Assembly (NCBI RefSeq): GCF_021491375.1
Contig: NZ_JAKEVY010000001.1
Location: 558,001 to 622,000, forward strand
DNA: 64,000 nt
Source: Flavihumibacter fluminis
GTDB taxonomy: Bacteria; Bacteroidota; Bacteroidia; Chitinophagales; Chitinophagaceae
Direction: 5' to 3'
The translations under genes and the position numbers were made by a program. The first letter of the stretch is position 1. Each line of letters opens with the position of its first letter. The notes below the pieces were generated by a model, which made no database searches, was not told the origin of the DNA, and saw nothing but the letters and a program-made list of their open reading frames with translations. This document shows positions 1 to 64,000 of this stretch, in pieces.

Positions 1-705
1 GGTAGAACTATTGAAAATCAATTGAATAGCGGGGGCAATATCCAGATAATGGGTACCCGGACCAAGGCCCTTCATCCCCAACATTTCCACATACAGGTTC
101 AGATTGACCTGATCATAATCTGAATAGGATTTTGGAAAAAGCAGGTAACCCGCAGACAAACTGTACATCAGGGCATCCTGATCGTGCATATTGCCCATGG
201 TTTTGAACTTCTCATCGTACACCCTCAAATAACTGGCAGTTCCGGATATAGCCAGCTTGTGTAATAGTTGTGTTCCGATCAAACCAAACTGAATCCCACT
301 ATTATCTCCATCCAGGTTCATTTCGTCATAAATCATGTTGTTCCGGCTATAGGCAGCATCTGCAAAAGCAGCCATACGAAAATGACGATGGATGCCATCT
401 TCGGAAAAGAAACGCCATTTAACATAGCCTTTAACCGATTCCCAGCGCTGTCCGGATTGATAAAAATTGGAAAAAGTGGTACTCACCCGGCCCATCCAGT
501 TTTTATGCAATCCGGCCATCAACTCAGGCATGTAGCGCTGACGAATCATTCCGGATTGTGGTAAATCTGCAAAACGGGCAGTCAGTTTCGCACTGAGCGA
601 TTGAGCCGGCAGGTTGGAGGCCGGATCGGTAAATACATATAACTCCTGGGCCTGGATACCAAACGAAAAGAAAAGGCACCCAAGTCCAATCCACAATGCT
701 TTCAT
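1..705 (-). CDS. Outer-membrane-type beta-barrel protein, partial (C-terminus beyond left edge)
   Basis: An ATG at 705 opens 235 codons that run off the left edge without a stop, so only the N-terminal part is visible. The first 20 residues look like a signal peptide (MKALWIGLGCLFFSF, then GIQAQ), so the protein is exported. The rest alternates aromatic and polar residues as transmembrane beta strands do. I see no catalytic motif. It is last in a run of metal-linked genes on the same strand, 5 bases after the TlpA-like gene, so a role in the envelope part of metal handling is inferred from context only. Confidence 0.7.
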   Translation of the reverse strand, partial: MKALWIGLGCLFFSFGIQAQELYVFTDPASNLPAQSLSAKLTARFADLPQSGMIRQRYMPELMAGLHKNWMGRVSTTFSNFYQSGQRWESVKGYVKWRFFSEDGIHRHFRMAAFADAAYSRNNMIYDEMNLDGDNSGIQFGLIGTQLLHKLAISGTASYLRVYDEKFKTMGNMHDQDALMYSLSAGYLLFPKSYSDYDQVNLNLYVEMLGMKGLGPGTHYLDIAPAIQLIFNSST

Positions 706-710
706 TGCAA

Positions 711-1190
711 TTATTTTAAGCCCTGGCGCAGCACTAATTCAACTTCACCAGCACTTGGATCAATGGATATGATCCTTCCTGTTTTGTCCAGTAAAAAGGA
801 GGTCGGCAATTGTTCAATTCCCCATGCCAATGCAACCGGTGCATACCAGCCTCCGGCTTCACGGGTTTGGACCCAGTTGATTTTATCTGCAGCTACCGCT
901 TTTTTCCAGGCAGCTTCTTCTTCATCCAGGCTGATGCCATAAATCTCAAATCCATTTTTCTTATAAAGATCATAGATGGGTCCGAGTTGTTTATTCGATT
1001 TTCTGCAGGGTGCACACCAGCTCGCCCAGAAATCCACCAGCACATAACTTCCCTTCAATTCAGATAGCGTAATTTCCTTTCCAGCCAGGTTTTTCAACCG
1101 GATCTCCGGTGCCATATCTCCAATTTTCGGCTGTGCATATCCGATAGTAAACGACAATGCCAGCAAAACAGAAAGAACCGTTTGTTTCAT
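711..1190 (-). CDS. TlpA/ResA-like thiol-disulfide oxidoreductase
   Basis: This is a secreted thioredoxin-fold protein of 159 residues. A signal peptide (about 1-19, ending GYAQ) is followed by an AhpC/TSA-Redoxin-type domain. The active site WCAPC lies at 58-62 after VDFWAS, and the cis-proline region IEQLPTS lies near 126-132. Such proteins reduce or exchange disulfides in the periplasm, for example on cytochrome c apoproteins or copper-binding proteins. The neighbours are two HMA proteins and an HYC_CC_PP protein, which suggests keeping their cysteines reduced. A strong hairpin terminator lies just upstream, so this gene and the barrel gene may be expressed less than the genes before them or from their own promoter. 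Confidence 0.88.
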   Translation of the reverse strand: MKQTVLSVLLALSFTIGYAQPKIGDMAPEIRLKNLAGKEITLSELKGSYVLVDFWASWCAPCRKSNKQLGPIYDLYKKNGFEIYGISLDEEEAAWKKAVAADKINWVQTREAGGWYAPVALAWGIEQLPTSFLLDKTGRIISIDPSAGEVELVLRQGLK

Positions 1191-1202
1191 ACAGTAAAAT
1201 TA

Positions 1203-1230
1203 AGTCCGGGTGGTTGAAATCACCCGGACT
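1203..1230 (-). terminator. Intrinsic terminator between HMA gene and TlpA-like gene
   Basis: A perfect 10-bp GC-rich stem (1203-1212 with 1221-1230) encloses an 8-nt loop and, read on the minus strand, is followed by a T-rich stretch (TTAATTTTA). It lies 9 bases after the stop of the HMA gene and 12 bases before the start of the TlpA-like gene, so it would end or attenuate the upstream transcript inside the cluster. Confidence 0.75.
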
Positions 1231-1239
1231 GTTTCAATA

Positions 1240-1785
1240 TTAAATCGTAACGTGATAAATGCGGCTGTCGGCTGACAGTCCTTCTTTTTGACAGCAATCG
1301 CCCGCCTTTCCTGTCTGAACGCAGGACATGGAACTGGATTTACTGTATTTTTTGAACTCCTTTGCCGGAATAAAGTTTTTATCAACGATGGTTAAGACCT
1401 GCTCGCCGGAGAGCGTCTGCTTTTTAACCGACAGAAAATGGAAGGTTTTTCCATTGATCGTCGCATGTTCATCCTGGGCCACAGCCAACTGATCAAAATT
1501 ACCAGTCAGCTGAAGTTTGGCTACCGAGAATCCCGCATCTTCCACTCCTTTACGCAGAGCATCAATATCAACATTAGCGCCTTCTTTGAATTCAATCAGA
1601 AAAGAAGAAGTTTTGATTTCCGGTTTAACCGATTTGATAAATTCTAATTGTTCCAGTGAATTATTAATGGCTTTTGTGCAAAGTGCACAGGTAAGCCCAC
1701 TCGCCTGCAAACTGGCTTTTGAGAATTGTGCATTGGCATTCATCCCAAACAGCGCCAGTAAACAAGCTATCAATACTTGTTTCAT
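1240..1785 (-). CDS. Secreted heavy-metal-associated (HMA) domain protein with C-terminal cysteines
   Basis: The 181-residue protein has a signal peptide (1-20, ending ANAQ) and a ferredoxin-like HMA domain at about 23-95. The metal site is C33-x-x-C36 in the context GLTCALCTKAI, with the usual helix after it. The rest is unassigned, but the C-terminus carries three more cysteines in the contexts SCVQ and GDCCQ. HMA domains bind Cu(I), Hg(II) or similar soft metals. This one is exported, so it would act as a periplasmic or envelope metal carrier or sensor. It follows the Cys-rich HMA gene by 26 bases and ends at a terminator. Confidence 0.82.
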   Translation of the reverse strand: MKQVLIACLLALFGMNANAQFSKASLQASGLTCALCTKAINNSLEQLEFIKSVKPEIKTSSFLIEFKEGANVDIDALRKGVEDAGFSVAKLQLTGNFDQLAVAQDEHATINGKTFHFLSVKKQTLSGEQVLTIVDKNFIPAKEFKKYSKSSSMSCVQTGKAGDCCQKEGLSADSRIYHVTI

Positions 1786-1811
1786 CCTATTGCTTATTTA
1801 GATATGAATGA

Positions 1812-2327
1812 TTATTTTTTACAACAGTCGCCGCCTTTACTGCACTTGCCATCTTTACAGCAATTGCCTTCTTTGCAGCAATCGCTACCTTTTTTACAAA
1901 CACCATCTTTGCAGCAGTCTTTGCAATGGTCTGCTTTTGCGTGGTCTTTGCTACACTTACCGTCTTTGCAGCAATCCGCAGTTGCATCAGAAGCACTAGC
2001 AGTTGCGTCTTTCCGGTCGTATTTGCAGCAGCCGTGCAAGTTATCATATACAGCCTGATCAGCTGTAAACTTTTCGGTGTCATAGCCTGCATTCGCAATC
2101 GCCTGCTGGATTTTATCGGAAGAGGTTTTCTTAGCCTTATAGCTTACCTGCAATACTTTTGTTTCTTCATTCCAGTCGGCACTGGTTGCTCCGGCATTAG
2201 AAGCTGCAGTTTCGATGGTCTTTTTACACATACCACAGTTACCCCAAACCTTAATAGATTCAGTTTTCTTCTGGCCAAATGCGATTGTTGTTACAAATAA
2301 AAAGGATACTAAAGTGATGAGTTTCAT
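1812..2327 (-). CDS. Secreted HMA-domain protein with metallothionein-like Cys/Lys-rich tail
   Basis: The 171-residue protein starts with a signal peptide (1-19, ending AFGQ). An HMA domain at about 22-90 has the site C31-G-M-C34 (GNCGMCKKTIE). From residue 100 to the end the chain is a low-complexity tail with 16 cysteines, mostly as CC pairs in units like CCKDGKCSK, mixed with lysine, aspartate and glycine. The whole protein has 18 cysteines. The HMA part fits a soft-metal carrier. The tail resembles a metallothionein in composition, though not by homology I can name. I infer a periplasmic copper- or mercury-type sponge. Confidence 0.82.
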   Translation of the reverse strand: MKLITLVSFLFVTTIAFGQKKTESIKVWGNCGMCKKTIETAASNAGATSADWNEETKVLQVSYKAKKTSSDKIQQAIANAGYDTEKFTADQAVYDNLHGCCKYDRKDATASASDATADCCKDGKCSKDHAKADHCKDCCKDGVCKKGSDCCKEGNCCKDGKCSKGGDCCKK

Positions 2328-2402
2328 GATTGTTGAATTTGAGAATTAAATAATAGATAGTCGGGCAGACAGTAAGTCTGCATAGCATAAACCAACTGTA
2401 TC

Positions 2403-2813
2403 TCAAATTCTGAAAATGCAATAAAGCGACTGAAAACCTGGGTGCTCTCCAATTGGCGGCCCATGCGCGGGAGGTAATACAACTGTTATCAGATCCGTTT
2501 CGGGGTGCAGCCATTCCTGCCAGGGGGCCGGGTTTAACGTTGCTACAGGTGCCTCCAGCTGATAATAGATTCCGGCGGCTTTTTGATCATCGTCTACTTT
2601 AACGAGTTTAACCTCGTCCTTACAGCAATGTGCAAATTCCTCCGTTTTTGGCATGCCACATTTACCGCAGGTACCTTCCTTTTTTTCATGGGAGAAAACA
2701 TGCAGACTCGCATCCGCAATACGACCCATACAGTGATGAATCTCCACCAGCAATCCACTGGAGACAAGCAGGTAGAGAAAAGCTAACGATATGGTTAACA
2801 GTTTTTTCAACAA
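2403..2813 (-). CDS. HYC_CC_PP family protein
   Basis: The 136-residue small exported or membrane-anchored protein begins with a hydrophobic segment at 4-25. It then shows the family's cysteine/histidine motifs: HHCMG (26-30), CGKCG (49-53) and HCCKDE (63-68), and a C-terminal proline-rich PPAHGPP. This family is known from Bacteroidota metal-resistance loci next to HMA proteins and copper receptors; its exact function is unclear. No ATG exists near the N-terminus. The start is TTG at 2811-2813 or the following TTG at 2808-2810, and the second gives the typical MKK beginning. It appears to be the first gene of the metal cluster. Confidence 0.78.
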   Translation of the reverse strand: MLKKLLTISLAFLYLLVSSGLLVEIHHCMGRIADASLHVFSHEKKEGTCGKCGMPKTEEFAHCCKDEVKLVKVDDDQKAAGIYYQLEAPVATLNPAPWQEWLHPETDLITVVLPPAHGPPIGEHPGFQSLYCIFRI

Positions 2814-2815
2814 AG

Positions 2816-2845
2816 CAAAGCTACTCTCTTTTTTAAGATTTCAAA
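2816..2845 (-). promoter_or_regulatory. Consensus Bacteroidota promoter of the metal cluster
   Basis: On the minus strand TTTG (2842-2845) lies 18 bases before TAGCTTTG (2816-2823), matching the TTTG / TAnnTTTG consensus of primary-sigma promoters in this phylum. The -7 box ends only 2 to 5 bases before the TTG start codons of the HYC_CC_PP gene, so the transcript would have almost no leader. Confidence 0.65.
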
Positions 2846-2876
2846 GTATGGCACTGTTAAAATCGCCTGATTTTCG

Positions 2877-4892
2877 TCAGTTTACGAAACTCCAGTAAAT
2901 ACCTACGCGGATCATCAGACCCTGGTATGGATAGTTGGGAGCTGCCAGGTTATTGTTGTAAAACCCGAAAACACCATCACGCGAAACGGCCGTATTCAGA
3001 TTTTCAGCCCTAACATAGGCCGCGAAACTGCGGATCCGGAAATGCACATAGGCCGCGATATCCGGGAAATTCAACCGGAGGGTAGCAGTATCCTGGAAAT
3101 AAAACCGGGTTAACAGGGGTGAATAAAAATCAGCTTTGTAGGCTGTATGATACTTCCCCTCGAGCCCGGCTGCAAATCGAAGATTCTTAAATCCCAGTGT
3201 GCCTTCATACCCAAACCGATGGTGGGTAAACAATACTGGCATATTAACCGGGCCATCCCCTGCTCTCTGTTGCAATTGTACACGGGCCATCCAGTTCCAG
3301 CGACGTCCCACTTTAAAAGTTTTTTCCGCGCTCACTTCCAGTACATTGAATAATGCCGATGCTTGTGCGGGTTTATAAAAATCAGTGAAATAGGAAAAAT
3401 TACTCACCAGGTAGTAACTGGCCGATAGGTTCCAGCGTTTTAACGGGTTATCCAATGAACCGTATATCCGGGTAATATTTTCTTTATTGAGGGATGGCAA
3501 AGCAACCAGGCTGAAGCTGCTGCCGGGTTCGAAAATGTAGGAAGGCGTCCGGTTCACATTCTGAAAGCCTGCCTGGATATATCCAAGTTGTTTACTAATG
3601 TATCTTTTGATACTTGCATTCAGATCAAAATCAGCGTTGTTATAACCAGCCAGGTAGAATTTACCATTGGCTTCAAGGTCCCATTTCTGGTTCCGCGTTT
3701 TATTCCGGTATTCGCCATGAATAAATAAGTTATAGAAGGTTCTCTTTCCGTCAGTAAAGGTTCCCGTCATATTTTGAAGGGATATGCCAGCTTTCAAAAA
3801 CTGGCGGGCATTTTTTTCATCCGGAAAACTGTACAACGAAAAATCATTGATCACATCATTCCACGACTCTTCTATTGTAAAGTCATTGGCTGGCCGCACC
3901 AGGAAATCATAGTTTTTGATATAAAAACTATCCTGGGGCTGACGGTCAAAATACCGGTATCGATGCCGGTTGTACTGCAGGTTGTATTCGATCCGGAGCT
4001 TCGGATAAAAAAGCGGTATTACGGATGAGTCTGTTACAATGCTGTCTTTCCTGCCAAGATCATACTGCTGCCTCAACAAATACGTGGTGGTTCTTTGCCG
4101 GCTTCCCGTATTCAGCGCGCTGTTTAAGACATTTCGGCGATAGGGAACATAATCGCCCAGTTGTACAGGTATCGCACTGCGTTCCTGGTAGCTCACCAGG
4201 TCACCCATATAGTCATAATCATCCTGCAAACCGCCGTTTTCATTGGCCTGCATGGAATTGGATAGTGCTATAAAATAGAGATGGTACCGTTTATTACGGG
4301 ATGTATAATCAGAATTGAAAAGATAACGGCTATGGTTAGTCGATTGATTTTTGAACATCCCCAAACTGTTAACCAGATTGTACTGAAATGCAAAATTCCA
4401 GTTGGGTTTGATGTTCTGGGTATGCATTACATTGATGATCTGTTCAGCATTGCTTCCCAGCAGATACCCTAGTTCAGAATAAGGACGGGTAGTCTGAAAA
4501 AACCGCACCTGGTCCAGTCGCAGTTTATATGGATCAAATGCATGAAAACCAGGATCCCAGCCACTTTTCAGAATAGGATTAAATCCCAGCGGCCTGGCTG
4601 CCAGTCCGAGGTTACCCAGGTACACATGATTGGCAGGAACCGGGAATCTTTTATAAAAATCAACAATGGAAGAGTCAAGACGCTGAACTGTAGAGGTATC
4701 GAGATAGCGAAACCAAATGGTGATGGAATCTTCATTGCTATCCCGTCGTTTCAAACTATCCTGGGTGGTAGAACCTCCTCGCATACCTCCGCCTCCCATA
4801 CCTGGCAACCGCCGCATGGGATTTTGCGCATAGGCATCCACGATACCCAGCAAACAAAGGAAAAGCATGCTATAAGCTAAACGTAAAAGCAT
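2877..4892 (-). CDS. Putative porin (Porin_10-like outer-membrane barrel)
   Basis: The 671-residue outer-membrane protein has a signal peptide at about 1-23 (ending DAYAQ) and a short Gly/Met/Arg linker (25-40). A conserved N-terminal region follows (ITIWFRYLD, then FHAFDPYKLR near 115-127), then alternating strands to the C-terminus, which ends in an aromatic-rich strand (IYWSFVN). The N-terminal features match the Bacteroidota putative-porin family PF14121. Its start codon overlaps the stop of the purine nucleoside phosphorylase gene by one base (TGATG), so the two are translationally coupled. A role in letting small solutes, perhaps nucleosides, cross the outer membrane is only inferred from that pairing. 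Confidence 0.82.
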   Translation of the reverse strand: MLLRLAYSMLFLCLLGIVDAYAQNPMRRLPGMGGGGMRGGSTTQDSLKRRDSNEDSITIWFRYLDTSTVQRLDSSIVDFYKRFPVPANHVYLGNLGLAARPLGFNPILKSGWDPGFHAFDPYKLRLDQVRFFQTTRPYSELGYLLGSNAEQIINVMHTQNIKPNWNFAFQYNLVNSLGMFKNQSTNHSRYLFNSDYTSRNKRYHLYFIALSNSMQANENGGLQDDYDYMGDLVSYQERSAIPVQLGDYVPYRRNVLNSALNTGSRQRTTTYLLRQQYDLGRKDSIVTDSSVIPLFYPKLRIEYNLQYNRHRYRYFDRQPQDSFYIKNYDFLVRPANDFTIEESWNDVINDFSLYSFPDEKNARQFLKAGISLQNMTGTFTDGKRTFYNLFIHGEYRNKTRNQKWDLEANGKFYLAGYNNADFDLNASIKRYISKQLGYIQAGFQNVNRTPSYIFEPGSSFSLVALPSLNKENITRIYGSLDNPLKRWNLSASYYLVSNFSYFTDFYKPAQASALFNVLEVSAEKTFKVGRRWNWMARVQLQQRAGDGPVNMPVLFTHHRFGYEGTLGFKNLRFAAGLEGKYHTAYKADFYSPLLTRFYFQDTATLRLNFPDIAAYVHFRIRSFAAYVRAENLNTAVSRDGVFGFYNNNLAAPNYPYQGLMIRVGIYWSFVN

Positions 4893-5713
4893 CAGATCAC
4901 TTGAACCAGTTCCTTAAAGATGGCGGTCAGTTTGGGCTCAGCTGCCGCAGCAGCTTCGAGCACTTCCTGGTGCGTAATGATATTTTCTTCCTCCCGGATT
5001 CCCAGGTCGGTAATTACACTGATGGCGAATACCTGCATATCCATATGGCGCGCAACGATCACTTCCTGCACGGTACTCATGCCAACCGCATCTGCTCCGA
5101 TCAGGTGCAGCATTTTGTATTCGGCCCGGGTTTCGAAAGTGGGCCCGGTTACTCCCACATATACACCCTGGTGCACGTTTATGCCTAACCGTGCCGCAAT
5201 TTCCTGCGCTTTTACAATCACCTGCTTGTTGTAGGGTTCACTCATGTCTGGAAATCGTGGCCCCAGTTCCGCTTCGTTTTTTCCGATCAGGGGATTGACA
5301 GCAAATAAACTGATCTGATCGCGGATGATCATGAGATCGCCAACATTAAATGCCGGATTCATTCCTCCCGCTGCATTGCTGAGTAATAAGGTATGTACTC
5401 CCAGCAGTTTCATCACCCGGATCGGATAGGCTACCTCACTGGCAGAATATCCTTCATAGAAATGAAACCGTCCTGACATGGCCAATACTTTTTTATTTCC
5501 AAGCTGTCCAAAAATCAATTTGCCGCTATGCCCTTCTACGGTTGAAACCGGGAAATGTGGCAGGTCCTGGTAAGGGATTTCTTTCTCCACTTTCAGTTCG
5601 GCCACCAGGTTACCCAGGCCGCTACCCAACACAATACCAACTTCCGGCCGAACGGAGCATTGCCCCTGGATATACGCGACCGTTTCTTTTAACTGGTCCA
5701 TCAATGCTGACAT
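4892..5713 (-). CDS. punA: Purine-nucleoside phosphorylase (trimeric, PunA type)
   Basis: The enzyme splits purine nucleosides with phosphate into free base and (deoxy)ribose-1-phosphate in the cytoplasmic purine salvage pathway. Its 273 residues match the trimeric PNP length. Visible family motifs are GSGLGN near 29-34 (phosphate-binding serine), the HFP...EGHSG block near 51-63, the signature LLLSNAAGG near 109-117, and the late FETRAEY and VGMSTVQE segments that hold the base-binding glutamate and methionine. There is no signal peptide. It is first in a two-gene unit with the porin gene. A perfect TATATTTG box lies about 40 bases upstream of its ATG. Confidence 0.93.
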   Translation of the reverse strand: MSALMDQLKETVAYIQGQCSVRPEVGIVLGSGLGNLVAELKVEKEIPYQDLPHFPVSTVEGHSGKLIFGQLGNKKVLAMSGRFHFYEGYSASEVAYPIRVMKLLGVHTLLLSNAAGGMNPAFNVGDLMIIRDQISLFAVNPLIGKNEAELGPRFPDMSEPYNKQVIVKAQEIAARLGINVHQGVYVGVTGPTFETRAEYKMLHLIGADAVGMSTVQEVIVARHMDMQVFAISVITDLGIREEENIITHQEVLEAAAAAEPKLTAIFKELVQVI

Positions 5714-5753
5714 ATCGAATTTTTCCGCAGTTTTTTGCTGTACCTACGGGGCG

Positions 5754-5761
5754 CAAATATA
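5754..5761 (-). promoter_or_regulatory. -7 promoter box for the PNP-porin unit
   Basis: TATATTTG on the minus strand matches TAnnTTTG exactly. It lies 40 bases before the PNP start codon. I see no good -33 TTTG at the expected distance, so confidence is moderate. Confidence 0.5.
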
Positions 5762-5938
5762 AGGATTGCAGTCCCGTAGCCGGCGCCTCTCCCCTAACTA
5801 TATGTCATTTTTAAGAGTCCCGTCCGCCAATTTGTGTAGAAATCCTGGCATGGCACCATAGTTGACCTATCGAATAATCCGCAGCTGCCCTATGTAAAAC
5901 AGGCAGTATGTGTTATTTTGTCATAACAACAGACGAAT

Positions 5939-8341
5939 ATGAACGAACGGAACTTTTTCTTTAGGCCGGAAGACGAAATGGACTTTATCCCCATAATTCC
6001 CCTGAACGAGCATGAAAGCGATGATGGATCCACACTGGAAATTACAGGGGACTTACCTATTCTTCCCCTGCGCAATACGGTACTGTTTCCTGGTGTAGTA
6101 TTACCGATTACTGTGGGGCGCGATAAGAGTATCAAAGCAGTAAATGATGCCTATAAGGCTGATAAACTGGTAGGTGTGCTAGCGCAGAAGGACAGCAATG
6201 TGGAAGATCCCAAACAGAACGATCTGGAAGCAGTTGGAACAGTTGCTAAAATAGTGAAGCTGATCAAAATGCCCGATGGTGGCACCACTGTCATTATCCA
6301 GGGTAAACGTCGGTTTAAACTGGAAAGTTTCACTACCGAAGAGCCTTATTTCAGAGCCAAAGTTGCACTCCTGGAAGAAGGAGAAGCACCGGCAGATGAT
6401 CAGTTTGCAGCGTATGTGGCTAATATAAAGGACCTTGCCACGCAGATCATCCAGCTCTCTCCGAATATTCCATCGGAGGCGGCCATCATTCTGAAAAATA
6501 TTGAGAACCCTGCATTTCTTATCCATTTTGTATCCAGTAACCTGAATACCGAATTACATGAGAAGCAAAAAATTCTGCAGTCCAACGATATCGGGGAAAG
6601 AGCAGATATTCTTATGCAACTCCTGCAGCGGGAATTACAGTTCGCTGAGCTCAAGAATAAACTTACCAATAAAACAAAAACAGAGCTCGACAAGCAGCAG
6701 CGGGAATACTTTCTGCAGCAGCAGATGAAGAGCATCAAGGAAGAATTGGGGGGCGACAGCAATGAGCTGGAGATTAAGGAAATGCGGAAAAAGGCTGAAC
6801 AGAAAAAATGGCCAAAAGCAGCAGCTGAGATGTTCCAGAAGGGGATTGAGAAACTGGAACGCATGCACCCCTCCACCCCGGATTATTCCATCGTATACAA
6901 CCACCTCGACCTGATGCTGGATCTTCCCTGGGAAGAATATACAGAGGATGCTTACGATCTGGAACATGCGAAAAAAGTGCTGGACCATGATCATTATGGC
7001 ATGGACAAGATCAAGGAAAGAATTATTGAATACATCGCAGTGCTGAAACTGAAGGGTGATATGAAGAGTCCGATCCTCTGTTTCGTGGGCCCTCCGGGTA
7101 TTGGTAAAACATCACTAGGCAGAAGTATTGCCAGCGCCATCGGACGTAAATATGTTCGCCTGGCCCTGGGTGGTTTACACGATGAGAGTGAAATAAGGGG
7201 GCACCGCAAAACCTATATCGGCGCGATGCCTGGCCGAATTCTGCAATCCATCCGGAAAGTAAAATCCTCCAACCCGGTAATGATCCTGGATGAGATCGAT
7301 AAAGTGGGAGCCGATCACCGGGGAGACCCCTCCTCTGCCCTGCTGGAAGTGCTGGATCCGGAGCAGAATCATACGTTCTACGATAATTACCTGGAGCTGG
7401 AGTACGACCTGAGTAAAGTATTGTTTATTGCTACCGCTAACAATATAAATAATATCCAGCCGGCACTACGAGATCGCCTGGAAATCATTGACCTTAGCGG
7501 ATATGCGGTAGAAGAAAAAGTGGAGATTGCCAAAAGGCATCTTATCCCCAAACAGAAAGAAGCGCATGGACTGGACAAGGTAACCATTCGCATCAGTGAT
7601 AAGGTTCTTGAAAAGGTGGTGGAAGATTATACCAGGGAGAGTGGTGTGCGGGAACTGGATCGTCAGCTGGCTGCCATTATGCGGAATGTTGCAAAGGAAG
7701 TGGCCATGCATGGAAAAGCGAAACCAACCCTTACTATTGCTGATATCACCGAAATCCTGGGTAAACCCCGCTACAGTAATGAAATCTACAAAACGGCCAA
7801 CATGCCGGGAGTAGCTGTTGGACTCGCATGGACCTATGTTGGCGGCGACATTCTTTTTATAGAAACAACCCTGAGTGAAGGAAAGGGAGAACTGAGGCTG
7901 ACAGGAAACCTAGGGAATGTGATGAAAGAAAGTGCCTCAACGGCCCTCACCTACCTGCAGGCCAATGCAAAAAAACTGGGTATTGATCCTGAATTGTTTC
8001 AAAAAAGAAATATTCATATTCACGTTCCTGAAGGTGCCGTACCGAAAGATGGTCCCAGTGCCGGCGTTACCATGTTAACGGCATTAACCTCCGCCTTTAC
8101 TGGTAGAAAGGTAAAACCTTACCTGGCAATGACAGGTGAGATCACTTTGCGTGGACAGGTATTACCCGTTGGAGGAATCAAAGAAAAAGTACTGGCGGCA
8201 AAAAGAGCCGGATTAAAAGACATTATTCTATGTTGGCAAAATGAAAAAGATGTGGAAGAAATCGATCCTAATTTTATCAAAGGATTAAACTTCCACTATG
8301 TAAAACAAATGCAACAGGTTTTAGACCTGGCTTTACAATAA
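5939..8341 (+). CDS. lon: ATP-dependent Lon protease (LonA)
   Basis: This is the cytoplasmic AAA+ serine protease that degrades misfolded and regulatory proteins. The 800 residues show the full LonA layout: N-terminal substrate domain (about 35-240), coiled-coil region with LQQQMKSIKEELG (about 260-275), AAA+ module with Walker A GPPGIGKT at 384-391 and Walker B MILDEIDK, then the protease domain. The catalytic dyad is S707 in DGPSAG and K750 in GGIKEK, spaced 43 residues as in E. coli. It starts at ATG 5939. It is monocistronic, with a strong terminator about 80 bases after the stop. No clear heat-shock element was seen. Confidence 0.97.
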   Translation: MNERNFFFRPEDEMDFIPIIPLNEHESDDGSTLEITGDLPILPLRNTVLFPGVVLPITVGRDKSIKAVNDAYKADKLVGVLAQKDSNVEDPKQNDLEAVGTVAKIVKLIKMPDGGTTVIIQGKRRFKLESFTTEEPYFRAKVALLEEGEAPADDQFAAYVANIKDLATQIIQLSPNIPSEAAIILKNIENPAFLIHFVSSNLNTELHEKQKILQSNDIGERADILMQLLQRELQFAELKNKLTNKTKTELDKQQREYFLQQQMKSIKEELGGDSNELEIKEMRKKAEQKKWPKAAAEMFQKGIEKLERMHPSTPDYSIVYNHLDLMLDLPWEEYTEDAYDLEHAKKVLDHDHYGMDKIKERIIEYIAVLKLKGDMKSPILCFVGPPGIGKTSLGRSIASAIGRKYVRLALGGLHDESEIRGHRKTYIGAMPGRILQSIRKVKSSNPVMILDEIDKVGADHRGDPSSALLEVLDPEQNHTFYDNYLELEYDLSKVLFIATANNINNIQPALRDRLEIIDLSGYAVEEKVEIAKRHLIPKQKEAHGLDKVTIRISDKVLEKVVEDYTRESGVRELDRQLAAIMRNVAKEVAMHGKAKPTLTIADITEILGKPRYSNEIYKTANMPGVAVGLAWTYVGGDILFIETTLSEGKGELRLTGNLGNVMKESASTALTYLQANAKKLGIDPELFQKRNIHIHVPEGAVPKDGPSAGVTMLTALTSAFTGRKVKPYLAMTGEITLRGQVLPVGGIKEKVLAAKRAGLKDIILCWQNEKDVEEIDPNFIKGLNFHYVKQMQQVLDLALQ

Positions 8342-8385
8342 TTTTAATAAACAATCCAACGAGTTCGTTGTAATTAATACGATTG

Positions 8386-8414
8386 AAATTTTTCATGTTG
8401 GTTGTTTTAGGGTT
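8386..8414. repeat. Copy of a short element also found at the iolB/iolC junction
   Basis: In the lon 3' region, 19 bases (8386-8404) are identical to 37945-37963, and a further 8 bases (8407-8414) match 37967-37974. At the other site the element covers the end of iolB and the ATG of iolC. Here it has no clear gene. Origin unknown. Confidence 0.35.
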
Positions 8415-8418
8415 AATG

Positions 8419-8440
8419 ATCCCCCATGTCAATGGGGGAT
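8419..8440 (+). terminator. Intrinsic terminator downstream of lon
   Basis: A perfect 9-bp stem (8419-8427 with 8432-8440, five consecutive C/G pairs) with a 4-nt loop GTCA is followed by TTTCTTTATTTT. It closes the lon transcript before porQ. Confidence 0.9.
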
Positions 8441-8475
8441 TTTCTTTATTTTACCTGCTCAACCCGGCTAGCTGA

Positions 8476-9474
8476 ATGCAATTGCTGAAATCTCTAATCA
8501 TTTTCTTATCTGCCACTTATTTAGTTGGGGCCTGTTTTACAGTACAGGCGCAAACTGCCGGAGGTCAATCCATCTTTAGTTTTCTCCGCCTGCCTACCGG
8601 AGCTCAGCAAAGTTCAGTAGGGGGCGAAACTACCAGTCTGATCAGTCGCGATCTTGGCATAATTAACCAAAACCCTGCTCTCCTCAGGCCCACACACCAT
8701 AGCCAGTTCTCGCTCAGTTTTACTCCAATGCCGGCGGGAATCAAACAATACTATCTGTCGGCAGCTGTCTACAAAGAAAAAATCGCCACGAGTTTTGCCG
8801 CGCAGGTGCAATACATAGGGTATGGATCTATTCCGCAAACCGATCCTTCTGGCAACGAGTTGGGTAATTTTAATCCCCGCGATTACCAGGTGCAATTGAC
8901 GGCCTCCAGGCGCTATCTCGACAAATGGTATTACGGAGGCTCGTTACAGTTTATTCAGTCGAATTATGGCGCTTACCGGTCAAGCGGGATGGCAATTACA
9001 CTGGGCATGAATTATTACGATAGTTCCCGGCAATTTCAGGCGGGCTTAGTTATGAAACACATGGGAGTGCAATTGAGTAGTTTTGTACCAGGTCAAGCAG
9101 AAAACCTTCCCTTTGAACTGCAGGCAGGCATTACCAAACGATTGTCAAAAGCACCCCTTCAATTTTCGGTTACCCTACGCGATTTGCACCGGTTGATTCT
9201 TTATAAACCAGACAGCACCATTTCAACAGCCGACCAGGTTTTTCAACACCTGGTGTTGGGTGCACAGGCATTTATCGGGGATAAAATTGAACTGGGGATC
9301 GGGTATAACCATTTGCGTCGAAGAGAATTATCGATCGCCAATACCAGCAATGGATTTACCGGCTTCTCCTTTGGAGCAGGCCTCCTTCTCAACCGCTTCC
9401 AGTTCCGTTATGCCAGGTCGTTTTACACAAACGTAAAGGGATACCATCAGGTAAGTGTGAATTATGAATTATGA
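8476..9474 (+). CDS. porQ: Type IX secretion system protein PorQ
   Basis: This is an outer-membrane PorV/PorQ-family beta-barrel of 332 residues with a signal peptide ending near TVQAQ (26). The conserved N-terminal block FSFLRLPTGAQQSSVGG (about 34-50), then LGIINQNPALL (60-70), is typical of PorQ. PorQ belongs to the T9SS attachment and modification machinery of gliding and secreting Bacteroidota. Its presence implies that the organism exports cargo by T9SS, although the genes in this window show no obvious T9SS sorting domain. It is transcribed alone, between the lon terminator and a palindromic repeat that probably ends its transcript. Confidence 0.85.
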   Translation: MQLLKSLIIFLSATYLVGACFTVQAQTAGGQSIFSFLRLPTGAQQSSVGGETTSLISRDLGIINQNPALLRPTHHSQFSLSFTPMPAGIKQYYLSAAVYKEKIATSFAAQVQYIGYGSIPQTDPSGNELGNFNPRDYQVQLTASRRYLDKWYYGGSLQFIQSNYGAYRSSGMAITLGMNYYDSSRQFQAGLVMKHMGVQLSSFVPGQAENLPFELQAGITKRLSKAPLQFSVTLRDLHRLILYKPDSTISTADQVFQHLVLGAQAFIGDKIELGIGYNHLRRRELSIANTSNGFTGFSFGAGLLLNRFQFRYARSFYTNVKGYHQVSVNYEL

Positions 9475-9481
9475 AGTATGA

Positions 9482-9539
9482 AGTGAGACGTCAGACGTGA
9501 GATGTGAGACGTCTAACATCTCACGTCTGACATCTCACT
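9482..9539. repeat. Long palindromic intergenic repeat (copy 1), probable bidirectional terminator
   Basis: Two 24-base arms (9482-9505 and 9516-9539), complementary except at one position, surround a 10-base loop. It fills the gap between convergent porQ and the M42 peptidase gene and ends on the latter's stop codon. The first 29 bases of this stretch (9481-9509) recur exactly at 50814-50842. Both sites are also flanked by AATTATGAA-type modules, so this is a dispersed repeat. Confidence 0.8.
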
Positions 9540-10654
9540 TACAAATAGCTCAGGTTTGTCTTGGGGCTTAGCGTCAACAGTGTTTCATACATCAACCGAA
9601 TGGTTTGTTCGATATCATTTTTATGCAGCATTTCCACAGTAGTATGCATGTACCGCAACGGGATGGAAATTAAAACTGATGGACAACCATCATTGGCATA
9701 GGCAAAGGAATCGGTATCGGTTCCGGTGCTTCTGCTCACTGTTCGCATCTGCAAGGGGATGCCTGTTTTCTCAGCCACCTCCTGCACGAGGTACAATAAT
9801 TTATTATGAACAGCCGGACCGAAAGTGGGCGAAGGACCTTTGCCACAAACCACATCCCCTTCAATCGCTTTACTGATCATGGGCGTGGAAGTATCGTGGG
9901 TCACATCTGTAATAATGGCAATATTGGGCTTGATCCTTCGAGCGATCATTTCAGCACCCCGTAACCCAATCTCTTCCTGCACGGCATTTACCACATATAG
10001 TCCATAAGGAAGTTTCTTTTTATTTTCTTTAAGCAGTCTGGCTACTTCCGCGATCATCACTCCGCCAATGCGGTTATCAAAAGCGCGGGCAACATAATAA
10101 CCGTTGGCCAGTTCATCAAAACCATCCTGGTACGTTACAACTGCGCCAACATGGATTCCCAGTTCTTCTACTTCTTTTTTTGATCTCGCCCCGCAATCCA
10201 GGAAGAGGTTATCCACTTTTGCTACCGGTTCTTTCTGATCTGGATTGGATAAGCGGGTATGAATAGCCGGCCATCCGAATACAGCTTTAACGGGTCCTTT
10301 TTTACCGTGAATGAATACCCGCTGTGAGGGAGCGATCTGGTGATCAACACCACCGTTGCGTTTAAGGTATAACAATCCCTCGGGGTTGATATAGTTGACA
10401 AACCAGCTGATCTCATCCGCATGTGCTTCAATTACCACTTTAAAGGGAGCATCCGGGTTCACTACACCAACTGCGGTTCCATAAGGATCCACAAAATGCG
10501 TATCAACAAAAGGCTTGATATACTCCAGCCAAACTTTTTGTCCCTCCGCCTCAAAACCAACCGGAGAAGGTGTATTCAGATAATTTCGCATGAACGCATG
10601 CGACTTTTCGGTAAGAATCGGTTCGGGTTTCTTTTCTTTCTTTGCTTTTGCCAT
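9539..10654 (-). CDS. M42 family metallopeptidase (FrvX/glutamyl aminopeptidase type)
   Basis: This cytoplasmic dinuclear-metal aminopeptidase has 371 residues, the usual size for M42. Metal-site motifs in order are EAHADEISW (first His/Asp), a bridging Asp in AFDNRIGG, the catalytic pair in QEEIGLRGA, and the Asp of TDVTHD, with a final His in YMHTTVE. The N-terminus is Lys/Glu rich with no signal peptide. Members trim N-terminal residues from peptides as tetrahedral dodecamers. It has its own TATATTTG box in the gap after the UbiA-like gene and overlaps one base of the palindromic repeat at its end. Confidence 0.92.
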   Translation of the reverse strand: MAKAKKEKKPEPILTEKSHAFMRNYLNTPSPVGFEAEGQKVWLEYIKPFVDTHFVDPYGTAVGVVNPDAPFKVVIEAHADEISWFVNYINPEGLLYLKRNGGVDHQIAPSQRVFIHGKKGPVKAVFGWPAIHTRLSNPDQKEPVAKVDNLFLDCGARSKKEVEELGIHVGAVVTYQDGFDELANGYYVARAFDNRIGGVMIAEVARLLKENKKKLPYGLYVVNAVQEEIGLRGAEMIARRIKPNIAIITDVTHDTSTPMISKAIEGDVVCGKGPSPTFGPAVHNKLLYLVQEVAEKTGIPLQMRTVSRSTGTDTDSFAYANDGCPSVLISIPLRYMHTTVEMLHKNDIEQTIRLMYETLLTLSPKTNLSYL

Positions 10655-10675
10655 GGGACCATTGATTTAAGTTCT

Positions 10676-10683
10676 CAAATATA
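10676..10683 (-). promoter_or_regulatory. -7 promoter box for the M42 peptidase gene
   Basis: TATATTTG on the minus strand, 21 bases before the ATG and inside the 33-base gap after the UbiA-like gene, is an exact TAnnTTTG match. No clear -33 element. Confidence 0.45.
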
Positions 10684-10687
10684 CTAT

Positions 10688-11521
10688 CTACAGCGTTCCA
10701 AGTCCTACCAGTATTGCCTGTACCAGCATCATACCGTCAATACCGGCGAGGTAAATATAATCGTTGTTGATTTTTTTAGTCTGTTGAATCACAAATCGGG
10801 TCAACGCTGCCGATAACAGCATCGCATGAAAAAACGGATAATTCCCCGTACGAAATAGCTGCCCGAGGGAAATAACCAGAAAAAGAACCAATAAGCCATC
10901 CGCCAATTGGTAGGTTGCTTTGGTTCCGAACCGAACAGGAAGGGTCCGGATTCCATTGGCTGCGTCCAATTCCTTATCTCTGAGGTCGAACAGCAGGCAG
11001 AGTACAAACATATACAGGAAACGTCTTATGAAAACCAACCAATAACTGGTCATATCCACTCCCTGTTGATCTGCCGGGAACCAGACAGTAACAAGGGTCC
11101 ACTCGAGCGACAGTAATACAATTTTTAGCAACCCATATTCCTTTAAAGGCTTTCTTACCAGGGGCAATAAAGGAAAGGAATAGAGACTAGCCAAAACAGC
11201 CAATACAACGAGTACAATAAAATGGCGGGGTTCCAGCCAGAACATACTGATACCAATCAGCACCAGGCCGATCCCGATTAACACCTTTTGTGTGGTGCGG
11301 TTGCGAATTGACCAATCCTGCCGTTCACTTGGAAAAGCATGTTGTTTCTTAAAGAAATAGTGGAGGTTGTATTGTAATATGGTAGCTCCGAAAACAAAAC
11401 TGTAAAGCGACCAGTGCGCGGGTTTTAGTCCGAGTAGTATATTGGTTTCCCAACAAAGAGCAACTGCACAAAGTCCGATGAAAACAGCGCTGAAGAGTAA
11501 AAAGTCTGCGAGGTTCCGCAT
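10688..11521 (-). CDS. UbiA-like integral membrane protein with only one Asp-rich motif
   Basis: The 277-residue polytopic membrane protein has about eight hydrophobic segments. The segment FDLRDKELD near 178-186, followed by GIRTLPVRFG, strongly resembles the second Asp-rich motif of UbiA prenyltransferases. The first motif (NDxxD) is not visible; the equivalent place near 52-56 reads NLHYF. UbiA enzymes join prenyl diphosphates to aromatic or sugar acceptors using both motifs, so this may be a divergent or non-prenylating relative. It is 9 bases downstream of the lipoprotein gene, probably cotranscribed with it. Substrate unknown. Confidence 0.6.
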   Translation of the reverse strand: MRNLADFLLFSAVFIGLCAVALCWETNILLGLKPAHWSLYSFVFGATILQYNLHYFFKKQHAFPSERQDWSIRNRTTQKVLIGIGLVLIGISMFWLEPRHFIVLVVLAVLASLYSFPLLPLVRKPLKEYGLLKIVLLSLEWTLVTVWFPADQQGVDMTSYWLVFIRRFLYMFVLCLLFDLRDKELDAANGIRTLPVRFGTKATYQLADGLLVLFLVISLGQLFRTGNYPFFHAMLLSAALTRFVIQQTKKINNDYIYLAGIDGMMLVQAILVGLGTL

Positions 11522-11530
11522 ACTGCAAAT

Positions 11531-12001
11531 CTACTGCCCCAACAGTACAATCGGCTCAGTAGTTACGGTATCACTTACATTACCTGCTCTGTCTTTAACC
11601 GCAATCCGGAATACGATCGTATCGTTGGCATCATTACCACCCTGGTTGTTCTGAATTTGTTTATAGTAGGCAAACCGATCCAAACGTAATTCAATTTCTC
11701 CACTTCTCTTTTCAGGAAATTCAGGAAGAGACCCAAATGCAGGTGGATAATTGGGTCCTCCAATCACGGAACGAACATTCTGCAAAACGGCCTGGTAGTA
11801 AATGGAGGAATCCCGAACACCAGAGAGATCACCTTCTTTATCCGTATATTCCAGGGTGACAAAAAAGATCGCTTCATTATCTGCAGGAACTACCCTGCTC
11901 TGATTCTTAACCGTCAACGTAGGTTTGGTTTCAAATTTATCTTTGCTGCATGCTGCAAAAGTCACCAGTAGTATAAAAAGAGGTACCAGTTTCTTAATCA
12001 T
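11531..12001 (-). CDS. Hypothetical secreted lipoprotein
   Basis: The 156-residue protein has a lipoprotein signal peptide with lipobox TFAAC (Cys18) followed by SKDKF. The mature part is predicted mostly beta, with acidic turns such as YTDKEGDLSG and KDRAGNVSD that resemble Ig-like or cadherin-like loops. I recognise no named family or catalytic residues. It is divergent from the LuxE-like gene across about 50 bases and precedes the UbiA-like gene. Confidence 0.65.
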   Translation of the reverse strand: MIKKLVPLFILLVTFAACSKDKFETKPTLTVKNQSRVVPADNEAIFFVTLEYTDKEGDLSGVRDSSIYYQAVLQNVRSVIGGPNYPPAFGSLPEFPEKRSGEIELRLDRFAYYKQIQNNQGGNDANDTIVFRIAVKDRAGNVSDTVTTEPIVLLGQ

Positions 12002-12053
12002 AAAGCGTCTATATTGTGAACGAATTTATCAACAACCCGTTGATTTACCTAAC

Positions 12054-13061
12054 ATGCGCAGTGAATTGATTCATAAAATTTTCTCAACTCCTGCCAGTCA
12101 GCAGGATGCGCTGATCCTGGATGTTTTCCTGTACCAATATGAAAACAATCCCGTGTACAAAAGGTTTTGCGACTCGATTAACAGGAAGCCTGCTCAAGTT
12201 AGAACGAAGGAAGAAATCCCCTTTTTGCCCATCCGCTTTTTTAAAACACATGTAATTAAATCAGGAAACTTCCAGGAGGAAGAATGGTTTGAAAGCAGTG
12301 GCACCACGGGAACCATTAACAGCCGGCATTTTGTACGATCACTTGATTTGTACAGGGAAAGTTTCACGCGGTGCTTTAACAAGTTTTATGGGCATGCCTC
12401 TGAATGGTGCATAATCGGGTTACTGCCCTCCTATCTCGAGCGCCAGCATTCCAGCCTGGTAGTAATGGTAGATGAATTAATCCGACAGAGTGCTCATCCT
12501 GAAAGCGGATTTTACCTGTACGACCAGGAGAAACTTAAAGAAACCTTGCTGCGCCTGCAGGCTACCCGACAGAAAGTTTTATTGTTTGGGGTTACATTTG
12601 CCCTGCTGGATTTTGCAGAAGCTTATTCATTCCCCCTTCCTGCTGTTACCATTATGGAAACAGGCGGAATGAAAGGCCGGAGAGAAGAAATCACCCGTGC
12701 AGCACTTCATGAACGGCTGGCCACCAGTTTTCCGGGAGCCGCTATACATTCTGAATATGGCATGACTGAACTGCTTTCCCAGAGTTATTGCGGAGATAAT
12801 GGACGTTTTTTTTGTCCCGATTGGATGCAGATACTACTCAGGGAGGAAGACGACCCGCTCAGCCTGCTCCCCTCCCCTGTTAACCAACCCGTGTTTGAGG
12901 GCAAAGCTGGAGTGATCAATATAATTGACCTGGCTAACCTTGATTCCTGTGCTTTTATTGCTACAGATGATATGGGCAAACGCTACGCAAACGGAGGGTT
13001 TGAAGTACTCGGCAGGGTCGATAACAGCGATATCCGCGGATGCAGTTTATTGACGGTCTAA
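12054..13061 (+). CDS. LuxE/PaaK-type acyl-protein synthetase (adenylate-forming)
   Basis: This is an adenylate-forming enzyme of 335 residues. Its glycine/serine/threonine loop SSGTTGT (near 81-87) binds ATP phosphates, and the later segments METGGMKGRR and SEYGMTELLSQ fit the adenylation core of LuxE-type acyl-protein synthetases. These activate a fatty or aromatic acid and pass it to a protein or CoA. I chose the ATG at 12054 because upstream in-frame codons overlap the divergent lipoprotein gene. No luxC or luxD neighbours are present, so this is not a lux operon. In Bacteroidota such genes are often linked to surface-lipid or pigment synthesis, but the substrate here is unknown. Confidence 0.75.
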   Translation: MRSELIHKIFSTPASQQDALILDVFLYQYENNPVYKRFCDSINRKPAQVRTKEEIPFLPIRFFKTHVIKSGNFQEEEWFESSGTTGTINSRHFVRSLDLYRESFTRCFNKFYGHASEWCIIGLLPSYLERQHSSLVVMVDELIRQSAHPESGFYLYDQEKLKETLLRLQATRQKVLLFGVTFALLDFAEAYSFPLPAVTIMETGGMKGRREEITRAALHERLATSFPGAAIHSEYGMTELLSQSYCGDNGRFFCPDWMQILLREEDDPLSLLPSPVNQPVFEGKAGVINIIDLANLDSCAFIATDDMGKRYANGGFEVLGRVDNSDIRGCSLLTV

Positions 13062-13180
13062 AAAAAAATTAAAATTTCACGCAGCAATTTAAAATCTCCG
13101 GTAGTCTTATTATGCAGGTGGATATTATTACGTTATCTGCTAACTGACCAAATCTTACTGCTACTTGCTTACCAGCCACT

Positions 13181-13206
13181 AACCGGGGACCTTAGGGTTC
13201 CCGGTT
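13181..13206 (+). terminator. Intrinsic terminator after the LuxE-like gene
   Basis: An 11-bp GC-rich stem (13181-13191 with 13196-13206, one G-U pair) with loop TTAG is followed by TTGTTTATT. It lies between convergent genes and serves the plus-strand gene. The minus-strand side lacks a T tract. Confidence 0.8.
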
Positions 13207-13210
13207 TTGT

Positions 13211-15337
13211 TTATTCAAAGAAGAGCTCATCTACAAATACCCAGCCCGGTGTTCCCTTTCCAGGATGCCAGGATGGCAGTACAGGAAGATGTTTTACAAT
13301 GATTTTCAATTGTTTATATTTCTTTTCAGGTAATTTTACAGAATATATCTTTTGATACTGCACCGTATCCATGGTGTGTTGACGGGGTATTTCCTTAGCC
13401 ACCAGCTGTGGTTTTCCATCCTGTTCGGCACCCCAAACCTGGATTTCTTTTGGCGGCATGATATAACTGCCCACTCCTACAAGTGTACTTACTGACAATA
13501 TCTGCAGGTTTCGGGGTTCTTTAAATTCCACCTGAACTTCCAGGTCCTTGTCTTTATAACCCAACCATTTGCCGCTCCTGAAATTTCCATCTCCTTTTAC
13601 TTCATCAATCAGGGTTTGCGCCCCGGAACCTTTGTAAGACGGATCGGGTGCTGTAAGCAATCGAATCGAATCGGGTTTACCACCTGTTCCAAAAAACTGC
13701 CGGCTTACCGTGGCGCTGCTGATCCAGCCTTTTTTGAAGGCCCGGGCCTTCACCTGAGTGCTTTTGGAAATGGTAATGGGACCTTTATACACAGGTGACT
13801 GCAAGCTGTCGGGCTCAGACCCATCCAGTGTATACCGTAAGTCTGCCCCTTGAACAAAATGCTTGAGTTTGAGTTCGAAAGGCTGACTGAAAATCTGCTC
13901 ATCGTTCTGCACAATGGGTGGATTCAATTGAATAAGTATAGTATCACCTGCAAAACCAGTTTCCAGCCGGGTTTCACCCCATGCTTTTTGAAGCGTCGGT
14001 ACATCTTCCGGCTTAACACCGGTGCTCCAGCAATACAGGGATTTTACCGGTATTGGGTTTGAGCTTAAACCAGCAGTTGTTACGGCAGTACCAGACAAAC
14101 TCAGTTCACGCAAAGACGGAAGTTGTTTCAACACCGGCAATGCTTTATCCGTGATGCCACTAAAGGAAAGATTCAGGTTCCGGAGATTGGGAAACTGTTT
14201 AAGCAGTTCCAGGTCTTCATCGGTTACCGGCATCCGGTTCAGGTTTAAATGAACCAATTGTTCTTTTATCTGCAACAGATCTTTTAATTCTTCCGGCTTA
14301 AACTGGCTGGCACCAAAATAATTCACTTCCAGTGCCGGCGATTCTGCCGCAATCGGTTGTACAATCCGGTAGTGAGAATTGAGTTTTTCGATCACGGATT
14401 CAGATGCAGGAGAAAATGCATAAACTGCTTCTTCCCCACTTACAAACAATGAAGCTGTGAGTAAACGAAGACTATCCGTCTCCGGTAAATCTGCCAGTTT
14501 ACCATCCATACTGGAACCTGATTTTATCCAGTGATACAGTATGGCGATCTCCTCGTCGGAAAGCTGAGGTTTACCTTTTGGTGGCATGTGTTCCTTGTGA
14601 TTAAGCGGTAGATGAACACGTTGTAACAACAGTCCGTATTCCTTGGCCGTAGTGTCCCAGAGCAGCCCATTTTTTCCTCCTCTCAACAGTGATGCAGCTG
14701 TTTCCATTACCAGTTCCCCTTTGGCCTTTGAACTGTTATGACAGCTTACACATTTTGCTTCCAGGATGGGTTGGATTACATGATCATATACAATCGCATC
14801 TTCAAATGCAACAGGCGGACTGCTTTCCGTTCCCTTTACCGGAGCCAGCAGGAAATCATCCCCATGCGTTAATACTGCGCCCTGATGACCTGTCAGGATT
14901 AATCCCACTATCATTAAGGCACTGGATACAGATAACGGTATTCTCCGGGATTGCATCCATTTGCGCAAATGATACCAAACCAATGCAAACAGGGATAAAA
15001 ACACGCCACCCCATTTGTGCAGGGTAACGGCGTCGGAACCATATCCTTCTTCCCGGGATAAAATCCAACCAAATAAGGCAGAGAAAACGGTAAGGTTGAG
15101 GGTGCCTAACCATAGCAGGTCCATTCCGTCAGAATTATTCCGGGCCTGTGGCATCCACTCGAAAATCAGCAACAGTAATAACAATACAATAGGAAAATGC
15201 AGCAACAAGGGATGCATTCTTCCGGCTACCTGGAGCCAGGAAGGAATTACTACCCATTGCTCAGCAAGAACAAAAAACAATAAGAGTGTATTGGCTGCAA
15301 AAGCCAGGTTATAGAGGAGAGTTTTCCAGGTACGCAT
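13211..15337 (-). CDS. Cytochrome cassette copy A: membrane subunit with c-haem motif, LRRs and C-terminal binding domains
   Basis: The 708-residue protein has several parts. Four to five transmembrane segments span about 10-155, with histidines at 42, 47, 107, 151 and 158 (HPLLLH; TLHKWGG; TGHQG...LTHG) in a DUF2231-like pattern. A PSCyt1-type cytochrome c domain has CVSCH at 196-200 and a likely distal Met251 (HMPPKG). Short leucine-rich repeats span about 355-440, a chitobiase/FN3-associated domain about 485-545 (YTLDGSEP), and a C-terminal discoidin-like beta domain about 555-708. It overlaps the DUF1501 gene by one base. I infer a membrane anchor that passes electrons between an exported cytochrome and the membrane. 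Confidence 0.72.
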   Translation of the reverse strand: MRTWKTLLYNLAFAANTLLLFFVLAEQWVVIPSWLQVAGRMHPLLLHFPIVLLLLLLIFEWMPQARNNSDGMDLLWLGTLNLTVFSALFGWILSREEGYGSDAVTLHKWGGVFLSLFALVWYHLRKWMQSRRIPLSVSSALMIVGLILTGHQGAVLTHGDDFLLAPVKGTESSPPVAFEDAIVYDHVIQPILEAKCVSCHNSSKAKGELVMETAASLLRGGKNGLLWDTTAKEYGLLLQRVHLPLNHKEHMPPKGKPQLSDEEIAILYHWIKSGSSMDGKLADLPETDSLRLLTASLFVSGEEAVYAFSPASESVIEKLNSHYRIVQPIAAESPALEVNYFGASQFKPEELKDLLQIKEQLVHLNLNRMPVTDEDLELLKQFPNLRNLNLSFSGITDKALPVLKQLPSLRELSLSGTAVTTAGLSSNPIPVKSLYCWSTGVKPEDVPTLQKAWGETRLETGFAGDTILIQLNPPIVQNDEQIFSQPFELKLKHFVQGADLRYTLDGSEPDSLQSPVYKGPITISKSTQVKARAFKKGWISSATVSRQFFGTGGKPDSIRLLTAPDPSYKGSGAQTLIDEVKGDGNFRSGKWLGYKDKDLEVQVEFKEPRNLQILSVSTLVGVGSYIMPPKEIQVWGAEQDGKPQLVAKEIPRQHTMDTVQYQKIYSVKLPEKKYKQLKIIVKHLPVLPSWHPGKGTPGWVFVDELFFE

Positions 15338-16785
15338 CAGGCGATTATATCTTTTACAACGGTTCCTGCCACATCGGTCAATCGGTAGCGGCGACCCAGG
15401 TGTTTAAATGTAAGACGTTCATGATCCAGGCCCATCAGGTGTAAAACAGTCGCATGAAAATCATTCACATGCACTGGATTTTGTACGATGTTATATCCGA
15501 ATTCATCGGTTTCTCCATATACACCGGGCTTTACTCCACCACCCGCCATCCAGATAGTAAAACAACGCGGATGGTGATCCCGTCCATAATTATCTCTAGC
15601 TAACGGACCCTGGCAATAATTGGTGCGACCAAACTCACCTCCCCAAATAACCAGGGTTTCATCCAGTAATCCTCTTTGTTTCAGATCGGTAATCAGTGCG
15701 GCTGAAGCCTGGTCGGTATCCATTGCCTGTCCACGGATTTCTCCCGGCAGGTTTCCATGCCCATCCCATCCCTGGTGATACAACTGAACAAAGCGCACCC
15801 CGTTTTCAGAAAGTTTGCGAGCCAGCAAACAGTTGGCTGCGTAAGTACCCGGCACCAGGCAATCCGGACCGTATAATTTAACAATCGATTCCGGTTCTTT
15901 GCTCAGGTCGGTAACCTCAGGAACAGCGGTCTGCATCCGGTAAGCCATTTCATACTGTTGTACTTTGGCATTGATTTCCGGATCCCCAAAGGCTTTGAAA
16001 TTTTCGTTGTTCAGGGCGGCCAGCTGATCCAGCATGGAACGGCGATCCATCTTGGTTATAGCTTCCTGATTATTGAGATACAATACTGGATTTTCACCAC
16101 TGCTGAACTGCACTCCCTGGTGTACGGAATCAAGGAATCCGTTGGTCCAAAGTTTGGAGTATACGCCCTGTCCATTGCCTCGTCCTTTTGATAAAAGCAC
16201 ACAATAGGCTGGCAGGTTCATATTTTCACTACCCAGTCCATAACTCAACCAGGCGCCCATACTTGGACGGTTGCCCACCTGCGCACCGGTCTGGAAAAAT
16301 GTAAGCGCGGGGTCATGATTAATCGCTTCTGTGAACATACTCTTCACAAAACAGATTTCATCCGCCACTTTTGCAGTATGAGGCAACAGCTCACTGATCC
16401 AGGCACGGGCCTGACCATATTGAGAGAACTTGAAGGTGGAGCCTGCCAATGGAAACTTCGACTGATCTGCAGTCATTCCGGTTAATCGCTGCCCCATTCG
16501 AATGGAAGCGGGCAGATCTTCTCCGAAACGCTCATTCAGCATTGGCTTGTAGTCAAACAGATCCAGTTGTGATGGCGCTCCATTCTGAAACAAATAAATG
16601 ATGCGTTTCGCTTTGGGGGCAAAATGCGGGAGTCGCTGTAAAACGGCTTCTTCTGTTTCTTTTCCGGAAAAAAGATCGGGAATCAGCAGCGAACCCAATG
16701 CCACAGAACCAATACCCAAACTCATGCGGCTTAAAAAACGCCGCCGGTTCATATTGAGATGATGTTGATACAATTCTTTTTCCAT
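15337..16785 (-). CDS. Cytochrome cassette copy A: DUF1501 protein with Tat signal
   Basis: The 482-residue protein has a twin-arginine signal (NRRRFLSRMSLG, 13-24), so it is exported folded. The body belongs to DUF1501, a family with an alkaline-phosphatase/sulfatase-like fold. Visible family blocks are NGAPSQLDLFDYKP near 73-86, GWDGHGN, GGEFGRT and GRDHHPRCF. Metal-binding Asp/His residues are preserved, but I cannot say that it is a hydrolase. Members occur next to DUF1549/DUF1553 cytochromes in Planctomycetes and some Bacteroidota, with unknown function. It follows the PSCyt1 lipoprotein gene by 2 bases and is translationally coupled to the membrane subunit. Start: ATG 16785; ATG at 16752 is possible. 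Confidence 0.85.
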   Translation of the reverse strand: MEKELYQHHLNMNRRRFLSRMSLGIGSVALGSLLIPDLFSGKETEEAVLQRLPHFAPKAKRIIYLFQNGAPSQLDLFDYKPMLNERFGEDLPASIRMGQRLTGMTADQSKFPLAGSTFKFSQYGQARAWISELLPHTAKVADEICFVKSMFTEAINHDPALTFFQTGAQVGNRPSMGAWLSYGLGSENMNLPAYCVLLSKGRGNGQGVYSKLWTNGFLDSVHQGVQFSSGENPVLYLNNQEAITKMDRRSMLDQLAALNNENFKAFGDPEINAKVQQYEMAYRMQTAVPEVTDLSKEPESIVKLYGPDCLVPGTYAANCLLARKLSENGVRFVQLYHQGWDGHGNLPGEIRGQAMDTDQASAALITDLKQRGLLDETLVIWGGEFGRTNYCQGPLARDNYGRDHHPRCFTIWMAGGGVKPGVYGETDEFGYNIVQNPVHVNDFHATVLHLMGLDHERLTFKHLGRRYRLTDVAGTVVKDIIA

Positions 16786-16787
16786 AA

Positions 16788-19103
16788 CTACGATTTTACG
16801 ATTGCCTCTTCCATATTGTACATGAGATTGATAGTCTTCATTAGTGCCGCCTGTGATACCGGATCCAGGTTCGGATCCTGCGGGTACTCTCCTACTTTAA
16901 GTGTGGACTTTGCATCCAGTTGTCCCGCACGGAATAGTTCCAGCTGTTCTTTGTGATACCTGGTCAGGATCGATAATTCTTCTTTTTCCGGAGTGCGGCA
17001 AAGGATACGACGGAATGCTGTTTCAATATTCGTTTGAGCATCCTTGTTAGTACTTATTAACTTCTGTGCAAATACCCGGGATCCTTCCAGTATAGTCGGA
17101 TCATTCATCATGGCCAGCGCCTGCAGTGGTGTATTGGTTTGTAAACGTGTTACCTCACATTGATCACGATTACTTGCATCAAACAGAATCATGGAAGGTG
17201 GAGGCACTGTTAATTTGATGAATGTGTACAGGCCCCTGCGGTACAATTTCTCGCCCTTATCCTGCTTATAGGTTGCCAGTTCTCCTCTGCCAGAAGTAGC
17301 ACTTTCCCAGAGACCTGCGGGTTGATAGGGTTTAACGCTTGGTCCACCTATTTTTTTAACCAGTAGGCCGCTGGATGACAGTACCAGGTCACGAACAAAC
17401 TCTGCTTTCAACCTGGTTCTGGGAGCATGCGACAGATAGATATTCTCAGGATCTTTTTCCAATGCTTTTTCGCTGACCCTGGCAGATTGGCGGTAGGTAT
17501 TGGAACTAACGATTTTTTTGATGATGTATTTGATATCCCAGTTATGTTCCATGAAATCAACCGCCAGCCAGTCGAGCAGTTCGGGATGTGAGGGAAGTTC
17601 ACCCTGCATACCGAAATCGCCACTGGTTTTTACCAGTCCCCTTCCAAAAAACTCTTGCCAGAGTTGGTTCACGAATACCCGGGCAGTAAGCGGATTGTTT
17701 TTGTCTACTGTCCATTTTGCCAATCCGAGGCGGTTTCTTGGTAATTGCACTGTATCGTATTTCATCACTACCGGCAGTGCCATGGGCTGCACGCGTTCGG
17801 TTGGATGGTCATAAACGCCGCGGTTTAATACATAAGTGGGGCGAATGGTATCCAATTCTCCCATTACGGAAACATACAGTGAACTGGTATCTTCCCGGTT
17901 TATAAAAGACAGGGTCGATTGGAGTTCCTCATTGGTAAGTGTCAGAATGGGATTCTTAGCCGGTTTGGAAATAGAAACATCACCCTCATAACCGACTTCA
18001 TAGGTATTATTAAAGAAGGCAAACAGACTGAAATAATCCTTTTGCGAAATCGGATCATATTTATGATCGTGGCACTGGGCACATTCAGCCGTAAGTCCCA
18101 GTAACCCTTTGGTGTAGGTTTTCGTTTTGTCAAGCACATATTCAATCCGGTATTCTTCCGGGATTACGCCACCTTCTTCCGTGTATTTATGATTCCTGAA
18201 AAAAGCGGTAGCTAAAACCTGTTCCTTTGTTGCATTTGGTAATAAATCGCCCGCCATTTGCCAGGTGACAAACTGATCGTAGGGCATATTTTCATTGAAT
18301 GCTTTAATAACCCAGTCGCGCCAGGGCCATTGCGTCCGGATATTATCATCCTGATAACCATAACTGTCGGCATACCTTGCAATGTCCATCCAGTGAACGG
18401 CCATTTTTTCCCCATATTGGGGAACTGCCAAAAGCGTTTCCACCAGTTTTTCGTACGCATTTTCGGATTTATCATTGAGAAAGCGCTCAATCAGGGCTTC
18501 ATCAGGTGGTAATCCGGTCAAATCCAGGCTCACCCTTTTCAGCAGTCTTTCCTTATCCGCCTCTTCATTCATGGACAGCCCCTTCTCCTTCAGCCGGGCC
18601 AGAATGAAATAATCAATTTCATTTTTTGCAAGAGCTGATTTCACTTTAGGCAAGTCCTGTTTCTCCGGTTTAACAAAAGCCCAGTGTGGTTCATATTCTG
18701 CGCCCTGCTCAATCCATTTTTTCAGAATGGCGATTTCTTCCGTTGACAGGGCCCCGAGATGGGAGTCAGGAGTTGGCATGATGTAATTCGGATCAGTAGA
18801 GATTACCCGTTTGAATACCTCCGATTCCTCAGGTTTACCAGGCACCAATGCAAATGCCCCTTTGGTTTCTTTCAGGGGAGCAAAGGCAAACTCGGGAAGA
18901 TCCAGTCTTAAACCGGCTTCCAGTTTATTTTGATCCGGGCCGTGACACTTAAAACATTTGTCAGACAATATCGGCCTGACATGGTAGTTATAACTAATAT
19001 TACCTGTATCAGAGAGACCTTCTCCGGCACTATTCAGACAGGCAGTAAATGCAATCGCTGCTACAATCAGACTACAAACAGCGACCAAAATTTTTCTCCT
19101 CAT
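16788..19103 (-). CDS. Cytochrome cassette copy A: PSCyt1-DUF1549-DUF1553 dihaem lipoprotein
   Basis: The 771-residue exported lipoprotein has lipobox AFTAC (Cys22). Domains in order: planctomycete cytochrome C (PSCyt1) with CFKCHGP at 50-56 and likely axial Met109 (IMPTPDS); DUF1549 (PSCyt2) at about 160-370 with a second CxxCH, CAQCHDHKYDP, at 341-351; and DUF1553 (PSD1) at about 460-740. The two CxxCH motifs imply two covalent haems. It is first in its operon, with a TAAATTTG box 24 bases upstream. The copy-B paralogue is about 200 residues longer because of an insertion. The family's substrate is not established. I infer an outer-surface or periplasmic redox enzyme. Confidence 0.85.
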   Translation of the reverse strand: MRRKILVAVCSLIVAAIAFTACLNSAGEGLSDTGNISYNYHVRPILSDKCFKCHGPDQNKLEAGLRLDLPEFAFAPLKETKGAFALVPGKPEESEVFKRVISTDPNYIMPTPDSHLGALSTEEIAILKKWIEQGAEYEPHWAFVKPEKQDLPKVKSALAKNEIDYFILARLKEKGLSMNEEADKERLLKRVSLDLTGLPPDEALIERFLNDKSENAYEKLVETLLAVPQYGEKMAVHWMDIARYADSYGYQDDNIRTQWPWRDWVIKAFNENMPYDQFVTWQMAGDLLPNATKEQVLATAFFRNHKYTEEGGVIPEEYRIEYVLDKTKTYTKGLLGLTAECAQCHDHKYDPISQKDYFSLFAFFNNTYEVGYEGDVSISKPAKNPILTLTNEELQSTLSFINREDTSSLYVSVMGELDTIRPTYVLNRGVYDHPTERVQPMALPVVMKYDTVQLPRNRLGLAKWTVDKNNPLTARVFVNQLWQEFFGRGLVKTSGDFGMQGELPSHPELLDWLAVDFMEHNWDIKYIIKKIVSSNTYRQSARVSEKALEKDPENIYLSHAPRTRLKAEFVRDLVLSSSGLLVKKIGGPSVKPYQPAGLWESATSGRGELATYKQDKGEKLYRRGLYTFIKLTVPPPSMILFDASNRDQCEVTRLQTNTPLQALAMMNDPTILEGSRVFAQKLISTNKDAQTNIETAFRRILCRTPEKEELSILTRYHKEQLELFRAGQLDAKSTLKVGEYPQDPNLDPVSQAALMKTINLMYNMEEAIVKS

Positions 19104-19126
19104 TTTCTATGGCTTATGGTCGTTTT

Positions 19127-19134
19127 CAAATTTA
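19127..19134 (-). promoter_or_regulatory. -7 promoter box for cytochrome cassette A
   Basis: TAAATTTG on the minus strand is an exact TAnnTTTG match 23 bases before the start codon of the PSCyt1 lipoprotein gene. No convincing -33 TTTG at the usual distance. Confidence 0.45.
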
Positions 19135-19297
19135 CGCAAACAATACAGCTTCCTCTTATACTGCATTGTCAAAAACACAGCCTATTTTACCAGTGCAGGT
19201 TCTTTATATTTTGTAACTTAAACACATCATTCAGTTTCCCTACCCGCTGGCACTGTTTTTTTGTAGCAAGTTTCATTCATTCTTAAAACGACTTACT

Positions 19298-19420
19298 ATG
19301 AAAGATTGGCTTAGAACCCTGATCGCCGGATATGGTGCATACAAATGGGGCGGCGGCTGCCTTGGTACCATTGTAGTTTTCCTTATTCTCTATTGGTTAC
19401 TTGGTGCAGTAGGATGTTAG
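19298..19420 (+). CDS. Small single-span membrane protein (40 residues)
   Basis: A 40-residue ORF begins MKDWLRTLIAGYGAYKWGGG and continues with one hydrophobic helix at about 21-38, ending AVGC. It is short enough to be missed by gene finders. Its last 7 bases overlap the ATG of the AsmA-like gene, a spacing typical of coupled genes. The gap upstream of it is 194 bases, room for a promoter. The amphipathic N-terminus plus one helix suits an inner-membrane accessory peptide. Function unknown. Confidence 0.55.
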   Translation: MKDWLRTLIAGYGAYKWGGGCLGTIVVFLILYWLLGAVGC

Positions 19421-21054
19421 GCCTCCGACCCATACTTGTCCTGCTGATTATACTATTCATGGCCTTGCTGGGAGTTGGTATCGTTCGCTATTGGTTAAAA
19501 TCCAGAGATGTTGCCGAAACCATCAAAGACCGAATTTCGACCTGGGTTAAGGAGGAAACAAGTGGCCAGTACAAACTCAGCATTGGCGACCTGCACATTG
19601 ACCCTGAAAAACAAAGTATACTGGTCAGTGAGATAGTATTTCAACCTTCTGACAAGATTAGAAGTGCAGGCTCTGTCTACAAATTCAGATTGGAAAATCT
19701 GCTGATCAACCAGGTTACTCTCAGCTCCTTACTGGAATCCAGCTTGCTCGATCTATCCAATATAACCATTGCTGGTGGGGAATTTGAGATCATCCGGTAT
19801 GCTGACAATAATGATGATTCAACTACCGCAAAACAAAAAAAACAGTTCTCCAAAAAAGGATTGCAGGGCATAAAAATCGATTCTATTCAACTTTCACAAC
19901 TTGATCTGGTATATCAGGCAAGCAATAAAGCCATCACCAAACTGGAATCCGTACACCTTGATCTGTATGGCTTTCATACCGACAGCCTCAACACAACAAC
20001 AACCAATTCACTACCAGTTGCAAGTTTTCGGTTAGCCATCGAAAATCTTAGGACAGAACTCTCAGATAAGGAATATGAACTCAAGGCTGAAAAGTTTATC
20101 CTGAATGGAGCGCAACATTTTCAGGCAATAATTAAAAAGATTGAATTGATTCCGACTGCGGGCAGCTCACTGGAAGCAATTGCTGCCCAAACACCGGTAC
20201 AAATGGATGTCTACCAGCTAAGCATACCCGAAGTTGTAATTGATTCACTTGATTATAGAGCTTTTCTGGAAGACAGCATAATCCGTACCTCCATGATCCT
20301 GCTTAATGAACCTTCTCTCCTCATATTTAATGATCGTAGCAGACCACCCTCCACCCAATCTAAAATCGGTAAAAATCCACATCAACTGATTCAACAACTG
20401 ATCTTTGGATTGGAGGTACCCGTACTCCAGGTTAACAATGGGTCAATCACGTATTACGAAAAAAACAAAGAGGGTACCGATGTTGGTAAACTCCGGTTTG
20501 GTTCTATTTCAGGGAATGCTGGCCCAATACTGAAAGGAGTTGAAACAAAGGGTAGCCTGCAACTCGACCTGGAAGCCAAACTCATGGACCAGGTTCCGAT
20601 GAAAGCACAGTTTTATTTCCCTCCCGGACCAAATGGTCAGTTCACGGTTCATGCTTCTATCCAATCCTTTCAACTCGCTGCCCTAAATCCAGTCATCCAG
20701 CCACTGGCAAGGGTTGCTGTCCGAAGCGGTAAAAGCAACCTTTTAAATTTTACTATTCAGGGATCCGATCAGGGCGCCAACGGCAAGATTCGGTTTAGCT
20801 ATCAGGACTTTAAAATTGATATCCTGAAAGAAAAAGAGAAAGGAACACCTACCAAACGACCATTCCTGAGTCTACTGGCCAACCAGCTGCTAATCCGTAC
20901 ACACAACCGTTTGGGGGATCGAAAAGCGCATGAATTCCTGGTCCGGGAAGACCGCGATCCATCGAAATCATTCTTCAATCTGATCTGGAAAACCCTCTTT
21001 GAAGGACTCAAAAGCAGTGCAGGAATTCGCTCAAAAGACACTAAACCTGCCTGA
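19414..21054 (+). CDS. AsmA-like / DUF748-type envelope protein
   Basis: The 546-residue protein is anchored by one N-terminal transmembrane helix (about 5-25, rich in Leu/Ile). A long periplasmic beta-rich chain follows with repeated patterns such as VHLDLYGFHTDS and LQLDLEAKLMDQVPMKAQF, resembling AsmA/DUF748 proteins that form hydrophobic grooves for lipid movement between membranes. No catalytic motif was seen. I chose ATG 19414 because it overlaps the stop of the small ORF and begins at the membrane helix. The C-terminus is basic (KSSAGIRSKDTKPA). The family assignment is tentative. Confidence 0.6.
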   Translation: MLGLRPILVLLIILFMALLGVGIVRYWLKSRDVAETIKDRISTWVKEETSGQYKLSIGDLHIDPEKQSILVSEIVFQPSDKIRSAGSVYKFRLENLLINQVTLSSLLESSLLDLSNITIAGGEFEIIRYADNNDDSTTAKQKKQFSKKGLQGIKIDSIQLSQLDLVYQASNKAITKLESVHLDLYGFHTDSLNTTTTNSLPVASFRLAIENLRTELSDKEYELKAEKFILNGAQHFQAIIKKIELIPTAGSSLEAIAAQTPVQMDVYQLSIPEVVIDSLDYRAFLEDSIIRTSMILLNEPSLLIFNDRSRPPSTQSKIGKNPHQLIQQLIFGLEVPVLQVNNGSITYYEKNKEGTDVGKLRFGSISGNAGPILKGVETKGSLQLDLEAKLMDQVPMKAQFYFPPGPNGQFTVHASIQSFQLAALNPVIQPLARVAVRSGKSNLLNFTIQGSDQGANGKIRFSYQDFKIDILKEKEKGTPTKRPFLSLLANQLLIRTHNRLGDRKAHEFLVREDRDPSKSFFNLIWKTLFEGLKSSAGIRSKDTKPA

Positions 21055-21110
21055 AATGGCTAAAAACTGCGATATAAAAGCTATTTAACTGGTTAAAAAA
21101 GGCTTTAATG

Positions 21111-21142
21111 TTTAGACATTAGAGACTGATAGGCTATCTTTG
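21111..21142 (+). promoter_or_regulatory. Bacteroidota-type promoter
   Basis: TATCTTTG (21135-21142) matches TAnnTTTG exactly. A near -33 element TTTA (21111-21114) lies 20 bases upstream. It precedes the lone Gfo/Idh N-domain gene by about 32 bases. Confidence 0.6.
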
Positions 21143-21174
21143 CAAGTGTATTTTTTACCATTAATAAGAATAAC

Positions 21175-21471
21175 ATGGGAACTTATAAATATATCGGACT
21201 GATTGCTACCCAGCAATTGGAAACACCCATTCTGCTGAGCTCAGGAAGTTTGGCAAATGGGTATAAGCTAAAAAAAGTGCTGGCGCATGGCGAGGCTGTT
21301 TCAAACGGACTCGCTGAATCCTGGTATCCCGGTGTGGAAGTAGTTGCGAATCTTTCCGATATTCTTGAAGATGAAAACATCGAGCTGGTAGTTGTGGCTG
21401 GTAAATCACACAACCAGTTGGAATTGATCCGGCAGGCAACGGAAGCAGGTAAATTTGTACGGGTAATTTAA
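21175..21471 (+). CDS. Stand-alone Gfo/Idh/MocA-like nucleotide-binding half-domain
   Basis: The 98-residue cytoplasmic protein resembles the second half of the N-terminal Rossmann domain of Gfo/Idh/MocA oxidoreductases. The segment DILEDENIELVVVAG...SHNQLELIRQATEAGKFV aligns by eye with the IolG protein of this window (KELVAKPEVDAVLIC...THADMIRLALEHGKHI). The glycine-rich GxGxxG loop, the EKP catalytic motif and the whole C-terminal domain are absent, so it cannot be a normal dehydrogenase. It has its own promoter and a clean start and stop, so it looks like a real small gene. It lies 22 bases before the GH43 gene and may be cotranscribed with it. Confidence 0.6.
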   Translation: MGTYKYIGLIATQQLETPILLSSGSLANGYKLKKVLAHGEAVSNGLAESWYPGVEVVANLSDILEDENIELVVVAGKSHNQLELIRQATEAGKFVRVI

Positions 21472-21493
21472 TCCGCAATGATTAGTTTGCTGT

Positions 21494-22489
21494 ATGCAAA
21501 CGAACATAAGAATTGGACTCCTTATTACCCTGACTATTTTACTGATACAAGCGGGGCATGCACAAAAAGAACATAAGTCGCAAAACCTGAGTGGCAACCC
21601 GCTTTTTCAAGGTTGGTACGCAGATCCGGAAGCCATCATTTTTGGAAAACAATATTGGATTTATCCAACCTATTCAGCCCCTTACGAAAAACAGGTTTTC
21701 TTTGACGCGTTTTCTTCCAATGATCTGAAAACCTGGAAAAAACACCATCGTATTCTTGATACGAGTGCCATCAAATGGGCAAACAGAGCAGTATGGGCTC
21801 CCTCCATCATTGAAAAAAACAATCGGTATTTCCTGTTTTTTGGTGCCAATGATATCCAGAGTAACGAAGAATATGGAGGAATTGGTGTTGCCGTAGCAGA
21901 TCATCCCGCCGGACCTTTTAAAGATCATATTGGCAAACCCCTGATAGATCGTTTTCACAACGGCGCACAACCCATTGATCAGTTTGTTTTCAAGGATGAT
22001 GACGGACAACACTACTTGTATTACGGAGGCTGGAGACATTGCAATATTGCTAAACTGAATGTTGATTTCAACGGTTTCATCCCCTTTGATGATGGTAGCA
22101 TTTTTAAAGAAATTACACCCGATAAGTACGTAGAAGGTCCGTTTGTATTCAAACGCAATGGAAAATATTACTTCATGTGGTCTGAAGGTGGCTGGACCGG
22201 CCCCGATTATAGTGTTGCCTATGCAATCGCAGATTCACCGCTTGGCCCTTTCCAAAGAATCGGAAAGATTTTACAACAGGATCCTGCAATTGCAACGGGC
22301 GCAGGACATCATTCAGTAATCCGTCACCCCGGCACCGATCAATATTATATTGTATACCACCGCAGGCCGCTCAGCGAAAAAGATGGCAATTCGAGAGAGA
22401 CCTGCATTGATCTCATGAATTTTGACGAAAAGGGATTTATCCTTCCAGTTAAAATAACCAGGGACGGCGTGAAAAAATCGCGTTTATAA
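21494..22489 (+). CDS. Glycoside hydrolase family 43 protein (secreted)
   Basis: The 331-residue secreted five-bladed beta-propeller has a signal peptide at about 1-23 (ending GHAQ). GH43 hallmarks: the catalytic base Asp44 in WYADPEAI, a middle Asp in QPIDQFVF that sets the pKa, and the general acid Glu214 in VEGPFVF. GH43 enzymes remove arabinose or xylose from plant polysaccharides. The exact specificity cannot be read here. The convergent rhamnosidase gene overlaps it by 6 bases and an outer-membrane receptor lies beyond, so this is a small plant-glycan (pectin-like) utilisation patch without a SusD partner. Confidence 0.85.
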   Translation: MQTNIRIGLLITLTILLIQAGHAQKEHKSQNLSGNPLFQGWYADPEAIIFGKQYWIYPTYSAPYEKQVFFDAFSSNDLKTWKKHHRILDTSAIKWANRAVWAPSIIEKNNRYFLFFGANDIQSNEEYGGIGVAVADHPAGPFKDHIGKPLIDRFHNGAQPIDQFVFKDDDGQHYLYYGGWRHCNIAKLNVDFNGFIPFDDGSIFKEITPDKYVEGPFVFKRNGKYYFMWSEGGWTGPDYSVAYAIADSPLGPFQRIGKILQQDPAIATGAGHHSVIRHPGTDQYYIVYHRRPLSEKDGNSRETCIDLMNFDEKGFILPVKITRDGVKKSRL

Positions 22490-25168
22490 ATTCTTCCAAC
22501 TAAACTGATGAATACCGGAGCCTAATTCAATAAAATGGGTTCCGGCTTTCCCTTGTGACGGAATTCTGAGCCGGCCGGTTGCTCCGGGAGGGATGGTTAC
22601 CTTGTACTGCAGCATATTCCCTTTTCGCTCCCAGGCCGATTCAATTTTCCCCCATACCGATTCATAACTACAGGAAAACTGATCCAGTTTTTTGGGGAAG
22701 TTTGGCTCAAGCTGTATCACCTGAAATCCAGGCGCTGCTTCAACTGGTTTGATTCCACCCAAAGCTTTGTACATCCACGCACCAATTTCCCCAAACATGA
22801 TATGATTCATGGAAATATCGGATGCTGCATTGATGGGCCAGTTTTCATATAAAGTGGTTGCTCCGTTTTTAATCCACCAGCCCCAGGACGGAAATGTTTC
22901 TCTTGATGCGAGCTCATAGGCCAGATCTGCATAGCCATTATCACTTAATGCATTTAAGATGGTTTTGGTTCCCAGTAAACCAACATCAATTTGTCTGCCA
23001 TCTGCCACCACCCTGTCTGCCAGCGCTTTCGCCACAACAGGAATCAAACTGTCGGGAACCAGTTTCCAATGAAGTGCAACACTCAGTTCCGTCTGCAATC
23101 CGGATCCGTATAAACGGGTGGATGCATTCCAGAATTTTTGCTGGAAGGCCTGATAAATTTTTTCCGAAAGGGCTGTATAACGGTCAGCATCAGCCGCTTT
23201 TCCTAGTAATCGGGCTGCTTTTGACAAGATCACCACATCCGTATAATAATAAGCTGTAGAGGTGAATTCAACAGGGGTTTTTGATTTGACCGGTACCCAG
23301 TCGCCAAGTCCCCAGTAACAAATTCCATCCTTACTGATACTTTCCAGGTACTGCACGTATCTTTTCAATGCATCATATGTGTGTGCGAGCAAACTGGTAT
23401 CACCATAAAACTGGTAAATATTCCAGGGGATAATAGCAATGGTGCTGGTCCAGTCTGGACCATTTCCCCATTCATAACCCCAGCCATTGGATGGAATAAT
23501 GGAAGGGAATACGCCGTTCGGTTGTTGTTCATCCAGGTGATCCTGCAACCATTTTTCATACACCGTAATGCCATCAAAATTGAAGAGTCCGGTTTCACTG
23601 GCAATATGTCCATCTCCTGTCCAGCCGTTTTTCTCCCGCTGCGGACAATCTGTTGGATAACCAAACATATTAGACAGATAGGATGCATTTGTGGCAGCCC
23701 ATATTTTATTTAACACAGGATTCGAACTGCTGACAGCCCCCGTTACCGGTAAATCCGAATGCATGAAATAAGCCTTTACGGATTCTTTTGTCAACTCTAT
23801 CGGCTCACTGGCTGTCACTTCCACATATTGAAATCCTTTATAGTTAAAACGCGGAGTAAACTCTTCCATGCCTTTACCTGAAAGAATAAAGATGTCGGTC
23901 TGGAAAGGATCGGAATTATCCTGAGGACGATAATGCACATCGATATTGGAAAGATCTGTGCGGCCATTTTCATAGAGCCGTTCGGAATGACGGAGTTTTA
24001 CAATGGTTCCGGCTTTTCCTTTGAGCCGGATGCTGGCAACTCCTGAAATATTACGTCCCATATCAAGCACATACACGGTATCACTGAATTTCCGAATTGA
24101 TACGGCTGCTAATTCCTTTACTCTTCTGATCGGATGTAACGCCTGTGCCGTAACCAAAGGTGCAGGCGCAGAACGATAAATGGAGTTGCTCCAACTGGAG
24201 TCCGCAAAACCTGCCTGGTCCCAGCCCGGCATATCCAGTCTTGCATCATAATGTTCTGCAGTGTAAATGCTGGAGAAAATAACCGGACCTGTTTTTGTTT
24301 TCCAATCACGGTCAGACCCAATCGTTTCAACTGTACCATCTTCATATTCAACACGGATATCCAGTACAAAACAGGGTCGGTTCCGCCAGGGAGCCTCATG
24401 AAAATTCCACACGGCTGTAGACTGATGATTGTACCATCCGTTTCCAAGTAATACAGCAACCGCATTTTTTCCGTTTAACAATTCGGCAGTAATATCATAG
24501 GTGCAATACAACAAACGACGATCGTAACGTGTATACGTAGGTTCCAGCCAGGCATCACTGATCCGTTTGCCATTCAGACTTAATTCAAACAATCCGCCGG
24601 CAGCAATGTAAGCGCGGGCAGATCGTATCTTTTTTGTGAGGCTAAATTCTTTTCGGAAATGAGGTAAGGCTTTCTCCTCTTTTGAGTTTCCATCACTGAT
24701 CCAACTGCCTGTCCAGTTGCCAGAATGCATTTTTCCCATTTCAAAAGAAGCCCAGGCTGAATAGGCAGAAACAAATCCTGACTGATCCCAAGCGCGTGTC
24801 CTCCAGTAATAACGAGTATAGGGTTGAAGTTCAGGGCCATTGTATCGATAAAAACCTACTGGTGACACAATTTTCCCGGTACGGTGAAGAAACGTTCCTT
24901 TGGCTACCAAGCTGGTATCCTTACAAAACTCAAGTTCAAACGCAGTGCTTCGAACAGCTTGCTCTAAACTGTTGATTTTCCATCGGAAACGAGGATTTGG
25001 CTGATCCAGACCAATTGGATTGACCAAATTTTCAACCGTCATGGAACTAACGTTTATCGCTATACGAGATAAACCATCCTGTACTGTCCTGTTTTGTGCA
25101 ACTAATTGACTGTTATTTATCGCATTTATAAAAAGTAATACGAAAACTAAACGAAAAACTATACTCAT
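22484..25168 (-). CDS. Alpha-L-rhamnosidase, GH78 (secreted)
   Basis: The 894-residue exported enzyme releases terminal alpha-L-rhamnose from pectic side chains or glycosides. After a signal peptide (about 1-24) come an Ig-like domain (about 40-145), the Bac_rhamnosid N domain with GGLFELSLNGKRISD (near 193-207), and the (alpha/alpha)6 catalytic barrel with CPQREKNGWTGDGHIASE (near 506-523), which contains the acidic residues of the active site. A beta domain with the conserved GEIGAWMYKALGGI segment before it closes the protein. The gene is divergent from the receptor gene across 48 bases, so both may share a control region. Confidence 0.92.
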   Translation of the reverse strand: MSIVFRLVFVLLFINAINNSQLVAQNRTVQDGLSRIAINVSSMTVENLVNPIGLDQPNPRFRWKINSLEQAVRSTAFELEFCKDTSLVAKGTFLHRTGKIVSPVGFYRYNGPELQPYTRYYWRTRAWDQSGFVSAYSAWASFEMGKMHSGNWTGSWISDGNSKEEKALPHFRKEFSLTKKIRSARAYIAAGGLFELSLNGKRISDAWLEPTYTRYDRRLLYCTYDITAELLNGKNAVAVLLGNGWYNHQSTAVWNFHEAPWRNRPCFVLDIRVEYEDGTVETIGSDRDWKTKTGPVIFSSIYTAEHYDARLDMPGWDQAGFADSSWSNSIYRSAPAPLVTAQALHPIRRVKELAAVSIRKFSDTVYVLDMGRNISGVASIRLKGKAGTIVKLRHSERLYENGRTDLSNIDVHYRPQDNSDPFQTDIFILSGKGMEEFTPRFNYKGFQYVEVTASEPIELTKESVKAYFMHSDLPVTGAVSSSNPVLNKIWAATNASYLSNMFGYPTDCPQREKNGWTGDGHIASETGLFNFDGITVYEKWLQDHLDEQQPNGVFPSIIPSNGWGYEWGNGPDWTSTIAIIPWNIYQFYGDTSLLAHTYDALKRYVQYLESISKDGICYWGLGDWVPVKSKTPVEFTSTAYYYTDVVILSKAARLLGKAADADRYTALSEKIYQAFQQKFWNASTRLYGSGLQTELSVALHWKLVPDSLIPVVAKALADRVVADGRQIDVGLLGTKTILNALSDNGYADLAYELASRETFPSWGWWIKNGATTLYENWPINAASDISMNHIMFGEIGAWMYKALGGIKPVEAAPGFQVIQLEPNFPKKLDQFSCSYESVWGKIESAWERKGNMLQYKVTIPPGATGRLRIPSQGKAGTHFIELGSGIHQFSWKNL

Positions 25169-25216
25169 CTGTTAAATTTAAGGAATCCTTCAGGTTTAAA
25201 TGGCTTCCTTTGCAAA

Positions 25217-27778
25217 ATGACACGTAGAACCTCAGGAATATCGACTCCTTTATACCAGTTTTTTTTATTACTGACTATGGCATTCGCGCTTGTATCAAAA
25301 CAATCAAATGCGCAAGTTCAGTCTGATGACCGGATTAAAATTTCCGGAATCGTAAAAGATGGTAAAACAGGTAATGCGGTGGCATCCGCTTCCATCACAG
25401 CCGTAACAACAGTTCGCAGGGAAGGCGCAGATCCAGATACACTGTCCAATATTTCAATAACTGACCCCGATGGCAAATTTGTAATTACTGCACCCAGAGG
25501 AATTCGTACCATCATCCAGATCAGTGCCGTTGGTTTTGGATTGGAAGAAATACCTGTTACTATTTTGAACGATTTAAGTGCTTATGAATTGGGAGAGATT
25601 AATCTCACTACAGAAGCATCCAGTCTGGCAACCGTAGTAGTAACTGCAAGAAAGCCATTAATGACTGTTGGCGTGGACAGGAGGATTTTTAATGCAGATG
25701 CTGCCATAACCAGTAAAGGTGGAAATGCAGTAGACCTGATGAGACAGATCCCCTCTCTTTCCGTTGATGTTAATGGTGGTGTATCACTGAGAAATAGTTC
25801 GCCCCAGATTTTTGTGAATGGACGTCCTACCATTCTTACACTTGAACAAATTCCTTCTGATGATATTGATCGTGTGGAAGTGATTACCAATCCTTCTGCC
25901 AAATACGACGCTGGCAGCACAGGAGGTATTATCAATATTATTCTTAAAAAAAATCGCAAAGGCGGACTGAACGGAGTTGCTACGCTTGGTGCAGGAACAC
26001 CGAGTCTGTTTAATGGCGGACTAAGTTTGAATTACCGGAAAAACAAAGTGAATCTGTTTGCCAGTGGTAATTATAACCAGTCTGGAGGTATTGCACGCGG
26101 TGAAGCCTATCGGGAAAATAAACGCAACGGCCAGACTACGGATTTTTTCAACCAGCAGACAGACAGAGAAAGGTTGCGCAAATTTTCTTCTGTTCGCTTT
26201 GGTATGGATTATGACTTCAACGACTTTAACAGTATTTCCATTTCACAGGGCTTTGTGAGAGGCGCTTTTGAAAACGATGAAGTGCAGCAGCAGCAGTATT
26301 TCGCTGCCAATGGACAACCTACACAAACCGGGCAGCGTTTTTCAACTGATGATTTCAGTTTTAATCGTGCCAACACACAATTGAATTACAGGAGAACATA
26401 TACCAAACCTGAAAAAGAATGGACAGCAGATGTCACATTTAATACAGGAACGAATGGAGGTAATGGAGATATCCGGAACTTCTTTTACAATATGGAAGGA
26501 CAATTGATATCCACGCCGAATACAGTTATCAACGATGCCACCGGAAGTGGAACACAGGTTACCATTCAAACGGATTATGTTAACCCGCTTTCTGAAAACA
26601 GCAAGTTGGAATTTGGTGCAAGATCCTATCATAATTTTTCAAAGGACAAACTGGATGTATTCTCTCTTCAAAGCGGAAACATGAGTAAACTCCCACTGAG
26701 TAACAATTACAGTTTCCGTGAAATGGTAAATGCTGTATATGGAAATTATTCCAACAAGATCGGGAAACTCGGTTACCAGGCCGGTGTCCGGATTGAGCAG
26801 TCCAGTTTTGACGGTGAACTGATTGACAGCTCACGCAAGTTCGGTTACGATTATCCATCGAAAGGAAATAATCTTCTAAATGCATTCTTCCCCAGTTTAT
26901 ATTTGACCTATTCGGTTAAGGAAGGCAGTGATATCCAGGTGAATTTCTCTCGCCGGATTCGTCGCCCGAATTTTTGGCAGATCAATCCTTATGTAGATAT
27001 CACCGATCCGTTGAATATCCGTAAAGGAAATCCGGAATTACGTCCGGAGTTTACGAATTCCTTTGAACTGAATTTCAACCGCACTTATAGCACCGGAAAT
27101 GTACTAGTGTCCAGTTATTTCAGAAACAATACGGAAGACATAACCATGTTCAGCGATACCCTGACAACTGCTGAATACGAAGCACTTGGAAATGCAGCGA
27201 TTGATCCAAATGCGATACTGAATACATTCGTAAATGCAGACCGTACAAACCGGATGGGATTGGAACTGACCTGGCAACAGCGGATTGGAAATAACTTCGA
27301 TTTTACTCCCAACTTCAATGCGCAATACCGGGATGTAAAAGCGAATGTTAGAGGAATCAATCTAAGCAATACCGGTTTTAACTGGAGTACCAAACTGATG
27401 ATGAATTATAAGATCAATCAGCCAGACGCTAAATTCTTCAACAATTTTTCGTTCCAGTTATCAGGAGAATATGAATCACCCAGGGTAATGCCCCAGGGCA
27501 AGACCAAGGAACAATATTATATGGATTTTGCGATCCGCAAAGATTTCCTCAAGAACAATGCCGGCACCCTTACCTTCAACGTAAACGACGTATTTAACAG
27601 TCGCCGCTTTGGAAGCATCACAGACACCGAAAACTTTTACCAGGATTCCTACAGACGATGGAATGTGCGGACGGTTCGCCTGACTTTCAGCTATCGTTTT
27701 GGACGTCAGGACCTTGACCTCTTCAAACGCAGGGAAGGTGGCGACCGCAACGGGGGTGGCGAAACGGGTGAAGGATAA
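25217..27778 (+). CDS. TonB-dependent outer-membrane receptor (outer membrane beta-barrel family)
   Basis: The 853-residue outer-membrane protein has a signal peptide (about 1-33, ending SNAQ) and a carboxypeptidase-regulatory-like domain (about 40-130). A plug follows (about 145-250; ITSKGGNAVDLMRQIPS and the motif TNPSAKYDAGSTGGIINI), then a large barrel of the OMP_b-brl_3 type ending in SYRFGRQDLDLFKRR plus a short Gly-rich tail. No SusD partner is next to it, so it is not a classical SusC. With GH78 divergent and GH43 nearby, import of rhamnose-containing oligosaccharides is an inference. A TTTG lies 4 bases before the ATG. Confidence 0.85.
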   Translation: MTRRTSGISTPLYQFFLLLTMAFALVSKQSNAQVQSDDRIKISGIVKDGKTGNAVASASITAVTTVRREGADPDTLSNISITDPDGKFVITAPRGIRTIIQISAVGFGLEEIPVTILNDLSAYELGEINLTTEASSLATVVVTARKPLMTVGVDRRIFNADAAITSKGGNAVDLMRQIPSLSVDVNGGVSLRNSSPQIFVNGRPTILTLEQIPSDDIDRVEVITNPSAKYDAGSTGGIINIILKKNRKGGLNGVATLGAGTPSLFNGGLSLNYRKNKVNLFASGNYNQSGGIARGEAYRENKRNGQTTDFFNQQTDRERLRKFSSVRFGMDYDFNDFNSISISQGFVRGAFENDEVQQQQYFAANGQPTQTGQRFSTDDFSFNRANTQLNYRRTYTKPEKEWTADVTFNTGTNGGNGDIRNFFYNMEGQLISTPNTVINDATGSGTQVTIQTDYVNPLSENSKLEFGARSYHNFSKDKLDVFSLQSGNMSKLPLSNNYSFREMVNAVYGNYSNKIGKLGYQAGVRIEQSSFDGELIDSSRKFGYDYPSKGNNLLNAFFPSLYLTYSVKEGSDIQVNFSRRIRRPNFWQINPYVDITDPLNIRKGNPELRPEFTNSFELNFNRTYSTGNVLVSSYFRNNTEDITMFSDTLTTAEYEALGNAAIDPNAILNTFVNADRTNRMGLELTWQQRIGNNFDFTPNFNAQYRDVKANVRGINLSNTGFNWSTKLMMNYKINQPDAKFFNNFSFQLSGEYESPRVMPQGKTKEQYYMDFAIRKDFLKNNAGTLTFNVNDVFNSRRFGSITDTENFYQDSYRRWNVRTVRLTFSYRFGRQDLDLFKRREGGDRNGGGETGEG

Positions 27779-27831
27779 AATGTTGAAAACTTTGTTTTTG
27801 GATTTGGACTTATCCACTTATTTTGGCATAC

Positions 27832-28101
27832 ATGGATCACCCCTATTCCACTCTCCAAACGATTTATAATATTGTCAAGGATGACCCGGATCCGACCAGT
27901 TACCCCTGTAAACCGGCCCAGATCATCGTACGTCAGTTTTTACCCTGGGATACCATCCTTGAGCATATCCACCAGCTAACCCGGGAAGGATTGGTTGAAC
28001 TGCAACAACAGGAGCGATTCACCCTGGTTAAGATTACCCTTAAAGGGCTTGCTTTATGCAGTTCCGGTGGTAAGGCAGCAGAATTGAACCTGAGCGCCTG
28101 A
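27832..28101 (+). CDS. Small hypothetical protein, possible winged-helix
   Basis: The 89-residue cytoplasmic protein starts MDHPYSTLQTIYN (ATG 27832). The middle segment (PAQIIVRQFLPWDTILEHIH, then QLTREGLVELQQQ) reads like helix-turn-helix followed by a wing, as in small MarR/PadR-like proteins, but the match is weak. It ends one base before the convergent DUF481 gene. Function unknown. Confidence 0.5.
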   Translation: MDHPYSTLQTIYNIVKDDPDPTSYPCKPAQIIVRQFLPWDTILEHIHQLTREGLVELQQQERFTLVKITLKGLALCSSGGKAAELNLSA

Positions 28102-28102
28102 A

Positions 28103-28864
28103 TTAAAATATGTTTTCGATGCTTAGACCGTAATTGAAGAGCAGGTTTTCTGATTCTGTGAAATTTACTTTGTTATAGGTCAACCCTACTGTAAGGCTAA
28201 GCCATTTTTTCAACCTGAACGAAATCGTATTGGTTGTTCGCAGAATAAAATCTTCTCCATCTGCAAAAGATTGTTGCCAGAAATGAACCCCATCCAGGGT
28301 TATTAGTTCATGAATAATCAATCGGTTTTTAAACCGAAAAGAATTCCGGAGGGTTTCATAACCGGTTCTGTCATATTTATCAGGTTCCCTCAATGCAGAT
28401 TTCTCATACAGCAATCCATTGGAAATAACCAGGTTCAGTTTTCTTGAATTAACCAGGGTATATCCAAGTCCGCCTCCAAACTGGTAACGGTCATAAAGTT
28501 TTAAGGAAAGACTTTTTTCGTATCCAGCAAGGCCCCAGTAATAAAGTTTACGGGTATGTTTGAATAAATCTGCATCCACGATAAATAAAAAATCATTATT
28601 GGTTTTACGTGTTGGATTCTCTCCGTAAATCCAGTTGGTGAATGCATTTACTGTTAATATTTTTTTATCAATACTAAAGCGCAGGGAGTTATTGAAAATG
28701 TAAGAAGTGCCATTAACGGCAGTACGATTTATATTACCTGTACCGGTAAATCCTAAACGATAGATGGTAGTATCCGGCTCTTCCTTAAAAACGCTGTCTT
28801 CATTTTGGGCAATGCCCTGGAAAGATAACAGAATCCATCCGAGCAGTATTCCGATTATCCTCAT
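28103..28864 (-). CDS. DUF481 family outer-membrane barrel
   Basis: The 253-residue protein starts at ATG 28864 with a signal peptide (MRIIGILLGWILLSFQGIAQ). The mature part alternates strands typical of a small barrel, with DUF481 traits: GFTGTGNINRT near the N-terminus, then GGLGYTLVNSRKL near the middle. It ends with a strand finishing in F, as outer-membrane barrels usually do. The family is common in Gram-negative bacteria and has no established function. It has its own TATTTTTG box. It lies just after the LacI gene on the same strand but probably is not part of the inositol operon. Confidence 0.75.
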   Translation of the reverse strand: MRIIGILLGWILLSFQGIAQNEDSVFKEEPDTTIYRLGFTGTGNINRTAVNGTSYIFNNSLRFSIDKKILTVNAFTNWIYGENPTRKTNNDFLFIVDADLFKHTRKLYYWGLAGYEKSLSLKLYDRYQFGGGLGYTLVNSRKLNLVISNGLLYEKSALREPDKYDRTGYETLRNSFRFKNRLIIHELITLDGVHFWQQSFADGEDFILRTTNTISFRLKKWLSLTVGLTYNKVNFTESENLLFNYGLSIENIF

Positions 28865-28885
28865 GATTCGGCTGTTGGTAAGCCA

Positions 28886-28893
28886 CAAAAATA
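28886..28893 (-). promoter_or_regulatory. -7 promoter box for the DUF481 gene
   Basis: TATTTTTG on the minus strand is an exact TAnnTTTG match 21 bases before ATG 28864. A perfect 14-bp palindrome (28908-28921) lies just upstream and could be an operator or a weak hairpin. Confidence 0.45.
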
Positions 28894-28941
28894 AAAAAAT
28901 CAGCGGCTAAGGATATCCTTATTATTTCAAATACACAGAGT

Positions 28942-29961
28942 TTATCGAACGGATTCTCTCTCTATAATTTGAGTCGGTAATATAATATGGGATGCTTCGG
29001 TGCCGGACTGCTCTATTTGCCTAACCAGCACCTCTACTGCTTTTTTAGCCATTTGTTTAATCGGCTGGCTCATGACTGTTATACCAGGTTTTCCCAGGCG
29101 AAACAAATCATTGTCATCAAAACAGATAACCGATACCTTTTCCGGCACGCTGATGCCCAGGTTACTGAAAGCTTCAAGCCCTGCTACTCCGAGGTTATTG
29201 GAAGTAAAAAAAACGGCATCAAAATCAGCTTTTTGTTTGTTGAAAAATTGTGCCAGTTCTTTTACCTGCTTCTGTTCCGGCCAACCAAAAGGAATTTTTT
29301 TCACCATGCTCTTTTCAAAGACCAGTCCATTTTTCTTAAGCCCTTCCATATAGCCGTCAATCCGTTGCTTCATCTGGAGCTGATCTGTATCATTGGTCAC
29401 GAGCGCTATTTTCCTGTTTCCTTTGGAGGCCAGGTGATTCACTGCTTCCAGGCTCCCATTGAAATTATCTACGGTAACATAGTTTGAATTCAGATCCGGG
29501 AAATAGCGGTCTATCAATACCGTTGGCCGTTTTTCATCAATGAGTTTTTCCAGTTCCGGCAACATGAAGGTGGTGGGAGCAATTATGTATCCATCCATAT
29601 GTTTATCAACCAGCATATTCAGGATATTCCTGCTCTTACCCTCATTGTTTTCGCTGCTGCAAAACATTACGGTATAGCCCTTTTTGTCTGCCTCCTCTTC
29701 CACCACTTTAGCCAGGTGGCCGAAAAAATAGTTGGAGATATCATCCACAATCAGCCCGATGGTATTGGTTTTGCCGGTACGCAAGCCCTTCGCAAAATGA
29801 TTGGGACGGTATTGCATTTTCTCGGCCAGCTTCTCAACCTTAAGGGCCATGCTTTCACTGATCTTCATTTCCCGGGCTCTTCCATTCAGCACAATAGAAA
29901 CCGTAGTTGCCGATACACCGGCAGCAGCAGCAATGTCTTTTATGGATACTTTTTTAGCCAT
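28942..29961 (-). CDS. LacI-family transcriptional regulator of inositol catabolism
   Basis: The 339-residue DNA-binding repressor has an HTH at about 4-24 (SIKDIAAAAGVSATTVSIVLNG) and a hinge near 45-60 (YRPNHFAKGLRTGKT). A periplasmic-binding-like effector domain follows (about 62-335) with the usual IGLIVDDISNYFF opening. It is the last gene of the inositol operon, 24 bases after iolG, so it is probably autoregulated. The likely target is the dyad upstream of the first gene of the operon. Its inducer may be an inositol or an early catabolite, by analogy. B. subtilis instead uses the DeoR-type IolR. Confidence 0.88.
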   Translation of the reverse strand: MAKKVSIKDIAAAAGVSATTVSIVLNGRAREMKISESMALKVEKLAEKMQYRPNHFAKGLRTGKTNTIGLIVDDISNYFFGHLAKVVEEEADKKGYTVMFCSSENNEGKSRNILNMLVDKHMDGYIIAPTTFMLPELEKLIDEKRPTVLIDRYFPDLNSNYVTVDNFNGSLEAVNHLASKGNRKIALVTNDTDQLQMKQRIDGYMEGLKKNGLVFEKSMVKKIPFGWPEQKQVKELAQFFNKQKADFDAVFFTSNNLGVAGLEAFSNLGISVPEKVSVICFDDNDLFRLGKPGITVMSQPIKQMAKKAVEVLVRQIEQSGTEASHIILPTQIIERESVR

Positions 29962-29985
29962 GGAGTCAGCTGTAACCCCGCATAG

Positions 29986-31005
29986 TTACAAAATAGCTTT
30001 TACTTCCGCGATGCTTACCGGTCTTTTTTTCTCTACGGACCATTTGGCCGCTGTAGCAATCACTACCGCTTCTAGTCCATCCTGCCCGCTTACCGGGATT
30101 GGCTGGTTATTCTGCAGGGCTTCAATAAAAAATTTCATTTCATTCAGATAGGAAGCGGCATAGCGATCCATGAAAAAATCAAGGGGAAGCGATTGATGTA
30201 TGCCCTGTTTATCATACACAATATTGCGATTGTGCAGATTATTCTCCACTTGCAACATGCCTTTATTACCAAAAATTTCAAGTCGCTGGTCGTATCCATA
30301 GATAGCTTCCCTGCTGTTATCTATTACTGCATAGGAATCGTCTTCAAAGATCAGGGTGGTTAGTGCGGTATCAATATCACCGGCCTCTCCAACTTTGGGA
30401 TCAACCAAAACCCTGCCCCTGGCATACACTTCCTTTACTTCCTTTTGCATGATATAACGTGCCATATCAAAATCATGAATCACCATATCCATAAAGAGAC
30501 CTCCTGAATGCTTGATGTATTCAATCGGCGGCAAACCAGGATCCCGGCTGGTAATCTTTACGATCTGAACTCCACCGATCCTTCCTTCTTTAATCTGCCG
30601 CTGTGCATGCAGGAAATCAGGATCGAAGCGGCGATTGAAACCCAGCATCATCTTAATGCCGGAACCTTGCACCTGGTCAACTAGCTGTTTGGTAGTTTCC
30701 AGGGAAAGGTCTACAGGTTTCTCGCAAAAAATGTGCTTGCCATGCTCCAGCGCAAGCCGGATCATATCCGCATGTGTACTGGTGGGTGTACATATCAAAA
30801 CGGCATCTACTTCCGGTTTTGCTACCAGCTCCTTTGCGTCCCGCGAAAATGGAATACTGCCGTACTCCCGCGCAAACTGCTCCGGATTATAATCACGGTC
30901 AGCAACACCCGAGATCTGCACTTGCGGAAAATGCCGCAAAATATTATTCAGGTGGATCTTTCCAATGCGACCCATTCCGATCAGTACAAGAGATAATTTT
31001 TTCAT
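29986..31005 (-). CDS. iolG: Inositol 2-dehydrogenase (Gfo/Idh/MocA family)
   Basis: This enzyme oxidises myo-inositol to 2-keto-myo-inositol (scyllo-inosose) with NAD, the first step of the pathway, in the cytoplasm. The 339 residues carry the NAD loop GMGRIG (10-15) and the catalytic lysine motif CEKP (Lys96). Asp173 and His177 in DMVIHDFD correspond to the catalytic Asp/His of B. subtilis IolG. The C-terminal sheet domain is intact. It is between iolE and lacI, 30 bases after iolE. Its start region AACCAACATG is shared with iolC. Confidence 0.92.
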   Translation of the reverse strand: MKKLSLVLIGMGRIGKIHLNNILRHFPQVQISGVADRDYNPEQFAREYGSIPFSRDAKELVAKPEVDAVLICTPTSTHADMIRLALEHGKHIFCEKPVDLSLETTKQLVDQVQGSGIKMMLGFNRRFDPDFLHAQRQIKEGRIGGVQIVKITSRDPGLPPIEYIKHSGGLFMDMVIHDFDMARYIMQKEVKEVYARGRVLVDPKVGEAGDIDTALTTLIFEDDSYAVIDNSREAIYGYDQRLEIFGNKGMLQVENNLHNRNIVYDKQGIHQSLPLDFFMDRYAASYLNEMKFFIEALQNNQPIPVSGQDGLEAVVIATAAKWSVEKKRPVSIAEVKAIL

Positions 31006-31035
31006 GTTGGTTAAGTGCTTGATTTTTGTACTTGG

Positions 31036-31965
31036 TTATAGTTGAATAGAAGCCAGGTATTCACGATTCTTTCGGGCACATTCCAGCGGCTGTCCCATTC
31101 CGGGTAATACATCCTGCTCCACCACAATCCAGTCTTTATACCCTTCCTCTTCCAGCAGGTTTTTGATGGCTTCAAAAGGTACAGCACCTTTTCCCAACTC
31201 ACAGAAAACCCCGTTCTGTACCGATTGAAAATAATCCCAGTTTTCTATTGTTGCTTTATCCCGTACCACCGGATCAAAATCCTTAAAATGAACATGCCAG
31301 ATCCGGTCTATATGTTTTTTTATGAATCCTACCGGATCCGTACCTCCACCCAGCATATAATGGCCGGTATCAAAACATAATCCCAGTACTGAAGGGTCTG
31401 AACCTTCCAACAACCATTCTATTTCCTGCGGTGTTTCTACATAACCGGCACCATGGTGATGGAAGACGGTACGCATGCCATATTTTTCCTTTACTGCGCG
31501 TGCCAGTGCTTCCGCATTGTTAGCAATAAACCGATAGGATTCCCGGTCCAGCAAATCGTTTGCTTCCACCCTGCCCGCTTTTTTTGTTCGTTCGGGCACC
31601 GAACCATTTTCATCCGCCAGCACTATAAACGCATTGGGATAACCAGCTGCGTGCATGAGTCCGGCTGTACGTAATGCCCGCTCAATCCCCTCTGCCTGCG
31701 CTTCCGGTTTTACCAAAGCTACCGGTACAAAAGCCCCGAGTAAGTCCAGCTGACGTTGCTGCAATTCAGCCCGAAGTGCTGCAGGATCAGTAGGCATAAA
31801 TCCCCAGTCACCTAATTCCGTTCCGCTATATCCTGCCGCCTTCATTTCATCCAGCACCTGGTCAAATCCTTTTTTCTCTCCTTCGAGTTCAAATTCCAGC
31901 ACCCCCCAGCTGCAGGGAGCATTGGCTACTTTTATAGTTTGTTTTTCTATAACAGTTTGATTCAT
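31036..31965 (-). CDS. iolE: Inosose dehydratase
   Basis: This enzyme dehydrates 2-keto-myo-inositol to the diketone used by IolD (second step). It is a xylose-isomerase-like TIM barrel of 309 residues. IolE traits are the N-terminal NAPCSWGVLEFE (15-26), GTELGDWGFMPTD near 49-61, the metal-site segments HHHGAGYVETP and CFDTGHYMLGG, and the HVHFKD motif. These supply Glu/Asp/His ligands for a divalent metal. It lies 18 bases after iolA and 30 before iolG. Confidence 0.93.
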   Translation of the reverse strand: MNQTVIEKQTIKVANAPCSWGVLEFELEGEKKGFDQVLDEMKAAGYSGTELGDWGFMPTDPAALRAELQQRQLDLLGAFVPVALVKPEAQAEGIERALRTAGLMHAAGYPNAFIVLADENGSVPERTKKAGRVEANDLLDRESYRFIANNAEALARAVKEKYGMRTVFHHHGAGYVETPQEIEWLLEGSDPSVLGLCFDTGHYMLGGGTDPVGFIKKHIDRIWHVHFKDFDPVVRDKATIENWDYFQSVQNGVFCELGKGAVPFEAIKNLLEEEGYKDWIVVEQDVLPGMGQPLECARKNREYLASIQL

Positions 31966-31983
31966 AACGGTAATGTATAAACG

Positions 31984-33456
31984 TTAAAATTTACGGGTCC
32001 ATTCTTTAGGCCATCTTTCTACTACTACTTTGGTTTGAGTAAAGAATTCAATGGCATGTTTGCCCTGCCCATGCAGGTCGCCAAAGAAACTTTCTTTCCA
32101 GCCGCTGAAAGGGAACTGCGCCATTGGTGCGGCAATACCGATATTGATACCGATATTTCCGGCCATCGCTTCACTCCTGAATTTTCTTGCGCTGTTGCCA
32201 CTGGTGGTAAACAGGCAGGCCATATTACCATAGATACCACGGTTGATAAAGTCAATCGCATCGTCCACGTTCTTCATATGCACCAGGGTCATAACCGGAC
32301 CGAATATTTCTGTTTTGATCAACTCTCCGTCAAGCGGCAATCCTTCCATGATGGTAGGCCGGATGAAGTTTCCTTTTTCATATCCGGACACAGCCTGGTT
32401 TCTGCCGTCCAGCAATAGTTTGCCGCCTTCCTGCAATCCTTTGCCTATCAGAGTTTCGATACGTTCTTTGCTTTCCGGAGTGATAACTGGTCCCATTTCA
32501 ACGGTGCTTTCCAATCCGTAGCCTACCTGGCGTTTTTTTGCTGATTCGTAGAGTGCTTCCTTGATGTTTGCATCGTTATCAACGGTAATAACGACAGAAG
32601 CAGCCAGGCAACGCTGTCCTGCACAACCATACACACTGTCCGTTATAATCTGTGAAGTCACTTCAATATCCGCATCAGGCAGGATCACTACCGGATTCTT
32701 GGCACCACCCTGAGCCTGTACGCGTTTGCCATTAGCCGTTCCGCGTGCATAAATGTATTTCGCTACCGGTGTACTACCCACGAAACTGATCGATTTCACC
32801 AATGGATGATCCAGTATGGCATCCACCGTTTCCTTGCCTCCGTGAACGAGGTTCAGTAAACCCGGTGGCAGATCCAGTTTATCAATCAGTTCAAATATTT
32901 TCATCATCGTCAGCGGCACTTTCTCTGATGGTTTAATGATCATACTGTTGCCAGTCGCTATTGCATACGGCAAAAACCAGAAACTGATCATTGCTGGAAA
33001 ATTGAAAGGCGCAATACAGGCTGTTACTCCCAGCGGTTGCCGGATCATGAATTCATCAATACCGGTTGCTACATTCTCCAGGAATTCACTCTGCATCAGC
33101 ATGGGGGCGCCGCAAGCCACTTCCACATTCTCGATGGCCCGCTGGATTTCACCTGCCGATTCAGCCAGTGTTTTACCACATTCCAGCGTAATCAGTTTAG
33201 TGATCTCCTCTTTATTTTCCTCCAGTAGTTGTTTTAGTTTGAACAGGGGCTGGATACGCTTCAACACCGATACGGATTTCCAGCCGAGATACGCTTCCTG
33301 TGCTGCCAGCACGGCAGTTTCCAGGTCTTTTGAAGTGGCAGCCCCAAAGGGAACTTTAGCCAATACCTCCTGGGTAGCGGGATTCAACACATCACGGGTT
33401 TCAGCACACTGACTGCTGACCCATTTTCCGTTAATATAGTTTTGTAATACCTGCAT
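31984..33456 (-). CDS. iolA: CoA-acylating methylmalonate-/malonate-semialdehyde dehydrogenase
   Basis: This enzyme converts malonate semialdehyde, released by the aldolase step, to acetyl-CoA and CO2 with NAD and CoA (last step). It has 490 residues, the family's normal size. Conserved blocks: [12 protein letters not shown] (147-158), [12 protein letters not shown] (225-236), and the active-site segment GCAGQRC with catalytic Cys283. The MMSDH-type ending [12 protein letters not shown] confirms the subfamily over generic aldehyde dehydrogenases. It could also serve valine degradation, but its place between the symporter and iolE points to inositol. Confidence 0.93.
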
Positions 33457-33468
33457 ATCGTTTTGTTT

Positions 33469-35043
33469 TTAGCTTAAGAAATAATACACCGCAATAGTTG
33501 CCAGCACCAGGAAAATCGAAACCGGCTTGGTGTACTTCCAGGGTTCGATATTCACTTCACCGGTATGCACCGGTTGATACTGATTGGTGTTGGGATAAAA
33601 TTTGGAAATCAGCAACATCACGAGGATATTAAGTACAAATTCAATTCCCCACACATGAATGAAATGAATGTCTACTTTAAGAATGAAGGTGGTCAGTAAA
33701 TAAAAAGCCAGACCTGTAAAGATGGCCACCTTGGCTCCGGTTGCAGAAATCGATTTGATAAAAAATCCACCCAGCAGTACCGAAGCAATCGGAATGAAAA
33801 ATATCCCGTTCAGTTCCTGTAACATCTGGTAGAGTCCCTCCGGTGCTTTTGCCACCATCGGTGCTACAGCAATGCCGAAAACAGCTAACAAAATGGAGGC
33901 CCAACGACCCGTTCTCACCAGCTTCTTTTCATCCGCCGCCGGATTAATTTGACGTTTGTATACACCCAATGTAAAAAGGGTTACTGCACTGTTCAACACT
34001 GCGTTAACCGTACTTAAAACAGTTCCCAATACCACAGCAGCAAAGATGCCGATTAAACTAACCGGCAATACTTTTTTCACCAGCTCTGGATAGATGGTAT
34101 CCTGGTTATTGTAAAGTGAATCATTAAAATAATAAAAACCAATTACACCCGGCAATACAATGATCAGTGGCATGAGAATTTTAAACAAGCCCATGATCAG
34201 AAATCCTTTCTGTGCTTCTTTCAAATTTTTAGCACCCAATGCTCTTTGTACGATCACCTGGTTCATACACCAGAAATAAATCTGGTTGATAACAAGTCCC
34301 GTAAACAGCGTTCCAAAGGGCAAAACAGAATCTGAACTACCAATGGAATTGAATTTTTCCGGTGCATGTTCATACACTTTTTTTAACCCGCCTGCGATAT
34401 CGGTTTCACCAATTTCATAGAGCGCAAAAAAGGGAACTGCCAATCCGCCTATAAACAAACCGATTCCATAGATCATGTCCGAATAGGCAATGGCTTTGAG
34501 TCCACCAAAAATTGCATACACTGAACCCAGCACCCCGATCAGTACAATCATCCACCACATCGATTCTTCTTTGGTAATTCCAAACCGCTCAGATACATCA
34601 AACAGGGTTTCAAAATTGATCGCACCGGTATAGAGTACGATGGGCAGCAGGGTGATGATAAAGGAGAGAATGAGTAAGAGGTTAACAATCGTATGTGTCG
34701 ACTTATCAAATCTCAGTTCCAGGTATTGCGGAATTGTTGTTAAGCCCATCTTCAGGTAACGCGGAATAAAATAAACCGCCCCTAAAACAAGCGCAATCGC
34801 ACTGGTTACTTCCCAGGCCATCACAACAAATCCGTTTTTATAGGAAGAGCCGTTCATACCGATTAGGTGTTCGGTAGAAATATTCGTGAGCAACATGGAG
34901 ATCGCAATCAGCCAGGCTCCAAGGGACCTTCCTCCAAGGAAATAACTGGAGGCAGTTTCAAACTTATCGCTGCGCATTTTGTACCAGCAATAAATTCCCA
35001 CAAACAGGGTAAACAACGCAAACGTTACTATAGCAAGATTCAT
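33469..35043 (-). CDS. Sodium:solute symporter (SLC5 family), likely inositol transporter
   Basis: The 524-residue inner-membrane carrier has about 14 transmembrane helices. SSS-family marks are the N-terminal SSYFLGGRSLGAWLIAIS (33-50), NISTEHLIGMNGSSYKNG (54-71) and the FGGLKAIAYSDMI block near 187-200. It couples substrate uptake to sodium entry. Because it sits inside the inositol operon between iolD and iolA, with gaps of 17 and 12 bases, I infer myo-inositol as substrate. A close sugar symporter cannot be ruled out from sequence alone. Confidence 0.88.
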   Translation of the reverse strand: MNLAIVTFALFTLFVGIYCWYKMRSDKFETASSYFLGGRSLGAWLIAISMLLTNISTEHLIGMNGSSYKNGFVVMAWEVTSAIALVLGAVYFIPRYLKMGLTTIPQYLELRFDKSTHTIVNLLLILSFIITLLPIVLYTGAINFETLFDVSERFGITKEESMWWMIVLIGVLGSVYAIFGGLKAIAYSDMIYGIGLFIGGLAVPFFALYEIGETDIAGGLKKVYEHAPEKFNSIGSSDSVLPFGTLFTGLVINQIYFWCMNQVIVQRALGAKNLKEAQKGFLIMGLFKILMPLIIVLPGVIGFYYFNDSLYNNQDTIYPELVKKVLPVSLIGIFAAVVLGTVLSTVNAVLNSAVTLFTLGVYKRQINPAADEKKLVRTGRWASILLAVFGIAVAPMVAKAPEGLYQMLQELNGIFFIPIASVLLGGFFIKSISATGAKVAIFTGLAFYLLTTFILKVDIHFIHVWGIEFVLNILVMLLISKFYPNTNQYQPVHTGEVNIEPWKYTKPVSIFLVLATIAVYYFLS

Positions 35044-35060
35044 TCGTTGGTATTGGTGGA

Positions 35061-36923
35061 TTAATAAATGCGTTGCTTTGCTTTGTTCTTTTTCAATTTA
35101 TCATAGGCGGATTTCACACTGGCATGCGTAGATACTTCCGCTACAGGAACCTCCCACCAGGCGTAACCACCTACCCGTTGTTCGCGATCCGTTTCAATGT
35201 ATACGACCGTAGTGTTTTTATTTTTCTTCGCCTGGACGAGTGCGGCTTCCAATTCTTTTCGTGTTTGTGCCTTAATAACCGTAGCACCCATGCTGGCTGC
35301 ATTCGCAGCAAGATCTACGGGAAGAATACCACCATCCAACTGGCCGGTTTTTTTGTTGCGGAATTCATACCGGGTTCCGAATCCTTTGGTACCAAGTGAT
35401 TCTGATAAACCACCGATACTCGCATATCCATTGTTGTTAATCAGCACAATAATGAGTTTCATCTGTTCCTGTACAGCCGTTATGATTTCCTGGCTCATCA
35501 TCAGGTAACTGCCGTCGCCCACCATCACATAAACTTCCCGGCTTGGATCGGCCATTTTGATTCCAAGTCCGCCTGCAATCTCATACCCCATACAGGAATA
35601 GCCATATTCCAGGTGAAAGCCTTTGGGGTTGCGGGTTCGCCAGAGTTTGTGTAAATCTCCAGGTAAACTGCCGGCAGCGCATACCATCACATCCTTGTCA
35701 TTGGACAGGGTATTCACTGCACCTATTACTTCACCCTGGCTAATCGGTACGGGATGATTGAGCTTATAAACCGTATTCACCACCTTATCCCATTTTCGGG
35801 CTTCTCGTTCCTGTTTGGCGCGATACGCATCTGAAACCTTATACCGCCTGATGGATTGCAGTAGTTCCTGCAATATTGCTTTCGCATCTCCTACCAGGGG
35901 AATAGCTGCATGTTTGAAAGCATCAAATTCTGTGACGTTAATATTAATAAAGCGAACGTTTGGATTTTGAAAAGCCGATTCAGAAATCGTGGTAAAATCA
36001 CTGTAACGCGTACCAATTCCAATTACAAGATCTGCTTCTGCAGCAGCTGCAATAGCACCGGGAGTGCCGGTAACTCCTGCTGCACCCAGGTTCAGGGGTT
36101 CGGCATAATGAACAGCTCCCTTACCGGCAAAAGTTTCCATTACCGGAATACCGGTTCGGTTGATGAACTCCGTTAGTTCCTTACTGGCTTCGCTGTATAG
36201 CACACCTCCACCTGCAATGATGATGGGTTTGCGTGCTGCTTTAATGGTTTGTAAAGCAGTAGCAAGGGCTCTGGCATCGGGACGGTTACGCTGGATGGTC
36301 CATACTCTTTTAGCAAAGAATTCCACAGGGAAATCAAAGGCTTCCGCCTGCACATCCTGGGGCATACAGAGGGTAACAGCGCCGGTTTCAGTGGGTGAAG
36401 TAAGTACCCGCATCGCTTCAGGCAAGGCAGTTATCAATTGCTCCGGACGATTGATCCGGTCCCAGTAACGGGAAACCGGTTTGAAACAATCATTCACGGA
36501 AATATCCTGGCTCCAGGTTGATTCAAGTTGTTGCAGCACTGGCGCCACATCCCTTTTGGCAAAAATATCGCCGGGTAATAAGAGTACGGGAATTCGGTTA
36601 ATGGTAGCCGTTGCAGCACCGGTGACCATATTGGTGGCACCCGGACCAATAGAGGTAGTACAGACCAATGCACCGATGCGATTTTTCATTTTCGCATAAG
36701 CAATGGCGGTATGCACCATCGCCTGTTCATTGCGGCTTTGAAAATAGGGGAACGATGGATATTGAAGCAGCGCCTGTCCGATACCGGCCACATTACCGTG
36801 ACCAAAAATGCCAAAACAGCCACCAAAAAAAAGCTGCTCCTTTCCATCTCTTTCCACGTATTGATTTTGCAGGAACAGAATCGTAGCCTGCGCCACAGTC
36901 AATCGTTGTGTTTTCTTTGCCAT
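35061..36923 (-). CDS. iolD: 3D-(3,5/4)-trihydroxycyclohexane-1,2-dione acylhydrolase
   Basis: This ThDP-dependent hydrolase opens the cyclohexane ring to give 5-deoxy-glucuronate (third step). The 620 residues have the three-domain ThDP-enzyme layout. The N-terminal PYR domain contains the FFGGCFGIFGHGNVAG block (27-42), which is characteristic of IolD. A central Rossmann domain follows, and the C-terminal PP domain contains the Mg-ThDP motif GDGSYLMM...NNNGYAS. It follows iolC by 18 bases. No truncation or missing cofactor residue was seen. Confidence 0.95.
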   Translation of the reverse strand: MAKKTQRLTVAQATILFLQNQYVERDGKEQLFFGGCFGIFGHGNVAGIGQALLQYPSFPYFQSRNEQAMVHTAIAYAKMKNRIGALVCTTSIGPGATNMVTGAATATINRIPVLLLPGDIFAKRDVAPVLQQLESTWSQDISVNDCFKPVSRYWDRINRPEQLITALPEAMRVLTSPTETGAVTLCMPQDVQAEAFDFPVEFFAKRVWTIQRNRPDARALATALQTIKAARKPIIIAGGGVLYSEASKELTEFINRTGIPVMETFAGKGAVHYAEPLNLGAAGVTGTPGAIAAAAEADLVIGIGTRYSDFTTISESAFQNPNVRFININVTEFDAFKHAAIPLVGDAKAILQELLQSIRRYKVSDAYRAKQEREARKWDKVVNTVYKLNHPVPISQGEVIGAVNTLSNDKDVMVCAAGSLPGDLHKLWRTRNPKGFHLEYGYSCMGYEIAGGLGIKMADPSREVYVMVGDGSYLMMSQEIITAVQEQMKLIIVLINNNGYASIGGLSESLGTKGFGTRYEFRNKKTGQLDGGILPVDLAANAASMGATVIKAQTRKELEAALVQAKKNKNTTVVYIETDREQRVGGYAWWEVPVAEVSTHASVKSAYDKLKKNKAKQRIY

Positions 36924-36941
36924 ATGAGTTCGTTGATCAGT

Positions 36942-37955
36942 TTAATCGGTGAGTCCACCGCGTTCTTCAATCAGTTGCATTACTTCGGATAAAGTGGGCA
37001 TATCATTCGCACAGCCGGGTCTTTGCACCACCAGGGCACCGCAGGCATTACCCAGGCGGCAGGCCTTGGAGATACTCCATCCCTGTACAAATCCATAAAT
37101 GAAGCCGCCCGCAAACGCATCACCAGCGCCCAATACATTCAGCACATCTACCGGATAACCGGGAACATCCTGGGGTTCATTACCCGCCGCATAAATCGTA
37201 ACGCCCTTTGATCCTTTTTTTACAATCAGCACTTTGACCCCTGCATTCAGGATCTGTTTTACGGAAGCCTCTAGGTTGCCTTTCACTTTGGGGGCGGAAA
37301 CCTGCTGGTGTTCAATCACCACATCGTTGATATCCTGAAGGGTAGCTGCCAATACCTCTTCTTCTGTACCAATCGCAATAGTCACTTTAGGCAAAATGGC
37401 ACGAACCATCAGTCCGAAGGAACGGATATCTGTCCACTGATCGGCCCTGAAATCAATATCCAGGATTACTGGCACATCCTTATCATAACCCTGTTCAACT
37501 GCATAAAAAATAGCACTTCGACTCGGTTCTTTACTCATCGCATTTCCCGAAACCTGCACTACTTTAAACTGACCTACATCCGCGGCAGCCACATGATCCA
37601 TGGTGATTTGAATATCTGCACAGTTATCGCGGTAAAAAACCAGCGGGAAACGATCCGGAGGTTCAATACCAAGAATCACAGCACTGGTGCGGGCACCCGG
37701 AATCCGGGGAATATAATCCGTGACAATCTTTTCTTTGTTTAGAAAATTCAAAATGAAATCACCGGTTTTGTCCTGGCCTACTCCGGTTAACAGAGCCACT
37801 TTCAAACCAAGCCGGCCAGCTCCTACTGCGATATTCAAAGGAGAGCCACCTACAAATGCATTAAACCCTTTGATATCAATAAAATCGGCACCGATATCCT
37901 GGGAGTATAAATCAATAGAAGAGCGACCAATGGTCAGTAAATCCAAATTTTTCAT
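36942..37955 (-). CDS. iolC: 5-dehydro-2-deoxygluconokinase
   Basis: This PfkB/ribokinase-family sugar kinase phosphorylates 5-dehydro-2-deoxygluconate at C6 (fifth step). The 337 residues show the substrate motif FVGGSPLNIAVGAGRLG (34-50), IolC-like FYRDNCADIQ, and the ATP-site/catalytic motif NVLGAGDAFAGGF with the base Asp. It lies 11 bases after iolB. The ATG region carries an element repeated downstream of lon. Confidence 0.93.
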   Translation of the reverse strand: MKNLDLLTIGRSSIDLYSQDIGADFIDIKGFNAFVGGSPLNIAVGAGRLGLKVALLTGVGQDKTGDFILNFLNKEKIVTDYIPRIPGARTSAVILGIEPPDRFPLVFYRDNCADIQITMDHVAAADVGQFKVVQVSGNAMSKEPSRSAIFYAVEQGYDKDVPVILDIDFRADQWTDIRSFGLMVRAILPKVTIAIGTEEEVLAATLQDINDVVIEHQQVSAPKVKGNLEASVKQILNAGVKVLIVKKGSKGVTIYAAGNEPQDVPGYPVDVLNVLGAGDAFAGGFIYGFVQGWSISKACRLGNACGALVVQRPGCANDMPTLSEVMQLIEERGGLTD

Positions 37956-37966
37956 GTTGGTTGGTC

Positions 37967-38836
37967 TTAGGGTTGATTGTTCATTTCAGCAGTTACCATG
38001 GGAATTCGCGGATCTCTGAATTTCCAGCTGTCAAATAACCAGCTATGATCCGGATCGGGTGTATTGGCCAGTGACTGATCACTGCCCGCAAGGAAATTCA
38101 GGTAATAACAGTTGTATCCATGCAGTGCTACCACCGGGTGATACCCTTCCGGAACCAGCACGGCATCGTTGTTACCTGCCCGCAGGATTTCATCCAGGGA
38201 ACGATCACTGGTATACACCTGTTGCAATGCAAAACCGCCTGGTTTGTCTATTTTATAAAAATATATTTCTTCGAGATCGGCTTCTTTCAATTCACCGTTT
38301 GCATCCAGGATACGAACATCATGTTTATGCGCCGGAAAGGAACTCCAGTTGCCGGAAGGCGTATACACTTCAACAGCTACCAGTGATGAACAACCGAAAC
38401 CCGGTTCAATCAGACTGTTGATCTGGCGGGTTGCATTTTCTCCTCCCCTGATTTCAATGGCAGCTTCTTCCGGTGTTTTGAATCGGGCCGGAAAATCCGC
38501 TTTGGCTTTCACCCATCCTGCAGCGATGTCGAGTAATTCACTGGTTGCAGTCAATTTGAATTCAGTATGGCGGGGCAGGTAGAGACTATGTGCTATGCCG
38601 CTGAAAACAGATTTGCGTCCATTGGTGGTGGTCCAGGTACCCTGACTGGTTTCCACGGTATAATTACCACTCAGTAAAATAAAGCCATATTCATGTTCAC
38701 CAGTATAACCGGTCCAGCTTTCGCCCTTTTTTAATAAACGAGCTTCCATATTCAGGTGCTCCCAGCCTGCATCCGCAGCCGTTATACGCTGGTACACAGA
38801 TGCCCCTTCCCTGGGATGTATTAATAAGTTGTTCAT
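37967..38836 (-). CDS. iolB: 5-deoxy-glucuronate isomerase
   Basis: This bicupin enzyme isomerises 5-deoxy-glucuronate to 5-dehydro-2-deoxygluconate (fourth step). The 289 residues match IolB length. The C-terminal cupin has the metal-ligand stretch SSFPAHKHD (about 169-177) with the Glu of DLEEIYFYK, and later the His of VPEGYHPVV. Its ATG overlaps the aldolase stop by 4 bases (ATGA), which suggests translational coupling with the preceding gene. Confidence 0.93.
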   Translation of the reverse strand: MNNLLIHPREGASVYQRITAADAGWEHLNMEARLLKKGESWTGYTGEHEYGFILLSGNYTVETSQGTWTTTNGRKSVFSGIAHSLYLPRHTEFKLTATSELLDIAAGWVKAKADFPARFKTPEEAAIEIRGGENATRQINSLIEPGFGCSSLVAVEVYTPSGNWSSFPAHKHDVRILDANGELKEADLEEIYFYKIDKPGGFALQQVYTSDRSLDEILRAGNNDAVLVPEGYHPVVALHGYNCYYLNFLAGSDQSLANTPDPDHSWLFDSWKFRDPRIPMVTAEMNNQP

Positions 38837-39810
38837 TCCTGTCCGATTATGGTGTGTTGGATTTCCTGTATCAAGGGTTGTAAAGCCCGCGACTGTCCGG
38901 CTGCTCCCATCAGTTCAAAACGCTTCAACATGAATGCCTCGAAGGATTGCATGTATTTTCTTCCTGGAACAACTGGATCAATCAGCTCTGGCTGACTGGT
39001 AAAAAATTCCCGGTGATCCCTGGTCCATAATAAACGCAGGTCGGTTGCGATATTCACTTTACAGATACCGAGCTGAATGGCTTTCTTCAGCTCTTCATCT
39101 TTTACACCGGAGGCATCAGGTTTCAATTTGCCACCATACTGATTGATGGCTTTAACCACTTCCGGATCTACGCAGGAACTGCCATGCAGTACTAATGGAA
39201 AGCCGGGCAATAATTCCTGGATTCTTTCAAGTATGTGAAATTGAATCCCTTGTCCGCCACTGAATTTATATGCACCATGACTGGTACCAACTGCTACTGC
39301 AAGAGAATCACAGCCGGAACGTTCCACAAATTCTTTTGCCTGTTGCGGATTCGTGTATTTGGCATCCACTTCTTCCACCGACAAATCATCTTCCACTCCG
39401 CTTAATACACCCAGTTCCGCTTCTACAACAATACCGTGGGTATGCGCTTTTTCAACTACCAACCGGGTTCTTTCAATATTTATATCAAAGGGATCATGTG
39501 AAGCATCAATCATGACAGAGGTATATCCCTGCTCAAGAGCTGCAATTGCATGTTCTTCATTTCCATGATCGAGGTGGATCGCGTATACAACATCCGGGTA
39601 AATATGTCCTGCGGCCTGAATCATCGCCTGCAACATAACAGGATGCGCATAGTTCCTGGCCACAGGAGTTAACTGTACAAGAATGGGGGCTTCTGCACGG
39701 TGAGCAGAAGCAAAGAGTGCCAGCACCTGCTCCATCGTAAATACGTTTACGGCAGGGATCGCATAACGACCATAACAATGTGAATAAAGCAGGCGTGGAG
39801 AAACCAGCAT
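38833..39810 (-). CDS. iolJ: Class II aldolase, probable 6-phospho-5-dehydro-2-deoxygluconate aldolase
   Basis: This Zn-dependent aldolase has 325 residues, with metal ligands in HLDHGN (79-84 region), the Glu of EAELG and His residues of VGTSHGAYKF and LHGSSCV, as in FbaA-like class II enzymes. In the inositol pathway such enzymes split 6-phospho-5-dehydro-2-deoxygluconate into dihydroxyacetone phosphate and malonate semialdehyde. Sequence alone cannot exclude fructose-bisphosphate activity, but as first gene of the operon, coupled to iolB, the IolJ role is most likely. The promoter and operator lie directly upstream. Confidence 0.87.
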   Translation of the reverse strand: MLVSPRLLYSHCYGRYAIPAVNVFTMEQVLALFASAHRAEAPILVQLTPVARNYAHPVMLQAMIQAAGHIYPDVVYAIHLDHGNEEHAIAALEQGYTSVMIDASHDPFDINIERTRLVVEKAHTHGIVVEAELGVLSGVEDDLSVEEVDAKYTNPQQAKEFVERSGCDSLAVAVGTSHGAYKFSGGQGIQFHILERIQELLPGFPLVLHGSSCVDPEVVKAINQYGGKLKPDASGVKDEELKKAIQLGICKVNIATDLRLLWTRDHREFFTSQPELIDPVVPGRKYMQSFEAFMLKRFELMGAAGQSRALQPLIQEIQHTIIGQE

Positions 39811-39836
39811 AACAATCGTTGGAAAGGTTACTAAAT

Positions 39837-39851
39837 CGTTTTAGTAAAACG
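39837..39851. promoter_or_regulatory. Candidate LacI-family operator of the inositol operon
   Basis: The 15-base perfect dyad CGTTTTA-G-TAAAACG has 7-bp arms and a single central base. It lies 26 bases upstream of the first start codon and just downstream of the candidate -7 box, where a repressor would block transcription. LacI-family sites are typically AT-rich dyads of this size, and a LacI-family gene ends this operon. Confidence 0.55.
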
Positions 39852-39882
39852 TTAAATTAAGGTTTTCAGGCAATAATGCAAA
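39852..39882 (-). promoter_or_regulatory. Candidate promoter of the inositol operon
   Basis: On the minus strand TTTG (39879-39882) and TAATTTAA (39852-39859; six of the eight TAnnTTTG positions fit) are 19 bases apart, within the phylum's usual spacing. The dyad operator abuts it. No terminator separates this promoter from the cytochrome cassette B upstream. Confidence 0.45.
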
Positions 39883-39890
39883 ATTATTTT

Positions 39891-41282
39891 TTAGTCTGTC
39901 CCGGGCACCTGGCTGTCGAGTGCCAGCACCAGTTCCAGCTTGACCGGCAGGCTGGAGGAATCGATTTTTGTCTGATCCACTTTGCTTTCCCAGAGATAGA
40001 GTTTTTTTAATGCAGGCAAGGATGTCAGCAGGGGTAAACCTGCTTCCGATACCTGGGTTCCATAAAGGTTCAGGTATTCCAGCTTAGTTAATGCCGGCAA
40101 AAAAGACAAACCCTTTTCGCTAATCGGATTCCGGTTCAAATTCAGTTTAAAGAGACTGGTCAATGATGCCAATGCGGGTAGATCCGCATCTTCCAGCTGA
40201 CAGTTTTCCAGTTGCAACCAAACCAGTTGTTGCTTTACGCCAGCCAGTACGGAAAGATCAGGCCTGCTACTCCCCTTTCCGTTGAATTTCACTTCCAGGA
40301 GATTGCCTGTTCGGGTCAGCAGATTAACCTGGTACCCATTATTCAAGAGTGCATCAATGGCTGATGGTTCCGGAGCAGGTGCAATATACCCGGCTACTGC
40401 CTGCTGATCCAATCTGAAAAAACGAACCAGTTCATCCCGCCTTTTCGCATTGGGTGCAAATGCGGTTACCCGTTGCTGTTGATGGGCGCCAGTTTCAATC
40501 CACCATTCCAGGATGGCTTTCTGTTCCTCTGTTAAGGGTGTTTTACCATCTGTTGGCATGAATTCTTTATGATCTTCCGGCAAACTGATCCTGCGATAGA
40601 GTTCACTGGTAGCAAGATTACCTGGCACCACTCCGGCACCGGATTTGCCACCTTTTAAAATGGCAGCGTGACTGGTAAGCAGGTATTCCCCTTTTGTCTT
40701 TTCTTCATTGTGACAACTAGCGCATTTAGCCTGCAGGATAGGCATCACTGCATCTTCAAAGAGATAAGCAGAATCCAGCTCGCGGATTTGCCTTGCAGTA
40801 CTACCTGCTGCTCCCATTGAATCCGAAGCCGCAAAGGGGCTGTATTCCGTCAGGTAAGAACCACCGTGAGTAAGTGCACCGCCCCAGTGGCCTGTAAGGA
40901 TCATTGAACCGATCGCACTAACGATACCGACTAAACGAAGAATAGGAAATGCAGATCGCTGACTTTTCCCCTGTATCAGATACGTTATAAATACTACCAT
41001 TGAAAGTACTGCCACCAGGATGCCGCCATTTTTGTGACGCTCCAGGGTTTGCGATTCATAATCACCTCCGGATGAAAGCAACCAGCCGGTCAGAATGGAT
41101 AGACCACCACTTATAGCTGCCAGTAACCAGAGTATGGATAGTGCTTCTGTTAGCCGGGAGGATTTTTTCTTCCATTGTATCAGATGCAGTACCAACGCGA
41201 AACTCAGCAATCCGATTGGCAGGTGTACAAGTAAGGGGTGAAAGCGCCCGATAAATAAGGAGAATTCAGAATTCAATTGCAT
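39891..41282 (-). CDS. Cytochrome cassette copy B: membrane subunit with c-haem motif and LRRs
   Basis: The 463-residue paralogue of the copy-A membrane subunit has four to five transmembrane segments over about 10-140. Histidines at 15, 20, 83, 132 and 139 (HPLLVH; RHKNGG; TGHWG...LTHG) match those of copy A in spacing. A PSCyt1-type cytochrome follows with CASCH at 187-191 and likely axial Met242 (FMPTDG). Leucine-rich repeats run from about 325 to 440. It ends there and lacks the roughly 250-residue chitobiase/discoidin-like C-terminus of copy A. It has no cleaved signal; the first helix starts near residue 10. It is last in the cassette, 80 bases before the inositol operon. Confidence 0.72.
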   Translation of the reverse strand: MQLNSEFSLFIGRFHPLLVHLPIGLLSFALVLHLIQWKKKSSRLTEALSILWLLAAISGGLSILTGWLLSSGGDYESQTLERHKNGGILVAVLSMVVFITYLIQGKSQRSAFPILRLVGIVSAIGSMILTGHWGGALTHGGSYLTEYSPFAASDSMGAAGSTARQIRELDSAYLFEDAVMPILQAKCASCHNEEKTKGEYLLTSHAAILKGGKSGAGVVPGNLATSELYRRISLPEDHKEFMPTDGKTPLTEEQKAILEWWIETGAHQQQRVTAFAPNAKRRDELVRFFRLDQQAVAGYIAPAPEPSAIDALLNNGYQVNLLTRTGNLLEVKFNGKGSSRPDLSVLAGVKQQLVWLQLENCQLEDADLPALASLTSLFKLNLNRNPISEKGLSFLPALTKLEYLNLYGTQVSEAGLPLLTSLPALKKLYLWESKVDQTKIDSSSLPVKLELVLALDSQVPGTD

Positions 41283-41293
41283 AAACTTTTTAA

Positions 41294-42748
41294 TCAGGCC
41301 AATATGTCTTTTACGATATTTCCATGAACATCGGTTAACCGGAAATCGCGGCCACCAAAACGGAAAGTCAGTTGTTTGTGATCAATGCCAAGCAGGTGCA
41401 ACATAGTAGCATGCAGATCGTGAATAGTGACAGGCTTATCTATTACCCGATACCCATAATCATCGGTAGTACCATAGATCGTTCCGCCTTTGATACCTGC
41501 TCCCGCCATCCACATGCTGAAAGCTGACGGATTGTGATCGCGGCCATCAGTTCCCTGTGCGAATGGTGTTCTGCCAAACTCTCCGGAAAATACCACCAGG
41601 GTTTCATCCAGCAAACCACGCATTTTCAAATCCTTTAACAAGCCGGCGATTGGCTGATCCACCGCATGGGCATTTCGTTCATGTCCATCTTTCAGATTAG
41701 AGTGCTGGTCCCAGCGATCTGCATTGCCTCCAATATCCGGACAGGTTAATTCAATAAACCGCACACCCCGTTCAACCAGCCTCCTGGCCAACAAACATTG
41801 CGCGGCATAATTGCGGGTATTGGGATCCGGTGAATCCAATCCGTATAATTTTTTAGTAGCGGCTGACTCTTCTTTGAATTCTGTCAATTCGGGTATGGAA
41901 GACTGCATCTTATAGGCCAGCTCATAATTGGAGATGGCTGCTTCGATCGCATCATTGCCTTCCAGGCTTTGTAATAAATGAGCATCCCGCTTTTTCAGGA
42001 ATGCCAATTTTTCTTCCTGGATACCGGCTATGGAATCCAGTGGTTTGATATTCGCAAGGGGCTCTGTTCCTGCTCTCAACAGTGAAGCCTGGTAAGCTGC
42101 AGGAAGAAATCCGTTTTTGAAATTATCCAGTCCGCCCGGAGGAATCAATCCACCATCCAGCACAACATAACCCGGCAGATTACTATTTTCCGATCCTAGA
42201 CCATAGTTCACCCAGGCTCCCATGCTGGGCCGGCCTTGCAGACCGCTTCCCGTATGCAAAAAATAGTTCGCATTGGTATGTTCCGGAAAATTGGAAACCA
42301 TGGAGCGAACCAGCGCTAAATCATCCGCGCAACTACCAATATGTGGAAAAAGTTCACTGATCTCCATTCCGGATTCGCCATAGCGATTAAACTCCCAGGG
42401 ACTTTTCAGGATCTTGCCAGTATCGCCAAACTGTGTGGCATCCATTTTAAATTTTTTGGCCGGGTCTTCTCCGTTTTCTTTTGTCAGTCGTGGTTTGGGA
42501 TCAAAGGAATCCACCTGGGAAATCCCGCCATCCATGTACAGAAAAATAATATTCTTTGCCCTGGGAACAAAACCCGGAGGAATGGGGCCGGCACCCAGGT
42601 GATCCAGTAACTGGTTCTTTCCCGCTTCCACACCGGAACAGGACGGAAGCAGGCTGCCAAACATACCCAGCATGGCCAGCGATCCAAATCCGCATTTGCA
42701 GATGCCTAACATTTCCCGGCGACTAAGCGGTCGTTGAAACTGATTCAT
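41294..42748 (-). CDS. Cytochrome cassette copy B: DUF1501 protein with Tat-like signal
   Basis: The 484-residue paralogue of the copy-A DUF1501 protein has a twin-arginine start (LSRREMLGICKCG, 8-20) followed by a hydrophobic stretch and SCSG, so it may be a Tat-exported lipoprotein. Family blocks are DGGISQVDSFDPKP, the FSGEFGRTPFAQ segment and GRDHNPSAF. The gene lies 1 base after the PSCyt1 lipoprotein gene and 11 bases before the membrane subunit, the same order as in copy A. Activity unknown. The fold is of the sulfatase/alkaline-phosphatase type by family knowledge. Confidence 0.85.
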   Translation of the reverse strand: MNQFQRPLSRREMLGICKCGFGSLAMLGMFGSLLPSCSGVEAGKNQLLDHLGAGPIPPGFVPRAKNIIFLYMDGGISQVDSFDPKPRLTKENGEDPAKKFKMDATQFGDTGKILKSPWEFNRYGESGMEISELFPHIGSCADDLALVRSMVSNFPEHTNANYFLHTGSGLQGRPSMGAWVNYGLGSENSNLPGYVVLDGGLIPPGGLDNFKNGFLPAAYQASLLRAGTEPLANIKPLDSIAGIQEEKLAFLKKRDAHLLQSLEGNDAIEAAISNYELAYKMQSSIPELTEFKEESAATKKLYGLDSPDPNTRNYAAQCLLARRLVERGVRFIELTCPDIGGNADRWDQHSNLKDGHERNAHAVDQPIAGLLKDLKMRGLLDETLVVFSGEFGRTPFAQGTDGRDHNPSAFSMWMAGAGIKGGTIYGTTDDYGYRVIDKPVTIHDLHATMLHLLGIDHKQLTFRFGGRDFRLTDVHGNIVKDILA

Positions 42749-42749
42749 A

Positions 42750-45647
42750 TCAATTGAGATAAATGAATTCCTTCAGGTTAAAAATGGTATGAGCAAAATC
42801 CTTCCACACAGTTCGGCTGTTCTTTTCCGTTAGTCTGGTCAGCAATTGATTCGCTTCCCTGATTTCATCTCCTGTTGCGGCCCTGCCAAAACAATTCTTA
42901 TAGAGCCATTGAATTTTTTCCTCCCGGGTCTTCAATCCCTTTTTCTCCAATCGCTCTGCCAATCGCGCCGCTTCCTGCATAACAAAGGGATCATTCATCA
43001 GGATAAGCGATTGCGCCGGCACATTGGTCACTTCTCTTTTACCAAAACTGGTAAAGGGAATGGGACGATCAAAACTGGTCAGCATGGGATCCAGGAAATT
43101 CCGGCGAACCTCCAGGTAAACAGTTCTTCTGCCGCTGCCATCCAGTGGACCAGATTGAGCCGGTTTACCTCGTCCATTCATAAAGGAAGTAATATGCTGA
43201 GGAACGGGAGGACCATACATGGAAGTATCCAACCTGCCAGAAACAGCCAGCATCGCATCACGTATCGCCTCCGCTTCCAATCGCCGCAAAGGGAAATGAG
43301 ATAACCAGGTATTAGCCGGATCTTTTTCCTTGCTGTCATTTACCGGTACGGTGGAGCGTTGAAACGTTTCCGATAATACGATCGTACGGATCAATTGTTT
43401 AACAGAATAATTATGCTGTTTAAAGGATAGACTCAGGTAATCCAGTAATGCAGGATGTGATGGAAGTTTTCCCTGCAATCCAAAATTATCAACAGTTTCC
43501 ACAATTCCTTTTCCAAAGAGATGATGCCATATCCTGTTTACCATTACGCGGGTAGTAAGGGGATTGTTTTCTTCCAGCAAGGCTTCTGCCAATTGAAGGC
43601 GTCCGCTACCGGCTACATCCAGGTTGTTGGATCGAGTACCCAGGGCCGTTAGAAAAGTTCGGGGTACTTTTTCTGCTGACAACTCCTGGTAATTGCCACG
43701 TATGAAAACCGGACTGTTTTTACCAAAACCGTCAGTAACACCATAGAAGAACCGGAGAGAGTCGCGCAGAGCAAGCCGTAACCGGGATTCCTGCTCCAGA
43801 AGCGATTGTATGGAAGGATCAACTTTTAGCTTTTTGATCTGGCGATTCAATGCGGAAACTACCAGCCCCTTGTTGGCTGGTTCAATCCATTTTTTATTGT
43901 ACGCAATAGCATAACGGGCATCCACATACGAATCAGGCCGCTGGACGAAAACATGATTTTCATAAACACCCGGCAGCAGTTCAATATACGCCTTATGGCC
44001 TTTCCATTGTCCTACATCAAATACATATTGTTTCCATTTGGTATCGCTTACCAGTTGTTCGATATTTCCATAAATCGGCCAGCGAATCAATTGGAAATTA
44101 TCAATCACAATCCGGATCACGGACTCTCTTCCTGCTGCTTCCACACCAATAAAATTGGTTGATATGGTAAAGTCTGGCGAACGAAGCGCCCCATAGATAC
44201 CAAGCGCCGTTTTCCTGCTGCTGGCCATTCCTTCCCGGATACCCATGAATTGGTATTGGTCATTAAATACGGGATCACCAAGAGTGGTCCTGCTACTAAA
44301 AGCCAGTCCATCTGCTTTCCAGCCTTCCAGATCGGTACCGGAAAAATTACCCAACACCTGGTATCCGGAATCAGCAGGAGATGCAGGCTGCTGGTTATTC
44401 GTTTGCAGCAGCACGTTAGCAGTGCCCGATTCCTGCAGCTGCTGGTGCGCCCATTGCCTTACCTGTTCCTGGATTTGTTGCAGGTTTTGGAGTATTTGTA
44501 CTTTTGAGCCCTGGTTAACCGGTTGGGGACTGAACCGGGTGCCTTCCATAACGCCGTAAAAAGAATAATAATCTTTTGCTGAAATCGGATCAAACTTATG
44601 ATCATGACAACGGGCACAACTAATGGTAAGGCCCAGGAAAGCCTTACCTGTTACATCTATCATGTTATCAATGCGATCCGCTTCATCTTTTCGGATATCA
44701 ACCGGGCTGTGCGAGCCTTCCGCCATCGTTAAAAAAGCAGTTCCAAGGATGGATTCGTTTTCATTACCCGGACCGACTCTTGGTTTTGGCAATAAATCGC
44801 CGGCCAGTTGTTCTCTGACCAGTTGATCAAAAGGAATATCTGAATTAAAGGCCCGGATCAAATAATCGCGATAGCGCCAGACCTCCTGAATCTGATAATC
44901 AAATTCATGTCCGCGCGTTTCCGCATAACGGGCAATATCCATCCAATGGCGGGCCCATCTCTCTCCGAAACGGGGGGATTGCAAATAATAATCCACCATC
45001 TTTACGTAGGCATCCTCGTTCGTTTCAGTCAAAAAAAGCTGCTGCTCTTTTTCGGTTGGTGGTAATCCGGTTAGGAGAAAGGATACCCTGCGCAGGAGTG
45101 ATTCGGGATTGGCTCGCGGAGCGGATTTGATTCCACGTTCATCCAGTTCTTGCTGAATGAAAAAATCAACCGCATTTTCTTTATATTTTTTTTCAAGCAG
45201 GCTGCTGTCAGGGGGAATAAAAGCCCAGTGAGGATCATAGGTGGCGCCCTGGTCGATCCACTTCTCCAGGATAGCCATTTCCTGTTGTGTAAGTTTCAAG
45301 TTGGATTCGGGTGTTGGCATTACCTGGTCCGGGTCTTTGTGATAAATGCGTTCCACCACCATGCTATTGGCAGCATGGCCGGGATCAATCGCACGACCGC
45401 CATTTTTCAATAAGGCTGTTGCCCCTTCATAGGTATCAAGCCGAAGGTTTGCTTTCCGGCTGCTTTCATCCGGACCATGACATAGATAACATTTTTGAAC
45501 GAGGATGGGCTTTACATGGTAGTTAAAATCAACGGTATCCGGAATACCGGCTGAAGCATCCGTTCCGCATCTGCTAAACAGTGCAATGGAGATAAACAAT
45601 CCTGCTACTACCCAGGTTGATTTTTGCCGAAAAAACCGGAAGCCCAT
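42750..45647 (-). CDS. Cytochrome cassette copy B: PSCyt1-DUF1549-DUF1553 dihaem protein with inserted domain
   Basis: The 965-residue exported protein probably has Cys27 (ALFSRC) as a lipidation site. PSCyt1 carries CYLCHGP at 53-59 and axial-type Met110 (VMPTPES). DUF1549 carries the second haem motif CARCHDHKFDP at 344-354. DUF1553 fills the C-terminal third. Between them, about residues 375-600, is an insertion absent from copy A. It contains a beta-rich segment (NFSGTDLEGWKADG onward) that looks like a carbohydrate-binding or laminin-G-like module. TTTG lies 4 bases before its ATG. It is first in cassette B, and tandem repeats lie about 90 bases upstream. Confidence 0.83.
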   Translation of the reverse strand: MGFRFFRQKSTWVVAGLFISIALFSRCGTDASAGIPDTVDFNYHVKPILVQKCYLCHGPDESSRKANLRLDTYEGATALLKNGGRAIDPGHAANSMVVERIYHKDPDQVMPTPESNLKLTQQEMAILEKWIDQGATYDPHWAFIPPDSSLLEKKYKENAVDFFIQQELDERGIKSAPRANPESLLRRVSFLLTGLPPTEKEQQLFLTETNEDAYVKMVDYYLQSPRFGERWARHWMDIARYAETRGHEFDYQIQEVWRYRDYLIRAFNSDIPFDQLVREQLAGDLLPKPRVGPGNENESILGTAFLTMAEGSHSPVDIRKDEADRIDNMIDVTGKAFLGLTISCARCHDHKFDPISAKDYYSFYGVMEGTRFSPQPVNQGSKVQILQNLQQIQEQVRQWAHQQLQESGTANVLLQTNNQQPASPADSGYQVLGNFSGTDLEGWKADGLAFSSRTTLGDPVFNDQYQFMGIREGMASSRKTALGIYGALRSPDFTISTNFIGVEAAGRESVIRIVIDNFQLIRWPIYGNIEQLVSDTKWKQYVFDVGQWKGHKAYIELLPGVYENHVFVQRPDSYVDARYAIAYNKKWIEPANKGLVVSALNRQIKKLKVDPSIQSLLEQESRLRLALRDSLRFFYGVTDGFGKNSPVFIRGNYQELSAEKVPRTFLTALGTRSNNLDVAGSGRLQLAEALLEENNPLTTRVMVNRIWHHLFGKGIVETVDNFGLQGKLPSHPALLDYLSLSFKQHNYSVKQLIRTIVLSETFQRSTVPVNDSKEKDPANTWLSHFPLRRLEAEAIRDAMLAVSGRLDTSMYGPPVPQHITSFMNGRGKPAQSGPLDGSGRRTVYLEVRRNFLDPMLTSFDRPIPFTSFGKREVTNVPAQSLILMNDPFVMQEAARLAERLEKKGLKTREEKIQWLYKNCFGRAATGDEIREANQLLTRLTEKNSRTVWKDFAHTIFNLKEFIYLN

Positions 45648-45734
45648 AATGCAAATCGTTAGACTTCTAATTTAACCAATCCTCGCGGAGCTTCCGAATT
45701 CTGACTATATAAACCTGGCTGTTTTACGCATAGT

Positions 45735-45771
45735 GGAGAAAAAATTCCGCATTTTGGAGAATTTCCGCATT
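45735..45771. repeat. Tandem imperfect direct repeat upstream of cassette B
   Basis: Two units, GGAGAA plus AAAA plus TTCCGCATT (45735-45753) and GGAGAA plus T plus TTCCGCATT (45756-45771), follow each other with 2 bases between. They lie at the end of the D-threonine-aldolase-like gene, about 90-125 bases upstream of the cassette B start, a place suited to an activator site. The rest of this 122-base gap shows nothing clear. Confidence 0.45.
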
Positions 45772-46888
45772 ATAAAGTAAGCTTGCGGTCCCGCGCCAGA
45801 GTTTTCCACTCGCCTGAAATATTACCCTCTACCACAGTGAATGCTTTTTCATACAGTGCCACAGTGGGACAAATATGCCAGGGCAGACCAACCAATAGAT
45901 CCCCAATTTGAAATGCATCTGTTTCTGTAGTAGTAAAGAAAAAATGTTCTTCACTGTGACCAACTGGCGTGAGTCCGGCTGCATTCAACCAATGCACTCG
46001 TTTATCCAGGCTGTTTTCAGATGCAATGGATTTATGCCCAAGATCGGTGGTAATACGGTTACCATCTGGCATGGAGACCACCCTGCTTAACACAACCGCC
46101 GCTGGAATAAAAGGGGTGTCAGATAATTTTTCGGAATAGGATTGATCCCAGTAAACAAAGGTACCCGGACTACAAACCAGGTCTGGATAACCAGCTAAAA
46201 TTGGAAAGCTGGGCATACCGCCAGCTATTATTTCCACGTTTTTGCAGCCACGCTCCTGTAAAATTGATTTCATTTTCCATACGGGTGCGAAAGCAGCTTC
46301 CACACGTTGTTTTCTTACATGAGGATCAGGGTCGGAAATGTGTCCGTCGTAGGCATGTAATCCTTTTACGGTTATACCTTCCCGTTGATTAATATAAAGG
46401 TATAAATCCACAGCAGTATCATCCGGTTTCATTCCCGTGCGGTGCATCCCCACATCCAGATCAAGGTACACGGAGATGGACAACCGAAGAGTAGTTGCTT
46501 TCTCCAATAGTGCCTCAGCGCTGATTGCATTATCAACCAGGCAGGAAAATTGGGTATCAGGATAAACCTGCATGAGTTGCAGGAATCGATCGATTTTTGG
46601 TCCGACTGGCTGGTAAGCCAATAACACATCCGGCACTCCCTGCTGTGCCAGCATATCCGCTTCCGCGATGGTGGAACATTTGAATTGCTGAATGCCGGCT
46701 TGCAGCAGGAGTTGAGTCAGATCCGGCGACTTATGCGTTTTGGCGTGGGGTCTTAACCGTTTGACATCTCCAACCATCCGAATGGCTGTATCGATATTCT
46801 GTTTCACTCGTTCAGGGTAAACAACCAGGGCCGGAGAATCAATCATTCCCATGCCTTCAAATAAAAACCAAGGGGATTCCTGCTTCAT
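45770..46888 (-). CDS. D-threonine aldolase-like PLP enzyme (alanine racemase N-terminal fold)
   Basis: This 372-residue fold-type III PLP enzyme is of the D-TA/DSD1 group. The PLP lysine is Lys50 in RPHAKTHKS. The D-serine-dehydratase-like C-terminal beta domain ends with the metal pair His338 and Cys340 in PWHICPTV. Such enzymes split D-threonine or other D-3-hydroxy amino acids into glycine and an aldehyde, or dehydrate D-serine, and need a divalent metal. It has no signal peptide. It is divergent from a TonB-dependent receptor and reads toward cassette B. Substrate not determined. Confidence 0.85.
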   Translation of the reverse strand: MKQESPWFLFEGMGMIDSPALVVYPERVKQNIDTAIRMVGDVKRLRPHAKTHKSPDLTQLLLQAGIQQFKCSTIAEADMLAQQGVPDVLLAYQPVGPKIDRFLQLMQVYPDTQFSCLVDNAISAEALLEKATTLRLSISVYLDLDVGMHRTGMKPDDTAVDLYLYINQREGITVKGLHAYDGHISDPDPHVRKQRVEAAFAPVWKMKSILQERGCKNVEIIAGGMPSFPILAGYPDLVCSPGTFVYWDQSYSEKLSDTPFIPAAVVLSRVVSMPDGNRITTDLGHKSIASENSLDKRVHWLNAAGLTPVGHSEEHFFFTTTETDAFQIGDLLVGLPWHICPTVALYEKAFTVVEGNISGEWKTLARDRKLTL

Positions 46889-46947
46889 ATCCAGAAAGAT
46901 AAGCCTTCACCATCGCTCCTGTTCAATTATCGAAAAAATTTAAAAAT

Positions 46948-47077
46948 AGTAGTCTACTTATTTGATAGGATAAAAATAAGCACTAGTTTTACATTCTCTA
47001 CAGTATTAATAGACTATTACCACTAATTCTGAGACGATTTGCCTTTTAGCTTAATAATGTATCCATTATACATTATT
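46948..47077. promoter_or_regulatory. Divergent control region with three inverted repeats
   Basis: The 232-base gap between the D-threonine-aldolase-like gene and the TonB-dependent receptor holds AGTAG-T-CTACT (46948-46958), TAATAG-A-CTATTA (47007-47019) and a perfect 10-bp dyad AATAATGTAT / ATACATTATT with 5 bases between (47053-47077). The last is the strongest operator candidate. It lies 44 bases before the receptor start. AT richness makes the two shorter ones uncertain. Confidence 0.4.
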
Positions 47078-47120
47078 GGGATTTGCCACTTATTGTCAAA
47101 ATTTAACCAGACCAGCAACC

Positions 47121-49670
47121 ATGAACAAGATTTTTATCACACTATTGTTTATCATTTCGGGTTTTATAGCCACGGCACAAAGCCGGCTAACCGGAACCAT
47201 CAAGGATGAAAAAGGGCAGCCCGTGGAAGCGGCCACTATTAAAATCAAAAACACTTCCCGCTCTACGGTGGCGGATGCAAAGGGGCATTTTACCTTAACA
47301 GGATTACCGCCCCTCCCTTTTACGCTGCAAATCAGTTCTGCCGGTTATGCTCCTGCAGAACTGCCTTTAAACCAGTTGAAGGATTCTTCCATTACCATCA
47401 TCTTACTGGAGAATTCACAGCTTTCGAATGTAGTTATTACCTCCCGCCGCCGGGTGGAATCTGCCCAGGACGTACCGATTCCAATTTCAGTACTGGGAGG
47501 AGCCCAGGTGGAGGATGCCGGTGCCTTTAATGTAAACCGGTTAAAAGAACTGGTACCAACGGTACAATTATATTCTTCCAATCCGCGTAATACGACCTTA
47601 AACATAAGAGGTATTGGATCCACATTTGGATTGACCAATGATGGCATTGATCCGGGTGTAGGCTTTTATGTGGATGGTATGTATTATGCAAGGCCTGCAG
47701 CCACCACGCTTGACTTTATCGATATAGAGCAAATAGAAGTGTTAAGAGGTCCGCAAGGCACCTTATTCGGAAAAAACACAACTGCCGGAGCGTTTAATAT
47801 TACTACCAAAGCGCCGAAATTCAAACCAGGTGCAAGCTTTGAAGTAAGTTATGGGAACTATGGTTTTGTTCAGGCAAAAGCATCGGTTACCGGAGGCATT
47901 TCCAAAAAATTAGCCGGGCGTATCTCCTTCTCCGGAACACAACGCAATGGGCTGATTGAAAATATTTCAACCGGAAGATCGGTAAACGATCTGAACAACA
48001 TTGGGGTTCGCGGTCAATTACTGTATACGCCATCCGACAAGGTAAAAATCACATTTATAGGAGACATTACAGATCAAAAGCCGGATGGTTATGCACAGGT
48101 GGTAGCTGGTGTGGTAAAAACCCAGCGGGCTGGTTACCGGCAGTTTGACAGTATCATCGCAGACCTGGGTTATCAACTCCCCTCCCGCAATCCCTTTGAC
48201 CGGATTGTGGATCATAATACTACCTGGAAATCAGGTAACCAGTTGGGAGGACTCTCTGTAAATGTGGATGCCAAAATCGGTGGTGGTACCCTTACTTCCA
48301 CTACCGCCTGGCGCTATTGGAACTGGGACCCTTCCAATGACCGCGACTTTACTGGATTACCCGTACTAACACTCTCCCAGGCTACTTCCAAACACCAGCA
48401 ATGGACCCAGGAAATTCGTTATGCGGGGGAATTTTCTTCCAGGCTGAGTGGAGTTGCCGGCGTGTTTTTAATTGGACAAGATCTAAAAACCGATCCTTTC
48501 CACATCGAAGAATCCGGAGCTGCTCAATGGCGGTTTTCGCAAAGCAGTACGAGTAATTTATGGCGCACACCCGGACTCTTTGAAGGCTATGGTATTCGAA
48601 CCCGTTCCCGATTGGAAACCTTTGGCGCAGCGGCATTTGGTCAGTTAGACTGGGCGATAACAGAAAAACTGCATGTATTACCTGGTATTCGCTATAACTA
48701 TGATCGGAAAAAAGTTGACTTTGACCGGCAAACCTATGGCGGACTTCAGACAGAAGACCCGGCGCTGCTGGCTTTGAAAAGAGCTGTTTACACCAACCAG
48801 GCATTCACCGCCGATGTGGATGAAAGTAATATATCCGGACAACTAACGGTGTCGTATAAGGTAAGAAATGATATCAATGCATTTGCAACCTATTCGTTGA
48901 GTTACAAACCGGTTGGCATCAACCTGGGTGGATTGCCGACCTCCAACGGAGAAGTATTGATTGAACTGGCCAGGATCAAACCGGAAAATGTAACCCATTA
49001 TGAAGTAGGTTTGAAAACTTCTCCCAGCCGAAATTTTATTTTCAACATCGTAGCTCACCAGACCGATATAAAGGATTATCAGACACAGGTACAAACTGCG
49101 GAAGTGGGTGTAAATCGTGGTTATCTTGCCAATGCGGAAAAAGTAAGAGTTTGGGGAATTGAATCGGATGCGAACTATAAGATCAATGACCACCTGACAT
49201 TGTACGCCAATCTCGCATATACGGAAGGCAGGTATCTCTCCTTTACAAATGCTCCTGTACCCCTGGAAGAAACCGGATCCTCCACCTCCTTCAAGAATGT
49301 TTCTAACGGTAGCCTCCCCGGGATCTCAAAATGGGCAGGATCAATAGGTGGCGAAATTCAATCCGCTGTCAAAAAAGTATTCAGTAAAGAAGGCCGTTAT
49401 TTCCTGGCAATCGACAATTATTTCCGTACTGGTTTCTCTTCGAGCCCTTCTCCTTCAAAGTATCTGAACGTTCCCGGTTATGCGCTTTTTAATGCAAGAG
49501 TGGGCTATCGTTCGAGAGAAGGAATCAGCATTTTTCTCTGGGGCAGAAACCTGCTGAACAAAAATTACTTTGAGCAATTGCTTCCTGCCGCGGGAAATGC
49601 AGGGCACTATGCTGCCGTATTGGGAGACCAGCGAACTTATGGCGTCACGCTGCGGTACGCCATAAATTAA
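47121..49670 (+). CDS. TonB-dependent receptor with carboxypeptidase-like N-terminal domain
   Basis: The 849-residue outer-membrane receptor starts at ATG 47121 (signal peptide MNKIFITLLFIISGFIATAQ). A carboxypeptidase-regulatory-like domain spans about 22-105. The plug (about 115-225) has FNVNRLKELVPTVQLY, the NIRGIGS segment and the classical EVLRGPQGTLFGKNTTAGAF. A 22-strand-type barrel follows. The sequence resembles the FecA/CirA-like and sugar-transport receptors of Proteobacteria more than SusC. It ends with RYAIN, overlapping the convergent serine hydrolase by 4 bases. Ligand unknown; siderophore or oligosaccharide are both possible. Confidence 0.88.
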   Translation: MNKIFITLLFIISGFIATAQSRLTGTIKDEKGQPVEAATIKIKNTSRSTVADAKGHFTLTGLPPLPFTLQISSAGYAPAELPLNQLKDSSITIILLENSQLSNVVITSRRRVESAQDVPIPISVLGGAQVEDAGAFNVNRLKELVPTVQLYSSNPRNTTLNIRGIGSTFGLTNDGIDPGVGFYVDGMYYARPAATTLDFIDIEQIEVLRGPQGTLFGKNTTAGAFNITTKAPKFKPGASFEVSYGNYGFVQAKASVTGGISKKLAGRISFSGTQRNGLIENISTGRSVNDLNNIGVRGQLLYTPSDKVKITFIGDITDQKPDGYAQVVAGVVKTQRAGYRQFDSIIADLGYQLPSRNPFDRIVDHNTTWKSGNQLGGLSVNVDAKIGGGTLTSTTAWRYWNWDPSNDRDFTGLPVLTLSQATSKHQQWTQEIRYAGEFSSRLSGVAGVFLIGQDLKTDPFHIEESGAAQWRFSQSSTSNLWRTPGLFEGYGIRTRSRLETFGAAAFGQLDWAITEKLHVLPGIRYNYDRKKVDFDRQTYGGLQTEDPALLALKRAVYTNQAFTADVDESNISGQLTVSYKVRNDINAFATYSLSYKPVGINLGGLPTSNGEVLIELARIKPENVTHYEVGLKTSPSRNFIFNIVAHQTDIKDYQTQVQTAEVGVNRGYLANAEKVRVWGIESDANYKINDHLTLYANLAYTEGRYLSFTNAPVPLEETGSSTSFKNVSNGSLPGISKWAGSIGGEIQSAVKKVFSKEGRYFLAIDNYFRTGFSSSPSPSKYLNVPGYALFNARVGYRSREGISIFLWGRNLLNKNYFEQLLPAAGNAGHYAAVLGDQRTYGVTLRYAIN

Positions 49671-50794
49671 TCAGCTTTAATTATTCCTGCATACAGCTGC
49701 TCAATCACTGATCTGATAACAGCATTGTACCCCTCGGCATACCGGGGGGTACAGCCATTGCTGATTACCACAATCCCCCATTTTTCGGCTGGATCAAAAA
49801 ACATGGCACTGTACAATCCATAGGCGGAACCTGTATGCCCGACCAGCTCTTTGCCTGTTATTAATCGGGTTGTTTTTTCCAATGCCAGTCCATAATTCTC
49901 CTGGGCAGACAAAGGGGTTTGCATCAAGCGGCTATGCTTTTGAGAAATAAGCCGCTTTCTATTACTCTTTCCGTAATTCATATGCATCATCATATAACGG
50001 GCAAGGTCAATCGCAGAAATCTTCATACCACCGGTTGGTGAGAAAACAGGTGTGCTATATCCCATGGTATAGTTCCGGATCTCCTCACTGCGCGGCGCAT
50101 AAGCCCCCGGAGAAGCGCGAAATCCGATGGTATCATTTACATATTCATAAATCGTGGCAAAACGACTGGCATCCAGTGAATCAATGCAATATCCGCCATA
50201 TAAACCCAATGGATCCAGTATATGTTTTTTAACATACTGATCAAATCGCTCTCCACTATACTTTTCTATGATGGTACCAATCATATTAAAATTCAGATTG
50301 CAATACTGGTACCCTTCGCCGGGAGCATACGTATTATAACAACTATCTGCATTCGGATTTTTTGCCGGGTTGATAGCATCCAGGGTAAAATAGCCCTGAC
50401 GGTCGTTGATGCTGGAACGATGAGATAATAAATGCTCCAGTGTAATCACTTTATCCGGATACCGGGGATTGCGCACCCTGAAACCAATCAGCTCACTTAC
50501 GTCATCACTCAGTTTAAGCTTACGTGCCTCCACCAGTTGTAAAATAGCTGTAGCTGAAAAGGATTTGGAAATAGAAGCAATACGGAAAATATCCGTATTG
50601 CTTAATTGAGTTTTTGATTCGAGCTGCTTGTACCCAAAATTCTGACTGTAAACGAGCTTATTTTCTTTTACTACGGCAACCGCTATGCCTACTGCCTTGC
50701 CAGAATCAATCAGGTGTTGAATGGCAAGTTCCGCTTTTTCGATTTGCGCAACGGCCATGGCGGGAAGCAGTAAGAGGAGCAGGAATCTTATCAT
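49667..50794 (-). CDS. Secreted serine hydrolase (class C beta-lactamase/PBP4* family)
   Basis: The 375-residue secreted enzyme starts at ATG 50794 with a signal peptide MIRFLLLLLLPAMAVAQ. It carries the SxxK motif in ASISKSFS (nucleophile Ser near 72), the Tyr motif YCN (near 165) and the third-box motif GHTGS (near 327). Family members act as D-alanyl-D-aminopeptidases, esterases or, rarely, lactamases. A longer in-frame N-terminus exists, but it is translated from the dispersed repeat and breaks the signal peptide, so I reject it. Confidence 0.85.
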   Translation of the reverse strand: MIRFLLLLLLPAMAVAQIEKAELAIQHLIDSGKAVGIAVAVVKENKLVYSQNFGYKQLESKTQLSNTDIFRIASISKSFSATAILQLVEARKLKLSDDVSELIGFRVRNPRYPDKVITLEHLLSHRSSINDRQGYFTLDAINPAKNPNADSCYNTYAPGEGYQYCNLNFNMIGTIIEKYSGERFDQYVKKHILDPLGLYGGYCIDSLDASRFATIYEYVNDTIGFRASPGAYAPRSEEIRNYTMGYSTPVFSPTGGMKISAIDLARYMMMHMNYGKSNRKRLISQKHSRLMQTPLSAQENYGLALEKTTRLITGKELVGHTGSAYGLYSAMFFDPAEKWGIVVISNGCTPRYAEGYNAVIRSVIEQLYAGIIKAD

Positions 50795-50813
50795 AATGTA
50801 TGCATAGTTTTTA

Positions 50814-50842
50814 AAGTGAGACGTCAGACGTGAGATGTGAGA
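50814..50842. repeat. Dispersed intergenic repeat (copy 2)
   Basis: These 29 bases are identical to 9481-9509. This copy lacks the second palindrome arm. AATTATGAA-type modules follow at 50850-50880, in the opposite order to copy 1. It lies between the serine hydrolase start and the end of the M28 peptidase gene. Confidence 0.75.
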
Positions 50843-50883
50843 AGGGTCCAACTTCATAATTCATAATTCTTACTTCATAATTC

Positions 50884-52434
50884 TCATTTCCCACTTCTTT
50901 TGGCTTTTCGCTGGGCCGGCCATTCGCCCTGCTTGCCCGTTCTCGGATTGACCGGAAGTACGGCTTTTTCCCTGGAAGTTTTTTCAGGCTCTTCGCAGGC
51001 CATATACACCAATATAGCAGTCAGGATGGCATTCTTGCGCACATCGTCAAATACAATTTTATCATAAGTATCCCGATTGGTATGCCAGGTATAGGAACCG
51101 TAAGACCAGCTTTTGGAACTCAGTGAAAAACCAGGTGCACCTACTGCTACAAAAGAAGCATAATCCGATCCTCCACCACCGGGAGATCCTGGAAAACGGG
51201 TTTCGATTTCATTACGGATTTCTTCCGGCACTTTAGACAACCACCTGCCCAGATAATCATACGCATGTAAAAATCCTTGTCCCGATATATTCGCTACCCT
51301 TCCCGTTCCATTGTCCTGGTTGAACAATGCCTGCAGATTGGCTACAATCTCGGGATGATCTTCCACAAATGCCCGGGATCCATTCAGTCCCTGCTCCTCA
51401 CTGCCCCAATGCCCTACCAGGATAGTTCTTTTCGGATTGGGATACACTTTTTTAAGAATGCGCATCGCTTCCATCATCACAATGGTGCCGGTTGCATTAT
51501 CAGTGGCACCCGTGCCACCATCCCAGGAATCAAAATGGGCGGAGAGCATTACATATTCATTGGGTTTTTCTGTTCCCTTGATTTCAGCCATGGTGTTGAA
51601 AGTTGGTACAGTTCCCAACTCTTTGGAATCAGCGCGTACATTCAGTACCGTTTTAACGCCGGATTCAGTCAGGCGATAGAGCATGCCATAATCTTCCAGT
51701 GCCACATCAATCGTGGGAATTTTGGTGGTGTTGGCACCAAAGATTTTATTAACGCCGAAACCGGAAGACCAGTTGCTTAAAATAATGCCAGCTGCACCTG
51801 CATTCTCAATAGCCAGCGCCAATGCTTTGGCATTTAATCCGGTTTTACTGATTCGTTGTCTCCACGCAGCTGTTTGCGCTTCTCTTTCTTTTTTCATCTT
51901 TTCAAAGGAATCCGGAGTAGCCCATTCCTGCCAGTTGTAATCAGGGCGACCGGTAGGCTGTTTCATGGAAATCAGCACAAACTTGCCTTTTACATTGGGA
52001 AGCCATTTTTGAAAGGAGATGGAATCGGGTTGATCGGCCAGGATGATGGTTTCGCCTGTTACAGTTTTTCCTTTAGTACTAGGGCTCCAGGCCAGCTGCA
52101 TTCCTTCCAGGGATTTCACTCTTGGTGATACCATGTCGATATGAGTGATGCCTCTCTCCCAGCCTCTCCATTCACCCCAGTTTTCCACTCTGGCATCAAT
52201 GCCCCATTCCTTATACCTGGCAATGGCCCAATCGGCTGCATTTTTCATTTGTGGGGTACCCACCAGTCGCGGTCCGATACCATCCGTCAACTGGTGTGCC
52301 AGTACTTCCAATTGTGATTGTTCAGTAGCTTCCTTTACAATGGCTGCCACTACGAGGGAGTCATTTTTTTGTGCCCATACGGTGGTACTAATCAGAAAAC
52401 AACCCGCTACCAGGGTTTGCTGCAGAAATCTCAT
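50884..52434 (-). CDS. Secreted M28 family peptidase
   Basis: The 516-residue exported zinc aminopeptidase has a signal peptide at about 1-21 (ending VWAQ). A protease-associated-like segment lies in the middle, then the M28 core: AHFDSWDGGTGATDNATG with the first His and bridging Asp, and HWGSEEQGLNGSRAF with the catalytic Glu pair. FNQDNGTGRV gives the next Asp and the late YTWHTNRDT the final His. The C-terminus is basic (KRSGK). It likely digests extracellular or periplasmic peptides. It is divergent from the pirin gene over 83 bases. Confidence 0.92.
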   Translation of the reverse strand: MRFLQQTLVAGCFLISTTVWAQKNDSLVVAAIVKEATEQSQLEVLAHQLTDGIGPRLVGTPQMKNAADWAIARYKEWGIDARVENWGEWRGWERGITHIDMVSPRVKSLEGMQLAWSPSTKGKTVTGETIILADQPDSISFQKWLPNVKGKFVLISMKQPTGRPDYNWQEWATPDSFEKMKKEREAQTAAWRQRISKTGLNAKALALAIENAGAAGIILSNWSSGFGVNKIFGANTTKIPTIDVALEDYGMLYRLTESGVKTVLNVRADSKELGTVPTFNTMAEIKGTEKPNEYVMLSAHFDSWDGGTGATDNATGTIVMMEAMRILKKVYPNPKRTILVGHWGSEEQGLNGSRAFVEDHPEIVANLQALFNQDNGTGRVANISGQGFLHAYDYLGRWLSKVPEEIRNEIETRFPGSPGGGGSDYASFVAVGAPGFSLSSKSWSYGSYTWHTNRDTYDKIVFDDVRKNAILTAILVYMACEEPEKTSREKAVLPVNPRTGKQGEWPAQRKAKRSGK

Positions 52435-52517
52435 GTTCGGTTAAGTGTTATTGTTAAGCCTTCAAGCTACGAAATATCCCGAACCTGCTTACTTTCACCC
52501 TACGAAAACTGGAATAC

Positions 52518-53432
52518 ATGCTGGATATAGTTATCGATTCAAGACAGGCCGCTATCAGCGAACATATCCGCGTAAAGCGTATTCTGCCCTTTCGCCAGCG
52601 CAGAATGGTAGGACCCTTTATTTTCATGGATCATGCCGGTCCGGTTACCTCAGCACCCTCCCCCATTTCCAAAATGGATGTGTTGCCACACCCGCATATC
52701 GGATTGTCTACTGTTAGTTATTTGCTGGGGGGCAAGGTGACCCATCGCGACAGCCTGGGCGTTGAACAGGTCATCGTTCCAGGTGAAGTGAACTGGATGA
52801 CTGCTGGCAGGGGCATTGCCCATTCGGAGCGCTTTGAAGACCCCACCGTATTGCAAAAGGGCCAGCTCGAACTGATCCAGACCTGGGTGGCATTGCCAGA
52901 AAAAGAGGAAGAAGCAGACCCTGCTTTTGAAAATTTCAAACCTGAGCAATTGCCGGTTTTTACAGACACCGGTATCTGGATGCGACTGATCGCGGGAAAT
53001 GCCTACGGATTACGCAATGAGGTGAAAACCTTATCGCCCCTCTTTTACCTGCATGTAGTACTGGAAGCCGGTACCCGTTTTGCCCTGCCACAGGAACACA
53101 GTGAACGGGGTGTTTATATTGTTCGGGGTGCACTGGAAACAGGCGGACAGTTGTATCGCGAGGGCCAACTGCTGGTGTTTACCAAAAAATCAGACCCGGT
53201 AATTTTGGCAAAAGAGAATTGCACCCTTATGGTGTTGGGAGGTGAGCCACTGGGCGATCGGTTTATCTGGTGGAATTTTGTATCCTCCCGTAAAGAACGA
53301 ATTGAACAGGCAAAAGAAGACTGGAAACAGGGGCGGATCATCCTGCCACCAAATGACAACCATGAATATATTCCATTGCCAGAAGACAAATCAAAACCTG
53401 CAGGAGGACCCAATCCGGGACTACTTTCCTGA
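52518..53432 (+). CDS. Pirin family bicupin protein
   Basis: The 304-residue cytoplasmic protein has the pirin signature near the N-terminus (VKRILPF, then VGPFIFMDHAGPV) with metal-site histidines, for example His in PHPHIGLSTVSYL and EVNWMTAGRGIAHSE. A second cupin follows, with the RLIAGNAYG segment at its start and SPLFYLHVVL. Pirins bind iron or act as quercetin-dioxygenase-like enzymes or redox sensors; the role here is unknown. The M61 peptidase gene follows in 16 bases, probably in one transcript. Confidence 0.9.
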   Translation: MLDIVIDSRQAAISEHIRVKRILPFRQRRMVGPFIFMDHAGPVTSAPSPISKMDVLPHPHIGLSTVSYLLGGKVTHRDSLGVEQVIVPGEVNWMTAGRGIAHSERFEDPTVLQKGQLELIQTWVALPEKEEEADPAFENFKPEQLPVFTDTGIWMRLIAGNAYGLRNEVKTLSPLFYLHVVLEAGTRFALPQEHSERGVYIVRGALETGGQLYREGQLLVFTKKSDPVILAKENCTLMVLGGEPLGDRFIWWNFVSSRKERIEQAKEDWKQGRIILPPNDNHEYIPLPEDKSKPAGGPNPGLLS

Positions 53433-53448
53433 TTCAATACTACAACCA

Positions 53449-54960
53449 ATGTTTAGATTTTTTTTATGCAGCTTATTGTTAGTGGTAACACTTACAGCTT
53501 CTGCTCAGAAGGACACCATTCAGATTTATGTTTCAACCCATCTGGCCGACTCCAACACCTTTGAGATAACTATGGATTGGCCACTGAACCCAGCTGCAGT
53601 ACAGGATATCAAACTGCCGGTATGGACTCCGGGTTATTATCAGCTCATGCCCTATTCCAAAGGAATTCAACGGTTATCTATAACCGATAAATCAGGCCGG
53701 CCGTTACAATGGCAAGTTACCGGTGATCATTCCTGGAGAATTGCCACAAAGAGGGAAAAACAAATACGCATCAGGTATCAATATAAAACAGAACGTTCGT
53801 TTGTTGCTACCAGTTATATTGATGATAAAAGAGCGTTTATTCGACCCACCAGTCTTTTTTTCTATGGCGATAACTACCTGGATCTTCCTGTAAAAATCAA
53901 GCTGGAACTGCGCCCTGGCTGGAACCGGGTGGCAACCGGGCTGGATTCGATTGCCCCGGAAACCTATGTTGCCAGTTCCATGGACCAGGTTTATGACAGT
54001 CCCCTGCTTATGGGTAAACTGACTGAGTTGCCATCCTTCTCATTAGAGGGGAAACAACATCGGTTTATTGGTTATGAGATGGGAAGTTTTGATGGAGCCC
54101 TGTTGATGAAGCAGCTAGAAAAAATCATTCTGGCAACAGGCCGGCTAATGGGTGAATACCCTTATAAACATTATACATTTATAGGAATCGGGCCAGGCAA
54201 TGGTGGCATTGAACAACTCAACTCCACGGCCATCAGTTTTACCGGGGATGAATTCAATAAAGGAGGCAAAAGAACCCTGAGTTTTCTGGCGCATGAATAT
54301 TTCCATCATTATAATGTGAAAAGAATACGACCAATTGAGCTGGGACCGTTCGACTATTCAAAAGCCAATCGCACTAATTCACTCTGGGTTAGCGAAGGAC
54401 TGACGGTGTATTATGAAAGTATTCTGCTCTACCGTGCCGGACTTCTGAATCGCCAGGATGTGATCCGGCAATGGCAACAAATGATTGAACGATACGAAAA
54501 CAATCCGGGACGTTTCAACCAAAGCCTCGCAGCCTCGAGCAGGGATACATGGGAGGATGGTCCGTTTGGTAAAAGAGGGGAAACCATCTCCTTTTATGAG
54601 AAAGGGCCGATCATAGGTTTGTTGCTTGATTTGGAAATCCGATCCTCGACTCAGAATAAAAAATCGCTGGATGATCTGATGCGGCATCTGTACTACACCT
54701 ATTACAAAGCTGAAGGCCGGGGATTTACAGAAGCTGAGCTAAAAGCAGCTTGTGAGAAGATTGCGGGTAAAAATCTGGATGAACTCTTTTCCCTTATCTA
54801 TACCACCAAACCAATTGATTACGGCACTTATTTTTCAAAAGCGGGACTGATTTTCCAACTGATTCCCAACCAGGCAAAACCTGAAAACAGGGTACAGTTT
54901 ACAGAAAACCCTAATGCATCTGCTGCCGAAAAACAGATTTTAACTGTCTTCTTTCAGTAA
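53449..54960 (+). CDS. M61 family glycyl aminopeptidase-like protein, lacking the PDZ domain
   Basis: The 503-residue secreted metallopeptidase starts at ATG 53449 with a signal peptide (MFRFFLCSLLLVVTLTASAQ). The N-terminal beta domain is typical of M61 (VWTPGYYQLMPYSKGIQ). The zinc motif is HEYFHHY (near 281-287), and the third ligand Glu is in WVSEGLTVYYE (near 315). M61 proteins normally continue to about 600 residues with a C-terminal PDZ domain. Here the chain ends shortly after the KPIDYGTYFSKAGL region, and no PDZ-like sequence follows in any frame I examined. An upstream in-frame extension overlaps the pirin gene and was rejected. Confidence 0.85.
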   Translation: MFRFFLCSLLLVVTLTASAQKDTIQIYVSTHLADSNTFEITMDWPLNPAAVQDIKLPVWTPGYYQLMPYSKGIQRLSITDKSGRPLQWQVTGDHSWRIATKREKQIRIRYQYKTERSFVATSYIDDKRAFIRPTSLFFYGDNYLDLPVKIKLELRPGWNRVATGLDSIAPETYVASSMDQVYDSPLLMGKLTELPSFSLEGKQHRFIGYEMGSFDGALLMKQLEKIILATGRLMGEYPYKHYTFIGIGPGNGGIEQLNSTAISFTGDEFNKGGKRTLSFLAHEYFHHYNVKRIRPIELGPFDYSKANRTNSLWVSEGLTVYYESILLYRAGLLNRQDVIRQWQQMIERYENNPGRFNQSLAASSRDTWEDGPFGKRGETISFYEKGPIIGLLLDLEIRSSTQNKKSLDDLMRHLYYTYYKAEGRGFTEAELKAACEKIAGKNLDELFSLIYTTKPIDYGTYFSKAGLIFQLIPNQAKPENRVQFTENPNASAAEKQILTVFFQ

Positions 54961-54999
54961 ATTTTCCGAATTCGTAAACCGGAGCGAAGGGGCCCATGG

Positions 55000-55007
55000 T
55001 AACTTTG
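55000..55007 (+). promoter_or_regulatory. -7 promoter box of the ankyrin-flavin operon
   Basis: TAACTTTG is an exact TAnnTTTG match ending 4 bases before the ATG of the ankyrin gene, which suggests a leaderless or nearly leaderless transcript. No clear -33 TTTG. Confidence 0.45.
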
Positions 55008-55011
55008 CGCC

Positions 55012-56391
55012 ATGAAAAAAACCGTTCTGTTCTGCCTTTTGCTGGCTCCCATTTTGGGGCTGGCTCAAAACAATACACTCCTACGGGCCGATTTCTGGAA
55101 AACGAATCCTGATCTTGCTGCTGTAAAAGCCGAAATCGCCAAAGGAAACAAACCTTCAGAAGCCAATGGAGGCAATTTTGATGTGGTGACCATGGCGATT
55201 AATAACAATGCAACTACTGAAATCATTAAATACCTGGTTTCACAGGATGGTAATGGAGTTGGAAAAAAAACACATGATGGCCGGATCTATTTGCATTGGG
55301 CGGCCTCCAGGGGAAACATCGAGGTGGTGAAGTACCTGCTGGAAAAGGGAGCTGATATCAATTTTGGGGATGACCGGGGTACCATTCCCCTGGTTTATGC
55401 ACTGGCAAACGGGCAAACCAATACGGCTGTTTATGAGGTACTCTTTAAAGCGGGCAATAATCCCAAACAAAAATTCCAAAATGGCGCCAGCCTGTTGCTG
55501 CTTGGCATTGCCAATGATAAAGAGCTGGTGCTGTCTGAATACCTGGTAACTAAAGGCCTTTCCTATACTGATACAGATGATTTAGGCAGAACAGCTTTTG
55601 ATTATGCAGCGCGTTCCGGCAACCTGGAACTCCTGAAAAAATTGAAAGCGAAGGGAGTGAAACACAGCAATCAGGCATTGCTCTTTGCAGCACAGGGCGG
55701 TCGCGGTGGAGCAGCCAAACAGGAAGTATATCAATACCTCGTGGAAGAGTTAAAAATTCCAGCAACCGCAGTGGGTGAAAACGACGAAACAATACTGCCC
55801 TACCTGGTACGTCGTCCCAATCAGCAGGAGACCATCCAGTATTTTCTGAATAAAGGAGTAGATATCAACAAAGCAGATAAAAAAGGAGAAACAGCGCTTA
55901 CGCATGCGGTTCAATTCAGTACTGCTGAAATGGTTGGCTGGCTGCTAGATAAAGGGGCTTCGGTTGTGGTTAACAGTAAGGAAGGAAACCTGGGATATTA
56001 CCTGTTGCAGTCGTATCGCAGTCCACGTGCAGGCGAAACACCAATTGATTTCACCAACAAGTTGAACCTGTTGATTGCTAAAGGTGTTAACCTGAATACT
56101 GCTCAACCGGATGGCAATACACTGTATCATCTGGCAGTAGCCAAAAACGACATTCAGCTGTTTCAATTACTGGCTCCCTTAAAAATCGACATCAATGCAA
56201 AAAACAAGGATGGCATGACAGCCCTGCACCGCGCAGCCCTCGTCGCAAAAGATGACCAGTTGTTGAAGTACCTGGTATCTATCGGAGCAAAGAAAGAGCT
56301 GCTCACCGAACTGGATGAAACAGCGTATGACCTGGCGAAAGAAAATGGATTTCTGAAAGAGAAAAAGGTAGGACTCGATTTTTTAAAATAA
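55012..56391 (+). CDS. Secreted ankyrin-repeat protein
   Basis: The 459-residue protein has a signal peptide (about 1-18, ending LAQ) and ten or so ankyrin-type repeats. Clear units are GRIYLHWAASRGNIEVVKYL, LGRTAFDYAARSGNLELLK, GETALTHAVQ and GMTALHRAAL, each with the helix-turn-helix pattern. Ankyrin repeats bind proteins. Exported versions in Bacteroidota are found next to PepSY flavoreductases and ApbE, as here, and may act as a scaffold or haem/flavoprotein chaperone, which is an inference. It starts a four-gene run with gaps of 13, 18 and 9 bases. Confidence 0.88.
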   Translation: MKKTVLFCLLLAPILGLAQNNTLLRADFWKTNPDLAAVKAEIAKGNKPSEANGGNFDVVTMAINNNATTEIIKYLVSQDGNGVGKKTHDGRIYLHWAASRGNIEVVKYLLEKGADINFGDDRGTIPLVYALANGQTNTAVYEVLFKAGNNPKQKFQNGASLLLLGIANDKELVLSEYLVTKGLSYTDTDDLGRTAFDYAARSGNLELLKKLKAKGVKHSNQALLFAAQGGRGGAAKQEVYQYLVEELKIPATAVGENDETILPYLVRRPNQQETIQYFLNKGVDINKADKKGETALTHAVQFSTAEMVGWLLDKGASVVVNSKEGNLGYYLLQSYRSPRAGETPIDFTNKLNLLIAKGVNLNTAQPDGNTLYHLAVAKNDIQLFQLLAPLKIDINAKNKDGMTALHRAALVAKDDQLLKYLVSIGAKKELLTELDETAYDLAKENGFLKEKKVGLDFLK

Positions 56392-56404
56392 GTAATAACG
56401 ATAC

Positions 56405-56884
56405 ATGAGATTATTTATAGTGAGTTTGGTAATGAGTTGCCTGACATGGAGCTCAACCGCCATTGCCCAGCAAACCAAATACAAATGTTTGTTACAAACC
56501 ACCAGTTATACAGGTGAGGAAGCCTATATCGTAGTGTCCCTGATCAACCCGTCGGGTAACTATGATAAGACACTTTACATAATGGGACCGGATAAACAAT
56601 GGTACAACAGTTTTAAGGAGTGGCATAAACAGCAAAGCAAAAAGAAGGAAAACCTGAGTGCAATAACAGGCGCTTCAGTTGCAGGTGGTGACCGGGCAAG
56701 TGCAACCTTTGTATTGGATGAAGGCCTCCTGAATAAAGGATATAAACTTCGATTTGAGAGTTCAGTGGAAGACCAGCAATATCATATGGTTGATGTGGAA
56801 ATACCGATGACTACGGAAGCACTTACCCAAAAAACAGAAGGAAAGGGTTATATCCGGTTTGTCAAATTAAGTAAAGTTCAATAA
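56405..56884 (+). CDS. DUF2271 protein, candidate flavinylated carrier
   Basis: The 159-residue exported protein has a signal peptide at about 1-21 (ending IAQ). A beta-sandwich-like body (YIVVSLINPSGNYDKTLYIMG) contains the core segment SAITGASVAGGDR at 85-97. This resembles the ApbE flavinylation consensus DxxTGA(S/T), with Ser91 as the possible FMN acceptor, but residue 85 is Ser instead of Asp. DUF2271 genes often lie next to PepSY reductases and ApbE. I infer a periplasmic electron carrier that receives FMN from the ApbE encoded two genes later. Confidence 0.75.
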   Translation: MRLFIVSLVMSCLTWSSTAIAQQTKYKCLLQTTSYTGEEAYIVVSLINPSGNYDKTLYIMGPDKQWYNSFKEWHKQQSKKKENLSAITGASVAGGDRASATFVLDEGLLNKGYKLRFESSVEDQQYHMVDVEIPMTTEALTQKTEGKGYIRFVKLSKVQ

Positions 56885-56902
56885 GGGGATTCAATCGTTC
56901 GA

Positions 56903-59098
56903 ATGACAGCTTCCATCTGGCGGACATCGCACCTGGCACTGGCAATTGTTTGCTCACTCTTCCTGCTGGTTGCCGCGGTAACCGGGGTGGTATTGGCGGT
57001 GGATGTCATCCGTGAAAAAAATCAGCCTTACAAAGCAGCAGGGTTTGAACAGATCAGGCTATCAGAATCCCTGCCGGCTTTAAAGGAAAAATATCCGGAA
57101 CTGTTGCAGCTCAGCATAGACGCGCACGGATTTGTAAAAGCGGAAGGCTTTGATACAGCTGGTAATGAAATAAACGGATATGTTCACCCGAAAACTGGTG
57201 AACTACTGGGAGCCCCCCTTGTTCAGTCGGATTTTGTACAATGGAACCTGGCCCTTCACAGATCCCTGTTTTTGCAAGAAACCGGACGGTTTATAGTTGG
57301 TGTTGTTTCCTTTTTGTTGATGCTGATTGTGCTTTCCGGCACACTGCTGATCATTCAGCGACAAAAAGGCATCCGTCATTTTTTTGATCGCATGAGCCGT
57401 GATTTTACTGCTCAGTACTATCATGTGGTTGCAGGCAGGTTGTTATTGATTCCGCTGCTTTTACTCGCAGCAAGTGGCACGTATTTATTCCTGGTCAGAT
57501 TTGAGTTGTTGACCAAAGAAACTTCTCCCGACACAAAAATTGTAGAACTAACGGAAACCACTATACGATCGTTGGCTGAGTTCCCGGTATTCCAGAAAAC
57601 CCGGCTGGCGGATGTCGTAAAAATTGAATTTCCACTGGACAGTGATCCGGAGGAGTATTTTAAAATACAATTAAAGGATCGGGAATTAACGGTTCATCAA
57701 TTTACCGGAGCGGTACTGCAGAAAAAAAAATACCCGTTGGTACAGGTTTGGGAAAGCATCAGTCTTGATCTGCATACCGGGAGAACCAATAGTATCTGGG
57801 CAATCGTGATTGGCATTGCCTCGCTGAATATTCTTTTCTTTATCTATTCGGGCTTCCGGATTACTCTTAGAAGACTGGGCGTTAAAACACAGAATCGCTA
57901 TCAAGCAGAAGATGCCGAATTTATTTTACTGACGGGTTCTGAAAATGGCAGCACGCTTCGGTTTGCACAACAGGTACACCTGCAGCTATTGGCAAATGGG
58001 ATAAAATCCTACCTGGCAGAAATGAATCGTTACCAGGCCTATCCATCCGCCAGGCAATTGCTGGTATTTACTTCTACCTACGGCTTGGGAGATGCGCCCA
58101 ACAGTGCCCGGGTCTTTGAGAAGAAATTATATCAATATCCACAATTACAAGAAGTTGAATTTTCGGTTGTAGGTTTTGGTTCCCGCACCTATAAAGAATT
58201 TTGCGGTTATGCAGTACAGGTAGATGATTGGCTGGAACAGCAGTCATGGGCCAGAAGAAACCTACCCTTGTATAAGGTGAATGATAAATCCACCGAAGAT
58301 TTTGTAAAATGGGTGAAGGCATGGGCTTCGAAAAACAGGATTGCACTGGTGGAGAGCCCGGTAAACTACGGCGGACAACCACCTGGTTTACAACAGTTAC
58401 ATATAATCGAAAAAACAACTGCAACTGAACAGGATCTGAATTTTAGTGTAACCCTGAAAATACCGCGGTCAGCTACTGTACGTTCCGGTGATTTGCTGGC
58501 CATCTATCCGGCAGGTGATGAACGGGAACGTCTTTACTCCATCGCAAGAATTGGCAAAAGGATGCAGTTGGTCGTGAAACTCCATACAAAAGGGCTGGGA
58601 TCTCAATACCTGCACAACCTTAAAGTGGGCGAAAAAATCAAAGCGAGAATTATTCCCAATCCCTCTTTTCATTTGCCAGAAAAAGCTCCGGAAATTGCCT
58701 TGATTGCCAATGGTACCGGCATTGCGCCCTTTCTTGGTATGATTGCGGAAAACAAAGCCGGTCGGCCTTTGCATCTATATGCAGGATTCAGACACCGATA
58801 TTCCTCTGTACAAGACTACAAGGCAATCTGTGATACGGCCATCCAAAAACAACAACTGAAAGCAGCTTCTTTAGCCTTTTCGAGGGAAGAACATCCCGCT
58901 TATGTGATGGATTTAATTCGGCGGGATGCAAGCTTTTTTGCCAGCCTGCTAGCTACCAAGGGAAGCATTCTGATTTGTGGCTCTTTGGCCATGCAGCAGG
59001 ATGTGGAGCAGGTGCTGGATCAGATTTGCCAGGAAAAGAATGGCAAATCGCTCCATTACTACAAGGCATTGGGACAGGTACTGGCAGATTGCTATTAA
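56903..59098 (+). CDS. PepSY membrane protein fused to flavodoxin and NADPH-type reductase domains
   Basis: The 731-residue inner-membrane reductase has transmembrane segments near 10-32, 130-155, 178-200 and 295-318. The N-terminal half is PepSY_TM (WNLALHRSLF near 113-122). The C-terminal half contains a flavodoxin-like domain (about 333-470; LTGSENGSTLRF, then TSTYGLGDAPNSA). An FAD-binding ferredoxin-reductase-type barrel follows (RLYSIAR near 540) and an NAD(P)-binding domain (NGTGIAPFLGM near 602; GSLAMQQDVE). The layout resembles a sulfite-reductase flavoprotein linked to a membrane anchor. It would move electrons from NADPH across the membrane to the flavinylated DUF2271 protein. Confidence 0.9.
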   Translation: MTASIWRTSHLALAIVCSLFLLVAAVTGVVLAVDVIREKNQPYKAAGFEQIRLSESLPALKEKYPELLQLSIDAHGFVKAEGFDTAGNEINGYVHPKTGELLGAPLVQSDFVQWNLALHRSLFLQETGRFIVGVVSFLLMLIVLSGTLLIIQRQKGIRHFFDRMSRDFTAQYYHVVAGRLLLIPLLLLAASGTYLFLVRFELLTKETSPDTKIVELTETTIRSLAEFPVFQKTRLADVVKIEFPLDSDPEEYFKIQLKDRELTVHQFTGAVLQKKKYPLVQVWESISLDLHTGRTNSIWAIVIGIASLNILFFIYSGFRITLRRLGVKTQNRYQAEDAEFILLTGSENGSTLRFAQQVHLQLLANGIKSYLAEMNRYQAYPSARQLLVFTSTYGLGDAPNSARVFEKKLYQYPQLQEVEFSVVGFGSRTYKEFCGYAVQVDDWLEQQSWARRNLPLYKVNDKSTEDFVKWVKAWASKNRIALVESPVNYGGQPPGLQQLHIIEKTTATEQDLNFSVTLKIPRSATVRSGDLLAIYPAGDERERLYSIARIGKRMQLVVKLHTKGLGSQYLHNLKVGEKIKARIIPNPSFHLPEKAPEIALIANGTGIAPFLGMIAENKAGRPLHLYAGFRHRYSSVQDYKAICDTAIQKQQLKAASLAFSREEHPAYVMDLIRRDASFFASLLATKGSILICGSLAMQQDVEQVLDQICQEKNGKSLHYYKALGQVLADCY

Positions 59099-59107
59099 AT
59101 TGAATCG

Positions 59108-60145
59108 ATGAAGAAATTCCTGCTTATTATATGTTTATGTTCCAGCTATCTTTCAACAACGGCACAGGTTGTACGCAAGCGAACGCTCACCTTAATGGGT
59201 AGCCGCTTTGATATTTCAATTGTTGCCGCAGACAGCAGTACGGCGGAAAAATATATCGATAAAGCGATTGCGGAAATTGATCGGATCGAGCAACTCATCT
59301 CTGATTGGATTCCCGGATCACAGGTGTCTGCAATCAACCGGATGGCAGGGATTCAACCGGTTAAAGTGGATCGGGAGCTACTGGAACTCACGCAACGGGC
59401 GCTGCAAATATCCGAATTAACAGATGGCGCTTTTGATATCAGCTTTGCTGCCATGGACCGGATCTGGAAATTCGATGGCAGTATGGAGCAGTTGCCGGAT
59501 TCAGCTACTATTCAACAGGCCATAGCGAATATTGGTTACCGATCTATTCAACTGGATACTGTGAACAGTACCATTTATCTTTCACGTAAGGGAATGAAAA
59601 TCGGTTTCGGAGCTACCGGTAAGGGCTATGCGGCCGATAAGGGGCGGGCACTGATGAAGGAACTGGGTGTTCCGGCAGGAATCATAAATGCTTCGGGAGA
59701 TCTGACAACCTGGGGTAGCCAGCCAGATGGAAAAGCCTGGACCATCGGGGTAACCAATCCTTTCAAACGATCCAAACCGGCAGCCATTTTAAAGATGCAT
59801 AACGGAGCGGTTACTACTTCGGGTGATTATGAAAAATATGTGGAGATTGATGGAAAACGGTATTCCCATATCATCAATCCCAAAACAGGCATGCCGAGTT
59901 ATGGGCTCACCAGTGTAACAGTAATTGGTCCGGATGCAGAAAACTGCAATGGATTCAGTACCGCCATCATGGTATTGGGAAAGAAAAAGGGACTCCGGTT
60001 AATCAACGAACATCCGGTATATGCTTGTCTCCTATTGACAACAAAGGGGAAAAAGCACAAGTCGCGAAATTTCAAAAAAGTATTGAGCACTATTTCTTCA
60101 ATTCCAGGTAGCGAAAGGCAGCATGCCATTCAAGCCCAGCAGTAA
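59108..60145 (+). CDS. apbE: FAD:protein FMN transferase (ApbE)
   Basis: The 345-residue secreted enzyme transfers FMN from FAD to Ser/Thr of target proteins. The signal peptide is about 1-20. ApbE motifs in order: MGSRFDISIV (31-40), SDWIPGSQVSAINR, GAFDISFAAMDRIWKF, GATGKGYAADKG (near 174-185), INASGDLTTWG, and the Mg-binding THR/Ser region TTSGDYEKY...HIINPKTG. It follows the PepSY reductase by 9 bases. The C-terminal 16 codons overlap, in convergent direction, the end of the serine hydrolase gene; a basic tail (KGKKHKSRNFKK) precedes them. Confidence 0.95.
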   Translation: MKKFLLIICLCSSYLSTTAQVVRKRTLTLMGSRFDISIVAADSSTAEKYIDKAIAEIDRIEQLISDWIPGSQVSAINRMAGIQPVKVDRELLELTQRALQISELTDGAFDISFAAMDRIWKFDGSMEQLPDSATIQQAIANIGYRSIQLDTVNSTIYLSRKGMKIGFGATGKGYAADKGRALMKELGVPAGIINASGDLTTWGSQPDGKAWTIGVTNPFKRSKPAAILKMHNGAVTTSGDYEKYVEIDGKRYSHIINPKTGMPSYGLTSVTVIGPDAENCNGFSTAIMVLGKKKGLRLINEHPVYACLLLTTKGKKHKSRNFKKVLSTISSIPGSERQHAIQAQQ

Positions 60146-61945
60146 GCAGAACTGTGCAAGAAAAACAAGCACCCAAAAATCAAACTTTTTAAACGGATTC
60201 CCAGGCTGCCTCCAATACCGGAAGATTGAGAATGCACAGGAAATTGGTAATGCGAAACTAGCTGCATACAGAAGGACAGTTGCCATATTCATATCTCCCA
60301 GATAGATTATTCCTTTACTTGCAGCCAGTAAGCCGCCAATAACCAGCAACCATACAGCATAATACGAAAAGGAATATGCTTGCTGTTGAAATAAAGCCGG
60401 ACTTTTAATTAACTGTATGGTTCCGAGTAAAAGCAGTAACACCAAACTTAATAGTCCCATACATATACTAATCATTGGAAGGATGATTTGTATTCCATTT
60501 ACCTTTTTCAATGTCTGCGTACCGGTGGTGAGAAATTTTTCCCTTGCATCATTTTCATAAAACAAATGTGAATATCCAACTTTACCATCCGTAATAAATA
60601 GGCGATTGTCATTGGTCAATAGTGGTATTGCTTTTTTCTGAAAAGGTTTAATAGAAAGTGTACCCTTATCCATTGACACATTGGTAAAGGAACTGATTCG
60701 TTCCAACAACTGAAAGGGTTCAACTTTAGGGATTACAGGAGCATAATAGCCGACCCATTTTTTACTGGCCTTTCTTGGATGAATAGATGCCATGGTTGGG
60801 AGAATCTCGGAATCCATGCTCAATCCTGCAATCAGCATTCTATTTAATTGTTCATAGTCTGCCGACTCACTATCCATATTACATGCGATAAAAAAACCTT
60901 TACCCTGCTTTGGAAAAACATACAACATAGCCTTATAGCCAATAATATTTCCGGAATGTGCGATGCCAACTACACCGTGCCGGTCTCTTGAAACTGCCCC
61001 CAAAGCATACCCATTTGGTAATCCATTTACTGCTGCGATGGTTTGTGTCTGTTTCCCTATCTGGTCTATCAGATCACTTAGAATGAATTGCTCACCGTTT
61101 ATAACACCTTTGTTTAGCAGCAATTTAATAATGCAAACCATGTCTTCACCGGTGGTGGTAAATTGGCCAGCCGGACGAAGAAAGATTGGCATGGCAGGTG
61201 CCATTTCGCCATTATCAAAATGTCCCATAGCCAGCTCCGAAACTGCTTCAGCACCAGTTTGTGAATAAAACTGAAAACTGCTCTGTTGCATGCCCAATGG
61301 TTTCAGCAGTACGCTGTCTAAATAGGGCTCGTATCTTTCTTTGGCTATTGCTTCGATTACCATTCCCAATAGAGTATAGCCCATATTAGAATAGGAGAAA
61401 ACACTACCAGGTTTGGAATAAATTTTCAATACTGCAGGATTGCTTCGATAAAAAGATTCCAATGGCGTATCAGGAGTTGATCCGGTACTAAAAAAATGCC
61501 AGAGCCGTAAATCACTCAATCCGGAAGTATGATCCAATAAGTGGCGGATGGTTATGGGTTGTTCCTTTTCCCATAGGTTATCAAAAGGCAATCCAGGAAG
61601 ATATTGATGCACCGGATCATCCAGCTTCAGTTTATTTTCAGTTGCCATCCGCAAAACACCCAGGGCTAGTATAGTTTTCGTAATAGAACCGACATGAACT
61701 TTTTCCTGTCCAGTCATTTTCTCCCCTGTGTGCATATTTTTAACTCCCATTCCCAATACCTGTACCGAATCGGCATTAAGAACAGAAATGACAGCTCCGC
61801 TTATTTTTTCGGCTGCAAGTATTTCCTTCAGGTGATTTTCGATAGCCATTGAAACAACCTGAGCGGAGGCACCGATGGGTTGTAAATGAAGAATCCAAAC
61901 CAGTAGAATAATGATATATCTCACTATATAAATATATAATACCAC
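60098..61945 (-). CDS. Serine hydrolase (beta-lactamase family) with C-terminal membrane domain
   Basis: The 615-residue protein has an N-terminal signal or anchor (about 1-29) and a class C beta-lactamase-type catalytic domain: SxxK in GSITKTI (near 86-92), YSN (near 184-186) and HSGN near 328. The C-terminal 120 residues form four or so transmembrane helices, a fusion known in some Bacteroidota and Bacillus PBP-like hydrolases. No ATG is available: the start is GTG 61945 or GTG 61924. Its end overlaps apbE by 48 bases. Substrate unknown; peptides or esters are likely. Confidence 0.8.
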   Translation of the reverse strand: MVLYIYIVRYIIILLVWILHLQPIGASAQVVSMAIENHLKEILAAEKISGAVISVLNADSVQVLGMGVKNMHTGEKMTGQEKVHVGSITKTILALGVLRMATENKLKLDDPVHQYLPGLPFDNLWEKEQPITIRHLLDHTSGLSDLRLWHFFSTGSTPDTPLESFYRSNPAVLKIYSKPGSVFSYSNMGYTLLGMVIEAIAKERYEPYLDSVLLKPLGMQQSSFQFYSQTGAEAVSELAMGHFDNGEMAPAMPIFLRPAGQFTTTGEDMVCIIKLLLNKGVINGEQFILSDLIDQIGKQTQTIAAVNGLPNGYALGAVSRDRHGVVGIAHSGNIIGYKAMLYVFPKQGKGFFIACNMDSESADYEQLNRMLIAGLSMDSEILPTMASIHPRKASKKWVGYYAPVIPKVEPFQLLERISSFTNVSMDKGTLSIKPFQKKAIPLLTNDNRLFITDGKVGYSHLFYENDAREKFLTTGTQTLKKVNGIQIILPMISICMGLLSLVLLLLLGTIQLIKSPALFQQQAYSFSYYAVWLLVIGGLLAASKGIIYLGDMNMATVLLYAASFALPISCAFSIFRYWRQPGNPFKKFDFWVLVFLAQFCLLLGLNGMLPFATWN

Positions 61946-62015
61946 AGTCTTTCAAGAAATTATCCTAAGGTAAGAACTCAAAGCTGCCGTTAATAAATTA
62001 TTAGCCTTCTATTAA

Positions 62016-62055
62016 TTTAGTATTACTAAACATATTTTTAGTATTTATTACTAGA
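62016..62055 (+). promoter_or_regulatory. Two tandem AT-rich dyads upstream of phospholipase C
   Basis: TTTAGT-ATT-ACTAAA (62016-62030) is followed 6 bases later by TTTAGT, 7 bases, ACTAGA (62037-62055, one mismatch in the second arm). The shared core and direct spacing suggest two operator half-sites for one regulator. They lie 38 to 77 bases upstream of the phospholipase start. The gap of 147 bases is otherwise AT-rich and featureless. Confidence 0.4.
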
Positions 62056-62092
62056 TTTAAGTAGTTTTTATCATCAACCCATCGCAATCAAT

Positions 62093-64000
62093 ATGGACAA
62101 TCGTCGTGAATTCCTCCGCAAAGCTGCATTGCTTACAGGTACCGCAGGCATTGCAAACAGCCTGCCTGCCTCCATCCAGAAAGCCTTCGCCATTAATCCG
62201 GCTCCGGGGTCAACCTACCTGGATGCAGAGCACATCGTTTTTCTGATGCAGGAAAACCGGTCCTTTGACCATTGTTATGGAACCCTTCAGGGTGTGAGAG
62301 GATTTAATGATCCCAGGGCGATCACCCTGCGCAATAAAAATAAAGTGTGGGCACAAACTGATGCCAACGGTAATACCTACACGCCTTTCCGGCACGACCT
62401 GAAAGACAGCAAAATCACCTGGCTGGGCTCCCTTCCGCATGGATGGAACGATATGACTGAAGCCCGGAATGAAGGGCATCACGACAATTGGCTGGAAGCC
62501 AAAAAACCAGGCAGAAAGGAATGCCAGGGGATGCCCCTGACCATGGGCTATTTTGACCGCCGCGATATCCCGTTCTACTATGCATTGGCAGATGCATTTA
62601 CGGTTTGCGATCAGCATTTCTGTTCCTCCTTAACAGGCACAACTCCTAACCGGCTTCATTTCTGGACTGGAACCATCCGGGAAAAACATGATCCGAATGT
62701 CATAGCCAATGTATATAATTCAGATGTCGATTACGGAAAAGAAGCTACCTGGAAAACCTTTCCGGAATACCTGGAGGATAACGGTGTAACCTGGAAAATC
62801 TATCAGAATGAAGTGAGCCTTGAATCCGGCTTTGAGGGAGAAGAAGAAGACTGGCTCGCCAACTTTACTGACAACCCGATTGAATGGTTCAGGCAGTACC
62901 AGATCCGTTTTGCTTATGGGCACCGGCAATTCCTTCCGAAAGCTGTTCAGCTACTACCTGGGAAAATAAAAGAAATGCAGGATAAAATCGCAGCCACTCC
63001 TGCTACTGATCCAGGCTTACCCCGCCTGAAGAGGCAATTGGAAGGACTTGAAAAAGGATATGCTTATGCACAAAAAGCGGTCAAGGAATATACCCAGGAA
63101 AATTATGATCGCCTGAGCCAGCGGGAAAAAAACCTGCACGAAAAAGCGTTTAGCGATAACCGTAAGGACCCTGATTACCGGAGCCTGGAAACCATCACCT
63201 ACGATGACAATGGTACAACCAGGTCTATGAAAATACCCAAAGGAGATATACTGTATCAGTTTAGGGAAGATGTAAAAACAGGAAATCTCCCAACTGTTTC
63301 CTGGGTAGTAGCGCCCTCCAATTTTTCCGACCATCCCGGTTCCCCCTGGTATGGTGCCTGGTACCTGAGTGAAGTAATGGACATTCTAACTCAGAATCCG
63401 GAAGTATGGAAGAAAACCATTTTCATCTTAAACTATGATGAAAATGACGGGTATTACGATCACGTTCCTCCTTTTGTGCCACCGAATCCATACCAGCCAA
63501 ACAGCGGTAAAGCTTCCGAAGGGATTAATTGTGAAGAAGAATATGTTCACAAATCTCAGGCCTGGATGAAAGACCCTTCCAAAGCCAAACACCTGGAAGG
63601 GCCTATTGGACTCGGTTTCAGGGTTCCAATGGTTATAGCCTCTCCCTGGTCAAGGGGCGGCTGGGTGAATTCGGAAGTATGCGACCTCACCTCTCCCATT
63701 CAGTTCCTGGAACATTTCCTTTCACACAAAACAGGAAAAAAAATCTATTCAGAGGAGGTAACTGCTTTCCGCCGGACTGTATGCGGCGACCTAACTTCGG
63801 TATTCCGTCCTTACAATGGGGAAACATTAAAAGCACCGGAATCTGTGGACCGGATCAGCTACCTAGAAAGTATTCATAAAGCTCAGTTTAAAGAAATGCC
63901 GAAAGGATTTCATAAACTATCAGCTGCAGAACTGGCCGCACTGAATGCTGACCCAATGGCCTCCCCACATGTACCCGTACAGGAAAAAGGAACCAGACCG
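62093..64000 (+). CDS. Phosphocholine-specific phospholipase C (Tat-exported), partial at right edge
   Basis: The visible 636 codons contain no stop; the family usually has about 800 residues, so the C-terminus is missing. The N-terminus is a Tat signal (RREFLRK, 4-10, then a hydrophobic region to about 33). The phosphoesterase (PF04185-type) signature ENRSFDHCYG lies at 54-63, followed by later blocks such as SWVVAPSNFSDHPGS and ILNYDENDGYYDHVPP. It removes phosphocholine from phosphatidylcholine or sphingomyelin in the periplasm or outside the cell. In bacteria these enzymes often serve phosphate scavenging; the upstream dyads may be the control site, but no PhoB box is recognisable. Confidence 0.92.
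   Translation, partial: MDNRREFLRKAALLTGTAGIANSLPASIQKAFAINPAPGSTYLDAEHIVFLMQENRSFDHCYGTLQGVRGFNDPRAITLRNKNKVWAQTDANGNTYTPFRHDLKDSKITWLGSLPHGWNDMTEARNEGHHDNWLEAKKPGRKECQGMPLTMGYFDRRDIPFYYALADAFTVCDQHFCSSLTGTTPNRLHFWTGTIREKHDPNVIANVYNSDVDYGKEATWKTFPEYLEDNGVTWKIYQNEVSLESGFEGEEEDWLANFTDNPIEWFRQYQIRFAYGHRQFLPKAVQLLPGKIKEMQDKIAATPATDPGLPRLKRQLEGLEKGYAYAQKAVKEYTQENYDRLSQREKNLHEKAFSDNRKDPDYRSLETITYDDNGTTRSMKIPKGDILYQFREDVKTGNLPTVSWVVAPSNFSDHPGSPWYGAWYLSEVMDILTQNPEVWKKTIFILNYDENDGYYDHVPPFVPPNPYQPNSGKASEGINCEEEYVHKSQAWMKDPSKAKHLEGPIGLGFRVPMVIASPWSRGGWVNSEVCDLTSPIQFLEHFLSHKTGKKIYSEEVTAFRRTVCGDLTSVFRPYNGETLKAPESVDRISYLESIHKAQFKEMPKGFHKLSAAELAALNADPMASPHVPVQEKGTRP

What the first reader, a model, noticed from the sequence alone, without database searches (positions are those of the whole stretch)
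13211..45647. Two copies of a three-gene exported cytochrome/DUF1501 cassette flank an inositol operon and glycosidase genes
Copy A (13211-19103) and copy B (39891-45647) have the same order and strand: PSCyt1-DUF1549-DUF1553 dihaem protein, Tat-exported DUF1501 protein, membrane protein with c-haem motif and leucine-rich repeats. Junctions are -1 to 11 bases, so each copy is one coupled unit. These families are mainly known from Planctomycetes and no reaction is established for them. Conserved gene order with divergent domains argues for a functional complex with different substrates. I infer an extracytoplasmic redox system, perhaps for oxidising a sugar or polyol outside the cytoplasm.
Basis: partly seen in the sequence, partly recalled or inferred. 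Interest (0 to 1): 0.75.

Follow-up and report, generated by a model that had tools for sequence, protein, structure and literature searches.

The report
Exported haem-protein cassette, function unknown
A bacterium related to Flavipsychrobacter carries five versions of a conserved three-gene set for exported, haem-carrying proteins that probably work together on sugars outside the cytoplasm; the reaction is unknown, but the parts now suggest a definite model to test.

Summary
In detail: both copies, the coordinates and the junctions (2, -1, 1, 11 bases) are right. The genome has five full cassettes (PSCyt1-PSCyt2-PSD1 > DUF1501 > DUF2231-PSCyt1-LRR membrane protein), plus a two-gene version with the membrane domain fused to PSD1. 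In 40 family genomes, 27 of 30 strong DUF1501 genes have both partners in this order. A and B are old paralogues (DUF1501 43% identical). The PSD1-DUF1501 pair also occurs in PVC phyla and is partly in print; the membrane gene was seen only in Bacteroidota loci. New here: four cassette types with different inserts (lectin-like in type D); a fourth slot for an exported propeller or TIM barrel; DUF1501 has the alkaline-phosphatase fold without its usual ligands; PSD1 is distantly similar to DUF1800, which precedes all 52 weaker DUF1501 matches; five invariant histidines at the predicted periplasmic face of the membrane domain. An extracytoplasmic, membrane-wired sugar system is the best reading, but no part is a recognised dehydrogenase, and haem-free DUF1800-DUF1501 pairs suggest that haem is an add-on. 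Copy B's inositol link is weak: an operator-like palindrome separates them.

The parts
16788..19103 (-). Copy A gene 1: exported PSCyt1-PSCyt2-PSD1 di-haem protein (771 aa, type A, no insert)
   Evidence: Pfam PF07635/PF07583/PF07587; CxxCH at 50-54 and 341-345, present in 66 and 69 of 69 aligned relatives; AF2 pLDDT 92, pTM 0.90
15337..16785 (-). Copy A gene 2: Tat-exported DUF1501, alkaline-phosphatase-superfamily fold
13211..15337 (-). Copy A gene 3: membrane protein with PSCyt1, weak LRR and C-terminal hexosaminidase-like region
   Evidence: Pfam; family profile positions 501-715 match the C-terminal part of beta-hexosaminidase 6q63, E 1.1e-38; five invariant His in 25 of 25
42750..45647 (-). 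Copy B gene 1: exported PSCyt1-PSCyt2-PSD1 di-haem protein (965 aa, type B, long region 375-646 between PSCyt2 and PSD1)
   Evidence: Pfam; long region; two CxxCH in the translation
41294..42748 (-). Copy B gene 2: Tat-exported DUF1501
   Evidence: PF07394 474 bits; 10 further matches of 67-78% identity in 296 phylum genomes
39891..41282 (-). Copy B gene 3: DUF2231 four-helix membrane domain + PSCyt1 + LRR
   Evidence: Pfam; hydropathy segments 17-35, 47-65, 85-103, 111-129; His 15, 20, 83, 132, 139 and CxxCH 187-191 in 25 of 25
39828..39847 (.). Perfect 8-4-8 palindrome TTACTAAA-ACGA-TTTAGTAA, LacI-operator-like, between copy B and the iol operon
   Evidence: Only site in the window at up to 3 mismatches, 0 in 100 shuffles; identical in the sibling genome
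29986..39810 (-). Inositol-type catabolic operon downstream of copy B, same strand (aldolase, IolB, PfkB, IolD-like, SSF, Aldedh, IolE-like, IolG)
   Evidence: Pfam; IolG TIGR04380 434 bits, cut-off 355; IolE TIGR04379 203 bits, under its cut-off 290; order kept in the sibling
28942..29961 (-). LacI-family regulator after the iol operon, candidate reader of the palindrome (inferred)
   Evidence: Pfam LacI + Peripla_BP

Best explanation
The cassette encodes an extracytoplasmic complex that works on sugars or sugar derivatives and is wired to the inner membrane. Shown: PSD1 carries two c-type haem motifs, the first in a cytochrome c fold; DUF1501 has a twin-arginine signal and an alkaline-phosphatase fold with a changed, invariant site (H157, WD-x-H, EFGR, D-H); the third protein (copy B) has four hydrophobic segments followed by a c-haem domain and LRRs; some parts are carbohydrate-binding-like (type D PSD1 insert, weakly one type C insert, C-terminus of the type A membrane protein). 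Inferred: DUF1501 with PSD1 binds and converts a sugar or polyol; electrons pass from the PSD1 haems to the c-haem of the membrane protein and through a periplasmic-face histidine cluster in its DUF2231 domain (a b-haem or other redox centre) to the quinone pool. In many relatives a fourth exported enzyme (metal-type TIM barrel or NHL/SGL-like propeller) would process the product, for example a keto sugar or a lactone. The five cassettes of this genome would be versions for different substrates.
Against: No flavin, NAD, PQQ or molybdenum domain in the six proteins. DUF1501 is of a hydrolase/transferase superfamily. The 30 DUF1800 ORFs read have no CxxCH, yet the DUF1501s paired with DUF1800 keep H157, D341, H343, D403 and H404 in 30 of 30 rows (29 genes), so the core reaction may need no haem. 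Neighbour signal is thin: the commonest family is 5 of 105, without a background control. Own cassettes outside the window show no consistent catabolic neighbours. The PSD1 core has no fold match. Membrane-protein clusters do not fully follow the types. The haem-b/quinone step rests on histidine positions alone; no structure was made of the membrane protein.
Confidence: 0.4

Rival explanations
1. Non-redox core: DUF1501 with its helical partner (PSD1 or DUF1800) is a glycan-modifying transferase, esterase or lyase outside the cytoplasm; the haems of the PSD1 branch are for sensing, maturation or a secondary step.
Against: Usual AP ligands changed: position 67 at the end of strand 1 is Q or M in 83 of 83, and the D-H pair of NPPs and sulfatases falls on E-F in 83 of 83; the Ser at the nucleophile place (80 of 83) is Ala in the two fused-type sequences and Asp in 30 of 30 DUF1800-branch rows. 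Haem motifs are kept almost without exception, hard to explain if accessory. The PSD1-DUF1800 similarity is not beyond doubt: 2 of 20 block shuffles, which keep 12-column pieces, scored 50.2 and 52.0.
Confidence: 0.3
2. Haem-dependent non-catabolic activity: the di-haem PSD1 protein is an isomerase, peroxidase or envelope-stress/redox-balance protein, as in fatty acid cis/trans isomerase, and sugar genes are near by chance.
For: Weak Pfam match of two type C PSD1 proteins to CTI, E 6.7e-4 and 0.0029, below its cut-off. A PSD1/PSC2 gene of R. baltica is named as the suggested target of an ECF factor up-regulated under three stresses (PMC2754498, passage read). Own cassettes in C21, C32 and C36 lie beside housekeeping-like genes (my reading of N-termini).
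Against: Lectin- and hexosaminidase-like regions, exported TIM barrel or propeller in slot 4.
Confidence: 0.15
3. Copy B is the periplasmic first step of inositol use, oxidising inositol or freeing it from a conjugate before uptake by the adjacent symporter.
For: Same strand, 80-base gap to the iol operon, kept in the sibling. Copies like B in L151, L152, L154, L155 are followed by SDR, sugar ABC transporter and a TIM barrel, in L152 nearest IolO but below its cut-off (129 of 300 bits).
Against: LacI-operator-like palindrome sits between B and iol, none before B at up to 3 mismatches. IolG is cytoplasmic and needs no prior oxidation (established pathway, recalled). No iol gene was labelled in the 14-20 kb around the 10 B2-like copies elsewhere, by BLAST to window genes.
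Confidence: 0.1

Closest known systems
PSCyt2-PSD1 genes and DUF1501 clusters of Planctomycetes and Verrucomicrobia (PMC5615132; Kamneva 2012 as cited in PMC4452313)
   Same: PSD1 then DUF1501 in the same order: PSD1 within 1 kb upstream of DUF1501 in 29 of 39 non-Bacteroidota loci. The passages read speak of PSCyt2 genes next to a family of unknown genes and of DUF1501 genomic clusters; none names both partners together (for PMC5615132)
   Different: A third gene, DUF2231-PSCyt1-LRR membrane protein, follows in 20 of 35 Bacteroidota loci with room and 0 of 25 others; fourth exchangeable exported gene
DUF1800-DUF1501 pair (PMC5122149)
   Same: Tat-exported DUF1501 with the same site residues; partner distantly similar to PSD1
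   Different: No haem motif in the 30 DUF1800 ORFs read and no CxxCH gene near the one own pair (L029)
Periplasmic 3-keto-glycoside pathway (LacABC + DUF1080, PMC9007349; GlycDH + TIM-barrel eliminase/hydratase, PMC10628242; passages read)
   Same: 3-keto-disaccharide hydrolase beside the fused cassette and exported xylose-isomerase-like TIM barrel in type C
   Different: No GMC or Gfo/Idh glycoside dehydrogenase among the six cassette proteins
Alkaline phosphatase superfamily (NPP, PafA, sulfatases)
   Same: Fold of DUF1501
   Different: Metal-ligand and nucleophile positions changed

Membership tests
PSD1-DUF1501 pair of the PVC type | PSCyt1-PSCyt2-PSD1 gene directly before DUF1501, same strand | tested here: met
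   Both copies and 27 of 30 strong family DUF1501 genes
PSD1-DUF1501 pair of the PVC type | Two c-haem motifs in the PSD1 protein | tested here: met
   66 and 69 of 69; both copies
PSD1-DUF1501 pair of the PVC type | Pair only, no third membrane gene | tested here: not met
   Third gene present in both copies and in 20 of 35 Bacteroidota loci with room, 0 of 25 others
Alkaline phosphatase superfamily (DUF1501) | Shared fold | tested here: met
   [not shown]
Alkaline phosphatase superfamily (DUF1501) | Usual metal ligands (Asp after strand 1, Asp-His/Asn pair) and Ser/Thr/Cys nucleophile | tested here: not met
   Q/M at 67 and E-F at 384-385 in 83 of 83; nucleophile place S in 80 of 83, A in the fused type, D in the DUF1800 branch; placed by sequence alignment only, ligand roles recalled
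3-keto-glycoside dehydrogenase systems | GMC/FAD or NAD glycoside 3-dehydrogenase subunit | tested here: not met
   No such domain in the six cassette proteins
DUF1800 family (for PSD1) | Pfam PF08811 above its cut-off | tested here: not met
   Of six PSD1 proteins scanned at E<=0.05 only B1 matched, 14.2 bits against 26.1; distant similarity by HHalign
Quinone-reactive b-type membrane cytochrome (DUF2231) | Bound haem b and quinone reaction | not testable with these tools
   Five invariant His on the predicted periplasmic side; no structure made

The most novel reading that the evidence does not exclude
DUF1501 is an alkaline-phosphatase fold turned into a metal-dependent sugar oxidoreductase, or a lyase coupled to one. 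Its site (H157, WD-x-H, EFGR, D-H) feeds electrons through a di-haem protein of unmatched fold and a DUF2231 membrane module to the quinone pool: a new class of periplasmic respiratory dehydrogenase, with the haem-free DUF1800-DUF1501 pairs as its ancestral or uncoupled form.
Probability: 0.15. Interest if true: 0.85.

Novelty: new variant of a known kind. Interest (0 to 1): 0.6.

Why it matters
PSD1/PSCyt proteins occur in dozens of copies in planctomycetes (41 of each of two domains in R. baltica, PMC2754498 passage), and I saw no paper that assigns them a reaction. Here the system is dissected in bacteria where cassettes are few and whole. The Bacteroidota version shows a possible membrane exit for electrons, an exchangeable slot that may process the product, and a haem-free sister pair, which together make clear tests possible. 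If the model is right it adds a respiratory entry point for glycan-derived sugars.

Full report
What is there. The window is C11:558001-622000 of a 4.71-Mb, 41-contig genome. Pfam sees DUF2231 in the membrane protein of copy B; in copy A the same region is not called, but the five key histidines align. GH43 and GH78 genes lie between copy A and the iol operon, which follows copy B on the same strand; IolG passes its curated cut-off and IolE does not. The sibling keeps A, B and the genes between.

How many. The genome has 7 DUF1501, 6 PSD1 and 11 PSCyt1 matches. They form five full triplets (C11 A, C11 B, C21, C32, C36) and one pair (C11:437-441 kb) whose first protein is DUF2231-PSCyt1-PSCyt2-PSD1, a fusion of genes 3 and 1. 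The seventh DUF1501 sits behind a DUF1800 gene.

Is the order real. In 40 genomes of the family I took DUF1501 matches over 230 bits: 34. Of the 30 over 470 bits, 27 have a PSCyt1 ORF upstream and another downstream on the same strand, as in the triplet. The other 4 have a PSCyt1 ORF of 807-834 aa upstream and none downstream, the fused type. The 3 exceptions are an N run, a contig end, and one solitary DUF1501 (G013:C64) in a genome whose unassigned PSD1 (C82) and TIM barrel plus membrane gene (C54) lie on other contigs. Over 45 complete triplets, the PSD1 and DUF1501 trees agree closely (r 0.95) and the membrane protein moderately (0.645, 0.611); permuted labels reached at most 0.354. The correlation contains species history as well as co-evolution, and membrane-protein clusters cut across types in places (for example L039, L072).

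Breadth. PSD1 lies within 1 kb upstream in 38 of 40 Bacteroidota and 29 of 39 other loci (Verrucomicrobia, Planctomycetes, Acidobacteria and others by record title). The membrane gene follows in 20 of 35 Bacteroidota loci with room, 0 of 25 others, and precedes PSD1 in 2 more Bacteroidota; over all 80 loci the 23 ORFs with a real membrane-protein score are in Bacteroidota loci. So the pair is general, and the membrane gene looks like a Bacteroidota addition.

Types and the fourth slot. PSD1 and DUF1501 clusters and lengths give four types: A (24 triplets; PSD1 767-801 aa; membrane protein 682-729 aa, with a hexosaminidase-like C-terminus in the family profile), B (3; 965-972 aa), C (10; 898-949 aa), D (8, two PSD1 clusters joined; 1064-1094 aa). 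The extra length lies between PSCyt2 and PSD1: Laminin_G_3 in the two type D proteins scanned, a sub-threshold CBM_6 in one of two type C, no Pfam name in the two type B. Between DUF1501 and the membrane gene many relatives carry a fourth gene: an NHL/SGL-like propeller (10 of 24 A, 4 of 8 D), an AP_endonuc_2 TIM barrel (7 of 10 C), or in one type B a Mala_s_1-like propeller. RRxF is near the N-terminus in 6 of 7 NHL and 8 of 8 TIM proteins used for my profiles; the type B propeller has a plain signal-like start. Among the 45, TIM never occurs in A, B or D, and NHL never in B or C. The eight aligned TIM barrels keep E167, D195, H198 and E274, as expected of a metal site (ligand roles recalled). 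The five own triplets and the sibling's four lack gene 4.

PSD1. The AF2 model is confident (pLDDT 92, pTM 0.90). Its first domain is cytochrome c (FoxE by structure, and by sequence E 2.5e-8). The rest has no Foldseek match at E<=0.001, and mostly helical folds are poorly tested by this route. PSD1 and DUF1800 profiles match over about 90-110 columns (E 5.1e-5 to 1.1e-4; scores 47.8-49.5; 40 column shuffles up to 27.5; but 2 of 20 block shuffles, which keep 12-column pieces, reached 50.2 and 52.0). B1 alone scores PF08811 at E 0.025 over the corresponding region. With 52 of 52 weaker DUF1501 rows directly behind a DUF1800 gene (two rows are pieces of one gene in G018), I infer one superfamily of DUF1501 partners, with haem gained or lost in one branch.

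Membrane protein. In copy B four hydrophobic segments with Lys/Arg-rich loops after the first and third suggest both ends outside (topology judged by eye; copy A is less clear by the same scan). His 15, 20, 83, 132 and 139 then all lie at the outer face, next to the c-haem domain. I infer a redox centre there, not shown.

Neighbours and copy B. Among 105 co-directional neighbours, GH29 (5), SIS (4), GH95, SDR, Gfo/Idh (3 each), KDPG aldolase and AP_endonuc_2 (2 each) are among the commonest. This fits carbohydrate use but is thin and uncontrolled. The own fused cassette is followed by a haem protein and a 3-keto-disaccharide hydrolase, a family proposed to act on 3-keto sugars in the periplasm (PMC9007349, passages read); a TIM barrel cleaves 3-keto-glycosides and another is thought to hydrate the product (PMC10628242, passages read). 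Copy B-like DUF1501 (67-78%) occurs in 10 other genomes of 296, with PSD1 directly upstream in 10 of 10, with the membrane gene in one, and in 4 before SDR, sugar ABC and TIM-barrel genes (domains checked in L152, and the L151 TIM barrel). No iol gene was labelled beside them. In the window, the palindrome TTACTAAAACGATTTAGTAA lies between B and iol and is identical in the sibling, so iol probably has its own switch.

Verdict. Real, conserved, co-inherited and outside the cytoplasm: strong. Sugar-linked: moderate. Oxidation with electrons to quinone: plausible, unproven. PSCyt2 genes beside an unnamed family and DUF1501 clusters are in print for PVC bacteria, with a redox or carbohydrate role already suggested (PMC5615132 section 13; PMC4452313 passage; PMC2754498 passage). 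The membrane gene, the fourth slot, the type system, the changed AP site and the PSD1-DUF1800 link were not in any paper text that I saw in the nine searches named under Tried and rejected.

Noticed in passing
39828-39847: Perfect 8-4-8 LacI-operator-like palindrome before the iol operon, identical in the sibling genome; a LacI gene follows the operon (28942-29961).
   Followed up: yes
L028:4452-11719: Own sixth cassette: fused DUF2231-PSCyt1-PSCyt2-PSD1, DUF1501, an 881-aa PVC-type haem protein and a 3-keto-disaccharide hydrolase in one run; kept in the sibling (L053).
   Followed up: partly
L029:5538-8162 and 40 family genomes: All 52 weaker DUF1501 rows follow a DUF1800 gene: a parallel pair without haem motif in the ORFs read and with shared site residues.
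   Followed up: partly
G013 contigs C54, C64, C82 (L191, L188, L190): A probable type C cassette scattered over three contigs: PSD1, DUF1501, and TIM barrel plus membrane gene apart.
   Followed up: partly
19345-21054: 569-aa ORF, plus strand, divergent from copy A, no Pfam or NCBIfam match at E<=0.001, 73% identical in the sibling.
   Followed up: no
45770-46888: D-serine dehydratase / BhcC-like protein directly upstream of copy B on the same strand, also in the sibling.
   Followed up: no
L044:11592-11945, L045:7037-7390: A 117-aa ORF between the TIM barrel and the membrane gene in two genomes.
   Followed up: no
[not shown]
   Followed up: no
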